Shown: positions 1 through 64,000 of the stretch, in pieces
Numbering within the stretch: position 1 is the first letter of the stretch
How the letters are laid out: each line of letters begins with the position of its first letter
DNA from: Gemmatimonadota bacterium
GTDB taxonomy: Bacteria; ARS69
Assembly: GCA_030747075.1 (NCBI GenBank)
Contig: JASLLL010000009.1
Location: 1-64,000 of the forward strand
Length of the DNA stretch: 64,000 nt
Reading direction: 5' to 3'
Position numbers and translations under genes: made by a program
Notes under the pieces: model-generated
Database searches by the model: none
What the model saw: the letters and a program-made list of their open reading frames with translations, nothing else
Told to the model about the DNA's origin: nothing

Positions 1-27
1 ACCCGCCCAGACCGTGGAAGTCACACC

Positions 28-2001
28 ATGCGACGAGCCATGACGCTCACCGAGAAGATCCTGTGCCACCACGCCGTGGGGCTTCGTCGGCCGTGGGTGG
101 AACCGGGGGAGGTCGTGCGGATTCGCGTCGACTGGACGCTGGCGTCTGAACTGGCGTGGAACGGAATGAACGCCACCTACGAAATGCTCGGGCGACCTGG
201 TGTGTCTGACCGGGACCGGTTCTATCTGGCCATCGACCATACTGTGGATCCCGTCACGCTGGCCGGAGACAAGCGCACGCGGCGGCTGGTGGATCTGTCT
301 CAGCGATTCGCGAAGGAGGCGGGGCTTCGCCACTTTTACGACTCCAATGTGACCATCTTGCACACCCAGTTCTACCGGGATCTCGTGCAACCCGGGCAGA
401 CGGTGATCGGCGCGGACTCGCACTCGTCGAGTCATGGCGGGATGGGCGCCTTCTCGATCGGGCTGGGTGGTGCGGATGTCTGCGTGGCGATGGTGCTTGG
501 CGAGACATGGATTCAGGTTCCCGAGGCCATTCAGGTGGCGTATCGCGGCCGGTTGCCCTTCGGCATGACGGGGAAGGATGTCATCCTGAAGACGCTGGGT
601 GAGTTGGGTCGCAACACGACGGCCATGGAACGCAGCGTGGAATATGTGGGCGACGCGCTGGAGCACTTCTCCATCGACTTCCGCTTCACGGTCGCGAACA
701 TGACGGCGGAGTTCGGTGGGCTCAACGGGATCTTCCCGGCGGACGAGCGCACGGCGGCCGCGCTGGCCGGGAGGTCGTCGGAGCGGGACGACGCGCTCTT
801 CTTCCGGGCGGACGAAGACGCCGGGTATGTCGCGCGGCACTCGTTGGAGCTGCCGGGGGTCGGCCCGCAGGTGGCGAAGCCGTACTCGCCGGATCATGTC
901 GTACCCGTGGAGGAAGTGGCGGGGCAGGAGATGGACGGGGCCTTTATCGGCGCATGCACGACCAGCGAGGAGGAACTGGTCCTCGGGGCACTCGTGCTGG
1001 ACCGGGCAATGGCGGACGGAGCGCGGCCCGTGCCGTCGGACAAGCGTCTCGTCGTGCCGGGGTCCGTCGACATGACGGAGAACCTCCGCGCACACGGGAT
1101 TCTCGGGATCTACGAGCGCGCCGGGTTCCGAATCGGCGTGCCGGGGTGCTCCATGTGCCTCGGGATCGCCAGCGACAGGGCGGCTCCGGGCGAGAACTGG
1201 CTCTCCAGCCAGAACCGGAACTTCCGGAACCGCATGGGACCGGGTTCGCACGCATGGCTCGCGAGCGGCCCGACGGTTGCTGCGAGTTCGCTGGAAATGA
1301 AGATCACGGACCCGCGGCCCTGGTTCGAGGGACTCGGGCCGGAGGATGTGGACCGCGTGCTGGGCGGGCGGGGCGGTGCGCCTTCGGTCACTATTGTGGA
1401 GCCGAGCGTGGAGAGCGCGGAAGAAGCCGCACCGGAGGGTGTCGCCGTGGACGCGGCGGTGGCGTCGGGGGCTGTCGAAGGCAAAGCGCAACTCTTCGGC
1501 GATCATGTGGACACCGACGCCATCATCCCGGGGGAGCACTGCCACCTGACGGACCCGAAGGAGATTGCGGGCGTCGCCTTCTGCCATGTGCGCCCGGACT
1601 TTGCGGAGCGGATTGCGCGCGGGGAGAGCATCCTCGTGGCGGGCGAAGGCTGGGGATCGGGGAGTTCCCGAGAGCACGCGGCGTGGGCGCTCAAGTACTC
1701 CGGCGTGACGGCGGTCGTGGCGAAATCGTTCGCGTTTATTCACAAGCGGAACCTCGTGAACGAGGCGATTCCCTACCTCGTCGTGACAGATCCCTGCTTC
1801 CACGACGCGGTGGAGGACGGAACGCCGCTGGCGCTGGACTTTGCGCGAGGGGTCGTCCGGGTCGGGGAGCGGGAGTTTGAAGCCACCGCCCCATCCGGGA
1901 TCGCGCGGTGCATCCAGTCGGCGGGGGGGATCGTTCCCGCTGTCCGGGAGCACGGGGCGCACACCTTCGATGTGCTGACTTCCGGGGTGGCTGCCGGGTG
2001 A
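28..2001 (+). CDS. Fused aconitase/isopropylmalate dehydratase-superfamily hydro-lyase
   Basis: This 657-residue protein joins the aconitase large (catalytic) and small (swivel) parts in one chain. The [4Fe-4S] ligands are visible: Cys310 in GACTTSEEE, and Cys374 and Cys377 in GCSMCLG. The swivel domain fills the last 170 residues or so, with GDHVDTDAIIPG and GWGSGSSREHAAWAL. A GGAAG seven bases upstream supports the ATG at 28; a second in-frame ATG at 40 is possible. Family members isomerise or dehydrate hydroxy-acids (citrate, isopropylmalate, homocitrate). The substrate region (ADSHSSSHGGMGAFSIGLGG) is not that of classical AcnA, AcnB or LeuC, so I leave the substrate open. The length is close to that of the short Aquifex-type aconitases. 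No pathway partner is adjacent. Confidence 0.85.
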   Translation: MRRAMTLTEKILCHHAVGLRRPWVEPGEVVRIRVDWTLASELAWNGMNATYEMLGRPGVSDRDRFYLAIDHTVDPVTLAGDKRTRRLVDLSQRFAKEAGLRHFYDSNVTILHTQFYRDLVQPGQTVIGADSHSSSHGGMGAFSIGLGGADVCVAMVLGETWIQVPEAIQVAYRGRLPFGMTGKDVILKTLGELGRNTTAMERSVEYVGDALEHFSIDFRFTVANMTAEFGGLNGIFPADERTAAALAGRSSERDDALFFRADEDAGYVARHSLELPGVGPQVAKPYSPDHVVPVEEVAGQEMDGAFIGACTTSEEELVLGALVLDRAMADGARPVPSDKRLVVPGSVDMTENLRAHGILGIYERAGFRIGVPGCSMCLGIASDRAAPGENWLSSQNRNFRNRMGPGSHAWLASGPTVAASSLEMKITDPRPWFEGLGPEDVDRVLGGRGGAPSVTIVEPSVESAEEAAPEGVAVDAAVASGAVEGKAQLFGDHVDTDAIIPGEHCHLTDPKEIAGVAFCHVRPDFAERIARGESILVAGEGWGSGSSREHAAWALKYSGVTAVVAKSFAFIHKRNLVNEAIPYLVVTDPCFHDAVEDGTPLALDFARGVVRVGEREFEATAPSGIARCIQSAGGIVPAVREHGAHTFDVLTSGVAAG

Positions 2002-2016
2002 CACAACCGGGTGATG

Positions 2017-2045
2017 TTGACGCTCCGGGAACGGGCGAATAGCTT
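2017..2045 (+). promoter_or_regulatory. Putative sigma-70-type promoter for the polyferredoxin gene
   Basis: TTGACG (2017-2022), a 17-base spacer and TAGCTT (2040-2045) lie in the gap after the aconitase-like gene. This would give a leader of about 85 bases. The call rests on pattern only. Confidence 0.35.
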
Positions 2046-2137
2046 GGGTCGCCGGTTGCATCGCGGTGGCGAACGGACGCCCCCGCGCCACGATCGGCCA
2101 TACAGAGCCTGACGCATCACCATCCGGGACCATCCCC

Positions 2138-3259
2138 ATGGACTCCACGGGAAAAGGACGCCTGCTCGCCTGGCTGAGAGGCACCACCGGTCGCCGCCGC
2201 CACCGCGTCTTCCGGGCGCGGCGCCTGGTTCAGGGGTTCTTCACCGCGGTCACGCTCTTTGTGGGCTACCGGTTTGCGGTGTTCATCAACGCGGCACGGG
2301 ATGGCGCGGCATCCATTCCGGAGCGTCCGCCGGGCGTGGAGGCTTTCCTTCCCATCAGCGGCCTCATGGGCGTGCTGGACGCGTTCCATCAGGGCGGGCT
2401 GAATCGGATCCACCCCGCCGCTTCCGTGCTCGTGGTGCTCTTTCTGGTGATGGCGCTGCTCCTTCGGAAGGCGTTCTGCTCGTGGGTGTGTCCCGTGGGG
2501 CTCCTGTCGGACGGGCTGGCCGTTCTCGGACGGAAACTCGCCGGAAGGAACTTTCGGCCAATCCGGTGGGTGGACTTCCCGCTGCGCGGACTGAAGCACG
2601 CGCTTCTCTTCTTCTTCGTGGGGTCCATTCTCGCGATGAGTCCGGAGGCGCTCGTCGCCTTCATCGACTCTCCGTACAACCGTGTTGCGGATGTGAAGAT
2701 GTACTTCTTCTTCGCGCGGCTCGGGGCCACCGGAGCGTGGGTCATTGCCGCTCTCGCGCTGGCTTCGGTGTTCGTGACCGGTGTGTGGTGCCGCTATCTC
2801 TGTCCGTACGGGGCGTTGCTCGGGTACTTCTCGGTCCTGTCGCCGCTGAGGATTCGCCGATCCGCCATGACCTGCACATCCTGCGGGCTGTGCGACGCGG
2901 CCTGCATGGCGCGCATTCCCATCTCCGGGAAGCCGGGCATCATCAGTCAGGAGTGCACCGGCTGCTACGACTGCATCGCGGTCTGTCCCGTCCCCGGAAC
3001 GCTCACGATGGGCACTCGAAAGCGAAGCGCGAGCGTGGCCGCCTTTGCCGCGGCGGTGGTGCTGGTCTTTGCGGTGGGGTACGGCGGAGCACGCGTCGCG
3101 GGAATCTGGAAGAACGACATCTCCGACGCGGAGTACGGCGAGCGAATCCGGGAGATCGACGACCCGGCCTATGGACACCCCGGCGGGAGCGGAGAGGTCG
3201 AGGGTGAAAGCGGGCGCCGTCAGAGCAGCGTCAGTCCCTGCCCGCGACCCTCTCCATGA
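2138..3259 (+). CDS. NapH/CcoG-like membrane polyferredoxin (4Fe-4S)
   Basis: A 373-residue membrane protein starting at the ATG at 2138; an earlier in-frame ATG at 2066 adds a basic, unconserved stretch. Several hydrophobic segments are separated by the two C-x3-CP motifs of the NapH/MauN/CcoG group, CSWVCPVG and CRYLCPYG. These are followed by two ferredoxin clusters, CTSCGLCDAAC and CTGCYDCIAVCP, and then a last membrane segment and a charged tail. Such proteins pass electrons between the quinone pool and a periplasmic or membrane partner. No nap, nos or cco gene is nearby, so the partner is unknown. Its 3' end overlaps the end of atpC on the other strand by 29 bases. Confidence 0.8.
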   Translation: MDSTGKGRLLAWLRGTTGRRRHRVFRARRLVQGFFTAVTLFVGYRFAVFINAARDGAASIPERPPGVEAFLPISGLMGVLDAFHQGGLNRIHPAASVLVVLFLVMALLLRKAFCSWVCPVGLLSDGLAVLGRKLAGRNFRPIRWVDFPLRGLKHALLFFFVGSILAMSPEALVAFIDSPYNRVADVKMYFFFARLGATGAWVIAALALASVFVTGVWCRYLCPYGALLGYFSVLSPLRIRRSAMTCTSCGLCDAACMARIPISGKPGIISQECTGCYDCIAVCPVPGTLTMGTRKRSASVAAFAAAVVLVFAVGYGGARVAGIWKNDISDAEYGERIREIDDPAYGHPGGSGEVEGESGRRQSSVSPCPRPSP

Positions 3260-3620
3260 CGGACACGCGGTAGAGGGCGTCGGCCAGCTCTTCGCCGCGG
3301 CCCTCTTCGCTTCGAAGCGCCTCGACGGTTTCCCGCGCCCCCGTGAGATCTACGGCATCCACTTCTGACGCGGAATCCGTCAGCACCGTGACCCGGTTCT
3401 GGCGGACCTCTACAAACCCGCCTTCCACGAACCAGCGGGAGACTTCGGAGCCCCGCGCAACACGAAGCTCTCCGATACCAATCCGCGCGAGGAAGCTGGC
3501 ATGTCCGGGAAGGATGCCGACCTCTCCGTCGTGCGCGGGAACGACGACTCCGTCGACCACTTCATCGAAGAAGGCGCGCTCGGGAGTGACAATGCTGCAC
3601 CGCAGCGGACTCTCGGTCAT
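3231..3620 (-). CDS. atpC: ATP synthase F1 subunit epsilon
   Basis: A 129-residue protein, a normal size for epsilon. It begins MTESPLRCSIVTPERAFFD and carries the N-terminal beta-sandwich motif PAHDGEVGILPGHASFLARIG that docks on the c-ring and gamma. The C-terminal helical part (VEALRSEEGRGEELADALYR) is complete, so it could act in the ATP-inhibition mode known for epsilon. It is the last gene of the ATP synthase operon, 15 bases after atpD. There is no room for a terminator before the convergent polyferredoxin gene, whose 3' end it overlaps. Confidence 0.95.
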   Translation of the reverse strand: MTESPLRCSIVTPERAFFDEVVDGVVVPAHDGEVGILPGHASFLARIGIGELRVARGSEVSRWFVEGGFVEVRQNRVTVLTDSASEVDAVDLTGARETVEALRSEEGRGEELADALYRVSVMERVAGRD

Positions 3621-3635
3621 GAGTGCATCTCCCGC

Positions 3636-5967
<2,332 letters not shown>

Positions 5968-5991
5968 TCCGCTCTCCGGACCCGACCGACC

Positions 5992-7521
5992 CTATCGGGG
6001 GTCGTGGGCCTTGCCTGTCAGCAGGCTGTCGATGATGTCCGTCAACACCGTGCGCAACTTCGTTTCGTTCTCTCCGTCGATGACGCCCGCTTCCGCGATG
6101 GCGTCACGCAGACCCGAATGCGTGGACCGGAGAGCGTCCAGAATGAGCCGCTCCGTCTCCAGCACCCGGTTCACGGGAACCTTGTCCAGGAGCCCCTGCG
6201 TCCCCGAGAAGATGGAGATGACCTGATCGGTCACATCCATGGGGGAGTACTGATTCTGCTTCAGGAGTTCCACCATGCGTGCGCCCCGATCGAGCTGGGC
6301 CTGCGTGGCGTCGTCGAGGTCCGTACCGATCTGCGCAAAGGCCTCCAACTCCCGGAACGATGCCAGATCCAGCCGGAGCGATCCCGCGACCTTCTTCATG
6401 CCCTTGATCTGCGCGTTGCCGCCGACCCGGGACACGGAAATCCCGACATCCATGGCGGGGCGAACGCCCGCGAAGAAGAGTTCCGGCACGAGATAGATCT
6501 GCCCGTCGGTGATGGAAATCACATTCGTCGGGATGTAGGCCGAGACCTCGCCTTCCTGCGTTTCGATGATGGGAAGCGCGGTCAGGGATCCTCCGCCGTT
6601 GTCGTCGGAGAGCTTCACCGCGCGCTCCAGAAGCCGACTGTGCAGGTAGAAGACATCGCCCGGATACGCCTCGCGGCCCGGCGGCCGTCGCAGCAGCAGT
6701 GAGAGCTGGCGGTAGGCCTGAGCCTGCTTGGTGAGATCGTCGTAGATGACGAGCGTGTCCTTGCCTTCCCACATGAAGTGCTCGGCCATGGCGCACCCGG
6801 AGTACGCCGCGATGTACTGGAGCGGCGCCGGGTCCGAACTGGATGCGTTCACGACGATCGTGTAGTCCATGGCGCCGTGCTCGCGAAGGACATCGACGAC
6901 GCTCGCGACCGTCGAGGCCTTCTGGCCAATGGCGACATAGACGCAGAGGACCCCCTGGCCCTTCTGATTGATGATCGTGTCGATGGCGATGGTCGTCTTG
7001 CCGGTCTTTCGGTCGCCGATGATCAGCTCACGCTGGCCGCGCCCGATGGGCGTCATGGCGTCGATGGCCTTGATCCCGGTCTGGAGCGGAACCTTGACCG
7101 GCTGGCGTTCCGCGATTCCGGGCGCGATGACCTCCATCGGCCGGGTCGACTCCGCCTGGATGGGTCCGAGGCCGTCGAGCGGGTTGCCGAGCGGGTCCAC
7201 CACGCGCCCCACGAGCGCGTTGCCGCTGGGTACGCTGAGAAGGCGGCCCGTGGACTTGACGGACATGCCTTCCTGAATCTCCAGGTAGTCCCCGAGAATC
7301 ACGGACCCGATGGAGTCTTCCTCCAGGTTGAACACAAGACCGGAGATTCCATTCTCAAACTCCAGCATCTCACCAGCCATGGCACCGGTCAGGCCGTGGA
7401 TTCGGGCGATTCCGTCGCCGACCTCCAGAACCGTGCCGGTGTCCGACACATCCAGGGTCGAGCGGTAGGTCTCGATCTCCCGGCGTATGACGGAGGCGAC
7501 TTCCTCAGCCCTGATCTTCAT
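5992..7521 (-). CDS. atpA: ATP synthase F1 subunit alpha
   Basis: This 509-residue non-catalytic nucleotide-binding subunit has the P-loop [15 protein letters not shown], the alpha-specific [12 protein letters not shown] block, and [15 protein letters not shown] for the alpha-type arginine-finger region. The N-terminus ([17 protein letters not shown]) is the delta-binding segment. It starts inside the last 17 bases of atpH, so translation is probably coupled. It forms the F1 hexamer with beta. Confidence 0.97.
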
Positions 7522-8065
7522 TGCCGTAACTCCTCATGATCCGCTTCCGAAACCGCTGAAGCTGGGATGTGACGCTTCCGTTGTAGACTTTGTCGCCGAT
7601 GGTGACCACGGCCCCCCCGAGGAGGTCCGGATTCACCTTCCGCTCCAGAACGATCTTCCTGTCCAGCGCACTGCCGAGTGCGCCGGCCATTTCCGACGCG
7701 GTGTCATCGGGCACAGGCGCGGCACTGGTCAGCGTGGCCCGGGCCCTTCCCGCGTGTGTGTCCGCGAGTTCACGGAAAGCCTCCGCAACCAGCGGGAGCG
7801 ACGCGAACCGCCTCTTGTCCACCAGAAGACAGAGGAAGTCGGCGAGCGTGTCGCTTGCGTTTCCTTCCAGAGAGGACCGGATCAGCTCCTTCTTCGACGA
7901 CTTGTCCACCGTCGGCGAGGTCAGGAACCCGAACGCCTCTTCCTCCCCGGCCAGGATGGCGAAAAATCCGTGCAGTTCCCCGTCCAGGTCGTCGACCGCA
8001 GACCGCTCCTTCGCGATTCCGAACAAGGCCTCCGCGTAGACGCGAGCCACGGGGGACGCAGGCAT
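7505..8065 (-). CDS. atpH: ATP synthase F1 subunit delta
   Basis: A 186-residue OSCP/delta-family protein ([17 protein letters not shown] at the N-terminus, [24 protein letters not shown] at the C-terminus). It joins F1 to the b-subunit stalk. Its ATG shares one base with the atpF stop codon (TGATG), and its end overlaps atpA by 17 bases, so atpF-H-A look translationally coupled. The family is variable, but the two end motifs are clear. Confidence 0.93.
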
Positions 8066-8715
8066 CAGGCCTTTCCTGCCTTTCCGCCGTGGTCTGTCCG
8101 CATTTCGGTGATCAGGTTCTCCACCAGACGGCGGTGGTCGTCACCTGTCAGCGACCTTCCGATGACACGGGACGCGAGTTCCGTCGAAAGATCCGCAGCC
8201 TGCTCCCAGATCTCACGGACCGCACCGTCCTTTTGAAGCTCAATCTCACGCCGGGCCCGGGCCTTGAACTCGTCGGCCTCCACCAGCGCGGCCTTTCGGA
8301 TTTCTTCCTGCGCCTGAAGAGAGTCCTTGCGGCCCTCCTCCAGAATGGCGCGGGTTTCGTCCCGGGCCTTGTCGATCATGGTTCGGTAGGTCGCCAGCAG
8401 CTCCTCCGCCTCCGACTGGATCCGGCCCGCATCGGCGATGGCTCCCTCGATGCTCTGCTCCCGCTCTTTCAGGGCGCTGAGAATGGGGTTCCACGCGGTC
8501 AGGCGAAGCACGATCAGAACCACCACGAAGGTGACGATCGTCCAGATCATCAGCCCCGGATCGACGCTGAAGAGATTGGGCGGGCCATGCGCCGCGCTCT
8601 CCGCGGCAGCCCCCCCTTCGTGACCTTCCGTGCCGGTTGCGAGGGCCGCAGACCCCGCCAGCAGAACTCCGGCGAGGGCGGCCGACCATCCGGCTACCGT
8701 CTTCTGGATGTCGAT
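8065..8715 (-). CDS. atpF: ATP synthase F0 subunit b, apparent AUC start
   Basis: This is a 216-residue b subunit. A membrane helix (LMIWTIVTFVVVLIVLRLTA) is followed by a long charged coiled coil that forms the peripheral stalk. Before the helix is a second hydrophobic, signal-peptide-like stretch (AALAGVLLAGSAALATG), a layout I know from some other phyla. Between the atpE stop and the membrane helix there is no in-frame ATG, GTG or TTG. A strong GGAGG (8723-8727) sits 7 bases before an in-frame ATC (8713-8715), which I take as the start. A CTG at 8721 is in frame but abuts the ribosome site. The product is certain; the start codon is inference. Confidence 0.9.
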   Translation of the reverse strand: MDIQKTVAGWSAALAGVLLAGSAALATGTEGHEGGAAAESAAHGPPNLFSVDPGLMIWTIVTFVVVLIVLRLTAWNPILSALKEREQSIEGAIADAGRIQSEAEELLATYRTMIDKARDETRAILEEGRKDSLQAQEEIRKAALVEADEFKARARREIELQKDGAVREIWEQAADLSTELASRVIGRSLTGDDHRRLVENLITEMRTDHGGKAGKA

Positions 8716-8721
8716 GTTCAG

Positions 8722-8729
8722 CCCTCCCC
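8722..8729 (-). promoter_or_regulatory. Ribosome binding site of atpF (decides the ATC start)
   Basis: GGGGAGGG reads on the minus strand just after the atpE stop. Its GGAGG core leaves 7 bases before ATC at 8715, the usual spacing. No standard start codon is in reach in the right frame. Confidence 0.6.
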
Positions 8730-8768
8730 TTATTCCGAAAGGAGTCGTGGGTCGGCGTGAGCCGAAGG

Positions 8769-9002
8769 TCAGACCACCTTGCTCTGAATCATGAAGCAGA
8801 TGGCACAGGCGAACAGCGCGACGCCCTCGATGAGAGCGGCCGTCAGGATCATGCTTCCTCGAATGTCGCCGGTGGCTTCCGGCTGACGAGCGATACTCTC
8901 GACTGAACTTGCCGCGATCCGGGAGATTCCCAGGCCCGCGCCGAGCGTGGCGATTCCCGCGCCGATTCCCGCGCCGATCATCGCGAATCCTGCTCCGTCC
9001 AT
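8769..9002 (-). CDS. atpE: ATP synthase F0 subunit c
   Basis: A 77-residue hairpin of two membrane helices joined by the polar loop ARQPEATGD. The ion-binding carboxylate is the Glu in ALIEGVALFA of helix 2. In Na+-type rings a Gln in helix 1 (GxGIGQG) and Ser/Thr after the Glu are expected. Here the sequence is GAGIGAGIA with Gly after the Glu, which points to a proton ring (inference from known family motifs). The helix 1 motif GAGIGAGIATLGAGLG is the glycine-rich packing face. It lies between atpB and atpF. Confidence 0.96.
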   Translation of the reverse strand: MDGAGFAMIGAGIGAGIATLGAGLGISRIAASSVESIARQPEATGDIRGSMILTAALIEGVALFACAICFMIQSKVV

Positions 9003-9044
9003 GATTCTGTTTCCTCCGTGAATGAGTGGAAGAGCCTCGAAAGG

Positions 9045-9803
9045 CTAGTGGTCGGGATGGGCAGCCATCCCCATGAAAACCGCCGTGAGAAATGTGAAGA
9101 CATACGCCTGCAGGACAGCCACAAACAGCTCCAGCATATAGATGGCCGCCGCTCCCGAAACCGAGATGCCGACCACGAACAGATTCTTGAACATGAAGAT
9201 GAAGCCCAGAAGAACCAGGATCACAATGTGGCCCGCGCTCATGTTCGCCCAGAGTCGGACGGCCAGCGCGAACGGCTTGGCCATGATGCCGACGATCTCC
9301 ACGACCAGAAGCAGCGGCCAGAGCCACAGAGGGACCGCCGGGACGATCGAGCGCAGATAGCCGAAGAACCCGTTGTTGCGAATGCCCGCCGCGTGAATGG
9401 CGAAGAAACTGATGACCGCCAGCGCCGCCGTCACCGAGAGGTTCCCCGTGGCGGTGGCTCCCCCGGGGATGAGTCCGAGCAGATTGCAGAAGAGAATGAA
9501 GAAGAACACCGTCCAGAGATAGGGGAGATAGCGGTCCGCGGCATCGTGGAGGTTGGGGACGGCGACTTCGTCACGGATGAAGAGCAGGATGGGCTCCAGG
9601 AAGTTGCGGAAACCCCGGGGGACCAGGCCCTTCTGCCGGGACGCCACATTCATCAGGATGATGAGAAGTACCGACGCCAGCCACATCATCCAGACATGCT
9701 TGGTGATTCCGTAGCGGCTGAGGTCCAGCCCGAACAGCGTGGGGCTGTCCATCAGGTGGTGCAGGATGTCAATGCGGTCCGGATCCGGCGTGACCAGCAA
9801 CAT
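9045..9803 (-). CDS. atpB: ATP synthase F0 subunit a
   Basis: A 252-residue membrane protein with five or more hydrophobic helices. The essential arginine facing the c-ring is visible in AVRLWANMSAGHIV. The segment FILFCNLLGLIPGG corresponds to the conserved LLGLIP helix. It forms the proton half-channels with the c-ring. The order atpR-atpB-atpE on the minus strand is normal. The N-terminal stretch has DILHHLMDSP, typical of the family. Confidence 0.95.
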   Translation of the reverse strand: MLLVTPDPDRIDILHHLMDSPTLFGLDLSRYGITKHVWMMWLASVLLIILMNVASRQKGLVPRGFRNFLEPILLFIRDEVAVPNLHDAADRYLPYLWTVFFFILFCNLLGLIPGGATATGNLSVTAALAVISFFAIHAAGIRNNGFFGYLRSIVPAVPLWLWPLLLVVEIVGIMAKPFALAVRLWANMSAGHIVILVLLGFIFMFKNLFVVGISVSGAAAIYMLELFVAVLQAYVFTFLTAVFMGMAAHPDH

Positions 9804-9815
9804 CAGTCGAAACTC

Positions 9816-10220
9816 CTATTCCTCTTCGGTGACTCCCTGTCGGGCAAGGACCCACGCCTCCGCCAGCACCAGCGCCACATAAAACGCAATGAGCCAGAGT
9901 ACGAATGCCTCCAGCTTCAGCCCGATCTTCGAGAGCCCGATGAGACACAGCACCAGAAGCGCCATTCTCACCATGAACCCGCCAACGACCGTCTGGACCG
10001 CCATCCGATCCGGACCTCTGAGTGCCGCGACCACAATCCCGTAGCCGACCAGCACCACGGTCAGCGCGGTTCCCGCACCGACTCCCAACATGGCCAGCCC
10101 GTCACGGCCTGCGATCAGGCCCGTCGGGATGGCTGCGACGGCCGCGAGACCCGTCGCCACCAGTGTCAGGATCCTCGGGATCCCGCAGCGAGCCTCCCCG
10201 CGTTTCCCGGTAGAGGACAT
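9816..10220 (-). CDS. AtpI/AtpR-like small membrane protein of the ATP synthase operon
   Basis: A 134-residue protein with four hydrophobic segments (ILTLVATGLAAVAAIPTG, MLGVGAGTALTVVLVGYG, MVRMALLVLCLIGL, FVLWLIAFYVALVLAEAWVLA). It lies directly before atpB, the usual place of the subunit I/AtpR family that helps c-ring assembly or ion supply. I chose the ATG at 10220; another in-frame ATG is at 10244. The ribosome site is weak for both, so it may depend on translation of atpZ, whose reading frame it overlaps by about 119 bases. Confidence 0.7.
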   Translation of the reverse strand: MSSTGKRGEARCGIPRILTLVATGLAAVAAIPTGLIAGRDGLAMLGVGAGTALTVVLVGYGIVVAALRGPDRMAVQTVVGGFMVRMALLVLCLIGLSKIGLKLEAFVLWLIAFYVALVLAEAWVLARQGVTEEE

Positions 10221-10392
10221 AGAATCCAATCGCCGCTCCAGCAAAGATCGCCAGAAGGGCGATCACGCCGTGACCATCCACGCGTTCATCAAGACGAACG
10301 CCGCCGTAGGTGAAGGCGAGGACGATGAGCGCGAACTGAACGCCCACATGGGAATACCGAAATAGGTCTCCGGCTCCCTTTCTCCGCGCGAT
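10102..10392 (-). CDS. atpZ: AtpZ/AtpI-family protein (ATPase gene 1), apparent AUC start
   Basis: A 96-residue two-helix membrane protein. The family pattern is clear: a short basic start, then DLFRYSHVGVQFALIVLAFTY, a DER-V-G linker, and a second helix ending in GFYVLYRETR. The first gene of F-type operons often encodes it; it assists c-ring or ion handling. A GGAGG (10399-10403) sits 6 bases before an in-frame ATC at 10390-10392, giving an ARRKGAG start that matches relatives well. A GTG at 10413 is in frame but has no ribosome site. Its C-terminal 39 codons or so overlap the next gene in another frame. Confidence 0.7.
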   Translation of the reverse strand: MARRKGAGDLFRYSHVGVQFALIVLAFTYGGVRLDERVDGHGVIALLAIFAGAAIGFYVLYRETRGGSLRDPEDPDTGGDGSRGRRSHPDGPDRRP

Positions 10393-10474
10393 GGGGCACC
10401 TCCCGGTTGTCACCCGGACAGAGTCCGCACCAGGCTTCCCGGCGCATTCCCCAGCTTCACGCAATCGGCAGCGG

Positions 10475-10504
10475 AGGTTACGGGGACGGCCCGACCCAAG
10501 GCAA
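10475..10504 (-). promoter_or_regulatory. Putative promoter of the ATP synthase operon
   Basis: On the minus strand TTGCCT (10504-10499), an 18-base spacer and TAACCT (10480-10475) lie about 80 bases before atpZ. This is the best candidate in the gap, but both boxes are imperfect. Confidence 0.25.
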
Positions 10505-10590
10505 GCGGTTTTTCTGCGGGGAGGGCGTGTGAAGAGCACCCGGCTTCGGGCCGGATGGGGTAGAATGCGCGGACTGCGAGGAGGTGGCCT

Positions 10591-10998
10591 GTGCGATGGC
10601 AAGGTGCGGCGGTTCTGCTGGGCGCGGTCCTGCTCTGGGCAGGGTGCGAAGGGGACGGCTTCCCGGGTCCCGGCGGGGGCGAGGAGGTCTCGCACCCTTC
10701 GTTTACGCTGGATGTTCAGCCGATTCTGGAGTTTCACTGCACCGGCTACAGTTGCCACGCGGGGTCCACCCCCGCTGGCGATCTGCTTCTCGCCGGCGAC
10801 TCCTACGACCAGCTGGTGGACCAGTATGCCTCCTCCGGGGGCGTTCGTGTGGTTCCGTTCAGTTCGTCGGCCAGCGTGCTCATTCAGATGCTGGAGGGAA
10901 CCCGGACCCCGCGAATGCCGTTCCTTCAGGACCCCCTGCCGGACGGCACGCTGGCCACGCTGCGCAACTGGATCGACGACGGAGCTTCGGACAACTGA
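10591..10998 (+). CDS. Lipoprotein with cytochrome c-like (CX4CH) domain
   Basis: A 135-residue protein starting at GTG (10591) after GGAGG with 8-base spacing. A signal peptide ends in the lipobox LWAGC, so it should be a lipoprotein. The mature part follows the pattern of small c-type cytochrome domains: FTLDVQPILEFHC, then C-T-G-Y-S-C-H (C-x4-CH instead of C-x2-CH), a Met in PRMPF and the closing LRNWIDDGA. Whether heme binds to this wider motif cannot be told from sequence. It shares this layout with the tagged protein at 58866-59384. TAGAAT at 10561 may be a -10 box, but no -35 box is seen. Confidence 0.65.
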   Translation: MRWQGAAVLLGAVLLWAGCEGDGFPGPGGGEEVSHPSFTLDVQPILEFHCTGYSCHAGSTPAGDLLLAGDSYDQLVDQYASSGGVRVVPFSSSASVLIQMLEGTRTPRMPFLQDPLPDGTLATLRNWIDDGASDN

Positions 10999-11083
10999 AC
11001 ACCCGTCCGTTTCACGGTGGCGGGGAGCGTGCCCTTCGCGATAGCCTGACGGGTTCCGCAGTCCGCAGAGGGAGAATCATCGA

Positions 11084-12463
11084 ATGACCCACGCCCCATC
11101 CGCCGGAGTTTCGCTGGAGGAGCGCTTCGCGGAGAGGCTTCCGGCGCTGTCGCATCGACAGGCCGCCGCTGAAGCGTCCCGCTGCCTGTATTGCTACGAT
11201 GCGCCCTGTGTGACCGCCTGCCCCACCTCCATCGATGTGCCGTCCTTCATCCGGATGATCGGCTCCGGCAATCGCGTGGGGGCTGCCCGGAAGATCCTCA
11301 CCCGCAACCCGCTGGGTGGAACCTGCGCGCGGGCCTGTCCCGTGGAGGAGCTCTGCGAAGGCGCGTGCGTCCGCGCCACGGGGGGCGCGCCGGTCGCGAT
11401 CGGAAGACTCCAGCGATTCGCCACGGATGTCGTCGGGGAGCGCCCGGGGGGGGTCCTGCCCCGTGTGCTGCCAGCCGCGGCGGACCGCCGCCGGGGGAGC
11501 GTGGCCATCGTCGGATCCGGCCCCGCCGGGCTTTCGGCCGCCATCGAGCTGGCGCGAGCCGGAGTCCGGGCCACCGTGTTCGAGTCGTCCGCGGAACCGG
11601 GCGGCCTCTGCTCCCACGGCATCATGCCTTATCGCCTCCCGCGCGGGGTGGTTCTCGCCGAGTCGGAGGCGGCCCGGGCACTGGGCGTCGAGATCCGCAC
11701 GGGCGTCACGGTCGGCCGGGATGTGACTCTGCGCGAACTGGCGGACACCCACGACGCGCTCTTCCTCGCGATCGGACTGGGAGCGGCCCGCCCGCTGGGG
11801 GTGCCGGGGGAGGATCTCGACGGCGTACTGGACGCTCTGGCGTTCCTTCGCGCGGTGGTGACCCGGCCGAAGGATCAGGTGGCCATCGGCCGGAGGGTCG
11901 TGGTCGTCGGGTGCGGGAATACCGCCATGGATACCGCGTGCTCCGCCGCGCTCCTCGGAGCCGAGGTGACGGTCGCCTATCGCCGTTCGGAAGGGGATGT
12001 CACCGCCTATGCATCCGAACTGGAACACGCGAAGTCGCTCGGCGTGCGCTTCCTCTGGCACTGTGCCCCGAGGGCGCTGCTCGGAGGCAGCCGGGTGGAG
12101 GAAGTGGAACTCCTGCGGATGGAACCGGGCGCTCCGGATGGAAGCGGGCGCCCGTCTCCCGTGCCGGTCCCGGGGTCCGCGTTCCGGATTCCCGCCGACG
12201 CGGTGGTTCCGGCGCTGGGGCAAACCCCGGACGATCGCCCCGCCGGGGAGCTGGGCTTCGCCACCGAACATGGACGCCCGCTGGTGGACTCCGAAGGGCG
12301 CACCAGCGTGCCGGGGGTCTATGCGGGGGGAGACTGGACAAATGGCGGGAAGGAGGCGGTCCACGCCGTGGCCGCGGGAAGGGACGCCGCCCATGCGATT
12401 CTGGCGGACCTTCCGGCGGAGCCTCCCTCCCGCGGAGAGGAATCCACCGAAAGAGGAGGTTGA
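11084..12463 (+). CDS. preT: NAD-dependent dihydropyrimidine dehydrogenase subunit PreT-like (GltD-type flavoprotein)
   Basis: A 459-residue protein. The N-terminus carries two [4Fe-4S] sites (CLYCYDAPCVTACP and CARACPVEELCEGACVR). An FAD-binding Rossmann motif (VAIVGSGPAGLSAAIELA) and an NAD(P)H-binding one (VVVVGCGNTAMDTACSAALLG) follow, and the C-terminal FAD motif VPGVYAGGD closes the protein. The family includes the glutamate synthase small subunit. Dihydropyrimidinase lies 2 bases downstream and a PreA protein at 39.4 kb, so I favour PreT: it passes electrons between NAD(H) and the uracil/thymine-reducing subunit. The start is the ATG at 11084. Confidence 0.85.
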   Translation: MTHAPSAGVSLEERFAERLPALSHRQAAAEASRCLYCYDAPCVTACPTSIDVPSFIRMIGSGNRVGAARKILTRNPLGGTCARACPVEELCEGACVRATGGAPVAIGRLQRFATDVVGERPGGVLPRVLPAAADRRRGSVAIVGSGPAGLSAAIELARAGVRATVFESSAEPGGLCSHGIMPYRLPRGVVLAESEAARALGVEIRTGVTVGRDVTLRELADTHDALFLAIGLGAARPLGVPGEDLDGVLDALAFLRAVVTRPKDQVAIGRRVVVVGCGNTAMDTACSAALLGAEVTVAYRRSEGDVTAYASELEHAKSLGVRFLWHCAPRALLGGSRVEEVELLRMEPGAPDGSGRPSPVPVPGSAFRIPADAVVPALGQTPDDRPAGELGFATEHGRPLVDSEGRTSVPGVYAGGDWTNGGKEAVHAVAAGRDAAHAILADLPAEPPSRGEESTERGG

Positions 12464-12465
12464 TC

Positions 12466-13839
12466 ATGGGCGAAAAGAGAATCTGCGTTCGGGGAGGGAC
12501 CGTGGTGAACGCCGCGGACGAGTTTCGGGCGGACATCCTCCTGGAAGGGGAGCGGATTGCGCTTCTCGGCCGGGATCTGGACATGGACGCGGACGAGACC
12601 ATCGACGCGACCGGGAAGTATGTCTTCCCCGGCGGGATCGACATGCACACGCATCTGGACATGCCGTTCTTCGCGACCGCCACGAGCGACGACTTCCACA
12701 CAGGGACGGCCGCCGCCTGCGCGGGCGGGACGACCTCCGTCATCGACTTTGCCATTCAGGCCAAGGGGGAGAGCCTCGCGTCAACGCTCGAGACATGGAA
12801 GGCCAAGGCGAAGGGGAAAGCGGTCGGAGATTACGGTTTCCACATGGCCGTGACGGACCTCACGGATGCGGTTCTTGCGGAGATCCCGGAGATGGTGGCC
12901 CTTGGCGTGCCCTCGATGAAGCTCTTCCTGGCGTACAAGGGAGCGCTCATGGTCTCCGATGAGGACTTCTTCCGGACGCTGGTCACGGCGGGAGAGAACG
13001 GCGCGCTGGTCATGGTGCATGCGGAGAACGGGGATGTGATCGATCACCTCCAGCGCAAGTTTCTCTCCGAAGGGAAGACGGAGCCGCGCTACCATGCGCT
13101 GTCACGCCCTCCCGCGATCGAAGGGGAAGCGACCGGCCGCGCCATCGCGCTGGCGGAAGTGGCCGGTGCGCCGCTCTATGTGGTCCATGTGACCTGTCGG
13201 GAGGCGGTCGAGCGAATCCGTGAAGCTCAGGACCGCGGGCTTCCTGTGCATGGCGAGACCTGTCCCCAGTATCTCTATCTCAGTTACGAAAACTACCTGG
13301 AACCCGGCTTTGAAGGCGCGAAGTATGTCATGAGTCCCCCGCTCCGGGACGCATCGAACCAGGCGGTGCTCTGGAAGGCGCTGGGGGACGGCACGCTGGA
13401 GATCCTCTCCTCCGACCACGCTCCGTTCCGAATGGCGGACCAGAAGATCCTGGGGAAGGACGACTTTTCGAAGATCCCCAACGGCGCGGGCGGGATTGAA
13501 TCCCGGCTCTACCTTCTGTGGACAGGCGGTGTCGAGGAGGGTCGGATTTCGCGGAAGAAGTTCGTGGACCTTGTGTCGGCGGCTCCCGCCCGGCGGTTCG
13601 GGCTCTACCCCCGGAAGGGGGTCATTGCGCCGGGGAGCGACGCGGACCTGGTCGTATGGGATCCGACGGTGGAACATGTCCTTTCTGCGGAAGCTCACCA
13701 CATGGCGGTGGATTTCAATCCGTTTGAGGGGATACGCGTGAAGGGGCGCCCGGAATGGGTGTTTCGCAGGGGCGAGACGGTCGGTCGGAGCGGGAATCCC
13801 GTCGGAGAGGCAGGATCCGGGGAGTTTTTGCCGAGATAG
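12466..13839 (+). CDS. hydA: Dihydropyrimidinase / D-hydantoinase
   Basis: A 457-residue amidohydrolase that opens the ring of dihydrouracil or dihydrothymine (and hydantoins). The metal ligands are visible: HTH in DMHTHLDMP, the carboxylated Lys in FLAYKGALM, His in VHVTC and in the segment after it, and Asp in SSDHAPF. A strong GAGGAGGT sits before the ATG at 12466, two bases after the preT stop, so the two form one operon. The open frame extends far upstream through preT in another phase, but that part is not coding. A beta-ureidopropionase for the next step is not in the window. Confidence 0.93.
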   Translation: MGEKRICVRGGTVVNAADEFRADILLEGERIALLGRDLDMDADETIDATGKYVFPGGIDMHTHLDMPFFATATSDDFHTGTAAACAGGTTSVIDFAIQAKGESLASTLETWKAKAKGKAVGDYGFHMAVTDLTDAVLAEIPEMVALGVPSMKLFLAYKGALMVSDEDFFRTLVTAGENGALVMVHAENGDVIDHLQRKFLSEGKTEPRYHALSRPPAIEGEATGRAIALAEVAGAPLYVVHVTCREAVERIREAQDRGLPVHGETCPQYLYLSYENYLEPGFEGAKYVMSPPLRDASNQAVLWKALGDGTLEILSSDHAPFRMADQKILGKDDFSKIPNGAGGIESRLYLLWTGGVEEGRISRKKFVDLVSAAPARRFGLYPRKGVIAPGSDADLVVWDPTVEHVLSAEAHHMAVDFNPFEGIRVKGRPEWVFRRGETVGRSGNPVGEAGSGEFLPR

Positions 13840-13957
13840 CGGAGAGCTGGAAGGCTGTCCGGGCTGAAGTCCACCCCTCCTCCGGCCGATCCTCTGACCA
13901 GATCCGGGGGTATTCCGGGAGAACCTTGCCGGTTGTGGCTTTCCGGCGTTCTCCGGC

Positions 13958-13986
13958 TTGACTCACCTGCCCGGATCTGATAAAGT
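13958..13986 (+). promoter_or_regulatory. Putative promoter of the first tagged exported protein
   Basis: TTGACT (13958-13963), a 17-base spacer and TAAAGT (13981-13986) precede the gene at 14063 by about 75 bases. This is one of the better promoter matches in the window. Confidence 0.45.
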
Positions 13987-14062
13987 CCGTCCGTACTCGC
14001 GGTTTCGGGGTGCTGTGCTCCGCGCGGGTGCTTGGTACATCTCGCAATGTGAGGGAAAAAAC

Positions 14063-14614
14063 ATGAAGCGTTTCATGACCATTCTTGCTGTCCTGTCCGT
14101 CCTCGTGCTGGCCACCAGCGCCACCGCGGAAGTCTACGGCTGGACCATCTCGGGCAGCGCCACGGATCCTTTTGTGAACACAGGAACGGCGGCTTTTGGC
14201 GTGGGTTTCTTCACGCTCCACTTCGTGTGTGACTCTGACGGCATGTCCGCTGCCGAGTTTGACATTGGCGGAACCATGACCGTTTATGCGTTCACCCCGC
14301 TGAACGGTTACCTGAACGCCGGTGGCGCCACCAACCTCATGCTTGCCGTGGGTGGCTGCCCGGTGGGTCCGCTGGCTGCCGGCACCGTCATGGCGCTGGA
14401 CCTCGGTGGAGCGATCTACCCGATGGACTCCGCCGCGAACGCCCTCAATGTGACGGTGAACTGTGCCGCCACGGATATGTTTGACAACAACTACATCGGC
14501 TACTCGACCGACGGTTCGGCTCCCGTGTCGAACGTTGCTGACGCTTCCGCTCTCTGCGTCGGAACCGGTGTGGAGCCCTCCAACTGGGGCGCCATCAAGG
14601 GTCTGTATCGCTAG
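14063..14614 (+). CDS. Exported protein ending in the WGxIKxLYR signature (paralogue A)
   Basis: A 183-residue protein. A clear signal peptide (MKRFMTILAVLSVLVLATSA, cleavage near TA/EV) leads to a beta-rich domain of unknown family that starts VYGWTISGSATDPFVNTG. Conserved cysteines occur in FVCDSD, VGGCPVGP, VNCAAT and ALCVG. The last residues are NWGAIKGLYR directly before TAG. It is about half identical to the next gene by eye, so the pair arose by tandem duplication. The GAGGG before the ATG at 14063 fixes the start. It has its own promoter and a strong terminator, so it is a single-gene unit, perhaps well expressed. I recognise no known domain. Confidence 0.8.
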   Translation: MKRFMTILAVLSVLVLATSATAEVYGWTISGSATDPFVNTGTAAFGVGFFTLHFVCDSDGMSAAEFDIGGTMTVYAFTPLNGYLNAGGATNLMLAVGGCPVGPLAAGTVMALDLGGAIYPMDSAANALNVTVNCAATDMFDNNYIGYSTDGSAPVSNVADASALCVGTGVEPSNWGAIKGLYR

Positions 14615-14640
14615 TTGATACGCTCTTTTGTGAAGTATTG

Positions 14641-14670
14641 GGGGCTTCCTTCGGGGAGCCCCTTTTTTTT
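14641..14670 (+). terminator. Rho-independent terminator after paralogue A
   Basis: A 9-bp stem with one G-U pair (GGGGCTTCC / GGGAGCCCC) closed by a TTCG loop is followed by eight T. A textbook intrinsic terminator. Confidence 0.93.
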
Positions 14671-14753
14671 GAGTTCGGGCGGGATGAGAGGGGGATGCGC
14701 GGGGCGCGCCGGGCTGCTGCCATGCGCCGGTGCACTGGACGAAAGGAGGCGAC

Positions 14754-15317
14754 ATGAAGCGTTTCGCGGCTCTTTCCGCAACGCTGCTGGTCCTCATTCT
14801 GGCAGGCGGCGCGGCAGCCGAGGTCCACGGCTGGACGATCTCGGGCAGAACGGACGATCCCTTCGCCAACACGGGCCCTCCCGCGAACGGAATCGTCTAT
14901 CTCACCCTCTGGTATGCCTGCCCGTCCGACGGATGGTCGGCAGCGGAGTTCGATCTCAGCGGATCCATGACCGTCCTCGGATTCATTCCGAACAGCGCAT
15001 TTTCTGTTCTGAACTCGGGGGGCGCCGAGAATCTGTTTCTGGCGGTCGGTGGTTGTCCGAGCGGCCCCATGCCCGCCGGGTCCATCGTGGCGCTGGACTT
15101 CGGCGGGACTCTCTGCATCGTGCCGAGTGCGGCGAACGGGCGCAATGTGACCGTAAACTGCGATCCCACGAATCCGCAGGCGTTCAACAACCTCTACACC
15201 GGATACGCCAGCGACGGGTCCACTCCCTGCTACAGCGTGCCGCCTCCGCATGAGGTGTGTATTCCGGTCTTCGCGGAGGAGTCCCGCTGGGGGACGATCA
15301 AGAGCCTGTATCGCTGA
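14754..15317 (+). CDS. Exported protein ending in the WGxIKxLYR signature (paralogue B)
   Basis: A 187-residue protein, clear paralogue of the gene before it: a signal peptide (MKRFAALSATLLVLILAGG, cleavage near AAA/EV) and the same VHGWTISG opening. It shares the block AEFDLSGSMTVLGF, the VGGCPSGP motif and the cysteine pattern. It ends RWGTIKSLYR before TGA. AAAGGAGG lies 7 bases before the ATG at 14754. It follows the terminator of paralogue A, so it needs its own promoter, which I could not pick out. Function unknown; an exported, probably disulphide-bonded surface or envelope protein is the most I can say. Confidence 0.8.
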   Translation: MKRFAALSATLLVLILAGGAAAEVHGWTISGRTDDPFANTGPPANGIVYLTLWYACPSDGWSAAEFDLSGSMTVLGFIPNSAFSVLNSGGAENLFLAVGGCPSGPMPAGSIVALDFGGTLCIVPSAANGRNVTVNCDPTNPQAFNNLYTGYASDGSTPCYSVPPPHEVCIPVFAEESRWGTIKSLYR

Positions 15318-15756
15318 CACGGTGCTCTGAAAGAGGTTGTCGGGGAGTGGATTGGTTGTGTTGCAGAGATTGTTGTCGGGGACCAAGGGCCGGGCTTTCG
15401 GGCCGCGAAGAGAGCCGCCGGGGCGCACGACAGCCTACTCAGATGTGTATCTCATTATAAGGCCACAGGTTGGACGCTGCAGAACGCGAGCCCCGGCTCT
15501 CAGGCGAACCAGAACCCGCCTGGTCCATCCCCCCGGGGAGGGGGCGTGTCTGGGGAATCCAGTGCTATTGGCATTCAATCCGCCGACAAACCGGCCGATC
15601 CGGCCGTTCCCCACCGGATTCGCATGCGCGGTCAACCGTGCGCCGGGCACACGAAAGTGTGTCAGAAAGGGAACTTAGCGCGACGGAGACGCCCGGAGGG
15701 CGGCGCGGGGCAGAACAACAATCTTCGCGACACAACTTTCGGGACACAACCCCGGG
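15318..15756. other. Gene-free stretch between convergent genes
   Basis: These 439 bases hold no open frame that looks coding. A direct repeat GTTGTCGGGGA occurs at 15336-15346 and 15372-15382, and a locally AT-rich TCATTATAAGG lies near 15450. Short GC hairpins occur, but none has a T run. It separates paralogue B from the minus-strand gene that ends at 15757. Confidence 0.6.
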
Positions 15757-16389
15757 CTATCGGTGGGAGCCGGGCATGACTTCGCGGAGAGCATACGCCA
15801 GCAGGCGCGTCATGCGTTCCATTTGCCGGGCGTGGTACGGTTCGTCGGAGGATGCCCACAGGAACACGGCGGCGGCCGGGACGGGTTCGATGGTCTTCCC
15901 CCGGTTCACCCGCGCGGTGAGCAACTCCAGGAGATCCTCGACGGCCCACGCGTCGGGGGGGAGCCGGTCGAGATCCTCCCACACTTCGCGAATGTGATAG
16001 ACGACCTCCTGAATGTCGTGGAGCGCGGCTCCCTTTCGCAACAGATCCCGGGCAACTCGCTCCACTTCCAGCAGCTCCAGAAAGCTCCCTGCAACGGGGG
16101 TCGCACGAACCCGGCCCCGCTTCCGGAACGACTTGGGAAGGGCTGCCATGGCGGCTTCCACCCCCTCGAAACCCAGCCACTTGAACGCCCCGCGGATCGG
16201 TCCGCCATCGTAGCCGGTGGACCAGGCCTCGGCATACTCGCTCGGGCCGGAACCGGGGGGAGGCGGTGCCCACGGGGGCGAGACCTTCCCGAACCGGGAG
16301 AGCTCGCGCAGGTGTCTGGGCAGCGGCTGGCGCAGGAACGCCTCGACAAGCGGAGGCGATGATCCGCGAGGATTCCGGGTTCGAGGCAT
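15757..16389 (-). CDS. Hypothetical protein, 210 residues
   Basis: I do not recognise this protein. The frame is open further upstream (to 16539), but the ATG at 16389 has AAGGAG with 6-base spacing, and the extra N-terminal part looks unlike protein. There is no signal peptide or membrane helix. The N-terminal third is rich in Pro and Arg. The middle contains a helical block with LELLEVERVARDLLRKGAALHDIQ, and the C-terminal half is acidic and helical (VWEDLDRLPPDAWAVEDLLEL). It is likely cytoplasmic. It stands alone between two gene-poor gaps, divergent from thiC. Codon use looks normal for the window. Confidence 0.55.
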   Translation of the reverse strand: MPRTRNPRGSSPPLVEAFLRQPLPRHLRELSRFGKVSPPWAPPPPGSGPSEYAEAWSTGYDGGPIRGAFKWLGFEGVEAAMAALPKSFRKRGRVRATPVAGSFLELLEVERVARDLLRKGAALHDIQEVVYHIREVWEDLDRLPPDAWAVEDLLELLTARVNRGKTIEPVPAAAVFLWASSDEPYHARQMERMTRLLAYALREVMPGSHR

Positions 16390-16833
16390 ATTCCGCTCCT
16401 TCCGCGAGTCCAGGGGGCGTACCGGGCCCAAGCCCGCAGCACGCCGTCTGCACCAGCAGAAGCCGCCCGATGCTCCCGAGGGCGGATGAGCCACGAACGG
16501 GGCCGAGGGGAGGATTGAGATACCCTCAACGCAAGGCACCCCAACGAGTTGCCGAATCTCAACCGGGGTTTCCCTCGAGTTCGGCCGGTCCGTTCGCCTG
16601 AATCAAGAATCCCACGCGACTTGGAAGAGGGCAAGGGAAGATCTGCCTCGCTCCGAGGAGGGAGCGGTTGATCGAAGGGGGAAATCCCGCCTGAACGGGC
16701 CGGATTGGCCCAAACCATGCTGTTTCGAAGAATGTGGATCTTCCGGGGCGATCCACTCCGCGTCCTATGGACCGCAACGGGGGAATCCCCTAAAGTGCGG
16801 CATGGAGAGCTTCATTACCCCGGAGAAACGATC
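16390..16833. other. Intergenic region before thiC
   Basis: A 444-base divergent gap. I looked for a thiamine pyrophosphate riboswitch, which often controls thiC, and saw neither its CTGAGA core nor its second conserved block. The only clear signal is the promoter-like pair at 16768-16796. Confidence 0.6.
16768..16796 (+). promoter_or_regulatory. Putative promoter of thiC
   Basis: TGGACC (16768-16773), a 17-base spacer and TAAAGT (16791-16796). The leader would be only about 30 bases, which leaves no room for a riboswitch. Confidence 0.35.
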
Positions 16834-18321
16834 ATGGATACGCGCAACCCTGAGAATAGCGGAAAGATCGGCCCTGTAGAGCCCGATCACGGCCCCGGCT
16901 ACGGTCGCCTGGACGATATGGACCCGGATCTTCGCCCCCGGGCGGAGTGGGTGGAGGCTCGACGGGGGGATCCCGTCCGAACGCAGATGCACTATGCCCG
17001 GAAGGGACTCGTCACCGAGGAAATGTGGGTGGTTGCCGGGCGGGAGCGCCTGGAACCGGAGTTTGTCCGGGATGAAGTCGCCCGTGGACGGATGATCATT
17101 CCCTCCAATGGGAACCATCTCAATCTGGTCCCCATGGGGATCGGCATTCACGCCCGATGCAAAATCAACGCGAACATCGGGAACAGCGCGGTGACTTCAG
17201 ACGCCGACGGGGAAATCGAAAAGCTCCGACGCTGCATTCGCTACAAGGCGGATACGGTGATGGACCTCTCCACAGGCGGGGACATTGCTGGAATCCGCGA
17301 CGCCATCATCCGCCGCAGCCCCATTCCGGTCGGTACGGTTCCGCTCTATCAGGCCATTCAGGAGGTGCGCGCCGTCGGGGAACTGACGCCGGAAGGGCTC
17401 CTTGCCGTGATCAGGTCTCAGGCCGAGCAGGGCGTGGACTACATGACGATCCACTGCGGCCTTCTCCGGGAGCATCTCCCGATGGTGTCGGGGCGGATCA
17501 CCGGCATTGTGAGTCGCGGCGGGTCGCTCATGGCACAGTGGATGATGGAGCACCACCGCCAGAACCCGCTGTTCGATTGCTACGACGAGATTCTGGAAAT
17601 CTGCCGGGAGCATGATGTTTCCCTCTCGCTCGGGGACGGGCTTCGCCCGGGGTGCCTGCACGACGCTTCCGATGACGCCCAGTTCGCGGAACTCGAGGTC
17701 CTCGGGGATCTCACACGGCGCGCCTGGGCGAAGGATGTCCAGGTGATGGTCGAAGGGCCGGGGCACATTCCCATGGATGAAGTGGTGATGAATGTCGAGC
17801 GCCAGCAGGAGTCGTGCGATGAAGCTCCGTTTTATGTGCTGGGCCCCATCGTGACCGATGTCGCCCCCGGATATGATCACATCACCTCCGCGATCGGCGC
17901 GGCCATGGCGGGGCAGGCCGGTGCGGCGATGCTCTGCTATGTGACCCCGAAGGAGCATCTGGGGCTTCCGGACGCGGGCGATGTGCACCAGGGGATCATC
18001 GCCTACCGGATTGCCGCGCATGCGGCGGATGTCGCGCGCAAGCGCCCGGGCGCACGCGACTGGGACGATGCGCTCTCCCGTGCGCGCTACACCTTCGACT
18101 GGAACGAGCAGTTTGATCTGTCGATGGACCCGGACACCGCTCGGTCCATGCACGACGAGACGCTCCCCCAGGATGTATTCAAAGGCGCGGAGTTCTGTTC
18201 CATGTGCGGCCCGAAGTTCTGTTCCATGCGGATCTCGCAGCAGGTGGATGAGTACAATGCCCGTCAGGCCGGGATGGAAGCGCCCATGCGGTTCCGGGAG
18301 TCTGCGGAGACGGCGCCCTGA
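16834..18321 (+). CDS. thiC: Phosphomethylpyrimidine synthase ThiC
   Basis: A 495-residue radical SAM enzyme that turns aminoimidazole ribotide into the pyrimidine phosphate of thiamine. The unusual C-terminal cluster motif C-x2-C-x4-C is visible as [13 protein letters not shown] near residues 455-463. Family blocks include [33 protein letters not shown] and the [14 protein letters not shown] segment. GGAG before the ATG at 16834 sets the start; the longer open frame from 16705 has no family match. No other thiamine gene is adjacent. Confidence 0.96.
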
Positions 18322-18350
18322 TCCGGCTGCGTGCTGAGGGGAGGCTTCTC

Positions 18351-18971
18351 GTGAGCAAGATGCGTCACAGGCACCGGCTGTACGCGTGCGCGCTTCTTGC
18401 GTGGGCCGCAGTGCCCTTCGCGGCGGGATGCGGCGGAGACACCTTCGACCCCGGGGGGGTTCCCCCGCCGGACATCTCCACGCCCGGCGGGCTGATCCGC
18501 GCGCTGGAAGAGCATTACAGCTACCAGAGACCTGACAACGCGCTGGCGCTGCTTCACCCCGACTACACCTTCACCCCGGCGCGCCCGGATTCCATCGACT
18601 GGCTGGCCGGTGCGCCCTCCTGGGACCGGGACGCGGAGGAGAACATCCTGGAGGATCTCCTCGATGGTGTCCGTGAAAGCTGGATCGATCAGGTGCTTCT
18701 GGAAGTGGCGGTGGACTCCGTGGCTCCCGCGACGGACCCCGATTCACTTCCGGTCGGGGCCACCGTGAGCGTTCACACGCGGGTGGATCTGTCCCTGCTT
18801 CTGCCCGGATCGCACTATCAGGCCGGCCATTCGAAGGTGGTCTTCGTCTGTCGCAGAGAGGACAACGGCGACTTCCTTCTTCTGGAGGAGCGCGAATCCG
18901 TGGAACTGGAAGCAGACCGGACGGTCGGGGAACTGAAAGCGGTGTACTACGACACTCCGGAGGGGGGTTGA
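18351..18971 (+). CDS. Hypothetical lipoprotein
   Basis: A 206-residue protein starting at GTG (18351) behind GGGAGG. The signal peptide ends in the lipobox PFAAGC. The mature part (LIRALEEHYSYQRPDNALALLHPDYTF, then a late HYQAGHSKVVFVCRREDNGDFLLLEERE strand region, cited in part) looks like the small cone-shaped NTF2-like fold often seen in exported proteins. That fold is inference. It begins about 30 bases after thiC and its stop overlaps the region just before the next gene, so it may be co-transcribed with both. Function unknown. Confidence 0.6.
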   Translation: MSKMRHRHRLYACALLAWAAVPFAAGCGGDTFDPGGVPPPDISTPGGLIRALEEHYSYQRPDNALALLHPDYTFTPARPDSIDWLAGAPSWDRDAEENILEDLLDGVRESWIDQVLLEVAVDSVAPATDPDSLPVGATVSVHTRVDLSLLLPGSHYQAGHSKVVFVCRREDNGDFLLLEERESVELEADRTVGELKAVYYDTPEGG

Positions 18972-18973
18972 GC

Positions 18974-20014
18974 ATGGCCGGCATGGGGGCCGTGGTCATG
19001 CGCGACTTTGGCGGCCCGGAGGTTCTCGAATGGGCGGAGGTCCCGCGGCCCGTCGCGGAAGGTGATCGTGTTCTGGTGCGCGTCGCCGCATGTGGGCTGA
19101 ACCATCTGGATCTTTGGACCCGGAGCGGACATCGCGGCCGGTCCATTCCTCTCCCGCACATTCTCGGAAACGAGCCGGTCGGTTTTGTGGAAGAGGTGGG
19201 GCCGCGCGCGGAAGGGGTTGCACCGGGCGACTTCGTGGTGGTCGCGCCCGGGTTCCTCGATCGATTCCGTGCCGATCGATCCGGCTGGGACACTCGGTAC
19301 CCGGAATACGGCGTCATCGGGAACCGCGCCCCGGGCGGCTACGGGGAGTACCTCGCCGTTCGGGCGGAGCATGTCGTGCGCGTGTCGGACCGGTGGTCGC
19401 CCGAAGAGTGGGCCGCCACGCCGCTCGTCTTCCTGACCGCATGGCACATGCTGGTCGGTCGCGCGCGCCTCCGGCCGGGGGAGACCGTGCTGGTGGTGGG
19501 TGCGGGCAGCGGAGTCGGGTCATCCGCCGTGCAGATCGCCCGGCACTTTGCCTGCCGCGTCATCGCGACCGCGGGCACCAGAGAGAAGCTCTCGGCCGCG
19601 AAAGAACTGGGAGCGCACGCGGCCGTTCTCCACGGGCAGGACGCGTGGTCCGCGGAAGTTCGGGAAGCCTCCGGCGGGCGCGGCGTGGATGTGGTCGTGG
19701 AGCATGTCGGCGAGGCCATCTTCGAGGACGCCGTGAAGACGCTTGCGCACGGGGGGCGCCTCGTGACCTGCGGAAGCACCACCGGGCCGTCGGCTCACCT
19801 CAACCTGACGCACCTTTTCGCGAAGCAGCTCTCCATTCTCGGGAGCTACATGGGCGACCATGCGGAACTGCTCGATGTACTGCGGCTTCTGGATGCCGGG
19901 AAGCTGAAACCGGTCGTGGACCGCGTGTTCCCGGTTCGCGAAGCCGCGAAAGCCCACGCCCGCATGGAGAATCGCGAACATTTCGGCAAGATCGTTCTGC
20001 GCCACGGGGCCTGA
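18974..20014 (+). CDS. Zinc-type alcohol dehydrogenase / quinone oxidoreductase family protein
   Basis: A 346-residue medium-chain dehydrogenase. A GroES-like N-terminal half contains VRVAACGLNHLDLWTRSG and ILGNEPVGFVEEVG. The Rossmann NAD(P)-binding half has VLVVGAGSGVGSSAVQIARH. The four-Cys structural zinc loop of classic alcohol dehydrogenases is missing (GNRAPGGYGEYLAV stands there), and the usual GHE catalytic His is Asn in GNE. It may therefore be a zinc-poor quinone-oxidoreductase-like reductase. The ATG at 18974 lies just after the lipoprotein stop; an in-frame TTG at 18968 is a less likely start. Substrate unknown. Confidence 0.8.
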   Translation: MAGMGAVVMRDFGGPEVLEWAEVPRPVAEGDRVLVRVAACGLNHLDLWTRSGHRGRSIPLPHILGNEPVGFVEEVGPRAEGVAPGDFVVVAPGFLDRFRADRSGWDTRYPEYGVIGNRAPGGYGEYLAVRAEHVVRVSDRWSPEEWAATPLVFLTAWHMLVGRARLRPGETVLVVGAGSGVGSSAVQIARHFACRVIATAGTREKLSAAKELGAHAAVLHGQDAWSAEVREASGGRGVDVVVEHVGEAIFEDAVKTLAHGGRLVTCGSTTGPSAHLNLTHLFAKQLSILGSYMGDHAELLDVLRLLDAGKLKPVVDRVFPVREAAKAHARMENREHFGKIVLRHGA

Positions 20015-20027
20015 CCCGGGAGACCGA

Positions 20028-22691
20028 ATGAACCTCGATCGGATCCTGCGGGACGAAATCCTCCCCCGTGTGCAGAAGCCCAGCCGATACCTGGGAAACG
20101 AACTGAACGCCGCGCGCGCGGCTCCCGAACCGGGGGATGTCCGGATTGCGCTGGCATTCCCGGACCTCTACGACGTCGGGCTCTCCAATCTCGGCCTTCT
20201 CATTCTCTACGGGATCCTGAACCGCCTGCCCGGGGTCTCCGCGGAGCGCACCTACGCTCCCGCGGCTGACCTCGAGGAGAAGATGCGCGCACGCGGATTG
20301 CCGCTCTTCTCATGGGAGTCGCGGACCCCGCTTTCGGATTTCGACGCCATCGGCTTCACCATCCAGTATGAACTCTCCGCGACGAACATTTTGAACATGC
20401 TGGACCTCGCCGGGCTTCCCCTTCGCGCGGCGGATCGTACGGATTCGCACCCGCTGGTGCTGGCCGGAGGGCCGTGCGTCTGCAACCCGGAACCGTATGC
20501 GTACTTCATGGACGCGTTTGTGATCGGCGACGGGGAGGACGCCGTGGTCGAGCTGGCGCGGTTCCTCCGGGAGACGCGCGGGATGAAGCGGGTCGCGCGT
20601 CTGGATGCGCTGGCCGGACTCCCCGGCGTCTATGTCCCCGCGGTTCACCCCACCGTGCGCGGGCCACACGGGCAGGTTCTCCCGGATCCATCCGGGCCGA
20701 CGATTCGAAAGTCCGTCGTGGCCGATCTGGACGCCGCGCCGTATCCCACCGACTACATCGTTCCCTACACGCAGCAGGTTCACGATCGCGCGTCGCTGGA
20801 GGTGCTGCGCGGTTGCACGCAGGGATGCCGGTTCTGTCAGGCGGGCATGACCTATCGCCCCGTGCGAGAGCGCAGTCTCCCGACGCTGGACCGTCTGCTG
20901 ACAGAGACGGTTCGGAAGACCGGCTACGACGAAATCTCCCTCGCCAGCCTCTCTACCTGCGACTACGGAAAGGTGAAGCACCTCCTCGAACAGTCCGTGC
21001 GGAGGCTCACGCCGCAGGGAGTGGCGGTGGCGCTTCCATCGATTCGAACGGATTCCTTCTCGGTGGACCTTTCGGACATGGTGGCCGGGGCGAAGAAGTC
21101 CGGCATCACCTTCGCCCCCGAGGCCGCCACTGGGCGTCTGCGTGCATTGATCGACAAGTGGATTCCCGACGAGGAGATTCTCGGCACCACCGAAGCGGTC
21201 TTCGCGCGCGGCTGGGAACGCGTGAAGCTGTACTTCATGATCGGGCATCCCACCGAGACCGACGAGGATGTGGAGGCCATTGCGCGACTCTCGCGCGAAG
21301 TCCTCGCGCGGGGGCGGACGGTTCAACCGCGGGCGCAGGTGAATGTGAGCGTCTCCACCTTCGTGCCGAAGCCGTTCACGCCGTTCCAGTGGGAGCGGCA
21401 GATCGACCTGGAGGAAACGCGCCACCGGCAGGAGATTCTCCGGCGCGGAATGAAGGAGCGCGGGCTGCGGTTTCGTCCGCACGATGCATCGACGAGTTGG
21501 CTGGAGGGCATTGTCTCCCGAAACGATCGCCGCGTGGGCGACCTCTTCGAGCACGCATGGCGGGAGGGGTGCCGCCTCGACGGATGGAGCGAGCATTTCG
21601 ACTTCGCGGCATGGCGCCGCGCACTGGAGAAATGGGGCGGGTCCCCGGAGGAGGCGTTGCGCGAGAGGTCCGTGGAGGAGCCGCTGCCGTGGGACCACAT
21701 CGACATTCTCGTGAAGAAGGAGTTTCTGGCCGGGGAGCTTGAGAAGGCGAAGAGCGGTGTGCGGGAAGAGGCACTCACCGCGGACTGCCGGAGCGGATGT
21801 CACTTGTGCGGCGTGATTGATGAGGAGAAGGAACTCTGCAACCGGATGATCCGCACCGCAAAGGCCGGGAAGAAGGAATCCGCCGAGTGGGTGTCGCGGG
21901 GTCCGGTCACCGGGCCGTGGACAGAACCGGTCACGGGCACGATCCGGTTCCGTTTTACGAAGGCTCCCGAGGTGGCGCTTCTGTCGCACCTGGAAGTGCA
22001 GACGGCGCTGGGGCGGATGCTGCGCCGCGCGGAGATCCCTGTCGCGTTCACGCAGGGGTATTCGCCGCATCTTCGTCTGGCGCTCTCCGACGCGCTTCCC
22101 GTCGGTATGGCCAGCGACGCGGAGTACGGGGATGTGCGCCTGCGTCGGTCCATGTCACCGGACCGCTTCGTGGAGCGCATGCAGGCCGCCGCGTCTCCGG
22201 GGCTTGGCGTGTCGGCCGCGCGCACGGTGTCCGCCGACGCGCCGTCGCTCTCCTCCCGCATTGCCGCCGCCCGCTACCGTGTGGGCCTCGGGCGGCTCGG
22301 CATCCCGGTCGACGACGCGATGGACAAGGTGGCGGCGTTTCTCGCCCGGGAAGAGGTGGTGGTCGAGAAGCTCGTCATTCGGAAGCGGCGTGAGAAGATC
22401 GTCCGCGTGGACATTCGTCCGTTCACGCGGTCTCTGGTCGCCGGTGAGTCGGACGGCGAGGCCGTGCTGGATGTCGTGCTGGGCCGCCGGTCCGGGAACC
22501 TCGTCCGGCCGAAGGAGATTCTGGCGGCACTTTTCGGGATCGACGGAGACCGGCTACTCGACGCACGGGTTCACAAGCGCGACTCTCTCGTGGAGTTCGA
22601 CGGGCGGCTCGTATCCGTCGGGCAGGGGTGGGCTGTGTCGGGCCGATACGACCCCTGGGAGAGGCTGCCGCAGGAAGGGGGCGTGGCGTGA
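20028..22691 (+). CDS. B12-binding-type radical SAM protein fused to a DUF2344 domain
   Basis: An 887-residue protein. The first 230 residues resemble the B12-binding-like domain, the radical SAM core has C263-x3-C267-x2-C270 in LRGCTQGCRFCQAG, and the last 250 residues or so match the DUF2344 type (FRFTKAPEVALLSHLEVQ, AFTQGYSPHLRLALSDALP). Families called TIGR03960 and TIGR03936 have just these two parts, often fused as here. They commonly lie near ribosome or RNase genes. The reaction is not established. Its stop overlaps the GTG of the next gene by four bases, so the two are coupled. Confidence 0.88.
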   Translation: MNLDRILRDEILPRVQKPSRYLGNELNAARAAPEPGDVRIALAFPDLYDVGLSNLGLLILYGILNRLPGVSAERTYAPAADLEEKMRARGLPLFSWESRTPLSDFDAIGFTIQYELSATNILNMLDLAGLPLRAADRTDSHPLVLAGGPCVCNPEPYAYFMDAFVIGDGEDAVVELARFLRETRGMKRVARLDALAGLPGVYVPAVHPTVRGPHGQVLPDPSGPTIRKSVVADLDAAPYPTDYIVPYTQQVHDRASLEVLRGCTQGCRFCQAGMTYRPVRERSLPTLDRLLTETVRKTGYDEISLASLSTCDYGKVKHLLEQSVRRLTPQGVAVALPSIRTDSFSVDLSDMVAGAKKSGITFAPEAATGRLRALIDKWIPDEEILGTTEAVFARGWERVKLYFMIGHPTETDEDVEAIARLSREVLARGRTVQPRAQVNVSVSTFVPKPFTPFQWERQIDLEETRHRQEILRRGMKERGLRFRPHDASTSWLEGIVSRNDRRVGDLFEHAWREGCRLDGWSEHFDFAAWRRALEKWGGSPEEALRERSVEEPLPWDHIDILVKKEFLAGELEKAKSGVREEALTADCRSGCHLCGVIDEEKELCNRMIRTAKAGKKESAEWVSRGPVTGPWTEPVTGTIRFRFTKAPEVALLSHLEVQTALGRMLRRAEIPVAFTQGYSPHLRLALSDALPVGMASDAEYGDVRLRRSMSPDRFVERMQAAASPGLGVSAARTVSADAPSLSSRIAAARYRVGLGRLGIPVDDAMDKVAAFLAREEVVVEKLVIRKRREKIVRVDIRPFTRSLVAGESDGEAVLDVVLGRRSGNLVRPKEILAALFGIDGDRLLDARVHKRDSLVEFDGRLVSVGQGWAVSGRYDPWERLPQEGGVA

Positions 22692-23641
22692 GCCGTGCGC
22701 GTGTGCTGGGCTTTGACATTGGCGGGACGAATGCGAAGGCGGTGCTGGCGGACAGGACGGGTCGCGTTCTGGCGCGTTCCAGGCGGGAGACTTCCTCGCT
22801 CGGAGCGAAGGGGGTGGAGGTGGCGCCCGCGCTGGCCGAGTGGGCGCGCGAACTCACCGCCCGACACGGCATCCGGCCCCGGGCGGTCGGCGTGGCGTGC
22901 GCGGGACTGGTGGACGCGCGTTCGGGGCGTGTGGAGTCTTCGCCGAACCTTCCCCACCTTCGGCGGCTTCGACTGGGCGATGCACTGGCCGGGGAACTCG
23001 GACGGCCGGTCCATCTTGAGAACGACGCGAACGCGCTGGCCTGGGCCGAGTTCCGCTTCGGTGCGGGAAGGGGCGCGCGGAATCTCGTGTGCCTCGCGCT
23101 CGGGACGGGCGTCGGCGGCGGGCTGGTGATGGACGGGCGGCTGCATCGGGGCGCGCACGGGCTCGGCGCGGAGCTTGGACACATGGTGGTAGAGCGGAAT
23201 GGTCGCCGCTGTGCCTGCGGGCAGCGCGGGTGCCTGGAAGCGTACGCCGGGGCGTGGGCGATCACGCGGTCCGCCCGTCGTGCGCTGGCCCGGGGTGCTC
23301 CCGGGAGCCGGATGCTCGCCGTGCGCCTTCGCGGGGAGGACCCCACACCGGCGGCACTCTCCCGTGCCGCGCGTGACGGCAGCGCGCTGGCCACGGCGCT
23401 CTTCGCCGAAGCCGGGCGCGCGCTTGGTGTGGCGGTGGCGTCGCTCGTTCACATCTTCGACCCGGACCGCGTGTTGCTGGCAGGAGGCGTGTCGGCTGCC
23501 GGTCGGCTTCTTCTGGACCCGGCGCGGGAGGAAGCGCGAAGCCGCGTCATGGATCCGACGGTGCAAAAGCACGGACTGCGACTGCGGAAACTCGGCGACG
23601 ACGGGGCGGCACTCGGGGCGGCGCTTCTGGCGATGGAGTGA
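22688..23641 (+). CDS. ROK-family sugar kinase (glucokinase-like)
   Basis: A 317-residue kinase. The ATP-binding motif FDIGGTNAKAVLADRTG opens the protein, and LENDANALAWAEF carries the sugar-binding Asn and the catalytic Asp. ALGTGVGGGLVMDG and the ROK zinc motif CACGQRGCLEAY are complete. The family phosphorylates glucose or N-acetyl sugars; there is no N-terminal DNA-binding domain, so it is an enzyme rather than an ROK repressor. I chose GTG at 22688, which shares GTGA with the stop of the radical SAM gene; the frame is open 60 bases further upstream. The substrate is not fixed by the sequence. Confidence 0.9.
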   Translation: MSRARVLGFDIGGTNAKAVLADRTGRVLARSRRETSSLGAKGVEVAPALAEWARELTARHGIRPRAVGVACAGLVDARSGRVESSPNLPHLRRLRLGDALAGELGRPVHLENDANALAWAEFRFGAGRGARNLVCLALGTGVGGGLVMDGRLHRGAHGLGAELGHMVVERNGRRCACGQRGCLEAYAGAWAITRSARRALARGAPGSRMLAVRLRGEDPTPAALSRAARDGSALATALFAEAGRALGVAVASLVHIFDPDRVLLAGGVSAAGRLLLDPAREEARSRVMDPTVQKHGLRLRKLGDDGAALGAALLAME

Positions 23642-23669
23642 TCGCCCACGACAGGGCCCGGGGCCTGTG

Positions 23670-24395
23670 CTATCCGCCCGTGACAACCGGCGCGAGCAGC
23701 CGGAGCGCCATCAGTGCCAGCACCACGCGGAACATCTTGCGGAACAGCGCGTCCGGCATTCGCCCGAGAAGGCGTGTCCCGATCCATGTGCCCGCGATGA
23801 CGCAGAGGAGAAGCGGCGCGATCCACTGCAGCCGCGGCACATAGTCGAAGCCCACGGAGAGGAACGCGGGGATCTTGAGCAGATGCCCGAACGACTGGAT
23901 GGCCGCCTTCGTGGCGACGATCTCCCGGCGCTCCAGATCGTCCCGCAGGAAGAACGCCGCCAGAAACGGACCGGTGGCGCCGAGTGTTACGGTCAGCAGC
24001 CCTCCGACAAGCCCGGCAGGCAGGAAGACCCACCGGGGGACCACGATGCGCTTGGGTTTGAAGCGGTCCCACAGGAGGAAGGCCAGCACGAAGGCGCCGA
24101 TGGCGGGCTTGAACCCGGGCAGGCCTTCGCCGCCGGTGATCCGGATTCCCGCCACGACTCCAAGCACCATCCCCGGGGCGTAGAGTGCCACGATCCGCCA
24201 GCACACGCGGGGAAGCAGCGCGAGCATCCGCGAGAAGTTGCTGGTCAGCTGCACCACGCCGTGAACCGGCACAACCTCCGCAACCGGCAGGATGGATGCC
24301 ATGACGGCCAGAAGGACCACGCCGCCACCCATGCCCAGCATGCCCGAAAGAGCGGAGGCGAGGAGGGCGGCAGGGATCAGAACGGGGAGGATCAC
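23670..24395 (-). CDS. TauE/SafE-family membrane permease
   Basis: A 241-residue protein with about eight hydrophobic segments. The two half-repeats typical of the family are visible: SGMLGMGGGVVLLAVM near the N-terminus and GLVGGLLTVTLGATGPFLAAF in the middle. Members export or import sulfite, sulfonates and other small anions; substrate prediction from sequence is poor. It is divergent from the heavy-metal efflux operon, sharing a 164-base gap. It also converges on the ROK kinase gene with 28 bases between them. Confidence 0.85.
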   Translation of the reverse strand: MILPVLIPAALLASALSGMLGMGGGVVLLAVMASILPVAEVVPVHGVVQLTSNFSRMLALLPRVCWRIVALYAPGMVLGVVAGIRITGGEGLPGFKPAIGAFVLAFLLWDRFKPKRIVVPRWVFLPAGLVGGLLTVTLGATGPFLAAFFLRDDLERREIVATKAAIQSFGHLLKIPAFLSVGFDYVPRLQWIAPLLLCVIAGTWIGTRLLGRMPDALFRKMFRVVLALMALRLLAPVVTGG

Positions 24396-24495
24396 GAGCG
24401 TCTCCAGTGCGTTTCCGTGCAGAATATGCGCATTTCGCCCCCTTCGGGAACCTCGGATTGGCTGCGGGGTATGGAAGCCGGGTCCATCGGGATGC

Positions 24496-24524
24496 TTGAC
24501 CCGACCGGTGGAGCTGCCGATACT
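24496..24524 (+). promoter_or_regulatory. Putative promoter of the metal-efflux operon
   Basis: TTGACC (24496-24501), a 17-base spacer and GATACT (24519-24524). The -10 box lies inside the palindrome at 24514-24530. Confidence 0.5.
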
Positions 24525-24530
24525 CGGCAG
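24514..24530. promoter_or_regulatory. Palindromic operator over the -10 box
   Basis: CTGCCGA-TAC-TCGGCAG is a perfect inverted repeat with 7-base arms and a 3-base centre. Its position on the -10 box suggests a repressor site for the efflux operon. The spacer is 17 bases, not the 19-20 of MerR-type activated promoters. No regulator gene is next to it. Confidence 0.55.
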
Positions 24531-24559
24531 GAATGTTGGTTTCTTGCGGGAGATGGCAA

Positions 24560-24964
24560 ATGCCCCTGATGGGAAAGGCCTTCATCTTCGTTCTGGTCGC
24601 CGGGCTGACGCTCCCGCTCGGACCGGGTGGAATCTGCTGCTGTCTCCTGGCCGATGACTGCCCCGATGCCGCCCCGAAGGCGGCCCCCGTGGAGTCGTGC
24701 TGCTCCTCCGGGGCCGGACCCGATGCGTCGGCCTCTTCCGCCCCGGCGGAGCGCGACTGCTGCGCCTGCCCCGAACTCCAGCCTGCACCATCCTCTTCCG
24801 CGACGCTTGCCGTGGTGGCCGCCGCCGGGAGTCCCCTCGCCGCTCCGGAGAGTCAGGTCCGGCTTGCCACTCCGGCTCAGGGCACGGAGGGCTTTCGAGA
24901 AGAGACCCACCCGCCCCCTGTCCTCGGGGCGGTCTACCGCACCACCTGCTCCCTGCTCTGCTGA
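24560..24964 (+). CDS. Small cysteine-rich exported protein of the metal-efflux operon
   Basis: A 134-residue protein with a hydrophobic N-terminal segment (MGKAFIFVLVAGLTLPLG) followed by clustered cysteines: GICCCLLADDC, ESCCSS and RDCCACPEL. The rest is Ala/Pro-rich and ends RTTCSLLC. A GGGAG 7 bases before ATG 24560 supports this start; an ATG at 24533 would lie almost at the predicted transcription start. As first gene of the CusCBA-type operon it may bind or buffer the exported metal, or serve as a short regulatory leader peptide. Both are guesses. I know no named family for it. Confidence 0.6.
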   Translation: MPLMGKAFIFVLVAGLTLPLGPGGICCCLLADDCPDAAPKAAPVESCCSSGAGPDASASSAPAERDCCACPELQPAPSSSATLAVVAAAGSPLAAPESQVRLATPAQGTEGFREETHPPPVLGAVYRTTCSLLC

Positions 24965-25092
24965 GATTCCCCGTCCGGGTTGAGTGACCCTGACGGCCGG
25001 GTATGCCTGTGCCCGGCGACCGGTGATGTCCGCGGCGGAGCGTCCGCGAGCGGCCTGTCCCCGGGGAATCCGCACCTGCAGGAGTGATCATC

Positions 25093-26409
25093 ATGACAGC
25101 CCGCTTCCTTCCGGGAGTCCGGCGTGCGGCAGTTGTGGCCGCGCTCTGGATACCGGCCGCTCAGACCGGCGCTGCCTTCGCCACTTCCGAACCCATGGCC
25201 CCGGGAGCCGTTCTGGACGAACTTCGGCGAGAGGTTCTTGCCGCCAATCCCCGGCTTGCGGCGGCTCGCCACCGATGGGAGGCCGCGGAGTTCCGCGCTT
25301 CCGTTCGCGGTTCCTTTCCGGACCCCCGCGTGAACTGGGTTCGCTTTCTGGAGAGCGTGGAGACGAAAACGGGTCCGCAGACCGACCGCATTGGTGTGCG
25401 CCAGCGGATTCCCTGGCCGGGCCGTCTCGACGCCCGGGAGGCCGAAGCTTCGTCGCTTGCGTCCGTGCTTCGTGCCGGGGTCGATGACACGCGTGTCGGT
25501 CTCCTGCGCGACATCACTCACGCGTGGGCGGACCTCTATCTGCTGGATCGGGAAGTGGACATCACGCGGGAGAACCTCGACATCCTGATCGAACTCGAAC
25601 GCGTCCTTCGGCAACGCTACCGCACGGGCACCGCGCGCCACGCGGATCTTGTGAAAGTGCAGGTGGAGCTGGGAGAACTGGAGGACCGCCTGCGAAGTCT
25701 GGAGGACCGGCGCCGCCCGGTGCTGGCGCGCATCAACGCGCTTCGCCGGAGTTCGCGTTCGGAGGGGGTTCCCTCCGCCGGAGAGCCGCGCGTCTTCCCG
25801 GGTGTCCCTTCGCTGGAAGAGGTGTCGGGAGCGCTTCTCGATCGAGCACCCCGCCTGCGCGCTCGAGACAGGGCCGTGGACGCCGCCGGAGAAGCCGAAC
25901 GCCTTGCGCGCATGGAAGCGTACCCGGACCTCATCGCGGGCGTGGATTGGATTCGCACGGGTACCGAGTCCGCTTCGTCTGCCGGGGACGCCGGCCGGGA
26001 CCCCGTGGCCGTGAGCTTCGCCGTGGATCTCCCCGTCTTTCGTGGGCGAATCCGGGACGGAGTCCATGCCGCGGAGGCATCGCTGGAGGAAGCGCGGGCC
26101 GCGCGCGTCGCGGAAGAGGACCGGCTCTTCGTGGACGCGGAAGACGCGCTCTATCGACTTCGGGATGCGGTGCGCCGCGAAGAACTCTACCGACAGGGGC
26201 TTCTTCCGAAGGCTCGTGAGTCGTGGATTGCATCTCTCACCGCATACGAAGCGGCTCGCGGCGGGTTTCTCGATCTGATGGATGCCCGCCGCACACTGCT
26301 CGCTTTCGAACTGGCGCATGCGCGCGCCCGGGCGGATCGTTGTCGCGGTCTTGCCGATCTGGAGGCCATCACCGGCGTTGACTGGGCCGGACGGGAGGAG
26401 AACCGATGA
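25093..26409 (+). CDS. TolC-family outer-membrane efflux protein (CusC-like)
   Basis: A 438-residue outer-membrane factor. A signal peptide (start MTARFLPGVRRAAVVAALW) is followed by two outer-membrane-efflux repeats. These are long amphipathic helices rich in Ala, Glu and Arg, with NPRLAAARHRWEAAE at the first and RAPRLRARDRAVDAAGEAER at the second. VRQRIPWPG is the usual strand entry of the barrel. AGGAG stands 8 bases before the ATG at 25093. The end overlaps the adaptor gene by four bases. It would form the exit duct for the tripartite metal pump. Confidence 0.88.
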   Translation: MTARFLPGVRRAAVVAALWIPAAQTGAAFATSEPMAPGAVLDELRREVLAANPRLAAARHRWEAAEFRASVRGSFPDPRVNWVRFLESVETKTGPQTDRIGVRQRIPWPGRLDAREAEASSLASVLRAGVDDTRVGLLRDITHAWADLYLLDREVDITRENLDILIELERVLRQRYRTGTARHADLVKVQVELGELEDRLRSLEDRRRPVLARINALRRSSRSEGVPSAGEPRVFPGVPSLEEVSGALLDRAPRLRARDRAVDAAGEAERLARMEAYPDLIAGVDWIRTGTESASSAGDAGRDPVAVSFAVDLPVFRGRIRDGVHAAEASLEEARAARVAEEDRLFVDAEDALYRLRDAVRREELYRQGLLPKARESWIASLTAYEAARGGFLDLMDARRTLLAFELAHARARADRCRGLADLEAITGVDWAGREENR

Positions 26410-28364
26410 ACGCGAAGAGAACTGGCGGCCGCCCGGTCGGCAAGCTTGTGGGGATTGCACTGGTGCTGTTCGTGGCGGGGATTCTCGTCGGGCGCGCGTG
26501 GCTCGCGCCGTCGTCTCCCGCGCCCGGGACGCACGAAGGACACGAGCAGGAGGAAGCCGCTGAGGTCTGGACCTGCTCCATGCACCCGCAGGTGCGGCTT
26601 CCCTCGCCGGGGAAGTGCCCGATCTGTCGCATGGACCTCGTGCAGGTGGAGTCGGGCGCGGCAGGAGAGGACGGCGACGCGCCGCGTCTGGAGATGAGCG
26701 AGGCCGCACGGGTTCTGGCGGAGATCGAAACGGCGCCCGTCGTGCGGGATCGCCCGCGACTGGAGATCCGCATGACCGGGAAAGCGGAAGTGGATGAAAC
26801 GCGCGTCCACGCGCTTTCGGCACGCGTGGCGGGTCGGCTGGATCGGATGTTCGTGGACTACACGGGACTGCCCGTGCGTGCGGGAGATCACCTGGCGGAG
26901 ATCTACAGCCCCGAACTGCTGGCCGCGCAGGAGGAGTTGCTGCAAGTGGTGGCTTCCCGGGGAGCGCTGTCGGGCGAATCGACCGGGCTTCTTTCCGACA
27001 CCGCCACCGCAACCGTGGAGGCCGCCCGCGAGAAGCTGCGCCTTTACGGACTCACCGAAGAACAGATCAAGGGAATCGAGCGTCGGGGAGAGACCGAAGA
27101 CCATGTCACGCTCTTCGCCGACCACGGGGGCATTGTCATCGAGAAGAACGCGGTCGTGGGGGACTATGTCCGCACGGGGACGACTATCTACCGCATCGCG
27201 GACTTGTCGCGACTATGGGTGGTGCTCGATGCGCACGAGTCCGATCTGGCGTGGCTTCGTTCCGGGCAGGAGGTGGAGTTTGACGCGGAGTCCCTTCCCG
27301 GGCGGATCTTCACCGGGCGCGTTTCGTTCATTGCGCCCGCGGTCGAGGAGGCGTCGCGTACGGTTCGCGTTCGAATCAATGTCGACAACTCCGACGGCTT
27401 GCTGAAGCCGGGGATGTTCGTCCGCGCAGTGGTGTATGCGGAAGTCGCGTCCGACGGGACCGTGGTCGCCAGCGAGTTTGCCGGACGCTGGGTCTGCCCG
27501 ATGCACCCGGAAGTCGTGGGGGACGCCGCCGGATCCTGCGACGAGTGCGGGATGGACCTCGTGCCCGCGGAGGAGATGGGACTGGTGTCGGGAAGCCCGG
27601 ATGGCGACGGGCCGCTTGTGGTGCCGGTGGAGTCGGTCCTTCGCACCGGGCGGCGCGCGATCGTCTATGTGGAAGTTCCCGATGCGCATCGTCCATCGTA
27701 CGAGGGACGCGAAGTGGGACTCGGTCCGCGCGCGGGGGATGTGTACATCGTGCAGTGGGGCCTGGAGGAAGGGGAACGCGTGGTGTCTCGCGGGAACTTC
27801 AAGATCGACAGTGCGCTGCAGATTCAGGCGAAGCCTTCCATGATGAGTCCCGGGGATGGAACGGATGCGATGGAACCGGAAGGGCCCGTCGCGGACGATG
27901 CGCTTCTTCGGATTCTGTCGGATGTGTACTCGACCTACTTCGAACTCCAGATGGCGCTGGCCGGAGATGATGCGACCGTCGCCGCTGCGGCATTCGCCCG
28001 GATCGGGACGCTGACGAACGGGAACTTCGACGACATCCGCCCCGGAATCCGACCCGACTGGAAGGAGCGGGCCGTGCGTCTCGGGGAAGCGGTTGCGGCC
28101 GCTGAGGGTGTGGACATCGCCGCGATGCGCGTCGCCTTCGAAGACGCATCGAAGGCGATGATCGACCTGGAGCGCACCTTCGGGCATGCCGGTGGCGAGC
28201 CGCACCATGTGACCTACTGTCCCATGGCGTTCGACTTCCGCGGGGCCTACTGGCTGCAGGATCACGAACGCATCGACAACCCGTACTTCGGTGCGTCGAT
28301 GCTTCGGTGCGGGTCCGTCGAAGAGACCGTTCCGGGCGCCGCGTACGCAGGAGGGACGCGATGA
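26406..28364 (+). CDS. RND periplasmic adaptor (CusB-like) with two heavy-metal-binding motifs and a DUF3347 tail
   Basis: A 652-residue membrane-fusion protein. After an N-terminal anchor comes a heavy-metal-binding motif (WTCSMHPQV, CPICRMDLV). The hairpin and lipoyl parts follow, then the beta-barrel (LKPGMFVRAVVYAEV). A second metal-binding motif (WVCPMHPEV, CDECGMDLV) sits near residue 360, before the membrane-proximal part. The last 150 residues match the DUF3347 type, ending with YCPMAFDF. Metals known for this group are Cu(I) and Ag(I). The start overlaps the TolC-type gene by 4 bases, and the end overlaps the pump gene by 4. The second metal motif inside the barrel region is unusual. 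Confidence 0.9.
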   Translation: MNAKRTGGRPVGKLVGIALVLFVAGILVGRAWLAPSSPAPGTHEGHEQEEAAEVWTCSMHPQVRLPSPGKCPICRMDLVQVESGAAGEDGDAPRLEMSEAARVLAEIETAPVVRDRPRLEIRMTGKAEVDETRVHALSARVAGRLDRMFVDYTGLPVRAGDHLAEIYSPELLAAQEELLQVVASRGALSGESTGLLSDTATATVEAAREKLRLYGLTEEQIKGIERRGETEDHVTLFADHGGIVIEKNAVVGDYVRTGTTIYRIADLSRLWVVLDAHESDLAWLRSGQEVEFDAESLPGRIFTGRVSFIAPAVEEASRTVRVRINVDNSDGLLKPGMFVRAVVYAEVASDGTVVASEFAGRWVCPMHPEVVGDAAGSCDECGMDLVPAEEMGLVSGSPDGDGPLVVPVESVLRTGRRAIVYVEVPDAHRPSYEGREVGLGPRAGDVYIVQWGLEEGERVVSRGNFKIDSALQIQAKPSMMSPGDGTDAMEPEGPVADDALLRILSDVYSTYFELQMALAGDDATVAAAAFARIGTLTNGNFDDIRPGIRPDWKERAVRLGEAVAAAEGVDIAAMRVAFEDASKAMIDLERTFGHAGGEPHHVTYCPMAFDFRGAYWLQDHERIDNPYFGASMLRCGSVEETVPGAAYAGGTR

Positions 28365-31300
28365 ACCGGCGACCGCCATCCGGCGGCGACTCCCTGCTGG
28401 GGAAAGTCGTCGGGGCCTGTCTCACCAACCGCCTGCCACTGTTCCTTGCGGTCGCGGGGATCGTGCTGTGGGGATACTCGGCCGCGCCCTTCGACTGGAA
28501 CCTGGGTGGAATCCCGCGTGACCCGGTTCCGGTGGACGCCATTCCCGACCTGGGGGAGAACCAGCAGATCGTCTTCACCGACTGGCCCGGGCGTTCCCCG
28601 CGCGATGTCGAGGACCAGGTCACCTATCCGCTGACCGTTTCACTCCTCGGGCTTCCCGGCGTGAAGACGGTGCGGAGTTTCTCCTTCTTCGGGTTCTCTT
28701 CCGTCTATGTCATCTTCGAGGAGGGCGTGGACTTCTACTGGTCCCGCTCCCGGATTCTGGAGAAGCTCGCCAGCCTGCCTCGCGGAACACTGCCCGAAGA
28801 TGTTCGCCCCGCACTCGGCCCGGACGCGACCGGGCTTGGACAGGTCTACTGGTACACGCTGGAAGGCCGCGACGAGGAAGGCAACCCGGCGGGAGGCTGG
28901 GGGCTGGAGGAGTTGCGTTCGATCCAGGACTTCCTCGTGCGGTACGCGCTGGCCTCTGCCGACGGTGTCTCCGAGGTCGCGTCCGTCGGAGGCCATGTCC
29001 GCGAATACCAGATCGATGTGGACCCCGACGCCATGCGCTCGCGGGGGATTGCGCTTCAGGATGTGTTTCGTGCGGTGAAGCGGTCGAATGTGGATGTCGG
29101 TGCGCGGACGATCGAAGTGAATCGCGTCGAGTATGTGGTCCGGGGTACGGGCCTCCTGCAGGACATTCCCGAAATCGAATCCACGGTCGTCAAGTCGGTC
29201 GGGAATGTCCCCGTCACGATCGCCGACATCGCACGCGTGACGACCGGCCCGGCCATGCGTCGGGGTGCGCTCGACAAGAACGGTGCGGAGGCGGTCGGCG
29301 GGGTGGTGGTGGTTCGGACCGGCGAAAACCCGATGGAGGTCATCTCGAACATCCATCGGAAGGTCGAGGAGATCTCTCCGGGACTTCCATCGAAGACATT
29401 GCCCGACGGCACGGTCTCTCATGTGACGATCGTGCCCTTCTACGACCGCACGGGACTCATTCACGAAACGCTCGGCACGCTCGGGACCGCGCTCGAGGAA
29501 GAAGCACTGGTCACGATTGTCGTCGTTATGGTGATGGTCGCGCATCTGGCGACTTCGCTGCTGGTGTCGCTGGTGCTTCCGCTGGCGGTGCTTCTGGCAT
29601 TCATCGCGATGAGAGTCGGCGGCGTGGACGCGAACATCGTGGCGCTCTCCGGGATTGCGATCGCCATCGGGACGATCGTGGATGTCGGGATCGTCATTGC
29701 GGAGAACATTCTGCGGCGTCTCCGTGAAGCGGAGCCGGATGAGGACCGGGTTGCCGTCATTCGCTCGGCGACCAGTGAGGTCGGGAGTGCGGTTCTCACG
29801 GCGGTGTTCACTACCGTGGCCGGGTTCCTGCCCGTCTTCGCGATGGAAGGCCCGGAGGGGAAGCTCTTCCGGCCGCTTGCGTGGACGAAAACCGCGACGC
29901 TGATCGCGTCCATTGTCGTGGCGTTGACGGTACTGCCGGCGATCGCGCGTACGCTTCATGCGAGAAGGAAACCGGTGCGCGGCGCGAAGTGGCTGCCCGC
30001 GGCGGCGGCGCTCCTCGCGGGAGTTCTTGTGGCGCGGGGAGTGTCCGTGACCGCCGGGTCGCTTCTGGTGCTTGCCGGCGGCGTGGGGCTGTTCAGGGAC
30101 CGACTCCCCGCCCGCCTCCGGACCCGCGCGGGAGGGACCGTCAACGCGATGGTGGTGGCCGCGGTCGTCGTGCTTCTCGCGGGGCGATGGCTGCCGCTTG
30201 GACCCGAGCCGGGCTTCGCGCGGAATCTGGTGTTCGTGGCGGCGCTTCTCTTCGGCTGGCTTGGTCTTTTCCGCGCATTCGCACGGCACTACGAGTCCGT
30301 CCTGCGGTGGTGTCTCGGCCACAAGGCGTACTTCCTGGCGGCGCCCGTGTTTCTGGTGCTGCTGGGCGCGACCATCTGGCGCGGCTGGGAAGGGACGGCG
30401 GGGATCATCCCGTCCGGGATGAACCGCCTTCACCTTCCGGGTGACACGCTTCGAGAAACCCGCCTCTGGCGATCCGCAATCGAGGCGTTCCCGGGGCTGG
30501 GCCGCGAGTTCATGCCCGACCTCGACGAGGGGTCCTTCCTCTACATGCCGACCACCATGCCGCACGCTTCGATCGGCGAAGCGATGGATGTGCTGGCGAA
30601 GCTCGATCTTGCGATCTCCGCCGTCCCGGAGGTGGAGTCCGCGGTGGGGAAGATCGGACGCGTGGAGAGCGCGCTGGATCCGGCGCCGGTGTCCATGGTG
30701 GAGATGGTCGTCAATCTGAAGTCGGAATACGCAACGGATGCCGCCGGAACGCGTCTTCGCTTTCGCTGGGATGACGAAGCAGCGGAGTTCGCGCGGGACG
30801 AGCGTGGAGAACTTGTGCCGGATCCACGCGGACGGGTCTTCCGCCAGTGGCGGGATGATACTCATTCCTCCGGCGACATCTGGGACGCCATCGTCGCGGC
30901 CGGGCGGATTCCCGGGACGACCTCCGCGCCCCGGCTCCAGCCGATCGCCGCCCGGATTGTCATGTTGCAGAGCGGGATGCGCGCGCCCATGGGCATCAAG
31001 ATTCGCGGCCCGGATCTGGAGACTCTGGAGCGTGTCGGGCTGGATCTTGAGCGCATCCTTCAGACAGTTCCCGGGGTGGAACCCGCCACCGTGCTGGCTG
31101 ACCGGATGGTGGGGAAGCCGTATCTGGAGATCAATGTGGATCGCGAGGCCATCGCGAGGCACGGGATTCTCGTACGGGATGTCCAGGATGTGATCGAGGT
31201 CGCGGTCGGGGGACGACGCGCAACCACGATGATCGAGGGGCGCGAACGCTATGCGGTTCGGATCCGTTACCTGCGCGAACTTCGGGACACGATCGAATCG

Positions 31301-32185
31301 CTGGGACGCATCCTTGTGCCGACACCGTCCGGGGCGCACATTCCGCTGGAGGAGCTCTCGGACATGGTCTATGTGCGCGGGCCACAGGTGATCAAGAGCG
31401 AAGAGACTTTTCTGGTGGCCTATGTGACCTTTGACAAGAAGGCGGGTCTTGCGGAGATCGATGTGGTCGAGGAAGCGCGGACGCGTCTTGCGGTGGCGGT
31501 GGAATCGGGAGAACTCATCGTTCCGGCGGGCGTGAGCTGGACCTTCGCCGGGAACTATGAGAACCAGATCCGGTCGGAGAAGAAGCTCCGGGTAATCCTG
31601 CCGATTGCACTCGGGATCATCTTCCTGTTGCTCCATTTCCAGTTCCGCTCCATGGCGACGACAGCCCTGGTGTTCTCCGGAGTCCTGGTGGCGTGGTCCG
31701 GGGGCTTTCTGATGATCTGGCTCTACGGGCGGCCGGAGTTTCTGGACTTCTCCGTCTTCGGAGTCTCCATGCGCGATCTCTTCCAGATCCACCCGATCAA
31801 CCTGAGCGTCGCGGTGTGGGTGGGATTCCTGGCGCTGTTCGGGATCGCGACCGACGACGGCGTCATCATGTCCACCTACCTGACGAGCGAGTTCCGGAGG
31901 GAACCGCCGAAGACGCCCGAAGAGGTCCGTGACGCCACCGTGCGGGCCGGGTTGCGCCGCATTCGGCCCTGCCTCATGACGGCGGCGACGACCATTCTCG
32001 CACTGCTCCCGGTTCTGACTTCGACGGGACGCGGCGCGGATGTCATGATCCCGATGGCGATCCCCTCGTTCGGAGGGATGACGGTTCAGCTGATCACGCT
32101 TCTGATCGTGCCGACGGTGTGGTGCTGGATGCACGAGCGAAAGCTGCGGCGTTCGTTCCCGGCGCCGGAAGGAGAGGTCGAGTGA
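28361..32185 (+). CDS. RND heavy-metal efflux pump (CusA-like)
   Basis: This 1274-residue inner-membrane antiporter of the HME-RND group has VPVDAIPDLGENQQIV near the N-terminus and the TM4 motif GTIVDVGIVIAEN carrying the proton-relay Asp. The pore segment VESAVGKIGRVESALDPAP and the late helix block GIATDDGVIMSTYL complete the pattern. It is about 220 residues longer than E. coli CusA. The excess is an insert around residues 540-690 with extra hydrophobic helices (WLPAAAALLAGVLVARG, MVVAAVVVLLAGRWLPLG). GGAGGG precedes the ATG at 28361, which overlaps the adaptor stop. It would pump Cu(I)/Ag(I) or a similar ion with the two proteins before it. Confidence 0.92.
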   Translation: MNRRPPSGGDSLLGKVVGACLTNRLPLFLAVAGIVLWGYSAAPFDWNLGGIPRDPVPVDAIPDLGENQQIVFTDWPGRSPRDVEDQVTYPLTVSLLGLPGVKTVRSFSFFGFSSVYVIFEEGVDFYWSRSRILEKLASLPRGTLPEDVRPALGPDATGLGQVYWYTLEGRDEEGNPAGGWGLEELRSIQDFLVRYALASADGVSEVASVGGHVREYQIDVDPDAMRSRGIALQDVFRAVKRSNVDVGARTIEVNRVEYVVRGTGLLQDIPEIESTVVKSVGNVPVTIADIARVTTGPAMRRGALDKNGAEAVGGVVVVRTGENPMEVISNIHRKVEEISPGLPSKTLPDGTVSHVTIVPFYDRTGLIHETLGTLGTALEEEALVTIVVVMVMVAHLATSLLVSLVLPLAVLLAFIAMRVGGVDANIVALSGIAIAIGTIVDVGIVIAENILRRLREAEPDEDRVAVIRSATSEVGSAVLTAVFTTVAGFLPVFAMEGPEGKLFRPLAWTKTATLIASIVVALTVLPAIARTLHARRKPVRGAKWLPAAAALLAGVLVARGVSVTAGSLLVLAGGVGLFRDRLPARLRTRAGGTVNAMVVAAVVVLLAGRWLPLGPEPGFARNLVFVAALLFGWLGLFRAFARHYESVLRWCLGHKAYFLAAPVFLVLLGATIWRGWEGTAGIIPSGMNRLHLPGDTLRETRLWRSAIEAFPGLGREFMPDLDEGSFLYMPTTMPHASIGEAMDVLAKLDLAISAVPEVESAVGKIGRVESALDPAPVSMVEMVVNLKSEYATDAAGTRLRFRWDDEAAEFARDERGELVPDPRGRVFRQWRDDTHSSGDIWDAIVAAGRIPGTTSAPRLQPIAARIVMLQSGMRAPMGIKIRGPDLETLERVGLDLERILQTVPGVEPATVLADRMVGKPYLEINVDREAIARHGILVRDVQDVIEVAVGGRRATTMIEGRERYAVRIRYLRELRDTIESLGRILVPTPSGAHIPLEELSDMVYVRGPQVIKSEETFLVAYVTFDKKAGLAEIDVVEEARTRLAVAVESGELIVPAGVSWTFAGNYENQIRSEKKLRVILPIALGIIFLLLHFQFRSMATTALVFSGVLVAWSGGFLMIWLYGRPEFLDFSVFGVSMRDLFQIHPINLSVAVWVGFLALFGIATDDGVIMSTYLTSEFRREPPKTPEEVRDATVRAGLRRIRPCLMTAATTILALLPVLTSTGRGADVMIPMAIPSFGGMTVQLITLLIVPTVWCWMHERKLRRSFPAPEGEVE

Positions 32186-33003
32186 GAGCGCTCTTCGGAT
32201 TGGACCGACCCCTGTTTGCCATGCTCCATGTTCCGCCGTGCCCGGGCGTTCCCGGGTTCCCGGGGGTGGAGGAAGCCGTGGAGGCGATGACGCGTGATCT
32301 GGATGCGTGTCTCGCCGGAGGGATGGATGGGGTCGTGCTTGAGAACATGCACGACTTCCCCTGCGTGCGCGAGGCGGAGATGGGGCCGGAGGTGGCGGCG
32401 TACATGACCCGCCTGGCCGTGGCGGCGCGAGCGCGGACGGATGAACTGTCCGAAGGCGCCCGCCGCCCGCCGATCGGGATTCAGGTGCTCTTCGCGGCAA
32501 ACCGCACGGCTCTGGCGGTGGCGCAGGCGGCGGGACTGGACTTCATCCGTGCGGAGGCGTGGACGCATGCGCACATCAGCGACAAGGGATGGATCGATGC
32601 GCAGGGAGGGCGCGTCGTGCGTTACCAACACGCGATCGGCGCGAGCGGCATCCGTGTTTTTGTGGATGTGAAGAAGAAACACGCCAGCCACGCGCTGACC
32701 GCGGACCTGGCTCCGGGGGAGGTGGCCGCACTTCAGGAACTGCACCGTGCGGACGGCGTGATCGTGACCGGATCGGTCACGGGGGATGCGCCGGACGCCT
32801 CGGAACTCCGGGAGATTCGCGGTCAGACGAAGCTCCCGGTTCTTCTGGGAAGCGGGATCGACGCGTCCAACCTGGCGGAGTTCTTCCCCCTTGCGGACGG
32901 GTTCATCGTGGGGACGAGCCTGAAGGAAGGCGGGGAGTGGGATGCGCCGGTGGACAAGCGGCGCGTTCGGGAACTGGCGGAAGAGGCCCGGCGGTTGCGC
33001 TAG
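32182..33003 (+). CDS. btpA: BtpA-family TIM-barrel protein
   Basis: A 273-residue protein of the BtpA/SgcQ family. It shows AMLHVPPCPGVPG at the start, VVLENMHDFPC, then FIRAEAWTHAHISDKG, and finally PVLLGSGIDASN and ADGFIVGTSLKEGG, which form a phosphate-binding end of a TIM barrel. In cyanobacteria BtpA stabilises photosystem I; in other bacteria the role is unknown, sometimes near sugar genes. It starts at GTG 32182 behind GGAGAGG, and shares GTGA with the stop of the metal pump. It may therefore be translated as part of the efflux operon. Its stop shares CTAG with the convergent gene. Confidence 0.85.
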   Translation: MRALFGLDRPLFAMLHVPPCPGVPGFPGVEEAVEAMTRDLDACLAGGMDGVVLENMHDFPCVREAEMGPEVAAYMTRLAVAARARTDELSEGARRPPIGIQVLFAANRTALAVAQAAGLDFIRAEAWTHAHISDKGWIDAQGGRVVRYQHAIGASGIRVFVDVKKKHASHALTADLAPGEVAALQELHRADGVIVTGSVTGDAPDASELREIRGQTKLPVLLGSGIDASNLAEFFPLADGFIVGTSLKEGGEWDAPVDKRRVRELAEEARRLR

Positions 33004-35234
33004 TGGATGCGGACGGACTTGACGGAGGCGCGTCGTCCTCCGCCCGTGATGTTCAGGAAGTAGACTCCCGCGGGAAGCAGGGTGCCGTCGTCTGCGCGTC
33101 CGTCCCAGGTCGTGGTCGAAGCGCCTTCCCGGAATGAGGGGGGCACGAGCGTTCGCACGCATCGCCCCGCGATGTCCATGACGCGCACGGTAAGGCGCGT
33201 GCCTTCCGTTCCCGAGAGGCACAGAGTCTGTGTCCGGGAAGCGGGCTGTGGCCGGATGCCGAGTACGGCCCACGCGGCAGGGCCGCCGGTCAGGGCTTCC
33301 ACCGCCGTGGACGACCCCGGGTCATCTTCCCGCATCGTGTACAATCCGGGTGCCACGCCCTTCCAGACAGTCCGGGTTCCGGATGGCCAGTTCACCACGA
33401 CCGAGTCCGCGCTTTCCGATTCTTCGATGCCGAGCATGACGCGAAGCGGGTTCATGAAGCCGCGCCACGAGTTCGCGAAGACGCGGCGATGCACCTCGTC
33501 ATCATCGTGGTAGGCGACGACTTTCGCCCCGACAGCGGCGTGGCCGGAGAGCGTTCCAATCAGATCAAGCCGGATCGAGACTCCCCCGGCGCGGGCATTT
33601 CGGTAGTACCGGACCACTCCGTTTGCGCTGTAGGTCTGGGGTCCCGCTCCCTCGCTCAAGAACAACTCCGGAAGTCCGTCTCCGGTCAGGTCTCCCCAGA
33701 CCGCGCCATCGGCCAGTCCGGTGCTTCCTCCGGGAAGGCCTTCGCTTGCGGTCACATCCGTCAGCGTTCCCCGCTGATTGCGGTAGAGGCGGTCGGGCGC
33801 GTTCGGTTGCGCCGAGGTGCCCATGTCCACGACATGGAGGTCAAGATCGCCGTCCGCGTCATAATCCACCCAGGTGATGTGTCGCGGATTGACCATGGCT
33901 GACAGCCCCAGACTGCTGGTGACCTCCTGGAATGTCCCGCCGTCGTTGCGCCACACCCGAGGGCTCCCCGGGATGAATCCCGAATCTTCCAGATCGACTC
34001 CGGTCGCCTGCAGCGTACTTCCGCCAGCGGTGACCCACCCGTCGAAGGTGTCGAAGTTGATGTCGGGCGTGGAACAGCGGATCTGCCACGGGCCCGACGC
34101 AGACTCCCGCCACACCCAGGTTCCGCGCTCCACGCCCGGCTGGAAGTCCGGCTGGCCGATGAACTCGGGCGTCAGGAGAATGGTCTCTCCATTGGGGGGG
34201 ATCAGTTCGTCCGGCCCCAGAAAGATGCGATTGAGGTTCTGGTAGCCGCGCAGCCGGAACTGAGCGTGCAGCGTGTCGGCCGTCGTGGAGACAGTCAGTC
34301 CGTCCAGTCCCAGGTCTCCGTATCGTGTATTGAAGAAGTAGGAGAGCGTATCCCCGATGGTATAGGCGTCAAACACGCCGACCATGCCATCGCAAACGGC
34401 CAGATCCAGGTCTCCGTCGTTGTCGTAGTCTCCCCAGTCGGCTCCGGAGATTGTGGGAATGGAAGGGGTGAACACCTCCGACGCATCGACAAAGACTCCG
34501 CCGTCGTTGCGGTAGAGTCTGGTCGGTCGCGGGAACTCCTCTCCGCCGACCAGGAGATCCGGGTCTCCGTCGTCGTCGTAGTCTCCCCAGATTCCCCCGA
34601 CGGTGCCGTCGAACTCCTCCAGTCCGCTCCCGTCCGACACATCCACAAACGAGAACCCTCCGCGATTCCGAAAGAGAGCGTTGCCGTAATTCTCGGACGG
34701 GGCGGCTCCAGTCCACAGGTCCGGAAGACCGTCGCCATCGTAGTCGGCGGCGGACACGGCCCGGGTCCGCGTGGGCGGGGAGTCCGCGCCTCCCGCGTCG
34801 GGAACCGGAGTGAAGGCTCCGTCGCCCTCGTTCACATACAGTTCGTTGGCCTCCGGGCTGCTTCCTCCGCCCCCTCCGTGGGTGTAGAAGATGTCAGGCA
34901 GGGGGCTGCCGTCCAGAGGCAGAGCCACGGCGCCATGCCGGTCCATCGGGCCGACCCAGGGCAGTGGATGCAAGAGGCGGGAGAAGACGCCAGTACCGTC
35001 GTTCCAGTAGAGAATGGGGGAGTAGAAGTGGTGTCCGGCGCAGAGATCCAGGTCTCCGTCGAGATCGAGGTCCGAAAGGAAAGCTCCCCAGGTCGGCTGC
35101 GTCCAGTTCAGCCCGGACGAAACCGTCTCATCGAAAAAGACGGCCCCGGCCGGGCAGCCGCCGAGGGCGATCCATAGGGCCGCACCGACGGCCAGGAAGT
35201 GTGGAATGATTGAATGACGCAACGGATGCCCCAC
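33000..35234 (-). CDS. Exported FG-GAP/ASPIC repeat protein with FlgD-like C-terminal domain
   Basis: A 744-residue protein with an N-terminal signal segment (ending ALGGCPAGA; a lipobox-like LGGC is possible). Calcium-binding FG-GAP/VCBS repeats follow (DLDLDGDLDL, DYDGDGLPDLW, DYDDDGDPDLL, DYDNDGDLDLAV, DYDADGDLDLHV), then an ASPIC/UnbV-type domain (VNWPSGTRTVWKGVAPG). The last 70 residues are a FlgD-like Ig domain (RVMDIAGRCVRTLV, LPAGVYFLNI) of the kind used as a C-terminal export or anchoring module. The start is GTG at 35234 without a clear ribosome site, so it is uncertain. It is probably a surface or secreted adhesive protein. It shares CTAG with btpA at the stop. Confidence 0.8.
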   Translation of the reverse strand: MGHPLRHSIIPHFLAVGAALWIALGGCPAGAVFFDETVSSGLNWTQPTWGAFLSDLDLDGDLDLCAGHHFYSPILYWNDGTGVFSRLLHPLPWVGPMDRHGAVALPLDGSPLPDIFYTHGGGGGSSPEANELYVNEGDGAFTPVPDAGGADSPPTRTRAVSAADYDGDGLPDLWTGAAPSENYGNALFRNRGGFSFVDVSDGSGLEEFDGTVGGIWGDYDDDGDPDLLVGGEEFPRPTRLYRNDGGVFVDASEVFTPSIPTISGADWGDYDNDGDLDLAVCDGMVGVFDAYTIGDTLSYFFNTRYGDLGLDGLTVSTTADTLHAQFRLRGYQNLNRIFLGPDELIPPNGETILLTPEFIGQPDFQPGVERGTWVWRESASGPWQIRCSTPDINFDTFDGWVTAGGSTLQATGVDLEDSGFIPGSPRVWRNDGGTFQEVTSSLGLSAMVNPRHITWVDYDADGDLDLHVVDMGTSAQPNAPDRLYRNQRGTLTDVTASEGLPGGSTGLADGAVWGDLTGDGLPELFLSEGAGPQTYSANGVVRYYRNARAGGVSIRLDLIGTLSGHAAVGAKVVAYHDDDEVHRRVFANSWRGFMNPLRVMLGIEESESADSVVVNWPSGTRTVWKGVAPGLYTMREDDPGSSTAVEALTGGPAAWAVLGIRPQPASRTQTLCLSGTEGTRLTVRVMDIAGRCVRTLVPPSFREGASTTTWDGRADDGTLLPAGVYFLNITGGGRRASVKSVRIH

Positions 35235-35322
35235 AGAGGAGAATGTTCACGGCGAGTTTATCAAATGTGGGGGTCGGACCTCAAGCGGCTCGGCGCGCGC
35301 CCGGGGGAGGCTCCGGCCGGAG

Positions 35323-35351
35323 TTGACAAGCCCTCCTGTGGGAAGTACCTT
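35323..35351 (+). promoter_or_regulatory. Putative promoter of the IscA-family gene
   Basis: TTGACA (35323-35328), a 17-base spacer and TACCTT (35346-35351). The -35 box is perfect, the -10 box moderate. The leader would be about 75 bases. Confidence 0.5.
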
Positions 35352-35433
35352 GCGTGGGCTGTAACCGATTGAAACTCAATGTGTTCCGGACTCCGCACTC
35401 CGGAGTTCCGGTCGTTCCCGGAGAGGGCAGGTC

Positions 35434-35757
35434 ATGATTACCGTCACAGAGGTTGCGTCGGGAAAGATGAAGGAGATTCTCCAGGAGGAAGATCAGGCTG
35501 AAAAGGGCATTCGGATCTTCGTGGAGGGCGGCGGGTGCTCCGGTTTCCAGTACGGATTTGCCTTCGACGACGCCAAGGAAGCGGATTTCAAGCTGGAAAT
35601 GCCCGGCGGTTTCGAAGTGCTCGTGGATGCGTTCAGCATGAACTACCTGAAGGGTGCCACGGTGGATTATGTGGAGACGCTGGAGGCATCCGGCTTCAAG
35701 ATCACCAACCCCAACGCCACCGGAACCTGCGGTTGCGGGCAGTCGTTCGACAGCTGA
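35434..35757 (+). CDS. Iron-sulfur cluster carrier, IscA/ErpA (HesB) family
   Basis: A 107-residue A-type carrier. The three cluster-binding cysteines are present: Cys35 in GGGCSGFQY and Cys99 and Cys101 in TGTCGCGQSF. FVEGGGCSGFQYGFAF and the late NPNATGTCGCG are family signatures. It delivers [4Fe-4S] or [2Fe-2S] clusters to target enzymes, of which this window has many (polyferredoxin, ThiC, radical SAM proteins). It is a single-gene unit with its own promoter and a bidirectional terminator. IscA, ErpA and SufA cannot be told apart from sequence alone here. Confidence 0.93.
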   Translation: MITVTEVASGKMKEILQEEDQAEKGIRIFVEGGGCSGFQYGFAFDDAKEADFKLEMPGGFEVLVDAFSMNYLKGATVDYVETLEASGFKITNPNATGTCGCGQSFDS

Positions 35758-35807
35758 CGCAGGGCTTCGCGCCACGGGGCGCGGGACCGGGAGAGGCTAC
35801 CCGGTAG

Positions 35808-35842
35808 AAAGGGCCCCCGCCTGATCGGCGGAGGCCCTTTTC
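35808..35842. terminator. Rho-independent terminator, probably bidirectional
   Basis: A GC-rich stem (GGGCCCCCGCC / GGCGGAGGCCC, one mismatch) closed by a short TGATC loop. TTTTCTT follows on the plus strand, and GAAA before it gives a T-rich run on the minus strand. It serves the IscA-family gene and may also stop the convergent small gene. Confidence 0.85.
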
Positions 35843-35860
35843 TTGCGCGTGGCACCTTGT

Positions 35861-36121
35861 CTATCTCCATGCCCAGTGTCCGCGTACCCGGATGCGGCAC
35901 CCGGGGGCGACGCGCTTCCAGTGTCCCGGAACCCACACCCTGTGATGGCGCGGGGCTCTCGGTCCGGCGACGACCACGACCCGAGCCGGAGCCGGTCGAG
36001 GAGTCCGGATGACAAGCCTCCCCCGAACCCGTGCGGATGCGTCAGTCGGGGCGGCGAGTCCGGCGGAGAGAAGGGCGGCGGTGAGAAGTGCGGGAGCGAT
36101 GAGTCCGGACAGCGTCTTCAT
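35861..36121 (-). CDS. Small exported WxxGHW-type protein
   Basis: An 86-residue protein with a signal peptide (MKTLSGLIAPALLTAALLSA, cleavage near LAA/PT). A short basic mature part follows. It ends with two copies of the W-x-x-G-H-W type motif, VWVPGHWKR and RVRGHWAWR. Such motifs are known in many short exported proteins of unknown role. AAGGAG lies 6 bases before the ATG at 36121; the frame is open upstream to 36325, but that part is unlike protein. A perfect 33-base inverted repeat lies about 50 bases before the start. Confidence 0.65.
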   Translation of the reverse strand: MKTLSGLIAPALLTAALLSAGLAAPTDASARVRGRLVIRTPRPAPARVVVVAGPRAPRHHRVWVPGHWKRVAPGCRIRVRGHWAWR

Positions 36122-36172
36122 GAGGGTCTCCTTATGGCCGAATCTCCGGCCTGTGTGGGTTGCCCGGCGATA

Positions 36173-36205
36173 CCGCAATGCGTGTGCCAATTGCACGCAT
36201 TGCGG
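36173..36205. repeat. Perfect inverted repeat, 12-base arms
   Basis: CCGCAATGCGTG (36173-36184), a 9-base centre TGCCAATTG, and CACGCATTGCGG (36194-36205). The arms match perfectly. It lies between two divergent genes and could be a regulator-binding site or an RNA hairpin. Two smaller palindromes lie just to the right: GTGATCAC near 36207-36214 and GTGTCGACAC at 36227-36236. Confidence 0.8.
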
Positions 36206-36357
36206 CGTGATCACCCGCAAGTGTCTGTGTCGACACGGGTTCGGTCCCAGATGGCTGGCCCGTGCCGCCCTCCTTCCTGACGGACCTCTGCGTACATGTT
36301 GGACCCCTGCGGCCATGTCCGGCATGATCGACGACGACTGACTCCGGAGGATCGCCT

Positions 36358-37500
36358 GTGTCGCCCCCTGACTCGGAACAGACTCGCCGCTACGCCCGGC
36401 ACCTTGTCCTGCCGGAGGTGGGGCGCGAAGGGCAGGAGGCGCTGGGGCGTGCGCGGGTTCTCTGCGTGGGCGCGGGGGGATTGGGTTCGCCGCTTGCGCT
36501 TTATCTTGCCGCGGCCGGCATCGGGACGCTGGGGATCATCGATCACGATCGCGTGGACGAAACCAATCTCCAGCGGCAGGTGATTCACGGAACGCCGGAT
36601 ATCGGGCTCCTCAAGACGGACTCCGCCGCATCTGCGATTGACCGCATCAACCCCGGCGTCCGGGTAGTTCGCTATCCGGAACGACTGGATGCATCCAATG
36701 TGCTGGAGATTCTTGCCGACTACGATCTGGTGGCGGACGGCACGGACAACTTCCCCACTCGGTATCTGGTGAACGATGCCTGCGTGCTCGCAGGCAAGGC
36801 GAATGTCTACGGTTCCGTGTTTCGATTCGAAGGCCAGGCGGCCGTCTTCTGCGACCCGGACGGCCCCTGCTACCGCTGCCTCTACCCGCAACCGCCTCCG
36901 CCGGGAATGGTGCCCGACTGTGCGACGGGTGGGGTCCTCGGCGTGCTCCCCGGGCTGATCGGGATGATCCAGGCGACAGAGGTGGTCAAGCGCGTGATCG
37001 GAATCGGGGAGCCACTTGTGGGACGGCTCATTCTATACGACGCCCTCTCCATGACCTTTCGCGACATGAAGATTCGCCGGGACCCGGGTTGCCCCGTCTG
37101 CGGAAAGTCCCCACGGATCACCCGGGCGGAGGATCTGGCGGACGCCTGCGGGGCCGGCGCTGAATCCCCCTCGGCTGGACCGGACACGGACCTGTCGGTG
37201 GAGGAAGTCTCCCGGAGGCTGGAGAGCGGGGAGGATCTGGTTCTGCTGGATGTCCGGATGCCGGAAGAGTGCGGCATCTGCTCGCTGCCGGGTGCGGTGG
37301 CCATTCCGCTTCCGCATCTCACGGAGAGGGTCGGGGAACTGGACCCCGCGCGTGAGGTGATCGTCTATTGCCATGTGGGAATCCGGTCCGCGCACGCCGC
37401 TGGAATCCTGCGAAGTGCCGGTTTCCGGAAGGTGTGGAATCTTGCCGGCGGGATCGATGCCTGGTCGGACCGGGTGGACGCGACGATCCCGCGCTACTGA
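36358..37500 (+). CDS. MoeB/ThiF-type E1-like adenylyltransferase with C-terminal rhodanese domain
   Basis: A 380-residue protein. The E1-like domain has the ATP-binding motif VLCVGAGGLGSPLALYLAAAG, RQVIH, and two zinc CxxC pairs (CYRC and CPVC). The last 100 residues form a rhodanese domain with the persulfide Cys in VYCHVGIRSA. This MoeZ/MoeBR layout activates the C-terminus of small sulfur carriers (MoaD, ThiS, CysO) and adds sulfur. A GGAGG precedes the GTG at 36358. thiC is far away at 16.8 kb, and no carrier gene is adjacent, so the pathway served is open. Confidence 0.92.
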   Translation: MSPPDSEQTRRYARHLVLPEVGREGQEALGRARVLCVGAGGLGSPLALYLAAAGIGTLGIIDHDRVDETNLQRQVIHGTPDIGLLKTDSAASAIDRINPGVRVVRYPERLDASNVLEILADYDLVADGTDNFPTRYLVNDACVLAGKANVYGSVFRFEGQAAVFCDPDGPCYRCLYPQPPPPGMVPDCATGGVLGVLPGLIGMIQATEVVKRVIGIGEPLVGRLILYDALSMTFRDMKIRRDPGCPVCGKSPRITRAEDLADACGAGAESPSAGPDTDLSVEEVSRRLESGEDLVLLDVRMPEECGICSLPGAVAIPLPHLTERVGELDPAREVIVYCHVGIRSAHAAGILRSAGFRKVWNLAGGIDAWSDRVDATIPRY

Positions 37501-37509
37501 GGGAGTGGG

Positions 37510-38313
37510 CTAGTCTTCCTGTTCGGAGCAGGGGTTTTCCCCGGTCGCGAAGTTGAGGCGGCACCGGCCACCCTCGTACGGAATCACTCCGGAACCGGAC
37601 CCGTCGAGTTCCAGAGTGAAGGGGAGGATCGTCTCCCCGAACAGGAACGCTCCCATCTCCATCTCTCCCGACGGCCATTGGCCGACCGCGCCCGCGCTGT
37701 AGGAGAAGGTCAGATCGAGTTCGTGAATCCAGGAGTAGAGGAGGTTGGTGTCTTCCATCCGGAGAGTCCCTTGAGTCCGGATGCCCGTTCCCGTTTCGGA
37801 GGGTCGGCAGCGAATCCCCCCGGAGTCCCAGAGCGTGGGGTGCGCGGACATCGTAAAGGTGCGCCCGAGAGAATCAGGGAGCGTCAGAATGAGTTCCGGC
37901 ACGGACAGAGTCCAGGAGGGGACCGGGGATGTCTCTTCCACCGTGTAGGACATGGATCCGTCCACGGTGTAGCGGATCCACTCTCCGCAGAGAAGCTTTG
38001 CATCTTCGAACGAGGCCTCTCCGGTGGACGGATGCAGCACCCAACTGCCAGCGGGCTCTTCGCAGGTGGTTCCCGTGATGGGGGCGGATGATCCTTCCTC
38101 CATGCGGGAAAGAAGCGACTCAGCGAGCGAGTTCTGGAACTGCAGGAAGTCCAGGGCCACGCGGGACGCCAGGAAGATGTCGTCCGAATCCAGCCTGCCG
38201 GTCCCGGGATCCGCCAGCGATCCTCGATCGTCTTTGCAGGAAGCGAGCGGCAGCGCCACGAGAAGCACGGCGACTGGTGCGAAGCGACGGAAGAACTGGC
38301 GATCACGCGACAT
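37510..38313 (-). CDS. Hypothetical lipoprotein
   Basis: A 267-residue protein with a lipoprotein signal peptide ending PLASC, so it should be membrane-anchored. The start at 38313 has GGAGG eight bases upstream. The mature part is rich in Ser, Thr and Gly with several cysteines (TTCEEPAG, LLCGEW, GIRCRPS, GGRCRLN), and looks mostly beta. I recognise no domain. It converges on the MoeB-rhodanese gene with 9 bases between the stops. Confidence 0.65.
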   Translation of the reverse strand: MSRDRQFFRRFAPVAVLLVALPLASCKDDRGSLADPGTGRLDSDDIFLASRVALDFLQFQNSLAESLLSRMEEGSSAPITGTTCEEPAGSWVLHPSTGEASFEDAKLLCGEWIRYTVDGSMSYTVEETSPVPSWTLSVPELILTLPDSLGRTFTMSAHPTLWDSGGIRCRPSETGTGIRTQGTLRMEDTNLLYSWIHELDLTFSYSAGAVGQWPSGEMEMGAFLFGETILPFTLELDGSGSGVIPYEGGRCRLNFATGENPCSEQED

Positions 38314-38426
38314 TCTGGACCCCTCCAGAAAGAAGAATCGGCCGGGAGAGGGAATCTCCGGACCCGGTGACAGACCCGCCTACATCTAGCAGAAGGAGGG
38401 CGGAATGTCCAGCGTGAGCCCATCCA

Positions 38427-39236
38427 TCACGGGGCACGGAAGAAGAGCGTGCCTCCCAGATCGATCCACTTGATCGTGACTCGCCCCGCGATCCCGGTCT
38501 CTTCACGAGCGCCGATGTTGAACATCTCCTCGAAGACCACCCCGCCCTTGAAAGTCCGATCCTCCGCGATCAGGAAGTCGAGGAACAGAAGGACCGAGGA
38601 GTCCTCATTCCCGACGAGGACATCCGCTCCGTCGGAATAGAGGACATAGGCGGCTTTCCCTTCGCGGCCCTTGCTGCGGATCACCTCAGGAAGGACCTTG
38701 TCCCTGCGAACATGGAACTCCGTGAGCGTCGTGGGAGATCCGATGAACCGGCGAAGCTTCCTGGTATTGGACGCCTCGGTCTCGCAGAGATGGACATCGG
38801 AGAGGAACTCATCGAAAGGAACTTCCGCATGGCCCAGCAGTTCCGGAAGCCGGAGCTGCACTTTGGTTTCTTCGGAGAAGAGTTCGACGACTTCCTTGCC
38901 GTTGTAGATCCGATCCAGGACGAGGTGCGTTCGCGGCTGCTTCCTCTTGCGGACACCCAGCATGGTGCCTCGCTTGACATGTTCGCGGAGGTTCTTCTTG
39001 AGGTCCGGTCCCATCATGACCAGGAAAATGTTGCCATCGCGGACGAGTGCCGTGTTCTTCCGGGCGGCGGCGATCTTGGGGACAGGAATGCGATAGGTGT
39101 GGGTGCTGCTTTGCACCTGGCCCTTCATCATCTCCTCAAGAGACGCTTCCTTGTACGGATCCTGAAAAGACTCACAGCCCACCAGGGCGAAGGCAACCAA
39201 CAGGGACGGAATCAGGATACGCAGGGGCTTCATCAT
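38427..39236 (-). CDS. Hypothetical lipoprotein
   Basis: A 269-residue protein with a signal peptide and lipobox FALVGC. I chose the ATG at 39236 behind a GAGAGGTGG; the next codon is also ATG. The mature part is charged and mixed alpha/beta: NTALVRDGNIFLVMMGPDLKKNL near the start, YVLYSDGADVLVG in the third quarter, and IKWIDLGGTLFF at the end. No domain recognised. It is separated from the lipoprotein downstream by about 110 bases and is divergent from preA. Confidence 0.65.
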   Translation of the reverse strand: MMKPLRILIPSLLVAFALVGCESFQDPYKEASLEEMMKGQVQSSTHTYRIPVPKIAAARKNTALVRDGNIFLVMMGPDLKKNLREHVKRGTMLGVRKRKQPRTHLVLDRIYNGKEVVELFSEETKVQLRLPELLGHAEVPFDEFLSDVHLCETEASNTRKLRRFIGSPTTLTEFHVRRDKVLPEVIRSKGREGKAAYVLYSDGADVLVGNEDSSVLLFLDFLIAEDRTFKGGVVFEEMFNIGAREETGIAGRVTIKWIDLGGTLFFRAP

Positions 39237-39373
39237 GGGACCACCTCTCACCGACCGGAGTGAACTCGAAGGAGGGTCCGCTCCCTCCCGACGACCAATG
39301 TTCCCTGTTCGCGGCTTTTCGGCAAGCCCTGCGTTGGGGTAGGATGGACTGGTTCACCCACCCGGAGGAATCC

Positions 39374-40717
39374 ATGCCTGATCTTACGACCGAGTTTGCC
39401 GGAGTGGTCTCCCCAAACCCCTTCTGGCTGGCATCTGCCCCGCCCACGAATATGGGGTCCATGGTGTCTCGCGCATTCGACCAGGGCTGGGGGGGGGCGG
39501 TCTGGAAGACCCTGGGAGACCCCATCGTGAATGTCTCGTCGCGGCTTGCGGCCAGCGACTACGGTCCGCTTCGCATGATGGCGCTGAACAACATCGAACT
39601 CATCACGGACCGTTCGGTGGAGACGAATCTCCGGGAAATCGCCGAGGTGAAGAAGGCCTGGCCGGACCGGGCCGTCATCGTGTCGGTGATGGTCAATCCC
39701 GAGCGGGAAGCATGGCACGAGATGGTGGAGCGCGTGGGGGATACCGGGGCGGATGGCGTGGAACTCAACTTCGGCTGTCCGCACGGGATGAGCGAGCGCG
39801 GTATGGGCTCCGCGATCGGGCAGGTTCCCGAGTACACGAAAATGATCACCGAGTGGGTCGCGGAAAAGGCCGCGGATGTGAAGAAAGACCGGCCCTTTGC
39901 GGTGATCGTGAAGCTGACGCCGAATGTGACGGATGTTGTGCACATTGCGCGTGCGGCGCGCGAGGGGGGCGCGGATGCGGTGGCGCTCATCAACACCATC
40001 AACAGCATCATGAGTGTGGATCTGGACACGATGGTTCCCGCGCCGAATGTGAACGGCAAGGCGGCGCACGGTGGCCTCTGCGGTCCGGCGGTGAAGCCGA
40101 TCGCGCTTCACATGGTCAGTTCCATCGCGCGGGATCCGGGCTGGGACTTGCCGATCTCCGGAATCGGGGGGATTGCTGACTGGCGGGACGCCGCCGAGTT
40201 CCTCGCGCTGGGCGCGACCAATGTTCAGGTCTGCACGGCAGTCATGCACTTCGGATACCGGATTGTCGAGGAGATGACTGAAGGGCTGGAGGACTATCTC
40301 ACGGAAAAGGGACTCGCCTCCGTTTCAGAGATGGTCGGCGCCGCCAACGGGCAGGTCGTGGACTGGGGGGATCTGGATCTCGGCTATCAGATTGTGGCGC
40401 GGGTTCATCCGGAGAAGTGCATCCGCTGCAACCTTTGCCATGTGGCCTGTCGCGACGGCGCCCATCAGAGTATCGAACTGGTGTCCGCGGAGACCGGGGC
40501 CATCGTCCGTGATCGTCAGGGGGTCGGAGAGGAACCCGCCCCGGATGCCCGGGTTTACCCGCGCGTCGTGGACGATGAGTGTGTGGGATGCAACCTGTGT
40601 TCGCTGGTGTGCCCGGAACCGGGGGCGATCACGATGGAGCGCGTGGACGACGGCTCCCGTTCGATCACCTGGCGGGAGTGGACGGAGCGCGGACTCCCGG
40701 TGGTGCCCAAGCCCTGA
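39374..40717 (+). CDS. preA: NAD-dependent dihydropyrimidine dehydrogenase subunit PreA
   Basis: A 447-residue protein. The dihydroorotate dehydrogenase-like FMN barrel comes first (FAGVVSPNPFWLASAPPTN) with the catalytic Cys in NFGCPHGMSERGMG. Two ferredoxin clusters close the protein: CIRCNLCHVAC and CVGCNLCSLVCPEPGA. It reduces uracil and thymine to the dihydro forms, taking electrons from PreT. A CGGAGG lies 5 bases before the ATG at 39374. In most genomes preA sits with preT and hydA; here these are 26 kb away. A weak promoter (TAGGAT at 39340) may lie in the short gap before it. Confidence 0.93.
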   Translation: MPDLTTEFAGVVSPNPFWLASAPPTNMGSMVSRAFDQGWGGAVWKTLGDPIVNVSSRLAASDYGPLRMMALNNIELITDRSVETNLREIAEVKKAWPDRAVIVSVMVNPEREAWHEMVERVGDTGADGVELNFGCPHGMSERGMGSAIGQVPEYTKMITEWVAEKAADVKKDRPFAVIVKLTPNVTDVVHIARAAREGGADAVALINTINSIMSVDLDTMVPAPNVNGKAAHGGLCGPAVKPIALHMVSSIARDPGWDLPISGIGGIADWRDAAEFLALGATNVQVCTAVMHFGYRIVEEMTEGLEDYLTEKGLASVSEMVGAANGQVVDWGDLDLGYQIVARVHPEKCIRCNLCHVACRDGAHQSIELVSAETGAIVRDRQGVGEEPAPDARVYPRVVDDECVGCNLCSLVCPEPGAITMERVDDGSRSITWREWTERGLPVVPKP

Positions 40718-40719
40718 CG

Positions 40720-42915
40720 CTACTGGATGTATCCGAGTGCGCGGAGTTCCTCTCGGATTCTCTCGTCGGCGTCGGTCGCGATTCCTTCCGTCGTTGCGCT
40801 GTCCCGGGCGCCGTAGCTCTCCACCATGCGCACCCCGTGTTCCTCAGCCCAGGCTTCTGTGAAGAGATCGGTCAGCACCACGCCCTCCATGTCGGCGGCA
40901 GCTGGCGCGCCCAGGAGGTGGAGGATCGTCGGAGTCAGGTCGACCGCCCGCGCCCCGCGGACCCACCCGCCCTTTCGAAAGGGAGGCCCCGCCGCCAGCA
41001 GGAACCCGTCCATGGCGTGATCGCCGGAGTGCCCGCTCGGGACGATCGCGCTTCCCGCAGGGAGTCGCCCGTTGCCCAGAGAGAGGGCGGCCCCGGCCAG
41101 TCCCCGGTGGAATCGGGCCAGAAGGAATGGCCCGTCCTCATCGCGTCCTGTCGAGAGTCGGCGGAAAACCGCCCCCCCCGCATCGGTGCGTGCCTTGCTC
41201 AGCGTTCGCTTTGCCTCTTCCAGCGCCACTTTCCCGTTCGCGGCGGCCCTGCCCGGGCGCAACCGTCGCACGGGGTCGGTGAAACGGTCTGCGTTCGGAT
41301 CGAAGACCCGGCTGGCCCGCTCATCCACGCTCCCCGGTTCTCCCGGCAGCGAAACAGCCAACCCGGCCGCCGCGAGCAGGTGGTTCATGTGGTAGGCGGT
41401 GTCGCGTTCGTTGTTTGCGAGGAATCCGTGATCGGACAGGATGACGATGCTGGTGCGCGGATCCACCATCGCGATCACCTCGCCCACGAGTTCATCGGCG
41501 AAGTCGTAGTACCGGTCGATGACCGGAGCGAGGGCACGGACTTCGTCGTCGGCCATGGTGCCGTAGAGCGTTTCGGAGAGCCCCCGCCGCCCGCGTTCCG
41601 CCATGCGGTACTTCCAGAAGAGGTGCTGCGTATTGTCGGTGCCGCGGAAGTAGAGTGCGGTCAGGTCCGGTTGTTCTTCGCGAAGGAGAAGCCGCGCGGA
41701 CTCCAGCGTGAAGAGATCATGGCGCACCACCCGATCGAGCACATCCACGGCACGACGGGTCGGCCCCCATTGCTCGCGCCGGAACACCTCCAGCGAATCG
41801 CCGACTTGTGTGAACCTCCCGATGCCGCGCCACGGATGGGTGTCCAGCGTCTGGCGCACCGAATCCACCGCCGCCGTGAGGTGCGCGGGATACACGCGGT
41901 CCGACAGGCCGTCGAAGTCCGCCCGGTCGGAGACAATCGTGCCCGCCACCTCCTCCGCAGGCCACGACACATACCAGTTCACGAACGCCACCGTGTAGTC
42001 CGCCGGCGCGGCGATGTTCCACAGCGCGGGAACTCGTCGCATCCGGCCTGACACCGGAATGGCCTCACCATCGCGCCGCGTGACAAAGTCCCGAATGCCG
42101 TGCGTGGTCGGGAGCATTCCCGTCACGACCGAGGTCCACACCACGGGCGACTTCGGCGTGCGGATGGAACGCAGCGGGCCGGTCGTTCCGTCGCGCAGGA
42201 GTCGCGCGAAGTTCGGCAGGCGCCCTTCGGCGATGCCCTCGTCGAGGAGGCCTCGCTCGATTCCGTCGATCGCGAGAATCAGGACGCGCTCGTCGCTGCC
42301 CGATCGGGCCGCGCTGGCGACGGTCTCCGCGTCCGGGCGGCGAGGTCCCGGAAGCGAGGTCGTCGCCATTCCCGCGAGAAGAAGGAGCGCCATGGCGGGC
42401 AGGCCGAACGCAAGCGCGCGAAGAACCTGCGGGGGGGCCACGCGACTCACGCGGGCACTCACCCATGCGACGGCAAACGCCCCGCTCGCCGCCGCAAGAA
42501 CGATCCACAGTCCGGGTGCCGCGGGCAGACCCCGGTGAAGCCAGAGCCGTCCGAACGCGGCGGCGTCGATGGCAGCCAGGACGCTCGCGATCGCGGCGGC
42601 TCGCGCCAATCCCGCCCGGAGCTTCCCGCGAGCGAGAGTCGCCAGCGCCGCGCCCGCGGCGGCCCCGACCAGCGCATGCATGGCGACATAGGCAGCGGTA
42701 CCCATGGCGGCGGTATCCAGATGCGTGAGTGTCGGCTCCGAGAGAAGAGGACGGAGTCTGCGGAATGCGAAGTTGAGCAGGTCCGCCCATACATGGAGGT
42801 CGCGGGATCTCTCGGCCGCGGCGAATACGGCGCCGGCACCGATCCCCGCGAGGAATCCCTCGATCGCTGCACGCGCTCGGTCGATCTCCCGGGCGGGGAG
42901 GCGCGCGTCGCTCAA
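40720..42915 (-). CDS. Membrane-anchored type I phosphodiesterase/alkaline phosphatase-superfamily protein
   Basis: A 731-residue protein. The first 250 residues contain about five hydrophobic helices. The rest is a phosphodiesterase domain with a full metal site: Asp in LILAIDGIERG, the Thr nucleophile in SPVVWTSVVTG, Asp and His in GTDNTQHLFWKY, DHG in VILSDHGF, and His in GHSGDHAMDG. It should hydrolyse phosphate or phosphonate esters on the periplasmic side; the substrate is unknown. I place the start at TTG 42915, which shares TTGA with the stop of the gene before it. There is no ATG until residue 74 of the frame, so this is inference. Confidence 0.8.
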   Translation of the reverse strand: MSDARLPAREIDRARAAIEGFLAGIGAGAVFAAAERSRDLHVWADLLNFAFRRLRPLLSEPTLTHLDTAAMGTAAYVAMHALVGAAAGAALATLARGKLRAGLARAAAIASVLAAIDAAAFGRLWLHRGLPAAPGLWIVLAAASGAFAVAWVSARVSRVAPPQVLRALAFGLPAMALLLLAGMATTSLPGPRRPDAETVASAARSGSDERVLILAIDGIERGLLDEGIAEGRLPNFARLLRDGTTGPLRSIRTPKSPVVWTSVVTGMLPTTHGIRDFVTRRDGEAIPVSGRMRRVPALWNIAAPADYTVAFVNWYVSWPAEEVAGTIVSDRADFDGLSDRVYPAHLTAAVDSVRQTLDTHPWRGIGRFTQVGDSLEVFRREQWGPTRRAVDVLDRVVRHDLFTLESARLLLREEQPDLTALYFRGTDNTQHLFWKYRMAERGRRGLSETLYGTMADDEVRALAPVIDRYYDFADELVGEVIAMVDPRTSIVILSDHGFLANNERDTAYHMNHLLAAAGLAVSLPGEPGSVDERASRVFDPNADRFTDPVRRLRPGRAAANGKVALEEAKRTLSKARTDAGGAVFRRLSTGRDEDGPFLLARFHRGLAGAALSLGNGRLPAGSAIVPSGHSGDHAMDGFLLAAGPPFRKGGWVRGARAVDLTPTILHLLGAPAAADMEGVVLTDLFTEAWAEEHGVRMVESYGARDSATTEGIATDADERIREELRALGYIQ

Positions 42916-43613
42916 CGGCGCGTCTCGGGATGGGTCGATGCGCGCGTGTCCGCTCCAGTGCGACCCGCACCCTGAGATTCGCCCGGTTCGGTCAGAAGCA
43001 GGCGATGAATCTCCTCCACATCGGGCCGTGGAAGGCCGCAATCCATCGCGCGGAAGTCCCGTGGGAGGTTCTCGATGGCCTCTTCCAGCATCGGCCGTCT
43101 GCGAACGGAGTGGGCGGACTCATGCGGCGTGCGTCCGGCCAGGTCCTTGTGCGGAAGGTAGACCCACGCTTCCTTGAGAAATCGGCGGGCGAAGTGCGCC
43201 GCGTCCAGATATGCGTCGCCCTCATCCTCCAGCGGATGGAGCAGCGCGCCGGGGCGGCGCAGCGCTTCCGCCAGCGGGACGATCCGCGTGGCGTCGGCCA
43301 CCGTCTTTCCGGAACCGAGCGACTCCACTCTTCTGCGAAGCACCTGCATGCGGTCCTCCGACACCGTATCCAGCAGGATTCCGCGCGGCCAGAGGGTCAC
43401 CAGCCCGAGAGGCGTTCGGGCGGGTTCCTCTTCGGCCGACCAGCGGATCCACTCCGCACGCATTCCCCGTCCGATGCGCACAGCGCGAAAGAGCGGGCTG
43501 GCACAGAGCGCATCGGCCAGGCCCTCGCCGGGCGGGGTGGCGGCCCACGCCTGATGGAAGCAGACGGGGGCGGCGGCCAGCGTCCGCGGATCCGCGTGGC
43601 TCCCCGCGGTCAT
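42912..43613 (-). CDS. Hypothetical protein between a peptidase and a phosphodiesterase
   Basis: A 233-residue protein I do not recognise. Its ATG at 43613 overlaps the stop of the M42 peptidase (ATGA), and its stop overlaps the start of the phosphodiesterase (TTGA), so the three genes form a tight operon. There is no signal peptide or membrane segment. The middle is basic and leucine-rich. The C-terminal part, DLAGRTPHESAHSVRRRPMLEE, resembles the short helical 'AGRTP' motif seen in some toxin-antitoxin-related and DNA-associated proteins, but I would not name it. Likely cytoplasmic. Confidence 0.65.
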   Translation of the reverse strand: MTAGSHADPRTLAAAPVCFHQAWAATPPGEGLADALCASPLFRAVRIGRGMRAEWIRWSAEEEPARTPLGLVTLWPRGILLDTVSEDRMQVLRRRVESLGSGKTVADATRIVPLAEALRRPGALLHPLEDEGDAYLDAAHFARRFLKEAWVYLPHKDLAGRTPHESAHSVRRRPMLEEAIENLPRDFRAMDCGLPRPDVEEIHRLLLTEPGESQGAGRTGADTRASTHPETRR

Positions 43614-44668
43614 GCCTTCGTTCCCGTGAGGCACCGGTGGGCCTCGGGGATCCACGCGGACAGCAGGTTGACGGACGCCCGAATGTCCTTCTCGTGGCAC
43701 ATCTCGATGTGGGAGTGGACATACCTTGTCGGGATGGAGATGCAACCCGCCGGGATTCCGTGCCCGGCCCGCTGAATGCCAGCGGTGTCCGTGCCGCCTT
43801 GCGAGAGGATCTCCATCTGATGCGCAATCTTCTTCTTCTCCGCGACACCCCGCAGCGATCCCACGACGCCCGGATCGCAGATCACGCTGGAATCCATGAT
43901 CTTGATGGCCGCGCCCTTTCCGAACCGGCAGATCCGGTCCTGCGCGGGCGCTCCCGGGACATCGTTCGCCAGAGTGATGTCGATGGCGAGTCCCAGATCG
44001 GGATTCAACTGCCTCGCCACCACCTGCGCTCCACGAAGTCCCACTTCCTCCTGAGTGGTTGCGACGGCAATCAGTTCCACGGAGTGGTTCCGCAGCTTCC
44101 GGATGGCCTCGATCATCACAAAAAGGCCCATCCGGTTGTCGAGTGACTTCGAGGTGACCGCGTCTCCGATCCGGGCAAACTCCCGCTCACGGGTGATCAT
44201 GTCGCCGACGGAAACCAGTTTCGTCACCTTCGATTTCGGAAGTCCCAGATCGATGAAGAAGTCCTTCAGCGCCGGCGGCTTCGCCCTTTCCTCGTCCGAC
44301 ATGATGTGGACCGGCTTCGATCCGATGAGACCGAGAAGATCCTTCTTGCCATGAACCAGGACGCGCTGCGCGGTGAGCGTCTTCGGGTCGAATCCGCCGA
44401 GTGTCGTGAACCGGAGGAAGCCGTCGTCGTCGATGTGCGTGACCATCAGCGAGATCTCATCCATGTGCGCGGCCAGCATGAGGCGCAGCGGATCCTTCGG
44501 GGCGCTCCGACCACGGGGGCTTCGGACCCCGATCAGGTTCCCCAGTCGATCCACTTTCGTGTGATCCACGAGAGGTTCCAGTTCGCGGGACACGACTTCG
44601 CGGATGCGCTCTTCGCGACCCGGTCCACCGGGCACGCGGCAGAGTTCGCTCAGCAGGTCGAGGTTCAT
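43610..44668 (-). CDS. M42-family metallopeptidase (glutamyl aminopeptidase/endoglucanase-like)
   Basis: A 352-residue enzyme of the M42 clan. The metal and catalytic residues are visible: His and Asp in LAAHMDEISLMV, Asp in SKSLDNRMG, the Glu pair in TTQEEVGLRGAQ, Asp in IDITLANDVPG, and His in RYVHSHIEMC. Members remove N-terminal residues from small peptides and form large tetrahedral dodecamers. GGAGG stands 4-5 bases before the ATG at 44668; the open frame continues upstream to 44881 without coding features. It heads a three-gene operon and is divergent from the sigma-54 activator. Confidence 0.93.
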   Translation of the reverse strand: MNLDLLSELCRVPGGPGREERIREVVSRELEPLVDHTKVDRLGNLIGVRSPRGRSAPKDPLRLMLAAHMDEISLMVTHIDDDGFLRFTTLGGFDPKTLTAQRVLVHGKKDLLGLIGSKPVHIMSDEERAKPPALKDFFIDLGLPKSKVTKLVSVGDMITREREFARIGDAVTSKSLDNRMGLFVMIEAIRKLRNHSVELIAVATTQEEVGLRGAQVVARQLNPDLGLAIDITLANDVPGAPAQDRICRFGKGAAIKIMDSSVICDPGVVGSLRGVAEKKKIAHQMEILSQGGTDTAGIQRAGHGIPAGCISIPTRYVHSHIEMCHEKDIRASVNLLSAWIPEAHRCLTGTKA

Positions 44669-44847
44669 GATTCCTCCGAAGGAAATATCCGGGCCTCGGC
44701 GCGGGGGATTTCCCCTCCGGGGCCGTAGGGGAAAGATGGTAACTTCGGGACAGTGACGACCCAAGGGATTTCCACGGACGCCGCCGGGTTCTTCCGTCTC
44801 GGGCGGGGAGACTGGCGTGTGGATGCGTTGCGGGAAGGGAGCTTGAG

Positions 44848-47800
44848 ATGGCCGGTACCGATCCTCTGGAGATCCGGGCACTCTCTGATGTTCTCCACGC
44901 TTCCGGCGAAACCTATCTGAAAGACGGGGATTATACGCGCGCGGCGGAGTTCTTCCGCAAGAGCCTGGACATTCGTGAGCGGATCGGCGAACCGCGCCTG
45001 ACCGCGGATACGCTTGCGGACCTCGGGCGCGTTCTCATGCTGCTCGGAGAGATGGAAGAGGCGGCGGAGCGCGTCCGGAGCGCGCTGAAGCATCGGGAGG
45101 ACGCCGGGGACTCCGCCGGGGTGGCCGACTGTCACGATATCCTGGGGAACATCGCCCGGGGGCAGGGGCGACCCGACGAAGCGGAGTCGCACTACGGCCG
45201 GGCGCTTGCGTTCAAGCAGGAAGCCGGGGACGAGCGCGGGATGGCCACGACCCTCGCGCTGTACGGGATTCTCCACAACGAACGCGGGGATTATCCGGCG
45301 GCTGAAGAGCGCTATCAGGCGGCGCTCGCCATCTTCGATCGTGTCGGGGATCGGGAACAGGTGGCGTCTCTCACCAACAACCTCGGCAATCTCTACCTGC
45401 GCAAGGGAGATCCTGGCGCCGCAGCCACGGAACTGGAGAAGGCGCGGGACCTGTTCGAGGAACTCGGCGACCCGCGCGGCGTCGGCAAGTGCCTGAACAA
45501 CCTTGCGGCCATCTACCGCGCCTTGGGCAAGGACAGCCCGGCGGCGGATTCCTACCGGAAGGCGCTGGGCCTTTTCGAGGAGATCGGCGACAAGCGCGGC
45601 GCTGCGATCTCGGCGAACAATCTCGCCGTGATCGAGCAGGACTTCGGGCGATATCGGGAGGCGTCCGAGTACCACGAGCGGAGTCTGGAACTGAAGCGGG
45701 AGATGGGGGATCGCACGGGTGAAGCCGTGTCGCTGGGGAATCTCGCGGACATTGCCTTCTTCCGTGGGGAGTGGGAGCGGGCGGACCGCCTGCACCGGCA
45801 GGCCCTGGCGATTCAGGAAGAGGTAGGCAATCGAACGGGGGAGGCCCGGCTCAGGAACCGTCGCGCCCGATTGCGACTGGTGCGCGGGGGGCGCGAGGCC
45901 GCCGCCCGGGAAGCGGCGACGGCGCGCCGACTGGGGCGCGAAGTTCAGTCGCGCGAGATCCAGGCGGAGGCGCTGCTCATCGAGGTCCGCCTTGCATCGG
46001 CAGCGGGCGACACCGGCGGGGCTCGCCGTCTTCTGGAGGAGGCCGAGGAACTCGGCCGGGCCATGCGCAGCCGGGAGACGGAGGCCGCCATCCGCGTGGC
46101 GCGCGGGGAGGTTCTGGCGTCGGAGGGAGAGGAAGAGGCGGCTTCCACCATCTTCGACGAAGCCTCCCGGGCCTACAAACGGCTGCGGCGCTCCTTCGAT
46201 CTGGCGGGGGTGGAGCTGGCGCGCGGCGTCTCGCTGGCGCGGTTCGGGCGGGGGGATCGGTGCATCGAACCGTTCGCCCGGGCCGAGGAGATCCTGGACG
46301 GCATGGGTTCCTCGGCGCACATGCTCGCGCCGTTGAGGCAGGCGCTGGAGATTCTCGCGAAGGAGCACCCCGGCGAGGGGGTGGAACTGGCGGAGATGGG
46401 GACCCGACTCGCCCATCGCCTGGGGGACTCGGATGCTGCCCGGGACTTTCAGGAGGCGCTCCAGACGCGTGAGAGTGGCGGCGGCGAGAACCCGGCGGAG
46501 CATCGGCTGGCGGTTCTCTCGGAGGTGACCCGACACCTTCAGGAGACCCGGCAGGCCGAAGGCGTCGCGGGCTGGATTCTGGAGCGTGTGGTAGAGGAGG
46601 TCCGTGCGGATCGCGGCCTGCTGCTGTTGCAGGAACTGGCGGGCGACGGGTTTCAGGCGGCGGCGGTCCTTCGGCTGGAGGATCCCGCGTTGACGGATGC
46701 GGTCCGCGCTGCGGAGAGGGCCGGGGAGTCGGGGGAGACGATCCGGGACTTCCAGGGCGGAGGGAGCGCGGGGAGCAGATCGAGACTTGTCGTGCCCTTC
46801 GGGGTGCGGGGGGAGGAGGGCGTGGCGGGCGTCATGCATCTGGAGGCGTCGGTCGGTGCGCGCGGGTTCTCTCTGGCGGATGCGCGCTTTGTGAGCAGTT
46901 GTCTGGCCGCCTACGCGCTCTTTCTGCGGGGCGGATCCCCCCGGGAGTCCCGGGATCGCGTGGCGGTGGGGTCGGGAAACACCCCGGCGGCCTTCTCGAC
47001 GATCGTGGGAGATTCGAAGCGCATCCGCGAAGTATTCCACGCGGCCACGCGGGTCGCGGCCGGGAACGCCACCGTGCTCATTCTCGGAGAGAGCGGGACC
47101 GGGAAGGAGCTTCTGGCGCGGGGGATTCACGACTCCTCTCCGCGCACGGCGGAGCCCTTTGTGGCGGTCAACTGCCCGTCGATCCCGCGGGACCTGCTGG
47201 AGAGCGAGCTTTTCGGGTACGAGAAGGGCGCATTCACCGGCGCCGACTCCCCCAAGGCAGGCAGGCTGGAACTGGCCGACGGAGGGACGCTCTTCCTGGA
47301 CGAGGTGGCGGACCTGTCGCCGCCCGCCCAGGCGAAAATCCTGCGCGTGCTTCAGGAGCGCACCTTTGAGCGACTCGGCGGGCTGGAGACGAAGGCGGTG
47401 GATGTTCGCATCCTCGCGGCCACCTCCACCGACCTGGCCGAAGCTGTCCGAGATCGGCGCTTCCGGGAAGATCTCTACTACCGGATCAATGTGGTTCCGC
47501 TCGTACTCCCCGCACTCCGCGATCGAAAGGAGGACATCCCCGCGCTGGTGGACCACTTCCTCGCGAAGTACGCGCGGCCCGAGCGGCCCGTCCGCTTCGT
47601 CACGCCGGAGGCACTCCGTCGACTGACCGTCTACCCGTGGCCCGGGAACATTCGGGAGTTGGAGAACGCCATTCAGTACGCGGTGAGCCTCATGGACGGA
47701 GAGACCCTGGCACCGGGAGATCTCCCCCGGACCGTTCGGTCCCACGGCGGCGGCGATCTCCGGGGGATCGGGAGCCTCCGTTCGGAACTCGAACGCGTCG

Positions 47801-47997
47801 AGAAGGAGATCATTCTGGAGATTCTGGAAGAGACCGGATGGAACCGGAGCGAGGCCGCCCGCCGTCTGGGAACTCACGAGAGCAAGATCCGTCAACGCAT
47901 CCGCAAGTATGGCCTGTCTTCCCCGAAGAAGAGCGAAGAATCCGCTCGCGGAACACGCTCAGACGACCAAGGATTCGTCGATTCTGACGAACACTGA
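44848..47997 (+). CDS. Sigma-54-dependent transcriptional activator with TPR array and GAF domain
   Basis: A 1049-residue regulator. Residues 10-545 hold a long row of TPR repeats (such as LTNNLGNLYLRKGDPGAAATE), 550-700 a GAF-like domain, 712-945 the AAA+ core and 985-1025 a Fis-type helix-turn-helix (WNRSEAARRLGTHESKIRQR). The AAA+ core is complete: Walker A GESGTGKE, the sigma-54 contact loop GAFTGA, Walker B FLDEVADL, and WPGNIREL. It should bind upstream sites and drive sigma-54 promoters. The TPR part suggests control by protein-protein contact, not by phosphorylation. A sigma-54 promoter lies just past its end. It starts at the ATG at 44848. Confidence 0.92.
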   Translation: MAGTDPLEIRALSDVLHASGETYLKDGDYTRAAEFFRKSLDIRERIGEPRLTADTLADLGRVLMLLGEMEEAAERVRSALKHREDAGDSAGVADCHDILGNIARGQGRPDEAESHYGRALAFKQEAGDERGMATTLALYGILHNERGDYPAAEERYQAALAIFDRVGDREQVASLTNNLGNLYLRKGDPGAAATELEKARDLFEELGDPRGVGKCLNNLAAIYRALGKDSPAADSYRKALGLFEEIGDKRGAAISANNLAVIEQDFGRYREASEYHERSLELKREMGDRTGEAVSLGNLADIAFFRGEWERADRLHRQALAIQEEVGNRTGEARLRNRRARLRLVRGGREAAAREAATARRLGREVQSREIQAEALLIEVRLASAAGDTGGARRLLEEAEELGRAMRSRETEAAIRVARGEVLASEGEEEAASTIFDEASRAYKRLRRSFDLAGVELARGVSLARFGRGDRCIEPFARAEEILDGMGSSAHMLAPLRQALEILAKEHPGEGVELAEMGTRLAHRLGDSDAARDFQEALQTRESGGGENPAEHRLAVLSEVTRHLQETRQAEGVAGWILERVVEEVRADRGLLLLQELAGDGFQAAAVLRLEDPALTDAVRAAERAGESGETIRDFQGGGSAGSRSRLVVPFGVRGEEGVAGVMHLEASVGARGFSLADARFVSSCLAAYALFLRGGSPRESRDRVAVGSGNTPAAFSTIVGDSKRIREVFHAATRVAAGNATVLILGESGTGKELLARGIHDSSPRTAEPFVAVNCPSIPRDLLESELFGYEKGAFTGADSPKAGRLELADGGTLFLDEVADLSPPAQAKILRVLQERTFERLGGLETKAVDVRILAATSTDLAEAVRDRRFREDLYYRINVVPLVLPALRDRKEDIPALVDHFLAKYARPERPVRFVTPEALRRLTVYPWPGNIRELENAIQYAVSLMDGETLAPGDLPRTVRSHGGGDLRGIGSLRSELERVEKEIILEILEETGWNRSEAARRLGTHESKIRQRIRKYGLSSPKKSEESARGTRSDDQGFVDSDEH

Positions 47998-48059
47998 TCC
48001 TGTGCGAAATCAAGGACTTACGGCCCGATTTCGACAAACTCGCGGATTTCGACGAACTC
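47974..48059. promoter_or_regulatory. Candidate upstream activator sites for the sigma-54 regulator
   Basis: TTCGTC-gattct-GACGAA is an inverted repeat at 47974-47991 (inside the last codons of the regulator). Two 15-base direct repeats, GATTTCGAC[A/G]AACTC, lie at 48027-48041 and 48045-48059, 18 bases apart. They stand about 130-215 bases upstream of the sigma-54 promoter, the distance expected for activator sites. Confidence 0.5.
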
Positions 48060-48172
48060 CGTCCGATCGGCGAGGTTTCCTGCGGGAATTGTCGCAGAAT
48101 TGAGGCGCCGGAACAGACGCCGGGCCAAGGACTTACAGAGACACTCGCGAAAATCGCCGAACCTGCGAAAGT

Positions 48173-48188
48173 TGGCATCCGGATTGCA
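48173..48188 (+). promoter_or_regulatory. Sigma-54 promoter (-24/-12)
   Basis: TGGCATCCGGATTGCA matches the consensus TGGCAC-N5-TTGCW closely. GG (48174-48175) and GC (48186-48187) are 12 bases apart, as needed for -24/-12 spacing. Transcription should start near 48199 and enter the exported-protein genes that follow. Confidence 0.8.
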
Positions 48189-48243
48189 GTAGTCCCTCCC
48201 CGTACGCCGGGAACGAGTCCCGGCGGTGGAGAGGAAAGCCGAG

Positions 48244-48552
48244 ATGCAAACTCCAGGAAACACACCCCGAGAGCGAATCACACAGGCTCCGGAGAGCCGA
48301 GGAAATCATGGGCGGCACCCATTCCTCGCTACGCTCTCCGTTCTGGCCCTGGTGATCGCTCTGGGGATCCTGGGGGGTTCGAGCCGGGTCACTCCGGTCG
48401 CGGCGGAAGCGAATGCCCCGTCCCGAACTCTTCGCGGAGACACCTCCATTCTCCACCGCCAGGACGCTGTTTCCGGCGGAGACCGGTATGAGCGACCCGC
48501 ATGCCCCGTTCCGTCTCGCGTCGCGGGGAGCGTGCGGGTTCGTATTCCGTAA
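48244..48552 (+). CDS. Small single-pass membrane/exported protein, first gene after the sigma-54 promoter
   Basis: A 102-residue frame. The N-terminal 30 residues are polar and basic, then a hydrophobic stretch (FLATLSVLALVIALGILGG) acts as a signal or anchor, and the remainder is basic and Pro-rich (ending AGSVRVRIP). I took ATG 48244 with AGAGGA upstream; GTG at 48226 is in frame too. It starts about 45 bases after the predicted sigma-54 start point, which supports it being real. I recognise no family. It may be a short leader gene rather than a functional protein. Confidence 0.45.
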   Translation: MQTPGNTPRERITQAPESRGNHGRHPFLATLSVLALVIALGILGGSSRVTPVAAEANAPSRTLRGDTSILHRQDAVSGGDRYERPACPVPSRVAGSVRVRIP

Positions 48553-48642
48553 GTGTTCGAGAGGAGAGCAATCCGCCTCTCAAATGCGGTAGAATGGTGG
48601 CAGTGTTACCCCCCTTCGATGCGGGACAGGAGGACTTTCGAA

Positions 48643-49653
48643 ATGCAACTCAAAATGCGCTCACACTTTGCGTCGGCGACTCGGATCGCGTCGCTTCTTC
48701 TGCTTGCGGGTTCTCTTGCGCTCCCGGCAGAGGCCGCGGTGATGATCAATGAGTTCGAACGCGCGTCGGGTTCGGACTATGTGGAGCTCTACAACGACGG
48801 GACGGTCTCGGTGGATCTCTCCGGTTGGACACTGGAGAGCAAGCTGGGCGTGGTCATTCCTCTGTCCGGTGTCATTTCCGGAGGCGGATACACCACGCAC
48901 AGCACATCCAATGTCGTGCTCGACGGGGGGGAGATCGAACTTTACGACGGCAGTTACCTCAAGCGTGACGAAGTCGCTTTCGGATCCGCCGGGGGGGCGC
49001 CCGCCGTACCGCCGATCGGTTCATACTCCTGCGGTCGCGCCCCGAACGGTACAGACACCGGGAACGACGCCGCCGACTGGAACCTGGCGACCAGCAACTC
49101 ACTCGGTTTTGCAAATACGCACCCGGTCGCGAATCTGAACGGCTGGGTGGCCATGAACGAAGTGGGCTTCCAGAGGTTCCGCTCCTCCGCGGGGTGTGAA
49201 CTCGGAGCGACCGTGGTGGAACTGTTCAACTCCACCGGAACCTATGTGGATCTCTACGGGTGGTGGGTGACCAACGGCCGCAAGGTGACCGTTCTCTTCG
49301 GGATGATTGCCCCGAACGGATTTGCCGTATTCAATGACCTTGCCACGGGGTTCTGCTTTGACGAGACCGAAGTGATCTATCTCTTCGGACCCACCGGTCG
49401 ACGCTTCGATCAGTTCGGTACGAAAGGCGCCCGGCTCCCCGACGAGAGCTTTACCTTCCAGCGTGTTCCGGACGGCACGGGCGGACAGGGTCCCTTCGAC
49501 GGGTTCGACTATGTATCGAGCGGCGGGTCGAGGGTGCTGTTCATGCTCCCGCAAACCTGGAACGACACGAACGATCAGGCCACGCCGATGGCGGCGGACG
49601 ACCCCGCGATCGAGGCCGGAAGCTGGGGGAGGGTCAAGGCCCTCTACCGCTAG
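48643..49653 (+). CDS. Exported lamin-tail-domain protein ending in the WGxVKxLYR signature
   Basis: A 336-residue protein with a signal peptide (SATRIASLLLLAGSLALPAEA/AV). Two lamin-tail-like (LTD) domains follow: the first has MINEFERASGSDYVELYND and WTLESKLG, the second MNEVGFQRF, VELFNSTGTYVDLYGWWV. It ends SWGRVKALYR before TAG. GGAGG lies 9 bases before the ATG at 48643; two further in-frame starts (48619, 48655) exist. LTD domains occur in many exported bacterial proteins, often with nucleases or adhesion parts. It lies second after the sigma-54 promoter and is likely controlled by the TPR-GAF regulator. Confidence 0.8.
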   Translation: MQLKMRSHFASATRIASLLLLAGSLALPAEAAVMINEFERASGSDYVELYNDGTVSVDLSGWTLESKLGVVIPLSGVISGGGYTTHSTSNVVLDGGEIELYDGSYLKRDEVAFGSAGGAPAVPPIGSYSCGRAPNGTDTGNDAADWNLATSNSLGFANTHPVANLNGWVAMNEVGFQRFRSSAGCELGATVVELFNSTGTYVDLYGWWVTNGRKVTVLFGMIAPNGFAVFNDLATGFCFDETEVIYLFGPTGRRFDQFGTKGARLPDESFTFQRVPDGTGGQGPFDGFDYVSSGGSRVLFMLPQTWNDTNDQATPMAADDPAIEAGSWGRVKALYR

Positions 49654-49679
49654 GTTGGTGCGGCTGCGGGCGGGCTTCT

Positions 49680-51662
49680 CTAAGGTGTGGCGGGTTCGTA
49701 GGTTGCGACGACGCCCGGGATTCTGTGGCGCAGCGCTTCTTCCAGCGACTCCTGAATCACATCGCCGGCGAGGTCCGCAGCGAGATCCATCTCATTCAGG
49801 GCCAGCATGGTGGGCATGAGGTCGAGCAGGTCCGCGTTCTCGAAGTGGGTGCCCGGAGCGACGCGTCTTCCGCTGAGCACGAGCGCGCCCGTTTCCACCG
49901 TGCGGGAACTCTCCTGGAACTCCATGGAGCGAACGAGGTCATCCAGCGGACACCGGCCGCCCTGGAACAGGACGACATCTTCGCTTCCCGGCACGACATC
50001 CGGGTGGATCGTGACGACCATATTTCCCCACTCATCCAGACGCGTGACGAACGGCTGAATGTCCGCACGCGCCAGTCGAGCCGTCTGGAAAAGGCGGCGC
50101 ACGCCGTCCAGGTCCGGTTCGTGGCCATCCCTCATCCGCACATAAGTGCGCAGCCCGAGGTTGGTTGCTTCCACCGCGTTCTTGAGGCGCATCTCCCGCA
50201 AGAGCGGCTCCGGCCGGAGCGTCAGGTTCCGGTGGGAGTCCCCGGGGACCGCTTCGGCGCCATGATCCGACACGACGACGACCAGCTCGTCCTCCGCCGC
50301 ATCGGCGAGGATCTTGCCGATGAACGCATCCGCGAGGCGGTAGGCGTCGTGTACGCTGCCGCCGTAGCGCTCGATGTCCTCCCGGGAGACATCTCCGAAG
50401 GAGTCGGGTTCGTGGTACTTCCAGAAGTGCGACTGGGCCACATGGATGATGTTCGTGTGATAGGCGGCGAAGTCCGGTTCAAACTTCCGGCGAAGCTCCA
50501 CGAAGAAGTCCGAGTTCAGCTTCGCCCGGAGCTTTCGCTTCGTGAAGATCTGCGCCGAGTTCAGCGTTCGCCCGTGGAGGGGGTCGGAGAGAATTTCACC
50601 CGCGGCTTCGGAGAGCGTACCGAGCCGCACCCCGTAGCGGATCCCGAGAAATGCGTACCGGCAGTACCTTCCCCAGGTGCGTCTTCGGCGGGTCTTCTCG
50701 TTCATGGCGAGTTCGCGGATGAAGCCCAGCCGGGGCGGCCAGGTGTCCGGGCCGGGGTCGGATACGGAGGGAACCACGAAGCCGTCCGTGGCGGTCGGCG
50801 GCCATGTGACAGGCCATCCGAAGATGCCCACCGACCATGCGCGTTCGGCGAAGATGTCCCAGATCCGCCGCGTCTGTACATCCTGAGTCGTGGATGCGGC
50901 CACGCCGAGGATCCCGTGCTCCCTGGCGGGCCTGCCGGTCGCGACGGAGGTCCAGACGGCGGAGGTGGTGTAGGGCTGAACGGAGTGGACATCTCCCCAG
51001 GCGCCTCCCCGGCGGAGCACTTCGAGGTTCGGCATCTCCCCTCGCTCGATCAGTTCCTCCGCGACGGTCCACGACATTCCCGGGAAGGCCAGTATCAGCG
51101 CCCGCGAACCCGGTGCCAGCCCACGGCCGGAGGGGGTTGCTCCCGCGAGAATCGCCACCACGGGCAGCGCCGCAAGAAGGGGCCAGACCCAGATTCTGCG
51201 GTGAGCGCAGACATAGCGCGCGGTGATGGAGGCTAGCCATCCGAGCCCCATGGCGATCAGGGGTCCGACGCCGTAACGCAGCATCTCCGACGAATGGAAA
51301 AGGCTGAGGAGCGGCGGAAGGAAGGGGAGCGTCGCGGCGAAGACTGCGATCCCGGCCACCGACGCCCAGAGGAGTTCATACGCGCGAGGGACATCTTCGC
51401 TGGAGCCGATTCCGGCGAGCCAGCGGAGGATCCGGCCGAGCACAAGCCCCAACACCCCCCCCCCGAGGACGGGGAGCACCAGGTAGAAGGTCACGCCCAG
51501 GCCCGCCCGGTCCACAAAGCGTGGATTCAGTGCGAACGCTACCGTCGCGACGATGGAGATCCAGAAGAGGGAAACGGCCACACCGGTCCGCGGCCCGGAG
51601 GAGAGAAGTCCTCGCGGGTCGGGAGGCGTGTGCCGTCTGGGGGTCGATGGCCTCGTGGTCAT
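49680..51662 (-). CDS. Membrane protein with degenerate phosphodiesterase domain
   Basis: A 660-residue protein with about five N-terminal hydrophobic helices and a C-terminal alkaline-phosphatase-superfamily domain, like the protein at 40720-42915. Key metal residues appear lost: ILAFPGMSW stands where the active enzyme has the Asp of ILAIDGIER. NIIHVAQSHFWKY lacks the Asp-x3-His of its counterpart, and the late GHSGDH motif has no match. The VWTS nucleophile region and SDHGAEA remain. It may therefore bind rather than cleave. I used the ATG at 51662; GTG 51686 is in frame. It lies downstream of sppA on the same strand. Confidence 0.75.
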   Translation of the reverse strand: MTTRPSTPRRHTPPDPRGLLSSGPRTGVAVSLFWISIVATVAFALNPRFVDRAGLGVTFYLVLPVLGGGVLGLVLGRILRWLAGIGSSEDVPRAYELLWASVAGIAVFAATLPFLPPLLSLFHSSEMLRYGVGPLIAMGLGWLASITARYVCAHRRIWVWPLLAALPVVAILAGATPSGRGLAPGSRALILAFPGMSWTVAEELIERGEMPNLEVLRRGGAWGDVHSVQPYTTSAVWTSVATGRPAREHGILGVAASTTQDVQTRRIWDIFAERAWSVGIFGWPVTWPPTATDGFVVPSVSDPGPDTWPPRLGFIRELAMNEKTRRRRTWGRYCRYAFLGIRYGVRLGTLSEAAGEILSDPLHGRTLNSAQIFTKRKLRAKLNSDFFVELRRKFEPDFAAYHTNIIHVAQSHFWKYHEPDSFGDVSREDIERYGGSVHDAYRLADAFIGKILADAAEDELVVVVSDHGAEAVPGDSHRNLTLRPEPLLREMRLKNAVEATNLGLRTYVRMRDGHEPDLDGVRRLFQTARLARADIQPFVTRLDEWGNMVVTIHPDVVPGSEDVVLFQGGRCPLDDLVRSMEFQESSRTVETGALVLSGRRVAPGTHFENADLLDLMPTMLALNEMDLAADLAGDVIQESLEEALRHRIPGVVATYEPATP

Positions 51663-51844
51663 ACTTCCCGAATCGGATGGATCCACCTGAAAGTTCAGCG
51701 ATAAGCGACGAAGAGCGGGGGAAGCCTCCGGGTTTCACTCTATTGGATGTGCTCCGAGCGGGTCAAGGACCGCTCACAGCGAGGGGAGCGGACATGGGGA
51801 ATCCTCCCGGATTCTTGCGGTTCCTGACACGCTCCCCGCGCTCT

Positions 51845-53563
51845 TTACCGAATGCGAAGGGGTTCCCACGCCCACCGGACCGTCTCGGGTGCGACGCTCC
51901 TCTGGAGGGCCTGCCCCGCCTCCTGAATGATGGACGCCTTCCCCAGTTCCAGGATCTCGCCCGAGAGAACCATGTCCGCCAACGACTTCCGCTTCGGGAA
52001 GTGCGTCAGCGCGGCTCCTTCCGCCGGGTCCGCTTCCGCGAGCTCCAGCGCCACTTCCACCGCGCGGTCGAATCCGCCCAGATCGTCCACCAGCCCCAGA
52101 CCCAGCGCCTGACGCCCCGTCCAGACGCGCCCGCGGCCGATCTTGTCCACATCGTCAAAGGACATCCCGCGTGCCTTCGCAATCTCCTCCACCCAGCGGC
52201 GATAGGATTCCCAGTGCGTCTTCTTGACGATTTCCCACTCGCTGTCCGTGAAATCGTGGAGCCCGGAGTAGAGGAAGGCGTTCGGCCCGAAGGAAATGTG
52301 GTCGTGGCGGACTCCGAGCTTCTCCCAGAACCCGGAGGTGTTGAACTTCCCGGTAATCGACCCGATGGATCCCGTGATCCCCTTTGCGGGGCAGATGATC
52401 CGGTCCGCGTTCTGGCTCATCATGTACCCGGCCGACGCCGCGACATCGCCCACGGAGACGACGACGGGCTTCTCCGCTTTCGCGCGTGCCACCGCCCGGG
52501 CGATCTTCTCCCCGCCGATCGAAGCCCCGCCGCCCGTGTCCCAGCGGAGGATAATGGCGACGATGTCATCGTCCTCCGCCGCCTCCCGGAGATTGTCCAC
52601 AATGCGATCCGGCCCGAGGGTCATCCCCAGGACCGGGTCGTAACCATCCTCTCCGCCCGCAGCCACAAACCCCTGCGCGTGGATCACCGCCACGCCGTGT
52701 TCGCCCGCGATCCCCGCGTCCCGGGGCGGGATGTCGGCGTACTCGGCAGAGGAGACGGTCGGGAGTTCGTCCTCGCCGCCCAGCAGTGTCTCCAGCTCTT
52801 CGCGGTCCACGAGCGCATCCACGAGTCCTGCCGTCAGCGCATCCGAGGCCAGAAAGACGGACTCTTTCCGCATCTCATCCAGCGCACCCTCCGGGAGATC
52901 CAGGTCGCGCGTCATCTCTTCGTCCACCGCATCCGAGATCTCCTCCACGAGCCACCGGAGGTTCTCGATGGCCTCGCTGGAGGACCGTTCCCGTGTCATC
53001 ATCTCCGCGGCGCTCTTGTACTTTCCGATCTGGTGGATCTGATCGTTCACATCCAGCTTGCGGAGCGCACCCTTCACATGCAGGATCGATGCGCCCCGCC
53101 CGTGCAGGACGACTTCGCCCTTCGGGAAGAGGAATGTGGAGTCGCACACTCCCGAGACATAGAGACCGCCGCCGGTGAGCATCTCCGCGTGCGCGTGGAC
53201 GGGCTTGCCGGTTTCACGGACACGAAGGATTCCGCTCCGGAGTTCATCCAGCTTCCCGGGTCCGGCGGAGAAGGAACCGATCTCGAAGAGCACGCCGGCG
53301 ATTCTCTCGTCCACGGCCGCCTTGTCGAGATTCTCCAGGATCTCCGTAAGGCACGGCGCCGCCTCTCCCGTCACCGATCTGAGCGTGGGGGGCGGATAGT
53401 ATTCGGGCAGGTCACCGGACAGAGAGATGGTGAGCCAGGAGCCCTCCTCCAGCCCGCCGCCGAAATCCATGGACGAGACCGCAAGGAGCAGCAGAACCGG
53501 CAGAATCGCCAGGAATGCCGCAGCCAGAATCACGCCGAGAAAAGTCTGGGCAATGGTCTTCAT
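51845..53563 (-). CDS. sppA: Signal peptide peptidase SppA (67-kDa type)
   Basis: A 572-residue membrane-bound serine protease that degrades cleaved signal peptides. An N-terminal anchor (TFLGVILAAAFLAILPVLLLLAV) is followed by two tandem peptidase domains. The catalytic Lys is in the first (IGKYKSAAEMMTRE), and the catalytic Ser in the second (GDVAASAGYMMSQNADRI). TGSIGSITGKF is a further family block. The size matches the long, two-domain form of proteobacteria rather than the short form of Bacillus. The start is the ATG at 53563 behind GGAGG. Confidence 0.92.
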   Translation of the reverse strand: MKTIAQTFLGVILAAAFLAILPVLLLLAVSSMDFGGGLEEGSWLTISLSGDLPEYYPPPTLRSVTGEAAPCLTEILENLDKAAVDERIAGVLFEIGSFSAGPGKLDELRSGILRVRETGKPVHAHAEMLTGGGLYVSGVCDSTFLFPKGEVVLHGRGASILHVKGALRKLDVNDQIHQIGKYKSAAEMMTRERSSSEAIENLRWLVEEISDAVDEEMTRDLDLPEGALDEMRKESVFLASDALTAGLVDALVDREELETLLGGEDELPTVSSAEYADIPPRDAGIAGEHGVAVIHAQGFVAAGGEDGYDPVLGMTLGPDRIVDNLREAAEDDDIVAIILRWDTGGGASIGGEKIARAVARAKAEKPVVVSVGDVAASAGYMMSQNADRIICPAKGITGSIGSITGKFNTSGFWEKLGVRHDHISFGPNAFLYSGLHDFTDSEWEIVKKTHWESYRRWVEEIAKARGMSFDDVDKIGRGRVWTGRQALGLGLVDDLGGFDRAVEVALELAEADPAEGAALTHFPKRKSLADMVLSGEILELGKASIIQEAGQALQRSVAPETVRWAWEPLRIR

Positions 53564-53617
53564 GGAGTCCTCCTTTTGCCCGGGCGGGGCGATGGTTGTG
53601 TTCCGGCTGAGATCGCG

Positions 53618-54619
53618 TCAACCGGACGCGGGGACCTCGGCCGTCCGGAAGTGCAGGAGGTGGATCTCCACCCCGACTCCGTGGATCGTGAGTTCCAGAT
53701 TGCGGGTTCCGAAAGAGGCGGACCCGGTGACCTCATATACGCGCCCGTCGTCCACCGGGATGCGTGCGATTTCATCCTCGGGGAGCAGATCGGCCCCGGC
53801 GTCCTGCGGGCCGGGGGGTGCCCCGTTCAGCGTGACATGGACGGAGGCGTGTTCCCTGGCGGCCGCCACGATGTGAACCCCCGCCGAGGAGTGCACCACC
53901 GCCAGTCCCGTCTCTTCAGAGGCAGTGGTGATCGACTCCGCGCCGACATCCCACGACCCGCGAAGGTAGGCGCGGCCTTCCTCCCGGAGTTCCGGCCAGT
54001 CTTCGAAGTGGTGCTGTCCGAGGGTCGATTCCTCCGGCCGGGTGGATGCGCCGTCGTCCCCTGCGTCGGCCCGAAACCGGATCTCCGGTGTGGCGCGCCA
54101 CCGCAGCACTCCGGGACGAATGAGCCCGGGGGGGAAAACGACCGCGGGCGGAAGGTCCGTCTCCCCGGCCTCCCGCAGCAGGGTCCGCACTCCGGCTTCC
54201 ACCTCCGGGAGTCCGCCCGCGCCGTGGTGCCAGCCACGGATGGCGCCGCCCGAGTCCAGCAGGAAGCGCGCGGGGAGGTTCCGGTTCTCATAGGCGCGCC
54301 ATGTGTCGAAGCTCCCGTCATGGGCGATCGGCCACGGGATTCCCCGTCGGAGGACCTCCAGCCGGGCGTCCTCCACGCTTCGCTCGAAGGGGTACGCGGG
54401 GATGTGGACCCCCACGACGGACAGCCCGACTCCGGCGTAGCCCTTGGCCAGACTCTCCAGCGCGGGGAGTTCAGCCATTCCTGCCGGGTCCCCGTAGGAA
54501 AAGAAGTCCAGCAGGACCACCTGGCCCCGCAGTGCCCCCAGATGGGCGGGTTCGTCGCTCAGCCACGCAGTCGGCGTGAGTTCCGGAGCGGAATAACGGC
54601 TTTCTCGAAAGAGTTCCAA
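53618..54619 (-). CDS. Thioredoxin-fold protein without CxxC, DipZ-like C-terminal domain
   Basis: A 333-residue protein. The first 150 residues follow the TlpA/redoxin fold (RGQVVLLDFFSYGDPAGMAELP, VVGVHIPAYPFERS, GIPWPIAHDGSFDTWRAYENRN, GGAIRGWHHG). The active-site position has SYGDPAG in place of W-C-x-x-C, so no redox cysteines. The C-terminal 180 residues look like the carbohydrate-binding-like domain of DipZ-type thioredoxins (GSWDVGAESI, HVTLNGAPPGPQDAGAD). GGAGG stands 7 bases before TTG 54619, so I prefer this start to the ATG at 54646, which lies before that ribosome site. There is no signal peptide. Role unknown, possibly binding only. Confidence 0.7.
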   Translation of the reverse strand: MELFRESRYSAPELTPTAWLSDEPAHLGALRGQVVLLDFFSYGDPAGMAELPALESLAKGYAGVGLSVVGVHIPAYPFERSVEDARLEVLRRGIPWPIAHDGSFDTWRAYENRNLPARFLLDSGGAIRGWHHGAGGLPEVEAGVRTLLREAGETDLPPAVVFPPGLIRPGVLRWRATPEIRFRADAGDDGASTRPEESTLGQHHFEDWPELREEGRAYLRGSWDVGAESITTASEETGLAVVHSSAGVHIVAAAREHASVHVTLNGAPPGPQDAGADLLPEDEIARIPVDDGRVYEVTGSASFGTRNLELTIHGVGVEIHLLHFRTAEVPASG

Positions 54620-54767
54620 GGGTCTTCCTCCTGAATGGACCCCCATGCATGGACCCTGGCGCCTTCGGAGTCAAGAACAGGGAAGGATTGGTCGATGTTG
54701 ACAGAGGACGGGGTCGCGATCCGGCCCCGGTCCCAGGGGAAGTTCATGCCAGAGGGGGAGGGGTGTC

Positions 54768-55424
54768 ATGCATCGATTCGAGTCGTCCACGCGTCGTACC
54801 ATTCACGGGCCCGGCGTGGCACGGTATCTCCTGGTCATTGCGGCTCTCGTGGCCGTCGTTCTGGCGCTGGTTCCCACGCTCCGTTCCTCTGCGGAGAAGT
54901 CACGGCTGTCCCGCGCGGGCGTGGATGCTCAGAATCTCGCGCATGCGCTGGCCGCCGTTCGCGAAGACACCGGACAGTGGCCTTTTACGATGGCCGGACA
55001 CCCCTCCGAAGGCAGGCCCGTAGACCGCCTTGTGAGTTCCCCCGCCGTCCCGACGAGGGCCGGTGCCGCCGCCGGGGCAGGCGCGGCAAACTGGGGGTCC
55101 TTCGGAGCTTCCATGCAACTGGGAAGCGTGCTTCGCCCTGACGACCGTCTTCAGCGCACGCAGGAAGGCCGCTGGCTCGGCCCGTACACCGATTCGGTGG
55201 AGACCACCGATCCGTGGGGAAACGCGTATGTCGTGAATGTGCGTTACCTGCCCGGCGGGGGTTACTCCGGCAAGACGCCGCATCGGGTGCTCGTCCTCAG
55301 CGCGGGGCCGGACGGCGTCTGGCAGACTTCCTATCGGGACGACACCACCGAAGCGATTCTGGGTGACGACATCGGGTATGAGGTGCCGATGCCTCGTGAG
55401 TCCGGCGTCCTCATCCCGCGCTAG
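54768..55424 (+). CDS. GspG-like pseudopilin-fold protein lacking a prepilin motif
   Basis: A 218-residue protein. A single N-terminal helix (ARYLLVIAALVAVVLALVPTLRS) leads into an alpha-helical spine (DAQNLAHALAAVREDTGQWP). A C-terminal part follows with TDPWGNAYVVNV and LSAGPDGVWQT, the calcium-site region of GspG pseudopilins. The usual prepilin-peptidase site (Gly before Phe-Thr-Leu-x-Glu) is absent; the N-terminus is a plain membrane anchor. A GGGGAGGGG precedes the ATG at 54768. No other type II secretion or type IV pilus gene is nearby, so it is more likely a free-standing relative. Its stop shares CTAG with the convergent permease gene. Confidence 0.7.
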   Translation: MHRFESSTRRTIHGPGVARYLLVIAALVAVVLALVPTLRSSAEKSRLSRAGVDAQNLAHALAAVREDTGQWPFTMAGHPSEGRPVDRLVSSPAVPTRAGAAAGAGAANWGSFGASMQLGSVLRPDDRLQRTQEGRWLGPYTDSVETTDPWGNAYVVNVRYLPGGGYSGKTPHRVLVLSAGPDGVWQTSYRDDTTEAILGDDIGYEVPMPRESGVLIPR

Positions 55425-56650
55425 CGTTCCCTCGCCCAGCGCAGCGCCTCCGGAAGTGACGGGCGCTTTCCGTACATCAGGATGCCCACGCGGAAAACAC
55501 GCGCCGCCACAAAGAACATGCCCGCCGCCGCCGCCACCAACACTGTCCACGCGGCGGCGATCTCCGCAGCCGGAAGCGGCCGGATGGAGTGGCGGAAGAG
55601 GATCATGCCCGGGGTGAGCGGCGGGAAGAACGAAAGGACCCGGACCAGTATGTGCCCCGGATCTTCCGCGATGAACACGCCCAGCATCACCGGCAGCACA
55701 AGCATGAGCGAGATGGGGCTCAGGAAGGGCTGCGTTTCGCGTTCGCTGTTGCAGACCGACCCGATGGCCCCCAGCACTCCCGCGAAGAGGAAATACCCCG
55801 GAAGGAAAAACAGGACGAAGAGTCCTGCCGTGCCGGGGTCGAGAGGAAGCGTTCCCATGCGAAGCGAAAGGAGTCCCGCGCAGGCCGCCCAGGTTCCGAT
55901 CATCGTCAGGCCGACCGCTCCGAGCCCGAGGATCTTCCCGAGCATGAGTTCCAGCGGACTCACGCTGGAGAGCAGTACTTCGATCACCCGGTTGGATTTC
56001 TCCTCGATGACGGAACGCATGAGGATCTGACTGGTGGGCAGCAGGGCGAACAGGAGCATCATGACCACGGCGACGGCCCGCAGATAGACGGCGGTGAAGT
56101 CGGCTTCGCGGCCCCCGGTGTTCCCGATGAGAAATGTGCGGGATCGGACGGGTTCCAGCAGCGACTCGATCTCCGCGCGGGACATCCCGCGCCCCGCGGC
56201 CTTGTGCACGGCCAGCGCGCGCTGGAATCGCCGTTCCACCCGGTGCAGGACCTCCGGATCCGACAGCGTTGCGGCATGATGCTCCACGGTGCCGTCGGCC
56301 GCGAACTCCGGCGGCACGAAGATCCATCCCCGAATCTCCTCCCGGCGAACGCGCTCATCCAGTTCTTCGGCGTTCGCCTCGCCGGCAGTCTCCTCAAAGG
56401 CGAACGAGATGCGGGGCGTTTCGTCCGCGTCCGGCGCCTCTCTCGCAAGAAGCGGCGCGATCTCCCCCGTGCCGTCCACCACGAGAAACTTGTGCTCGGT
56501 GGGACCGGCCATTCGTGTTCCGAAAACCGGAAGGAAGATCAAGAGCATCATGATGGCCGGCGTGGCCACCAGTCCGAAGAGAAACGACTTCTTCCGGACG
56601 CTCTCCAGATACTCGCGGCGGAAAACGAGGAGGATCTTCGCTCGGTTCAT
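55421..56650 (-). CDS. ABC-2 type exporter permease (NatB-like)
   Basis: A 409-residue permease. One helix lies near the N-terminus (SFLFGLVATPAIMMLLIFLPV), then a long periplasmic part of about 150 residues, then five or six helices. The ABC-2 signature is visible in EEKSNRVIEVLLSSVSPLELMLGKILG. Members of this group, such as NatB, export sodium or unknown small molecules with the ATPase encoded just upstream. Its start overlaps the ATPase stop (ATGA), so they are translated together. Function beyond export is unknown. Confidence 0.88.
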   Translation of the reverse strand: MNRAKILLVFRREYLESVRKKSFLFGLVATPAIMMLLIFLPVFGTRMAGPTEHKFLVVDGTGEIAPLLAREAPDADETPRISFAFEETAGEANAEELDERVRREEIRGWIFVPPEFAADGTVEHHAATLSDPEVLHRVERRFQRALAVHKAAGRGMSRAEIESLLEPVRSRTFLIGNTGGREADFTAVYLRAVAVVMMLLFALLPTSQILMRSVIEEKSNRVIEVLLSSVSPLELMLGKILGLGAVGLTMIGTWAACAGLLSLRMGTLPLDPGTAGLFVLFFLPGYFLFAGVLGAIGSVCNSERETQPFLSPISLMLVLPVMLGVFIAEDPGHILVRVLSFFPPLTPGMILFRHSIRPLPAAEIAAAWTVLVAAAAGMFFVAARVFRVGILMYGKRPSLPEALRWARER

Positions 56651-57618
56651 CGGTCCGCCCTCCCCGCGGCCGGAAGGGGAGAGACCTCCGGTTCGTCCCT
56701 CTCCGGCGCGCGCTGTCCCGACACAAGCCGAACGAAGATCCGGTGGAGGCTCGGGCGCCGCATCTCAAACCGCGTCACCGCAAGGCGCGGCGCGATCTCC
56801 GCCAGAATGCCGGAGGCCGAAGCTCCCGGCGCGGGTTCGATCTCCAGAGCGCTGCCGGAAAGTGTAGCGGTCCGGACGGAATCCAGATCCGGCACGAACG
56901 AAGCGTCGCCCGTGAACTCCATGCGGATGGAGTCTGTGCCGTATCGCTGCTTCACTTCGGAGAGTTCCCCTTCGATCAGCATGGATCCGGAGTCGAGCAG
57001 GGAAAGGTGCGTGCACATTCTCTCGACTTCGTCCATCAGGTGGGTGGACAGGAGAATCGTGACCCCGTCGCCCGCGAGCTCCGTGAGGATCTCGCGGAGA
57101 AGATCCTGATTCACCGGGTCCAGTCCGGAGAATGGCTCGTCGAGCGCGATCAGTTCCGGGTTGTGAATCACGGCGGAGATGAACTGCACCTTCTGCTGAT
57201 TCCCGCGGGAGAGTTCCTGCAGGCGAAGCGAGGATGACGCGGCGATTCCCAGCCGTTCCAGCCAGCGTTGCCCGCTCTCCCGGGCGGCGGTCGCAGAGAG
57301 TCCCTTGAGACCTCCGAAGTAGACGAGGTTGTCGAGCACCCGCATGGACCGGTACAGCCCTCTCTCTTCGGGGAGGTAGCCGGTTCGTGCCGTGAGCGAT
57401 CCGCCCGGCGTCTGTCCGAGGACGCGGATCTCCCCTTCGTCGGGACGGAGGATTCCCATGAGCATGCGAATCGAGGTGGTCTTGCCCGCGCCGTTCGGGC
57501 CGAGGAGTCCGTAGATGGAGCCTTGCGGGACACTCAGCGAAAGGCCGTCCACGGCCGGGCGGTCGCCGAAGGTCTTGCGAACGCGGTCGAAGTGGACGGC
57601 GGGATCGGGCGCGAGCAC
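56647..57618 (-). CDS. ABC transporter ATP-binding protein (NatA-like)
   Basis: A 323-residue ATPase with Walker A GLLGPNGAGKTTSIRML, the Q-loop region, the signature LSRGNQQKVQF, Walker B LIALDEPFSGLDP and the switch His in STHLMDEVE. A 100-residue C-terminal extension has the DUF4162-like look found in NatA and related drug ATPases. It starts at GTG 57618 with AAGGAG seven bases upstream. It is paired with the permease gene that follows. It energises the export of an unknown substrate and lies divergent from mqnP. Confidence 0.92.
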   Translation of the reverse strand: MLAPDPAVHFDRVRKTFGDRPAVDGLSLSVPQGSIYGLLGPNGAGKTTSIRMLMGILRPDEGEIRVLGQTPGGSLTARTGYLPEERGLYRSMRVLDNLVYFGGLKGLSATAARESGQRWLERLGIAASSSLRLQELSRGNQQKVQFISAVIHNPELIALDEPFSGLDPVNQDLLREILTELAGDGVTILLSTHLMDEVERMCTHLSLLDSGSMLIEGELSEVKQRYGTDSIRMEFTGDASFVPDLDSVRTATLSGSALEIEPAPGASASGILAEIAPRLAVTRFEMRRPSLHRIFVRLVSGQRAPERDEPEVSPLPAAGRADR

Positions 57619-57749
57619 GGCGACGCTCCTTGCATGAGTACGCGCAGGCTACCAGAGAAGGCGCGTGCCGGGCGTCTCTTTCTTGCGCGGGGCTTGCGTC
57701 GGTGCCAGCTTCCCCGCATTCTCTGCGGCGACCGTCGGGAGGGGATCGC

Positions 57750-58592
57750 ATGGCCGGGGTTCGGACGCTTCTGTCCTTCGTGAAGTTCGAGCACACGCTC
57801 TTTTCATTGCCGGTGATCGTGGCCGGTGCGGTGCTCGCGTCCGGCGGGGTGCCGGAAGGGGCCGTGCTTGCGTGGGTTCTGGTTGCCGGGACAGGAGCGA
57901 GGACGGTCGCGATGGCGCTCAACCGGCTCATCGACCGGGAGATTGACGCACGGAATCCGCGTACTGCATCCCGTGAGATCCCGGCGGGCAGGATGTCCAC
58001 GCTTGGCGGCTGGGGCGTGGCGATCGCCGGGTTGGTGCTGTACTTCGGGGCGCTGGCGTTTCTCCCGCCGCTGTGCCTTGCGCTGTCCCCCGTCCCGCTG
58101 ATGGTGTTCGTGATCTATCCGCTCATGAAGCGATTCACTCCGCTCGCGCACTTCGGCGTGGGAGCCGGGCTTGCGCTGGGACCTCTCGGGGCGTGGGTCG
58201 CGGTCACGGGTACGCTGGTTCCCTGGGGGCCGGCGCATACGCTGGCGGTCTTCACGCTCCTGTGGGTGGCCGGATTCGATGTGATCTACGCCACGCTGGA
58301 TGAAGATTTCGACCGCGCGGAGGGACTCCGCTCGCTGCCCGCGTCATTGGGACGGACGCGCGCGCTTCGAGCGGCACGCGGGGTCCATGTCGCCGCGTTC
58401 GTCGCCCTTGCGCTGGTCGCGGCACCCGCGATGCCGGGCGCGGGGTCGTGGTTTCTGCTGGCCGCGGTCGGAGCGATGCTCGTGGCTGAACATGTCCTCG
58501 CGGCTCGCGTGGACCTCTCGTTTTTCCGGATCAATGCGGCGCTCGGGTTTGTCGTGCTGGCATTCGTCTGGAGCATCCTTCCCGCAGGCTGA
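57750..58592 (+). CDS. mqnP: UbiA-family prenyltransferase, probably MqnP of the futalosine pathway
   Basis: A 280-residue membrane enzyme with eight or so helices. The first Mg-prenyl-diphosphate motif is NRLIDREIDARNPRTASREIP, the second DVIYATLDEDFDRAEGL. It attaches the isoprenoid tail to the aromatic ring. The genes that follow (mqnM, mqnL, mqnE, mqnA) mark it as the tail-adding step of menaquinone made by the futalosine route rather than a ubiquinone enzyme. GGGAGG lies before the ATG at 57750; the open frame starts further left at 57630. It may share a promoter region with the divergent ABC operon. Confidence 0.9.
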   Translation: MAGVRTLLSFVKFEHTLFSLPVIVAGAVLASGGVPEGAVLAWVLVAGTGARTVAMALNRLIDREIDARNPRTASREIPAGRMSTLGGWGVAIAGLVLYFGALAFLPPLCLALSPVPLMVFVIYPLMKRFTPLAHFGVGAGLALGPLGAWVAVTGTLVPWGPAHTLAVFTLLWVAGFDVIYATLDEDFDRAEGLRSLPASLGRTRALRAARGVHVAAFVALALVAAPAMPGAGSWFLLAAVGAMLVAEHVLAARVDLSFFRINAALGFVVLAFVWSILPAG

Positions 58593-58614
58593 ATCCGTCG
58601 AGGGGAGAGGGATC

Positions 58615-58875
58615 ATGACGACACAACTCTGGCTGCTCGCGGGAGCGATCCTCGTGGTCAATCTTCCCTTCGGATACTGGCGCGCCGCGTGCCGGAGGCG
58701 GAGTGCGGCCTGGTTTCTGGCGATCCACATTCCCGTTCTCCTTGTGATCGGGATGCGCGCGCTCCTCGGCGTATCGCTCCACTACACGACCCTTCCCGTG
58801 ACCGTGGGAGCGTTTGCCGCCGGGCAGTTTCTCGGCAGCCGTCTTCGCGGGCGCGGCTCCCCGCCTCAGCGGTAG
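58615..58875 (+). CDS. Small membrane protein next to mqnP
   Basis: An 86-residue protein with three hydrophobic segments (LWLLAGAILVVNLPFGYW, WFLAIHIPVLLVIGM, LPVTVGAFAAGQFLG) and a basic end. A GGGGAGAGG precedes the ATG at 58615. It follows mqnP by 22 bases and so is likely co-transcribed. I have no family name for it. Its last 10 bases overlap the 3' end of the convergent tagged protein. Confidence 0.65.
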   Translation: MTTQLWLLAGAILVVNLPFGYWRAACRRRSAAWFLAIHIPVLLVIGMRALLGVSLHYTTLPVTVGAFAAGQFLGSRLRGRGSPPQR

Positions 58876-59384
58876 AGCGACTTGACCTGTCCCCAGGAAC
58901 CCGGGGGGCAGCAGTCTTCCGGCGCGGAGACATCCGGCGACTCCAGCGCCCCGGTGTCGATCCACTCGCGAATCACATCGATCACCGGCTGACTCAAGGG
59001 CTGTGCGCCGCGAGGCATCCGCGAACCGACCATCCCCTGACAGAACTCCAGCTTGCAGATGAGGTAGCTGTTGTCCGCGGAGAACGGCTCGACCCGCAGC
59101 CACGAGGGAGCCTGCGAACTCCCGATGCCCACGAGCGAAGCCCAGGAGTTGCCGTCGCGAAGATCCAGTGAGGCCTGGGCCGCGCTTCCATGACAGAAGG
59201 AGGCGGCGCAACCCGGCGTGAAGACATTCGCCTGGATGGCGGGCAACTCGGGAGGAAAGAACTCCCCGCGGGAAGGCGGGGCTTTGGCATGGGGTTCCGC
59301 CCCGGGTTGGGCGGCAGGACCGGCGGACGCGGCGACGGGCAGCAGAGCGACGAACGCGAGGATGGCGAGGATCACGAGGCGCAC
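58866..59384 (-). CDS. Exported cytochrome c-like (CX4CH) protein ending in the WGxVKxLYR signature
   Basis: A 172-residue protein. The start is GTG 59384 (GGGAAGAG upstream), giving a signal peptide LVILAILAFVALLPVAASA/GPAA. The domain holds C-A-A-S-F-C-H (C-x4-CH), a second pair C-x5-C in LICKLEFCQG, a Met in GSRMPRGAQPL and the closing REWIDTGALE, as in the lipoprotein at 10591-10998. It ends CCPPGSWGQVKSLYR before TGA. It lies inside the menaquinone cluster but on the other strand. A role in electron transfer is suggested by fold only; heme binding to a CX4CH motif is not certain. Confidence 0.75.
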   Translation of the reverse strand: MRLVILAILAFVALLPVAASAGPAAQPGAEPHAKAPPSRGEFFPPELPAIQANVFTPGCAASFCHGSAAQASLDLRDGNSWASLVGIGSSQAPSWLRVEPFSADNSYLICKLEFCQGMVGSRMPRGAQPLSQPVIDVIREWIDTGALESPDVSAPEDCCPPGSWGQVKSLYR

Positions 59385-59540
59385 GCGTCTCTTCCCGGGT
59401 TGGGCGTTTCGGACTCTCCGGAGTCGATCTTCGGGAGCGGGGATAGCAGAGATACGGGACTTTACCCCCGGAGCGTAGCTTACTCCGTGGCCGGAAGCCA
59501 GCCGTTGGGGAGAGGCCCGGGAACGGGGCTTTCCGTCGCG

Positions 59541-59569
59541 TTGACGCACTTCCGGGAGCAAGCTAGCCT
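59541..59569 (+). promoter_or_regulatory. Putative promoter of mqnM-mqnL-mqnE-mqnA
   Basis: TTGACG (59541-59546), a 17-base spacer and TAGCCT (59564-59569), about 50 bases before mqnM. Confidence 0.45.
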
Positions 59570-59619
59570 GCACGCTTCATCCGGCCGCCCTGCAGGCGTC
59601 CCCTTTCGGGAGAGAGACC

Positions 59620-60174
59620 TTGCGCACCGTCGTGGTTGTCACCGGAGCCTCCGGGTCCATCTTTGCGGTCGAGTTGCTGCGGCGGCTTCCCGGCGAGAAG
59701 TTCCTGATAACGACGAAGTGGGGGAAGGTCGTCCTGCGGGAGGAGACGGGGCTTGCGGAGGCGGACCTTGGCGAACTGGCGGACGCGGTCTTCCCGGATG
59801 ACGATCTTGCCTCGCCGCTGTCGTCCGGATCCAATCCGTTCGATGCGGTCGTCGTCCTGCCGGGGAGCGCGGGCTTCCTCGCGAAGGTGGCAAACGGAAT
59901 GGGCGACACGCTGGGCACTCGCGTCTGTCACATCGCGCTCAAGGAACGGCGGCGCCTCGTCTACTGCCTTCGCGAGAGTCCGCTGACGGCCATCGCGCTG
60001 GACAACGCCGCGCGACTTTCCCGGGAGGGCGCGGTACTGATGCCGGTGTCCCCGTTCTTCTACGGCAAGCCGGACTCGCTGGAGCGTCTTGTCGGCGACT
60101 TCGTGGATCGCGTCGTGCAGGTGGCCGCGGGCATTCCGCCCGCGGACGGATGGCGTCGCGAGGATCTTTCGTGA
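59620..60174 (+). CDS. mqnM: UbiX-type flavin prenyltransferase (MqnM)
   Basis: A 184-residue enzyme that makes the prenylated FMN cofactor used by the UbiD-type decarboxylase encoded next. The Rossmann FMN motif VVTGASGSIFAVELLRRL is complete, and SPFFYGKPDSLERLVGDFVDRV is a family end block. The start is TTG 59620 behind GGGAGAGAG; there is no better one. Its stop overlaps the GTG of mqnL by four bases. In futalosine genomes this UbiX/UbiD pair removes the carboxyl group of the naphthoate ring. Confidence 0.9.
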   Translation: MRTVVVVTGASGSIFAVELLRRLPGEKFLITTKWGKVVLREETGLAEADLGELADAVFPDDDLASPLSSGSNPFDAVVVLPGSAGFLAKVANGMGDTLGTRVCHIALKERRRLVYCLRESPLTAIALDNAARLSREGAVLMPVSPFFYGKPDSLERLVGDFVDRVVQVAAGIPPADGWRREDLS

Positions 60175-61982
60175 GGGCGCCGGACCTGCGTTCGTTCCTC
60201 GCGGAAGTGGATCGCGCGGGGGAGCTGCGGCGCGTGACCGCGCGGGTGGATTCGCATCTCGAAATCACGGAGATCTGCCAGCGAATCGTTCGGGAGGAAG
60301 GCCCCGCGTTGCTCTTCGAGAATGTGGAGGGGGCGGACTTTCCGCTGGCCATCAATCTGTTCGGGTCTCGGCGCAGGATTGCGATTGCCCTTGGCGGGAA
60401 GGAACCGGCGGAGGCAGGCGGGGAGCTTCTTGCGATGGCGGGGGCGTTCATGCCGCCTGAGCCGGGGAAGATCCTCCGCGCCGCTCCGCAACTCGTGCGC
60501 GCCCTGGGGATGCGGACTCGCGTGCGTCGCGGGGGGGCTGTGCGGGAGGTGGAGGAAGCGCCGGACCTCACGCGCCTGCCGGTATTGACCTGCTGGCCGG
60601 AAGACGGCGGACCGTTCGTGACCTTCCCGCTGGTCGTCACGCGCAGCCTGCGCGACGGAACTCCGAATGTCGGCATCTACCGTATGCAGGTGTTCGGGCC
60701 CGATGAGACGGGGATGCACTGGCAGATCGGCAAGGGCGGCGGGTATCACTTCCACGACGCGGAAGGACTCGGGCGCCCGCTGCCTGTCACGGTCGCGCTG
60801 GGCGGGGATCCGCTGGTGATGATGGCGGCGATGATGCCGCTTCCGGAGGGGCTGTCCGAGTACGCGTTCGCCGGACTGTTGCGCGGGAAACCCGTGATCC
60901 TCAGCCGCAGCGGGGGGCGTGCGCCGGATGTTCCGGCCGGTGCGGAGTTTGCGCTGGAGGGCGTCGTGGAGCCGGGTGTGCGCCGCACGGAAGGTCCATT
61001 CGGCGATCACTTCGGGCACTACTCTGCCGCCGCGTCCTTCCCCGTGTTTCGTGTGACGCGAATGACGCGCCGCCGCGACGCCATCTATCCGGCGATCGTG
61101 GTCGGGAAGCCGCCACAGGAGGACGGCTTCCTCGGGAATGCCGTGCAGGAGCTCCTCGGTCCGCTCATCCGCATCCCGCACCCGGAGATCCGCGATCTCT
61201 GGAGCTGGGAAGCCACCGGGTTCCACCACCTCCTGGTGGCGTCGGCGGAGCAGCGGTTCACGCGCGAGGCCATGCGTTCGGCGTTCGGCCTTCTGGGGCA
61301 GGGGCAACTGGGTCTGACGAAGGTGCTCTTGATGGTGGGCCCGGGGGTCGATCCCCGAAACCTCGACGATGTGCTGGAAGCCATCGCCACCGACTTCGAC
61401 CCGTCGCGGGACTTCATGCTTCTGCCCCGGGTTCCTTTCGACACGCTGGACTTCACCAGCACGACGATGAACCTCGGCAGCAAGATGATCCTGGACGCCA
61501 CCCCGGGTCCGGGGGATGCGGACGAAGCGCGTCCGGCTCCCACGCCGGACGGACTGGCGCTCGTGCCGGATCTGACCGGCGTGGACCGGCGGATTGTCGG
61601 GCAGGCGCTTCTCGGCCGGGCGATCCTCGTGGTGCGCGTGGAGGGGGAGAACCCGCGGGAAGTTCTTGCGAAGGTGCTGGACGCGCTGCGCGGGAGCGAA
61701 TCGGATGCCGACCTCGTGACTCCGCCGAAGATCGTCGCGGCCGTATCTCCCGACATTCCCGAGAACAACCGGGATCTTCTCCTGTGGGGGATCTTCACGC
61801 GCTTTGATCCCGCGCGGGATGTCTTCTTCGAAGAATCTTCGCTGCGCGGCGCGTGGCCGGTTCATCGCGGGCGGATGGCGATCGACGCGACATTCAAGAC
61901 CGGCTACCCGAACCCGCTGGAAATGTCCCCGGAGGTCGTGGCGAAGGTGGATCGCCGCTGGAGGGAGTACTTTCCAGCGTAG
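60171..61982 (+). CDS. mqnL: UbiD-type decarboxylase (MqnL, menaquinone synthesis)
   Basis: A 603-residue prenyl-FMN-dependent decarboxylase. The cofactor-binding block MHWQIGKGGGYHF and the catalytic region RRTEGPFGDHFGHYSA are in place; the size is that of the long UbiD/MqnL group. GAGGA lies before GTG 60171, which shares GTGA with the mqnM stop; the frame is open a little further left. It works with UbiX in the late futalosine route to menaquinone. The order mqnM-mqnL is usual. Confidence 0.92.
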   Translation: MRAPDLRSFLAEVDRAGELRRVTARVDSHLEITEICQRIVREEGPALLFENVEGADFPLAINLFGSRRRIAIALGGKEPAEAGGELLAMAGAFMPPEPGKILRAAPQLVRALGMRTRVRRGGAVREVEEAPDLTRLPVLTCWPEDGGPFVTFPLVVTRSLRDGTPNVGIYRMQVFGPDETGMHWQIGKGGGYHFHDAEGLGRPLPVTVALGGDPLVMMAAMMPLPEGLSEYAFAGLLRGKPVILSRSGGRAPDVPAGAEFALEGVVEPGVRRTEGPFGDHFGHYSAAASFPVFRVTRMTRRRDAIYPAIVVGKPPQEDGFLGNAVQELLGPLIRIPHPEIRDLWSWEATGFHHLLVASAEQRFTREAMRSAFGLLGQGQLGLTKVLLMVGPGVDPRNLDDVLEAIATDFDPSRDFMLLPRVPFDTLDFTSTTMNLGSKMILDATPGPGDADEARPAPTPDGLALVPDLTGVDRRIVGQALLGRAILVVRVEGENPREVLAKVLDALRGSESDADLVTPPKIVAAVSPDIPENNRDLLLWGIFTRFDPARDVFFEESSLRGAWPVHRGRMAIDATFKTGYPNPLEMSPEVVAKVDRRWREYFPA

Positions 61983-62060
61983 GCCTGCACCGGAACCGCA
62001 TCGACTCCGGCAGGCCTGCGCGGTACCCTGTGACCTTCCCGCACCAGGAGAGAAGGGCCC

Positions 62061-63194
62061 ATGGTTTCCGACATCCAGGCTGATCGCTTCCAGGACCCGG
62101 CGCTGGCACGCGTTGCGGAAAAGGTGGCGTGCGGGGAGCGTCTTGATGAAGCCGACGGCCTGGCGTGTCTCACTACCGCGGACCTCTTCGGGCTGGGGAG
62201 AATCGCGGACGCGGCGAAGCGCGCGAAGACCGGAGAGCGCGTCTACTATGTTCTCAATCGCCAGCTGAATCCGACGAATCTCTGCATCCTGACCTGTCGG
62301 TTCTGTGACTTTGCCGCGCGCCCCGGCGACGACCATGCCTACGAACTCAGCATGGAGGAGATCCTGGCGCACGGCGGCGACGACATCGACGAGATCCATA
62401 TCGTCGGCGGGCTTCATCCGAAGTGGAAGTTCGACCGGTATGTCGAGATCACGCGCGGGATTCATGAACGATGGCCGCGGCTGCCCATCAAGGCGTGGAC
62501 GGCGGTGGAGATCGACTGGTTTGCGAAGATCTCGAAGAAGCCGGTCGAGGACATCCTCCGCGAACTGAAGGCCGCGGGGCTTTCCACCATGCCCGGCGGC
62601 GGCGCGGAGGTCTTCTCCGAGAGGATTCGCGCGGAGCTTTATCCCCGGAAGATGGGACACGAACGGTGGTTCGAGATTCATCGCGTCGCGCATTCGATGG
62701 GCATCCGCTCCAATGCCACGCTTCTGTACGGACACATCGAAACGCTTCCGGAACGCGTCTCGCATATGCTGCAACTCCGTAGCCTTCAGGACGAGACGCA
62801 CGGGTTCCACTCCTTCATCCCGCTGGAGTATCAGGTCGGGAACTCGAAGCTTGTCGAGCGGGGCGCGTCCGCACCGGACGGCCTCCGCACCATCGCCACC
62901 GCACGGCTCCTGCTGGACAACATCGACCATGTGAAGGCGTACTGGGTCATGCTCGGTGAGGAGACGGCGTCCGCCGCGCTGAACTTCGGCGCCGACGACA
63001 TGGACGGGACCATCGACGAGGAACGCGTCGCCCACTCTGCGCTTGCGGACTCGCCGGTCGGACTCACGGAGCTGCGAATCCGGCAACTGATCCGGGAAGC
63101 CGGAAAGATCCCCACGAGGAGGAATGCACACTACGATGTCCTCGAAACCAAGGACCAGACTGACGCTGGCGCTCATTCCGTATCTCAACTGTGA
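62061..63194 (+). CDS. mqnE: Aminofutalosine synthase MqnE (radical SAM)
   Basis: A 377-residue radical SAM enzyme. The cluster motif C75-x3-C79-x2-C82 is in LCILTCRFCDF. MPGGGAEVFSERI, NATLLYGHIE and the DNIDHVKAYWVMLG segment set MqnE apart from the related MqnC. It joins the MqnA product to S-adenosylmethionine-derived adenosine to give aminofutalosine. AGGAGAGAAGG precedes the ATG at 62061. Its last 59 bases overlap mqnA in another frame. mqnC and mqnB/mqnD are not in the window. Confidence 0.93.
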   Translation: MVSDIQADRFQDPALARVAEKVACGERLDEADGLACLTTADLFGLGRIADAAKRAKTGERVYYVLNRQLNPTNLCILTCRFCDFAARPGDDHAYELSMEEILAHGGDDIDEIHIVGGLHPKWKFDRYVEITRGIHERWPRLPIKAWTAVEIDWFAKISKKPVEDILRELKAAGLSTMPGGGAEVFSERIRAELYPRKMGHERWFEIHRVAHSMGIRSNATLLYGHIETLPERVSHMLQLRSLQDETHGFHSFIPLEYQVGNSKLVERGASAPDGLRTIATARLLLDNIDHVKAYWVMLGEETASAALNFGADDMDGTIDEERVAHSALADSPVGLTELRIRQLIREAGKIPTRRNAHYDVLETKDQTDAGAHSVSQL

Positions 63195-63924
63195 ACCCTT
63201 CTACGGGGGGATCGGTGAACTCGGATACGACATCGTGAGGGAACCTCCCCGCGAACTCGGGCGAATGGCTCGCGAGGAGGATCTCACCTGCGGCCCGATG
63301 GCGGTCGCGGATCTGTTTCGTCTGGAAAGTCGCTACGAACCGCTCGGAGACTTCGGGATCTCCTGCGAAGGCCCCGCGCATTCGGTGCTGCTCTTCTCGC
63401 GCACGGAGATCGGAGACCTCTCCGGTGCCCGCATCGGCCTCACTGCGGAGAGTTCCACTTCGGTGCAACTCCTCCGGCTCGTCCTGGAGTGCAAGTACGA
63501 ACTGACGGACATCGACTTCATTCGCGGCAAGTCCGAGGACGATGTCGCCCGGCTGCTGATCGGGGACGAAGCTCTCGTGGCAGCATGCGACGGTGGTTCG
63601 GAGTTCCCGTTCGTCTACGATCTCGGAGAGGAGTGGCACGGCTGGCAGGCGCTTCCCTTCGTGTTCGCGCGGTGGGCGGTTTCCCGCAAGGTGGCGGAGG
63701 AAGACCGGCGGAGAGTGACGGACAGCCTGGAGGAATCGCTGGCCGGGTGGAAGCTCCGCATTCCGGAAATCGCGGCGCGTTGCGGCGCGGCGTTTGGACT
63801 GAACGCGGCGGGGGTTCTGCGTTATCTGGAGACCTTCCGTTATCGACTCGGGCCCGTGGAGAGCCTCGGCGAGAACCAGTTTCGCGAGATGCTGAGCGGC
63901 CTCCCGGTCGGCGGCCCGGGATAG
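63136..63924 (+). CDS. mqnA: Chorismate dehydratase MqnA
   Basis: A 262-residue protein of the MqnA/MqnD periplasmic-binding-like fold. The opening ALIPYLNCEPF replaces the usual VPYLNARPL, and LGDFGISCEGPAHSVLLFS and FARWAVSRK are further family blocks. It takes water from chorismate to give 3-enolpyruvylbenzoate, the first step of the futalosine route. ATG 63136 is preceded by GAGGA at 11 bases; an in-frame ATG at 63124 abuts the ribosome site and is less likely. It overlaps mqnE by 59 bases. Confidence 0.9.
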   Translation: MSSKPRTRLTLALIPYLNCEPFYGGIGELGYDIVREPPRELGRMAREEDLTCGPMAVADLFRLESRYEPLGDFGISCEGPAHSVLLFSRTEIGDLSGARIGLTAESSTSVQLLRLVLECKYELTDIDFIRGKSEDDVARLLIGDEALVAACDGGSEFPFVYDLGEEWHGWQALPFVFARWAVSRKVAEEDRRRVTDSLEESLAGWKLRIPEIAARCGAAFGLNAAGVLRYLETFRYRLGPVESLGENQFREMLSGLPVGGPG

Positions 63925-63928
63925 AGCG

Positions 63929-64000
63929 ATGAGCAGCACTCTCCGACAGAAGACGCACATCCCGCGCGGCGACTCCGTGCGCTTCGCCGAAGTGGAGAGG
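63929..64000 (+). CDS. Start of a further gene, cut by the window end
   Basis: An ATG at 63929, four bases after the mqnA stop, opens a frame that runs to the window edge (24 codons, starting MSSTLRQKTHIPRGDSV). It probably belongs to the menaquinone operon by position. The fragment is too short to assign. Confidence 0.4.
   Translation, partial: MSSTLRQKTHIPRGDSVRFAEVER

Follow-up and report, generated by a model that had tools for sequence, protein, structure and literature searches.

A short bipartite C-terminal tag on Sec-exported proteins of Eisenbacteria, Krumholzibacteriia and related uncultured lineages

The 64,000-nucleotide stretch of DNA analysed here (the window) encodes four exported proteins whose last residues are nearly the same, W-G-x-[IV]-K-[GSA]-L-Y-R, followed at once by a stop codon. 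Does this ending mark a new C-terminal signal, and if so, which machinery reads it? The first-pass annotation had answered yes to the first question and, to the second, had proposed a wholly unknown transporter, protease or ligase. Our analysis bears out the first answer and changes the second.

A bipartite peptide at the end of unrelated proteins

All four tags are present in the window, on the strands first reported and exactly at the C-terminus (Table 1), and dinucleotide shuffles of the window contained none. They sit, as claimed, on unrelated bodies. Tagged protein 3 matches the lamin-tail domain in Pfam (PF00932, LTD; E=3.7e-15), the pair at 14–15 kb is paralogous (54% identity), and the body described as 'cytochrome-like', that of tagged protein 4, has no Pfam match. 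In the AlphaFold2 model of protein 1 the body is ordered (pLDDT 80), with weak cohesin matches to its fold in Foldseek, and tag residues 176–183 have pLDDT values below 50; the model thus places the tag beyond the folded body. The model of the LTD protein, with a pLDDT of 48, is uninformative. The window also holds an example of its genome's other C-terminal signal class, an FG-GAP/UnbV protein with a FlgD_ig domain.

Table 1. Positions of the tagged proteins, their tags and a FlgD_ig protein in the window
Feature	Position	Strand	Description	Basis
Tagged protein 1	14063..14614	+	183 aa; signal peptide, beta-rich weakly cohesin-like body, tail ...GVEPSNWGAIKGLYR	sequence
Tag 1, WGAIKGLYR-stop	14585..14614	+		
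Tagged protein 2	14754..15317	+	187 aa; tandem paralogue of protein 1, tail ...EESRWGTIKSLYR	
Tag 2, WGTIKSLYR-stop	15288..15317	+		
FG-GAP/UnbV protein with FlgD_ig C-terminal domain	33000..35234	-	PF13860, 33.8 bits (cut-off 27)	
Tagged protein 3	48643..49653	+	signal peptide, lamin-tail domain(s), tail ...EAGSWGRVKALYR; start codon inferred	
Tag 3, WGRVKALYR-stop	49624..49653	+		
Tagged protein 4 (ORF)	58866..59573	-	hydrophobic export signal; start codon uncertain; tail ...PPGSWGQVKSLYR	
Tag 4, WGQVKSLYR-stop	58866..58895	-		

The tag is longer than the 9–10 residues first assigned to it. The conserved stretch covers about 17 residues and is bipartite: P-[VT]-[PAS]-[VT]-E-x-x-[ST]-W-G-x-[IV]-K-[AS]-[LM]-Y-R. 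Its proximal element, P-[VT]-[PAS]-[VT]-E, occupies positions -17 to -13; two free residues and [ST] at -10 lead to the terminal WGx[IV]K[AS][LM]YR. The spacing between the two elements shows no length variation, and the pattern [TVSI][GSAP][VI][EDPN] has a frequency of 31% at exactly -16 versus 0.3% at other offsets. Conservation reaches about -19, with none upstream of about -20.

The tag is almost strictly C-terminal. Among the loci that we fetched, 173 distinct tagged proteins have the stop codon directly after the motif, and the motif occurs without a direct stop in seven further cases, most of which end a few residues on; five permuted motifs gave no match in the same loci. The search pattern itself preset W, G, K, Y/F and R, so that independent evidence comes only from the other positions and from a relaxed scan. 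That scan of 7,861 ORF tails returned 160 strict tags; about 17 further tails, including SWAQIKGLYR, SWSELKALYR, SWGGIKALYW and NWGRLKRLYDY, are plausible variants. Each of two rearranged control motifs gave three matches. The variants indicate that G and the final R are strong, not absolute, requirements. At the level of DNA, GGC, GGT, GGA and GGG are all used for glycine and the stop codons TAG, TGA and TAA occur 98, 51 and 22 times. Thus, as argued earlier from codon differences among the four copies, selection acts on the peptide.

Read directly, the 173 tails hold no membrane helix, no LPXTG and no conserved Cys, in line with the initial reading of the four; no model in Pfam or NCBIfam matches the tag, and the literature that we searched does not mention it. 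We regard the tag as real, widespread and, apparently, previously undescribed.

Carriers, passengers and export

The window's assembly (2.67 Mb, given as 100% complete) contains 11 exact WGx[IV]KxLYR-stop sites and 18 matches to a looser pattern, W-G-x-hydrophobic-K-x-x-[YF]-R-stop, with none to the reversed pattern. The same looser pattern has 18–33 matches in each of the five genomes examined from the window's phylum, all with empty reversed controls. Fifty named genomes, selected for carrying the tag, hold 1–71 matches each (1,234 in total; controls 0), and in a less biased set, the phylum of one Eisenbacteria record, the tag is found in 44 of 47 genomes. Summed over the window's phylum, the named genomes and the phylum of the Eisenbacteria record, 86 genomes give 1,724 matches versus none for the reversed control.

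Across roughly 85,000 named species genomes, at least 118 stretches match. The labels among the matches listed include Eisenbacteria, Krumholzibacteriia, Latescibacterota, one Zixibacteria bin and one Poribacteria bin; Bacteroidota, the best-known T9SS phylum, is absent as a label among the matches listed. The main carriers are Eisenbacteria, Krumholzibacteriia and related uncultured lineages, and the carrier phyla are known mostly from metagenome-assembled genomes. As a further control, 2.9 million viral contigs yielded a single match. Two records among the matches listed, Fibrobacter IMS_BF and Gemmatimonas SW.020, are apparently misnamed, and four scan records, to judge by matches at identical positions or with identical spacing, apparently are the other window-phylum genomes (G001 = DHS20C21, G002 = JAGQIB01, G003 = JALGZO01, G004 = JALGZR01). 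G033, labelled Planctomycetota, is probably contaminated, and its three tags all lie on one small contig. G044, labelled Rokubacteria, has seven tags on seven contigs; when contamination was considered as their source, none of these contigs proved a compositional outlier, and FlgD_ig C-terminal domains (CTDs) lay on contigs with and without tags.

Could these endings have arisen by chance, or by descent from one tagged ancestor? Both explanations are refuted by the control counts and by the diversity of the passengers. The 160 tagged proteins form 58 passenger clusters, which include beta-helices, NHL propellers and lamin-tail domains in Pfam and, judged by their sequences, LamG-like and cytochrome-like proteins. 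Kinship, the one point in favour of shared ancestry, is confined to tandem paralogues and beta-helix paralogues. Together with the end of conservation near -20, the clusters argue against shared ancestry.

Signal peptides had been noted on the four proteins of the window, and the association is general: 124 of 140 tagged ORFs have a signal-peptide-like start, versus 246 of 674 other ORFs (p=2e-31). The call was made by a simple home-made rule, and among the 16 misses are several fragments or ORFs with a wrong start. A few tagged proteins resemble lipoproteins. In other words, this is a peptide-level C-terminal tag on Sec-exported proteins, and it very probably serves to sort or process them. 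Carried by tens of exported proteins in a genome, it predicts part of the surface proteome from sequence alone. A stability tag, marking proteins for a periplasmic C-terminal protease or shielding them from it, would suit the C-terminal position and the invariant last residues. We consider this highly improbable, given that the tag is confined to exported display-type proteins in 58 clusters, has a second, upstream element and is linked to no protease.

Which machinery reads the tag

The first-pass annotation had set the tag apart from T9SS. This exclusion is not supported, as the window's genome has SprA, PorV, PorU and FlgD_ig CTD proteins, and passengers are exchanged between the two signals; the idea of an entirely unknown machine, which followed from that exclusion, is not supported either. 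A full-length porU adjoins porV in this genome, and its product itself ends in a FlgD_ig-type domain. All five genomes of the window's phylum have SprA, as do 43 of the 50 other tagged genomes; the PorV family was found in 53/55 tagged genomes (6–24 copies each) and PorU-type matches in 33/33 genomes, 22 of them above the curated cut-off. FlgD_ig-type CTD proteins reside in the same genomes as the tag. T9SS parts are near-universal in the clade, so that co-occurrence is weak evidence for dependence.

The most telling link to T9SS is the exchange of passengers. Ten tagged proteins have relatives that end in a FlgD_ig CTD instead, and at two loci (L102 and L133) adjacent paralogues differ in bearing the tag or the CTD. 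Among 187 tagged and 56 CTD proteins, not one carries both signals. The exchange suggests that tag and CTD serve a similar function. In the linkers of FlgD_ig proteins at tagged loci, [TS]G[VI] is enriched (10/40 versus 2.6), reminiscent of the proximal element of the tag and of the Prevotella intermedia PorU cut site, PT/GI (PMC11969387).

We tentatively propose, at close to an even chance, that T9SS reads the tag as an ultra-short alternative signal for secretion or anchoring. On this view the tag is a bipartite C-terminal sorting signal of only about 17 residues on Sec-exported proteins, and would play the part that falls to a FlgD_ig-type domain elsewhere in the same cells. The precursor would be exported by Sec and lose its signal peptide; the flexible tail would then be taken up in the periplasm by the outer-membrane T9SS, in which the SprA translocon would work with a shuttle of the PorV or SprF type; and the protein would arrive at the cell surface, there to be released or anchored. 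A PorU-type cut may fall near the upstream [VT]-[PAS]-[VT]-E element. Shuttles differ between the signal classes of T9SS (PMC12618676), which makes a further class on the same translocon plausible. Weighing against the T9SS reading, the tag has neither the beta fold nor the motifs of known CTDs and Bacteroidota does not appear among the labels of the matches listed; the observations on SprA, PorV and G044 given below count against it too. If T9SS does read the tag, a peptide of about 17 residues stands in for a domain of 70–100 residues, the minimal T9SS signal would be redefined, and the tag could serve as a compact label for surface display.

Alternatively, a dedicated and undescribed T9SS-independent machine, such as an outer-membrane transporter, protease or ligase, might sort or process the tagged proteins. 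The tag has no similarity to any curated signal, and genomes with SprA carry anything from 0 to 71 copies of it; a tag-poor Eisenbacteria subclade retains SprA and the main PorV orthogroups. G044 bears seven tags, and neither SprA nor PorV was detected in it. A tree of 92 PorV-family proteins, drawn from five genomes rich in tags, five poor in them and one without any, has no clade that follows tag richness, and a tag-specific PorV paralogue was rejected on this basis. Arguing against a separate machine, related passengers bear either the tag or a FlgD_ig CTD, exosortase does not track the tag, and no candidate gene lies near the tagged genes or near SprA. The conserved neighbours of the former are limited to CTD proteins, paralogues and cases of family-level synteny; the latter, in 20 genomes, has no tag-specific gene but a conserved neighbourhood of mostly housekeeping-like genes and a peptidase-like gene (named from its sequence). 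The first-pass annotation had proposed a search for genes whose presence follows the number of tags, and none emerged from the PorV tree, exosortase presence or the neighbours of tagged genes and of SprA. We rate a dedicated machine as rather unlikely. That a T9SS-independent outer-membrane machine is common to Eisenbacteria, Krumholzibacteriia, Latescibacterota and the window's phylum is conceivable, if doubtful. Were a separate machine at work, the tag would be a Gram-negative C-terminal sorting signal that lacks both a folded domain and a membrane helix; and if T9SS does not read it, there is a new secretion or sorting machine to discover, with the tag as a handle for it.

Two further explanations leave T9SS aside. 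The tag may be a docking peptide, by which proteins already exported bind one common partner at the surface or in the envelope (a scaffold, polymer or barrel protein). It is short and flexible, its invariant W, K, Y and R resemble those of binding peptides, and its passengers mostly have repeat or display folds; nevertheless, the fixed proximal element and the exchange with CTDs suit a sorting signal at least equally well, and we hold docking to be improbable. Processing by an exosortase-, sortase- or rhombosortase-type system is scarcely credible. Exosortase is encoded in 23/55 tagged genomes, the window's included, but is missing from tag-rich ones (G022, 51 tags; G042, 44; G001, 33; G054, 33), and the tails have neither the membrane helix nor the LPXTG of such substrates. 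Exosortase was accordingly rejected as a general partner.

Comparison with known C-terminal signals

PEP-CTERM/exosortase, GlyGly-CTERM/rhombosortase, MYXO-CTERM/myxosortase and LPXTG/sortase resemble the tag in that a short C-terminal signal is carried by many unrelated exported proteins per genome. Each of these signals combines a hydrophobic helix with a specific preceding signature, whereas the WG tag has neither. In the 173 tails we found no PEP motif combined with a transmembrane helix and a basic tail, and in the tails and family scans no LPXTG, Gly-Gly or Cys signature with a hydrophobic helix and basic tail.

The T9SS domains of type A (TIGR04183/PF18962), type B, type C and FlgD_ig (PF13860) share more with the tag. 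All are C-terminal and are carried by Sec-exported passengers of multiple families; both kinds of signal occur in genomes with SprA, PorV and PorU, on related passengers that have one or the other, and both often end in a basic residue. Known CTD types are, however, folded domains of about 70–100 residues (PMC10202324, PMC11285876), whereas the tag comprises about 17 residues, forms no folded domain and has an unrelated W-G-x-[IV]-K motif. Pfam and NCBIfam gave no match between it and the known CTD families (PF18962/TIGR04183, type B and PF13860), and, unlike a folded beta CTD, it neither reaches 43–100 residues nor shows motifs B, D and E.

The closest approach in length is made by the short CTDs of Prevotella intermedia, the shortest known, which are 43–55 residues long, comprise three beta strands and contain the usual motifs, B, D and E (PMC11969387). 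The tag differs from them in having neither the strands nor these motifs. The likenesses lie elsewhere: P. intermedia carries short CTDs beside long ones in one organism, paralleling the tag beside the FlgD_ig CTD, and the cut-site consensus of its T9SS cargo, PT/GI, resembles the proximal element of the tag (PMC11969387).

Translocon and shuttle genes across tagged genomes

PorV-family outer-membrane proteins, the shuttle component of the type IX secretion system (T9SS), are strongly expanded, with 6-24 per genome in every tagged genome except two (G000-G054). These copies are shuttle-like barrels, retained in large number. In the window's own genome, a gene for the T9SS component PorU directly adjoins one for PorV; this PorU ends in a FlgD_ig-type C-terminal domain and not in the WG tag.

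The surroundings of SprA, the translocon, recur in many tagged genomes (L160-L177). Named from sequence only, the flanking genes appear to encode LptF/G-like permeases, MetK, NusA and IF2, and in nine genomes a predicted secreted peptidase- or glutaminyl-cyclase-like protein lies nearby.

Genomes with few tags or without detected components

An Eisenbacteria subclade (G035, G077-G085) has only 0-3 tags per genome and nevertheless keeps SprA where it was detected. The few proteins that do carry the tag in this subclade are for the most part of lamin-tail or cytochrome-like type. Two records, G044 (QHRS01, labelled Rokubacteria) and G033 (JADZDL01, labelled Planctomycetota), carry tags, and SprA or PorV was not detected in them. 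These could be mislabelled or mixed bins, or a genuine exception.

Unusual carriers of the tag

Some tagged proteins (L070, L072, L086) have a lipobox (...LVGC) and, judged by this motif, are likely lipoproteins; thus, the tag can probably occur on lipoproteins. In a Poribacteria bin (G007), somewhat divergent tags close three proteins (L287, L297, L302: AVTWGNVKTDYR, TTTWGRIKLIYR, TAIWGTIKQEFR), two with LamG-like bodies. Poribacteria possibly have a broader, looser tag family. Viral contigs gave a single tag-like match (L336, IMGVR_UViG_3300044847_000035), a small product with a signal peptide and the C-terminal end RWGDVKRSYR.

A possible second sorting system in the window's genome

Features located in the window's genome (G000)
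Feature	Contig	Coordinates	Locus
porU directly adjoining a porV	C14	37317-41816	L313
Exosortase	C3	91125-91895	

Given the exosortase, a PEP-CTERM-like system may coexist there with the tag and the T9SS.
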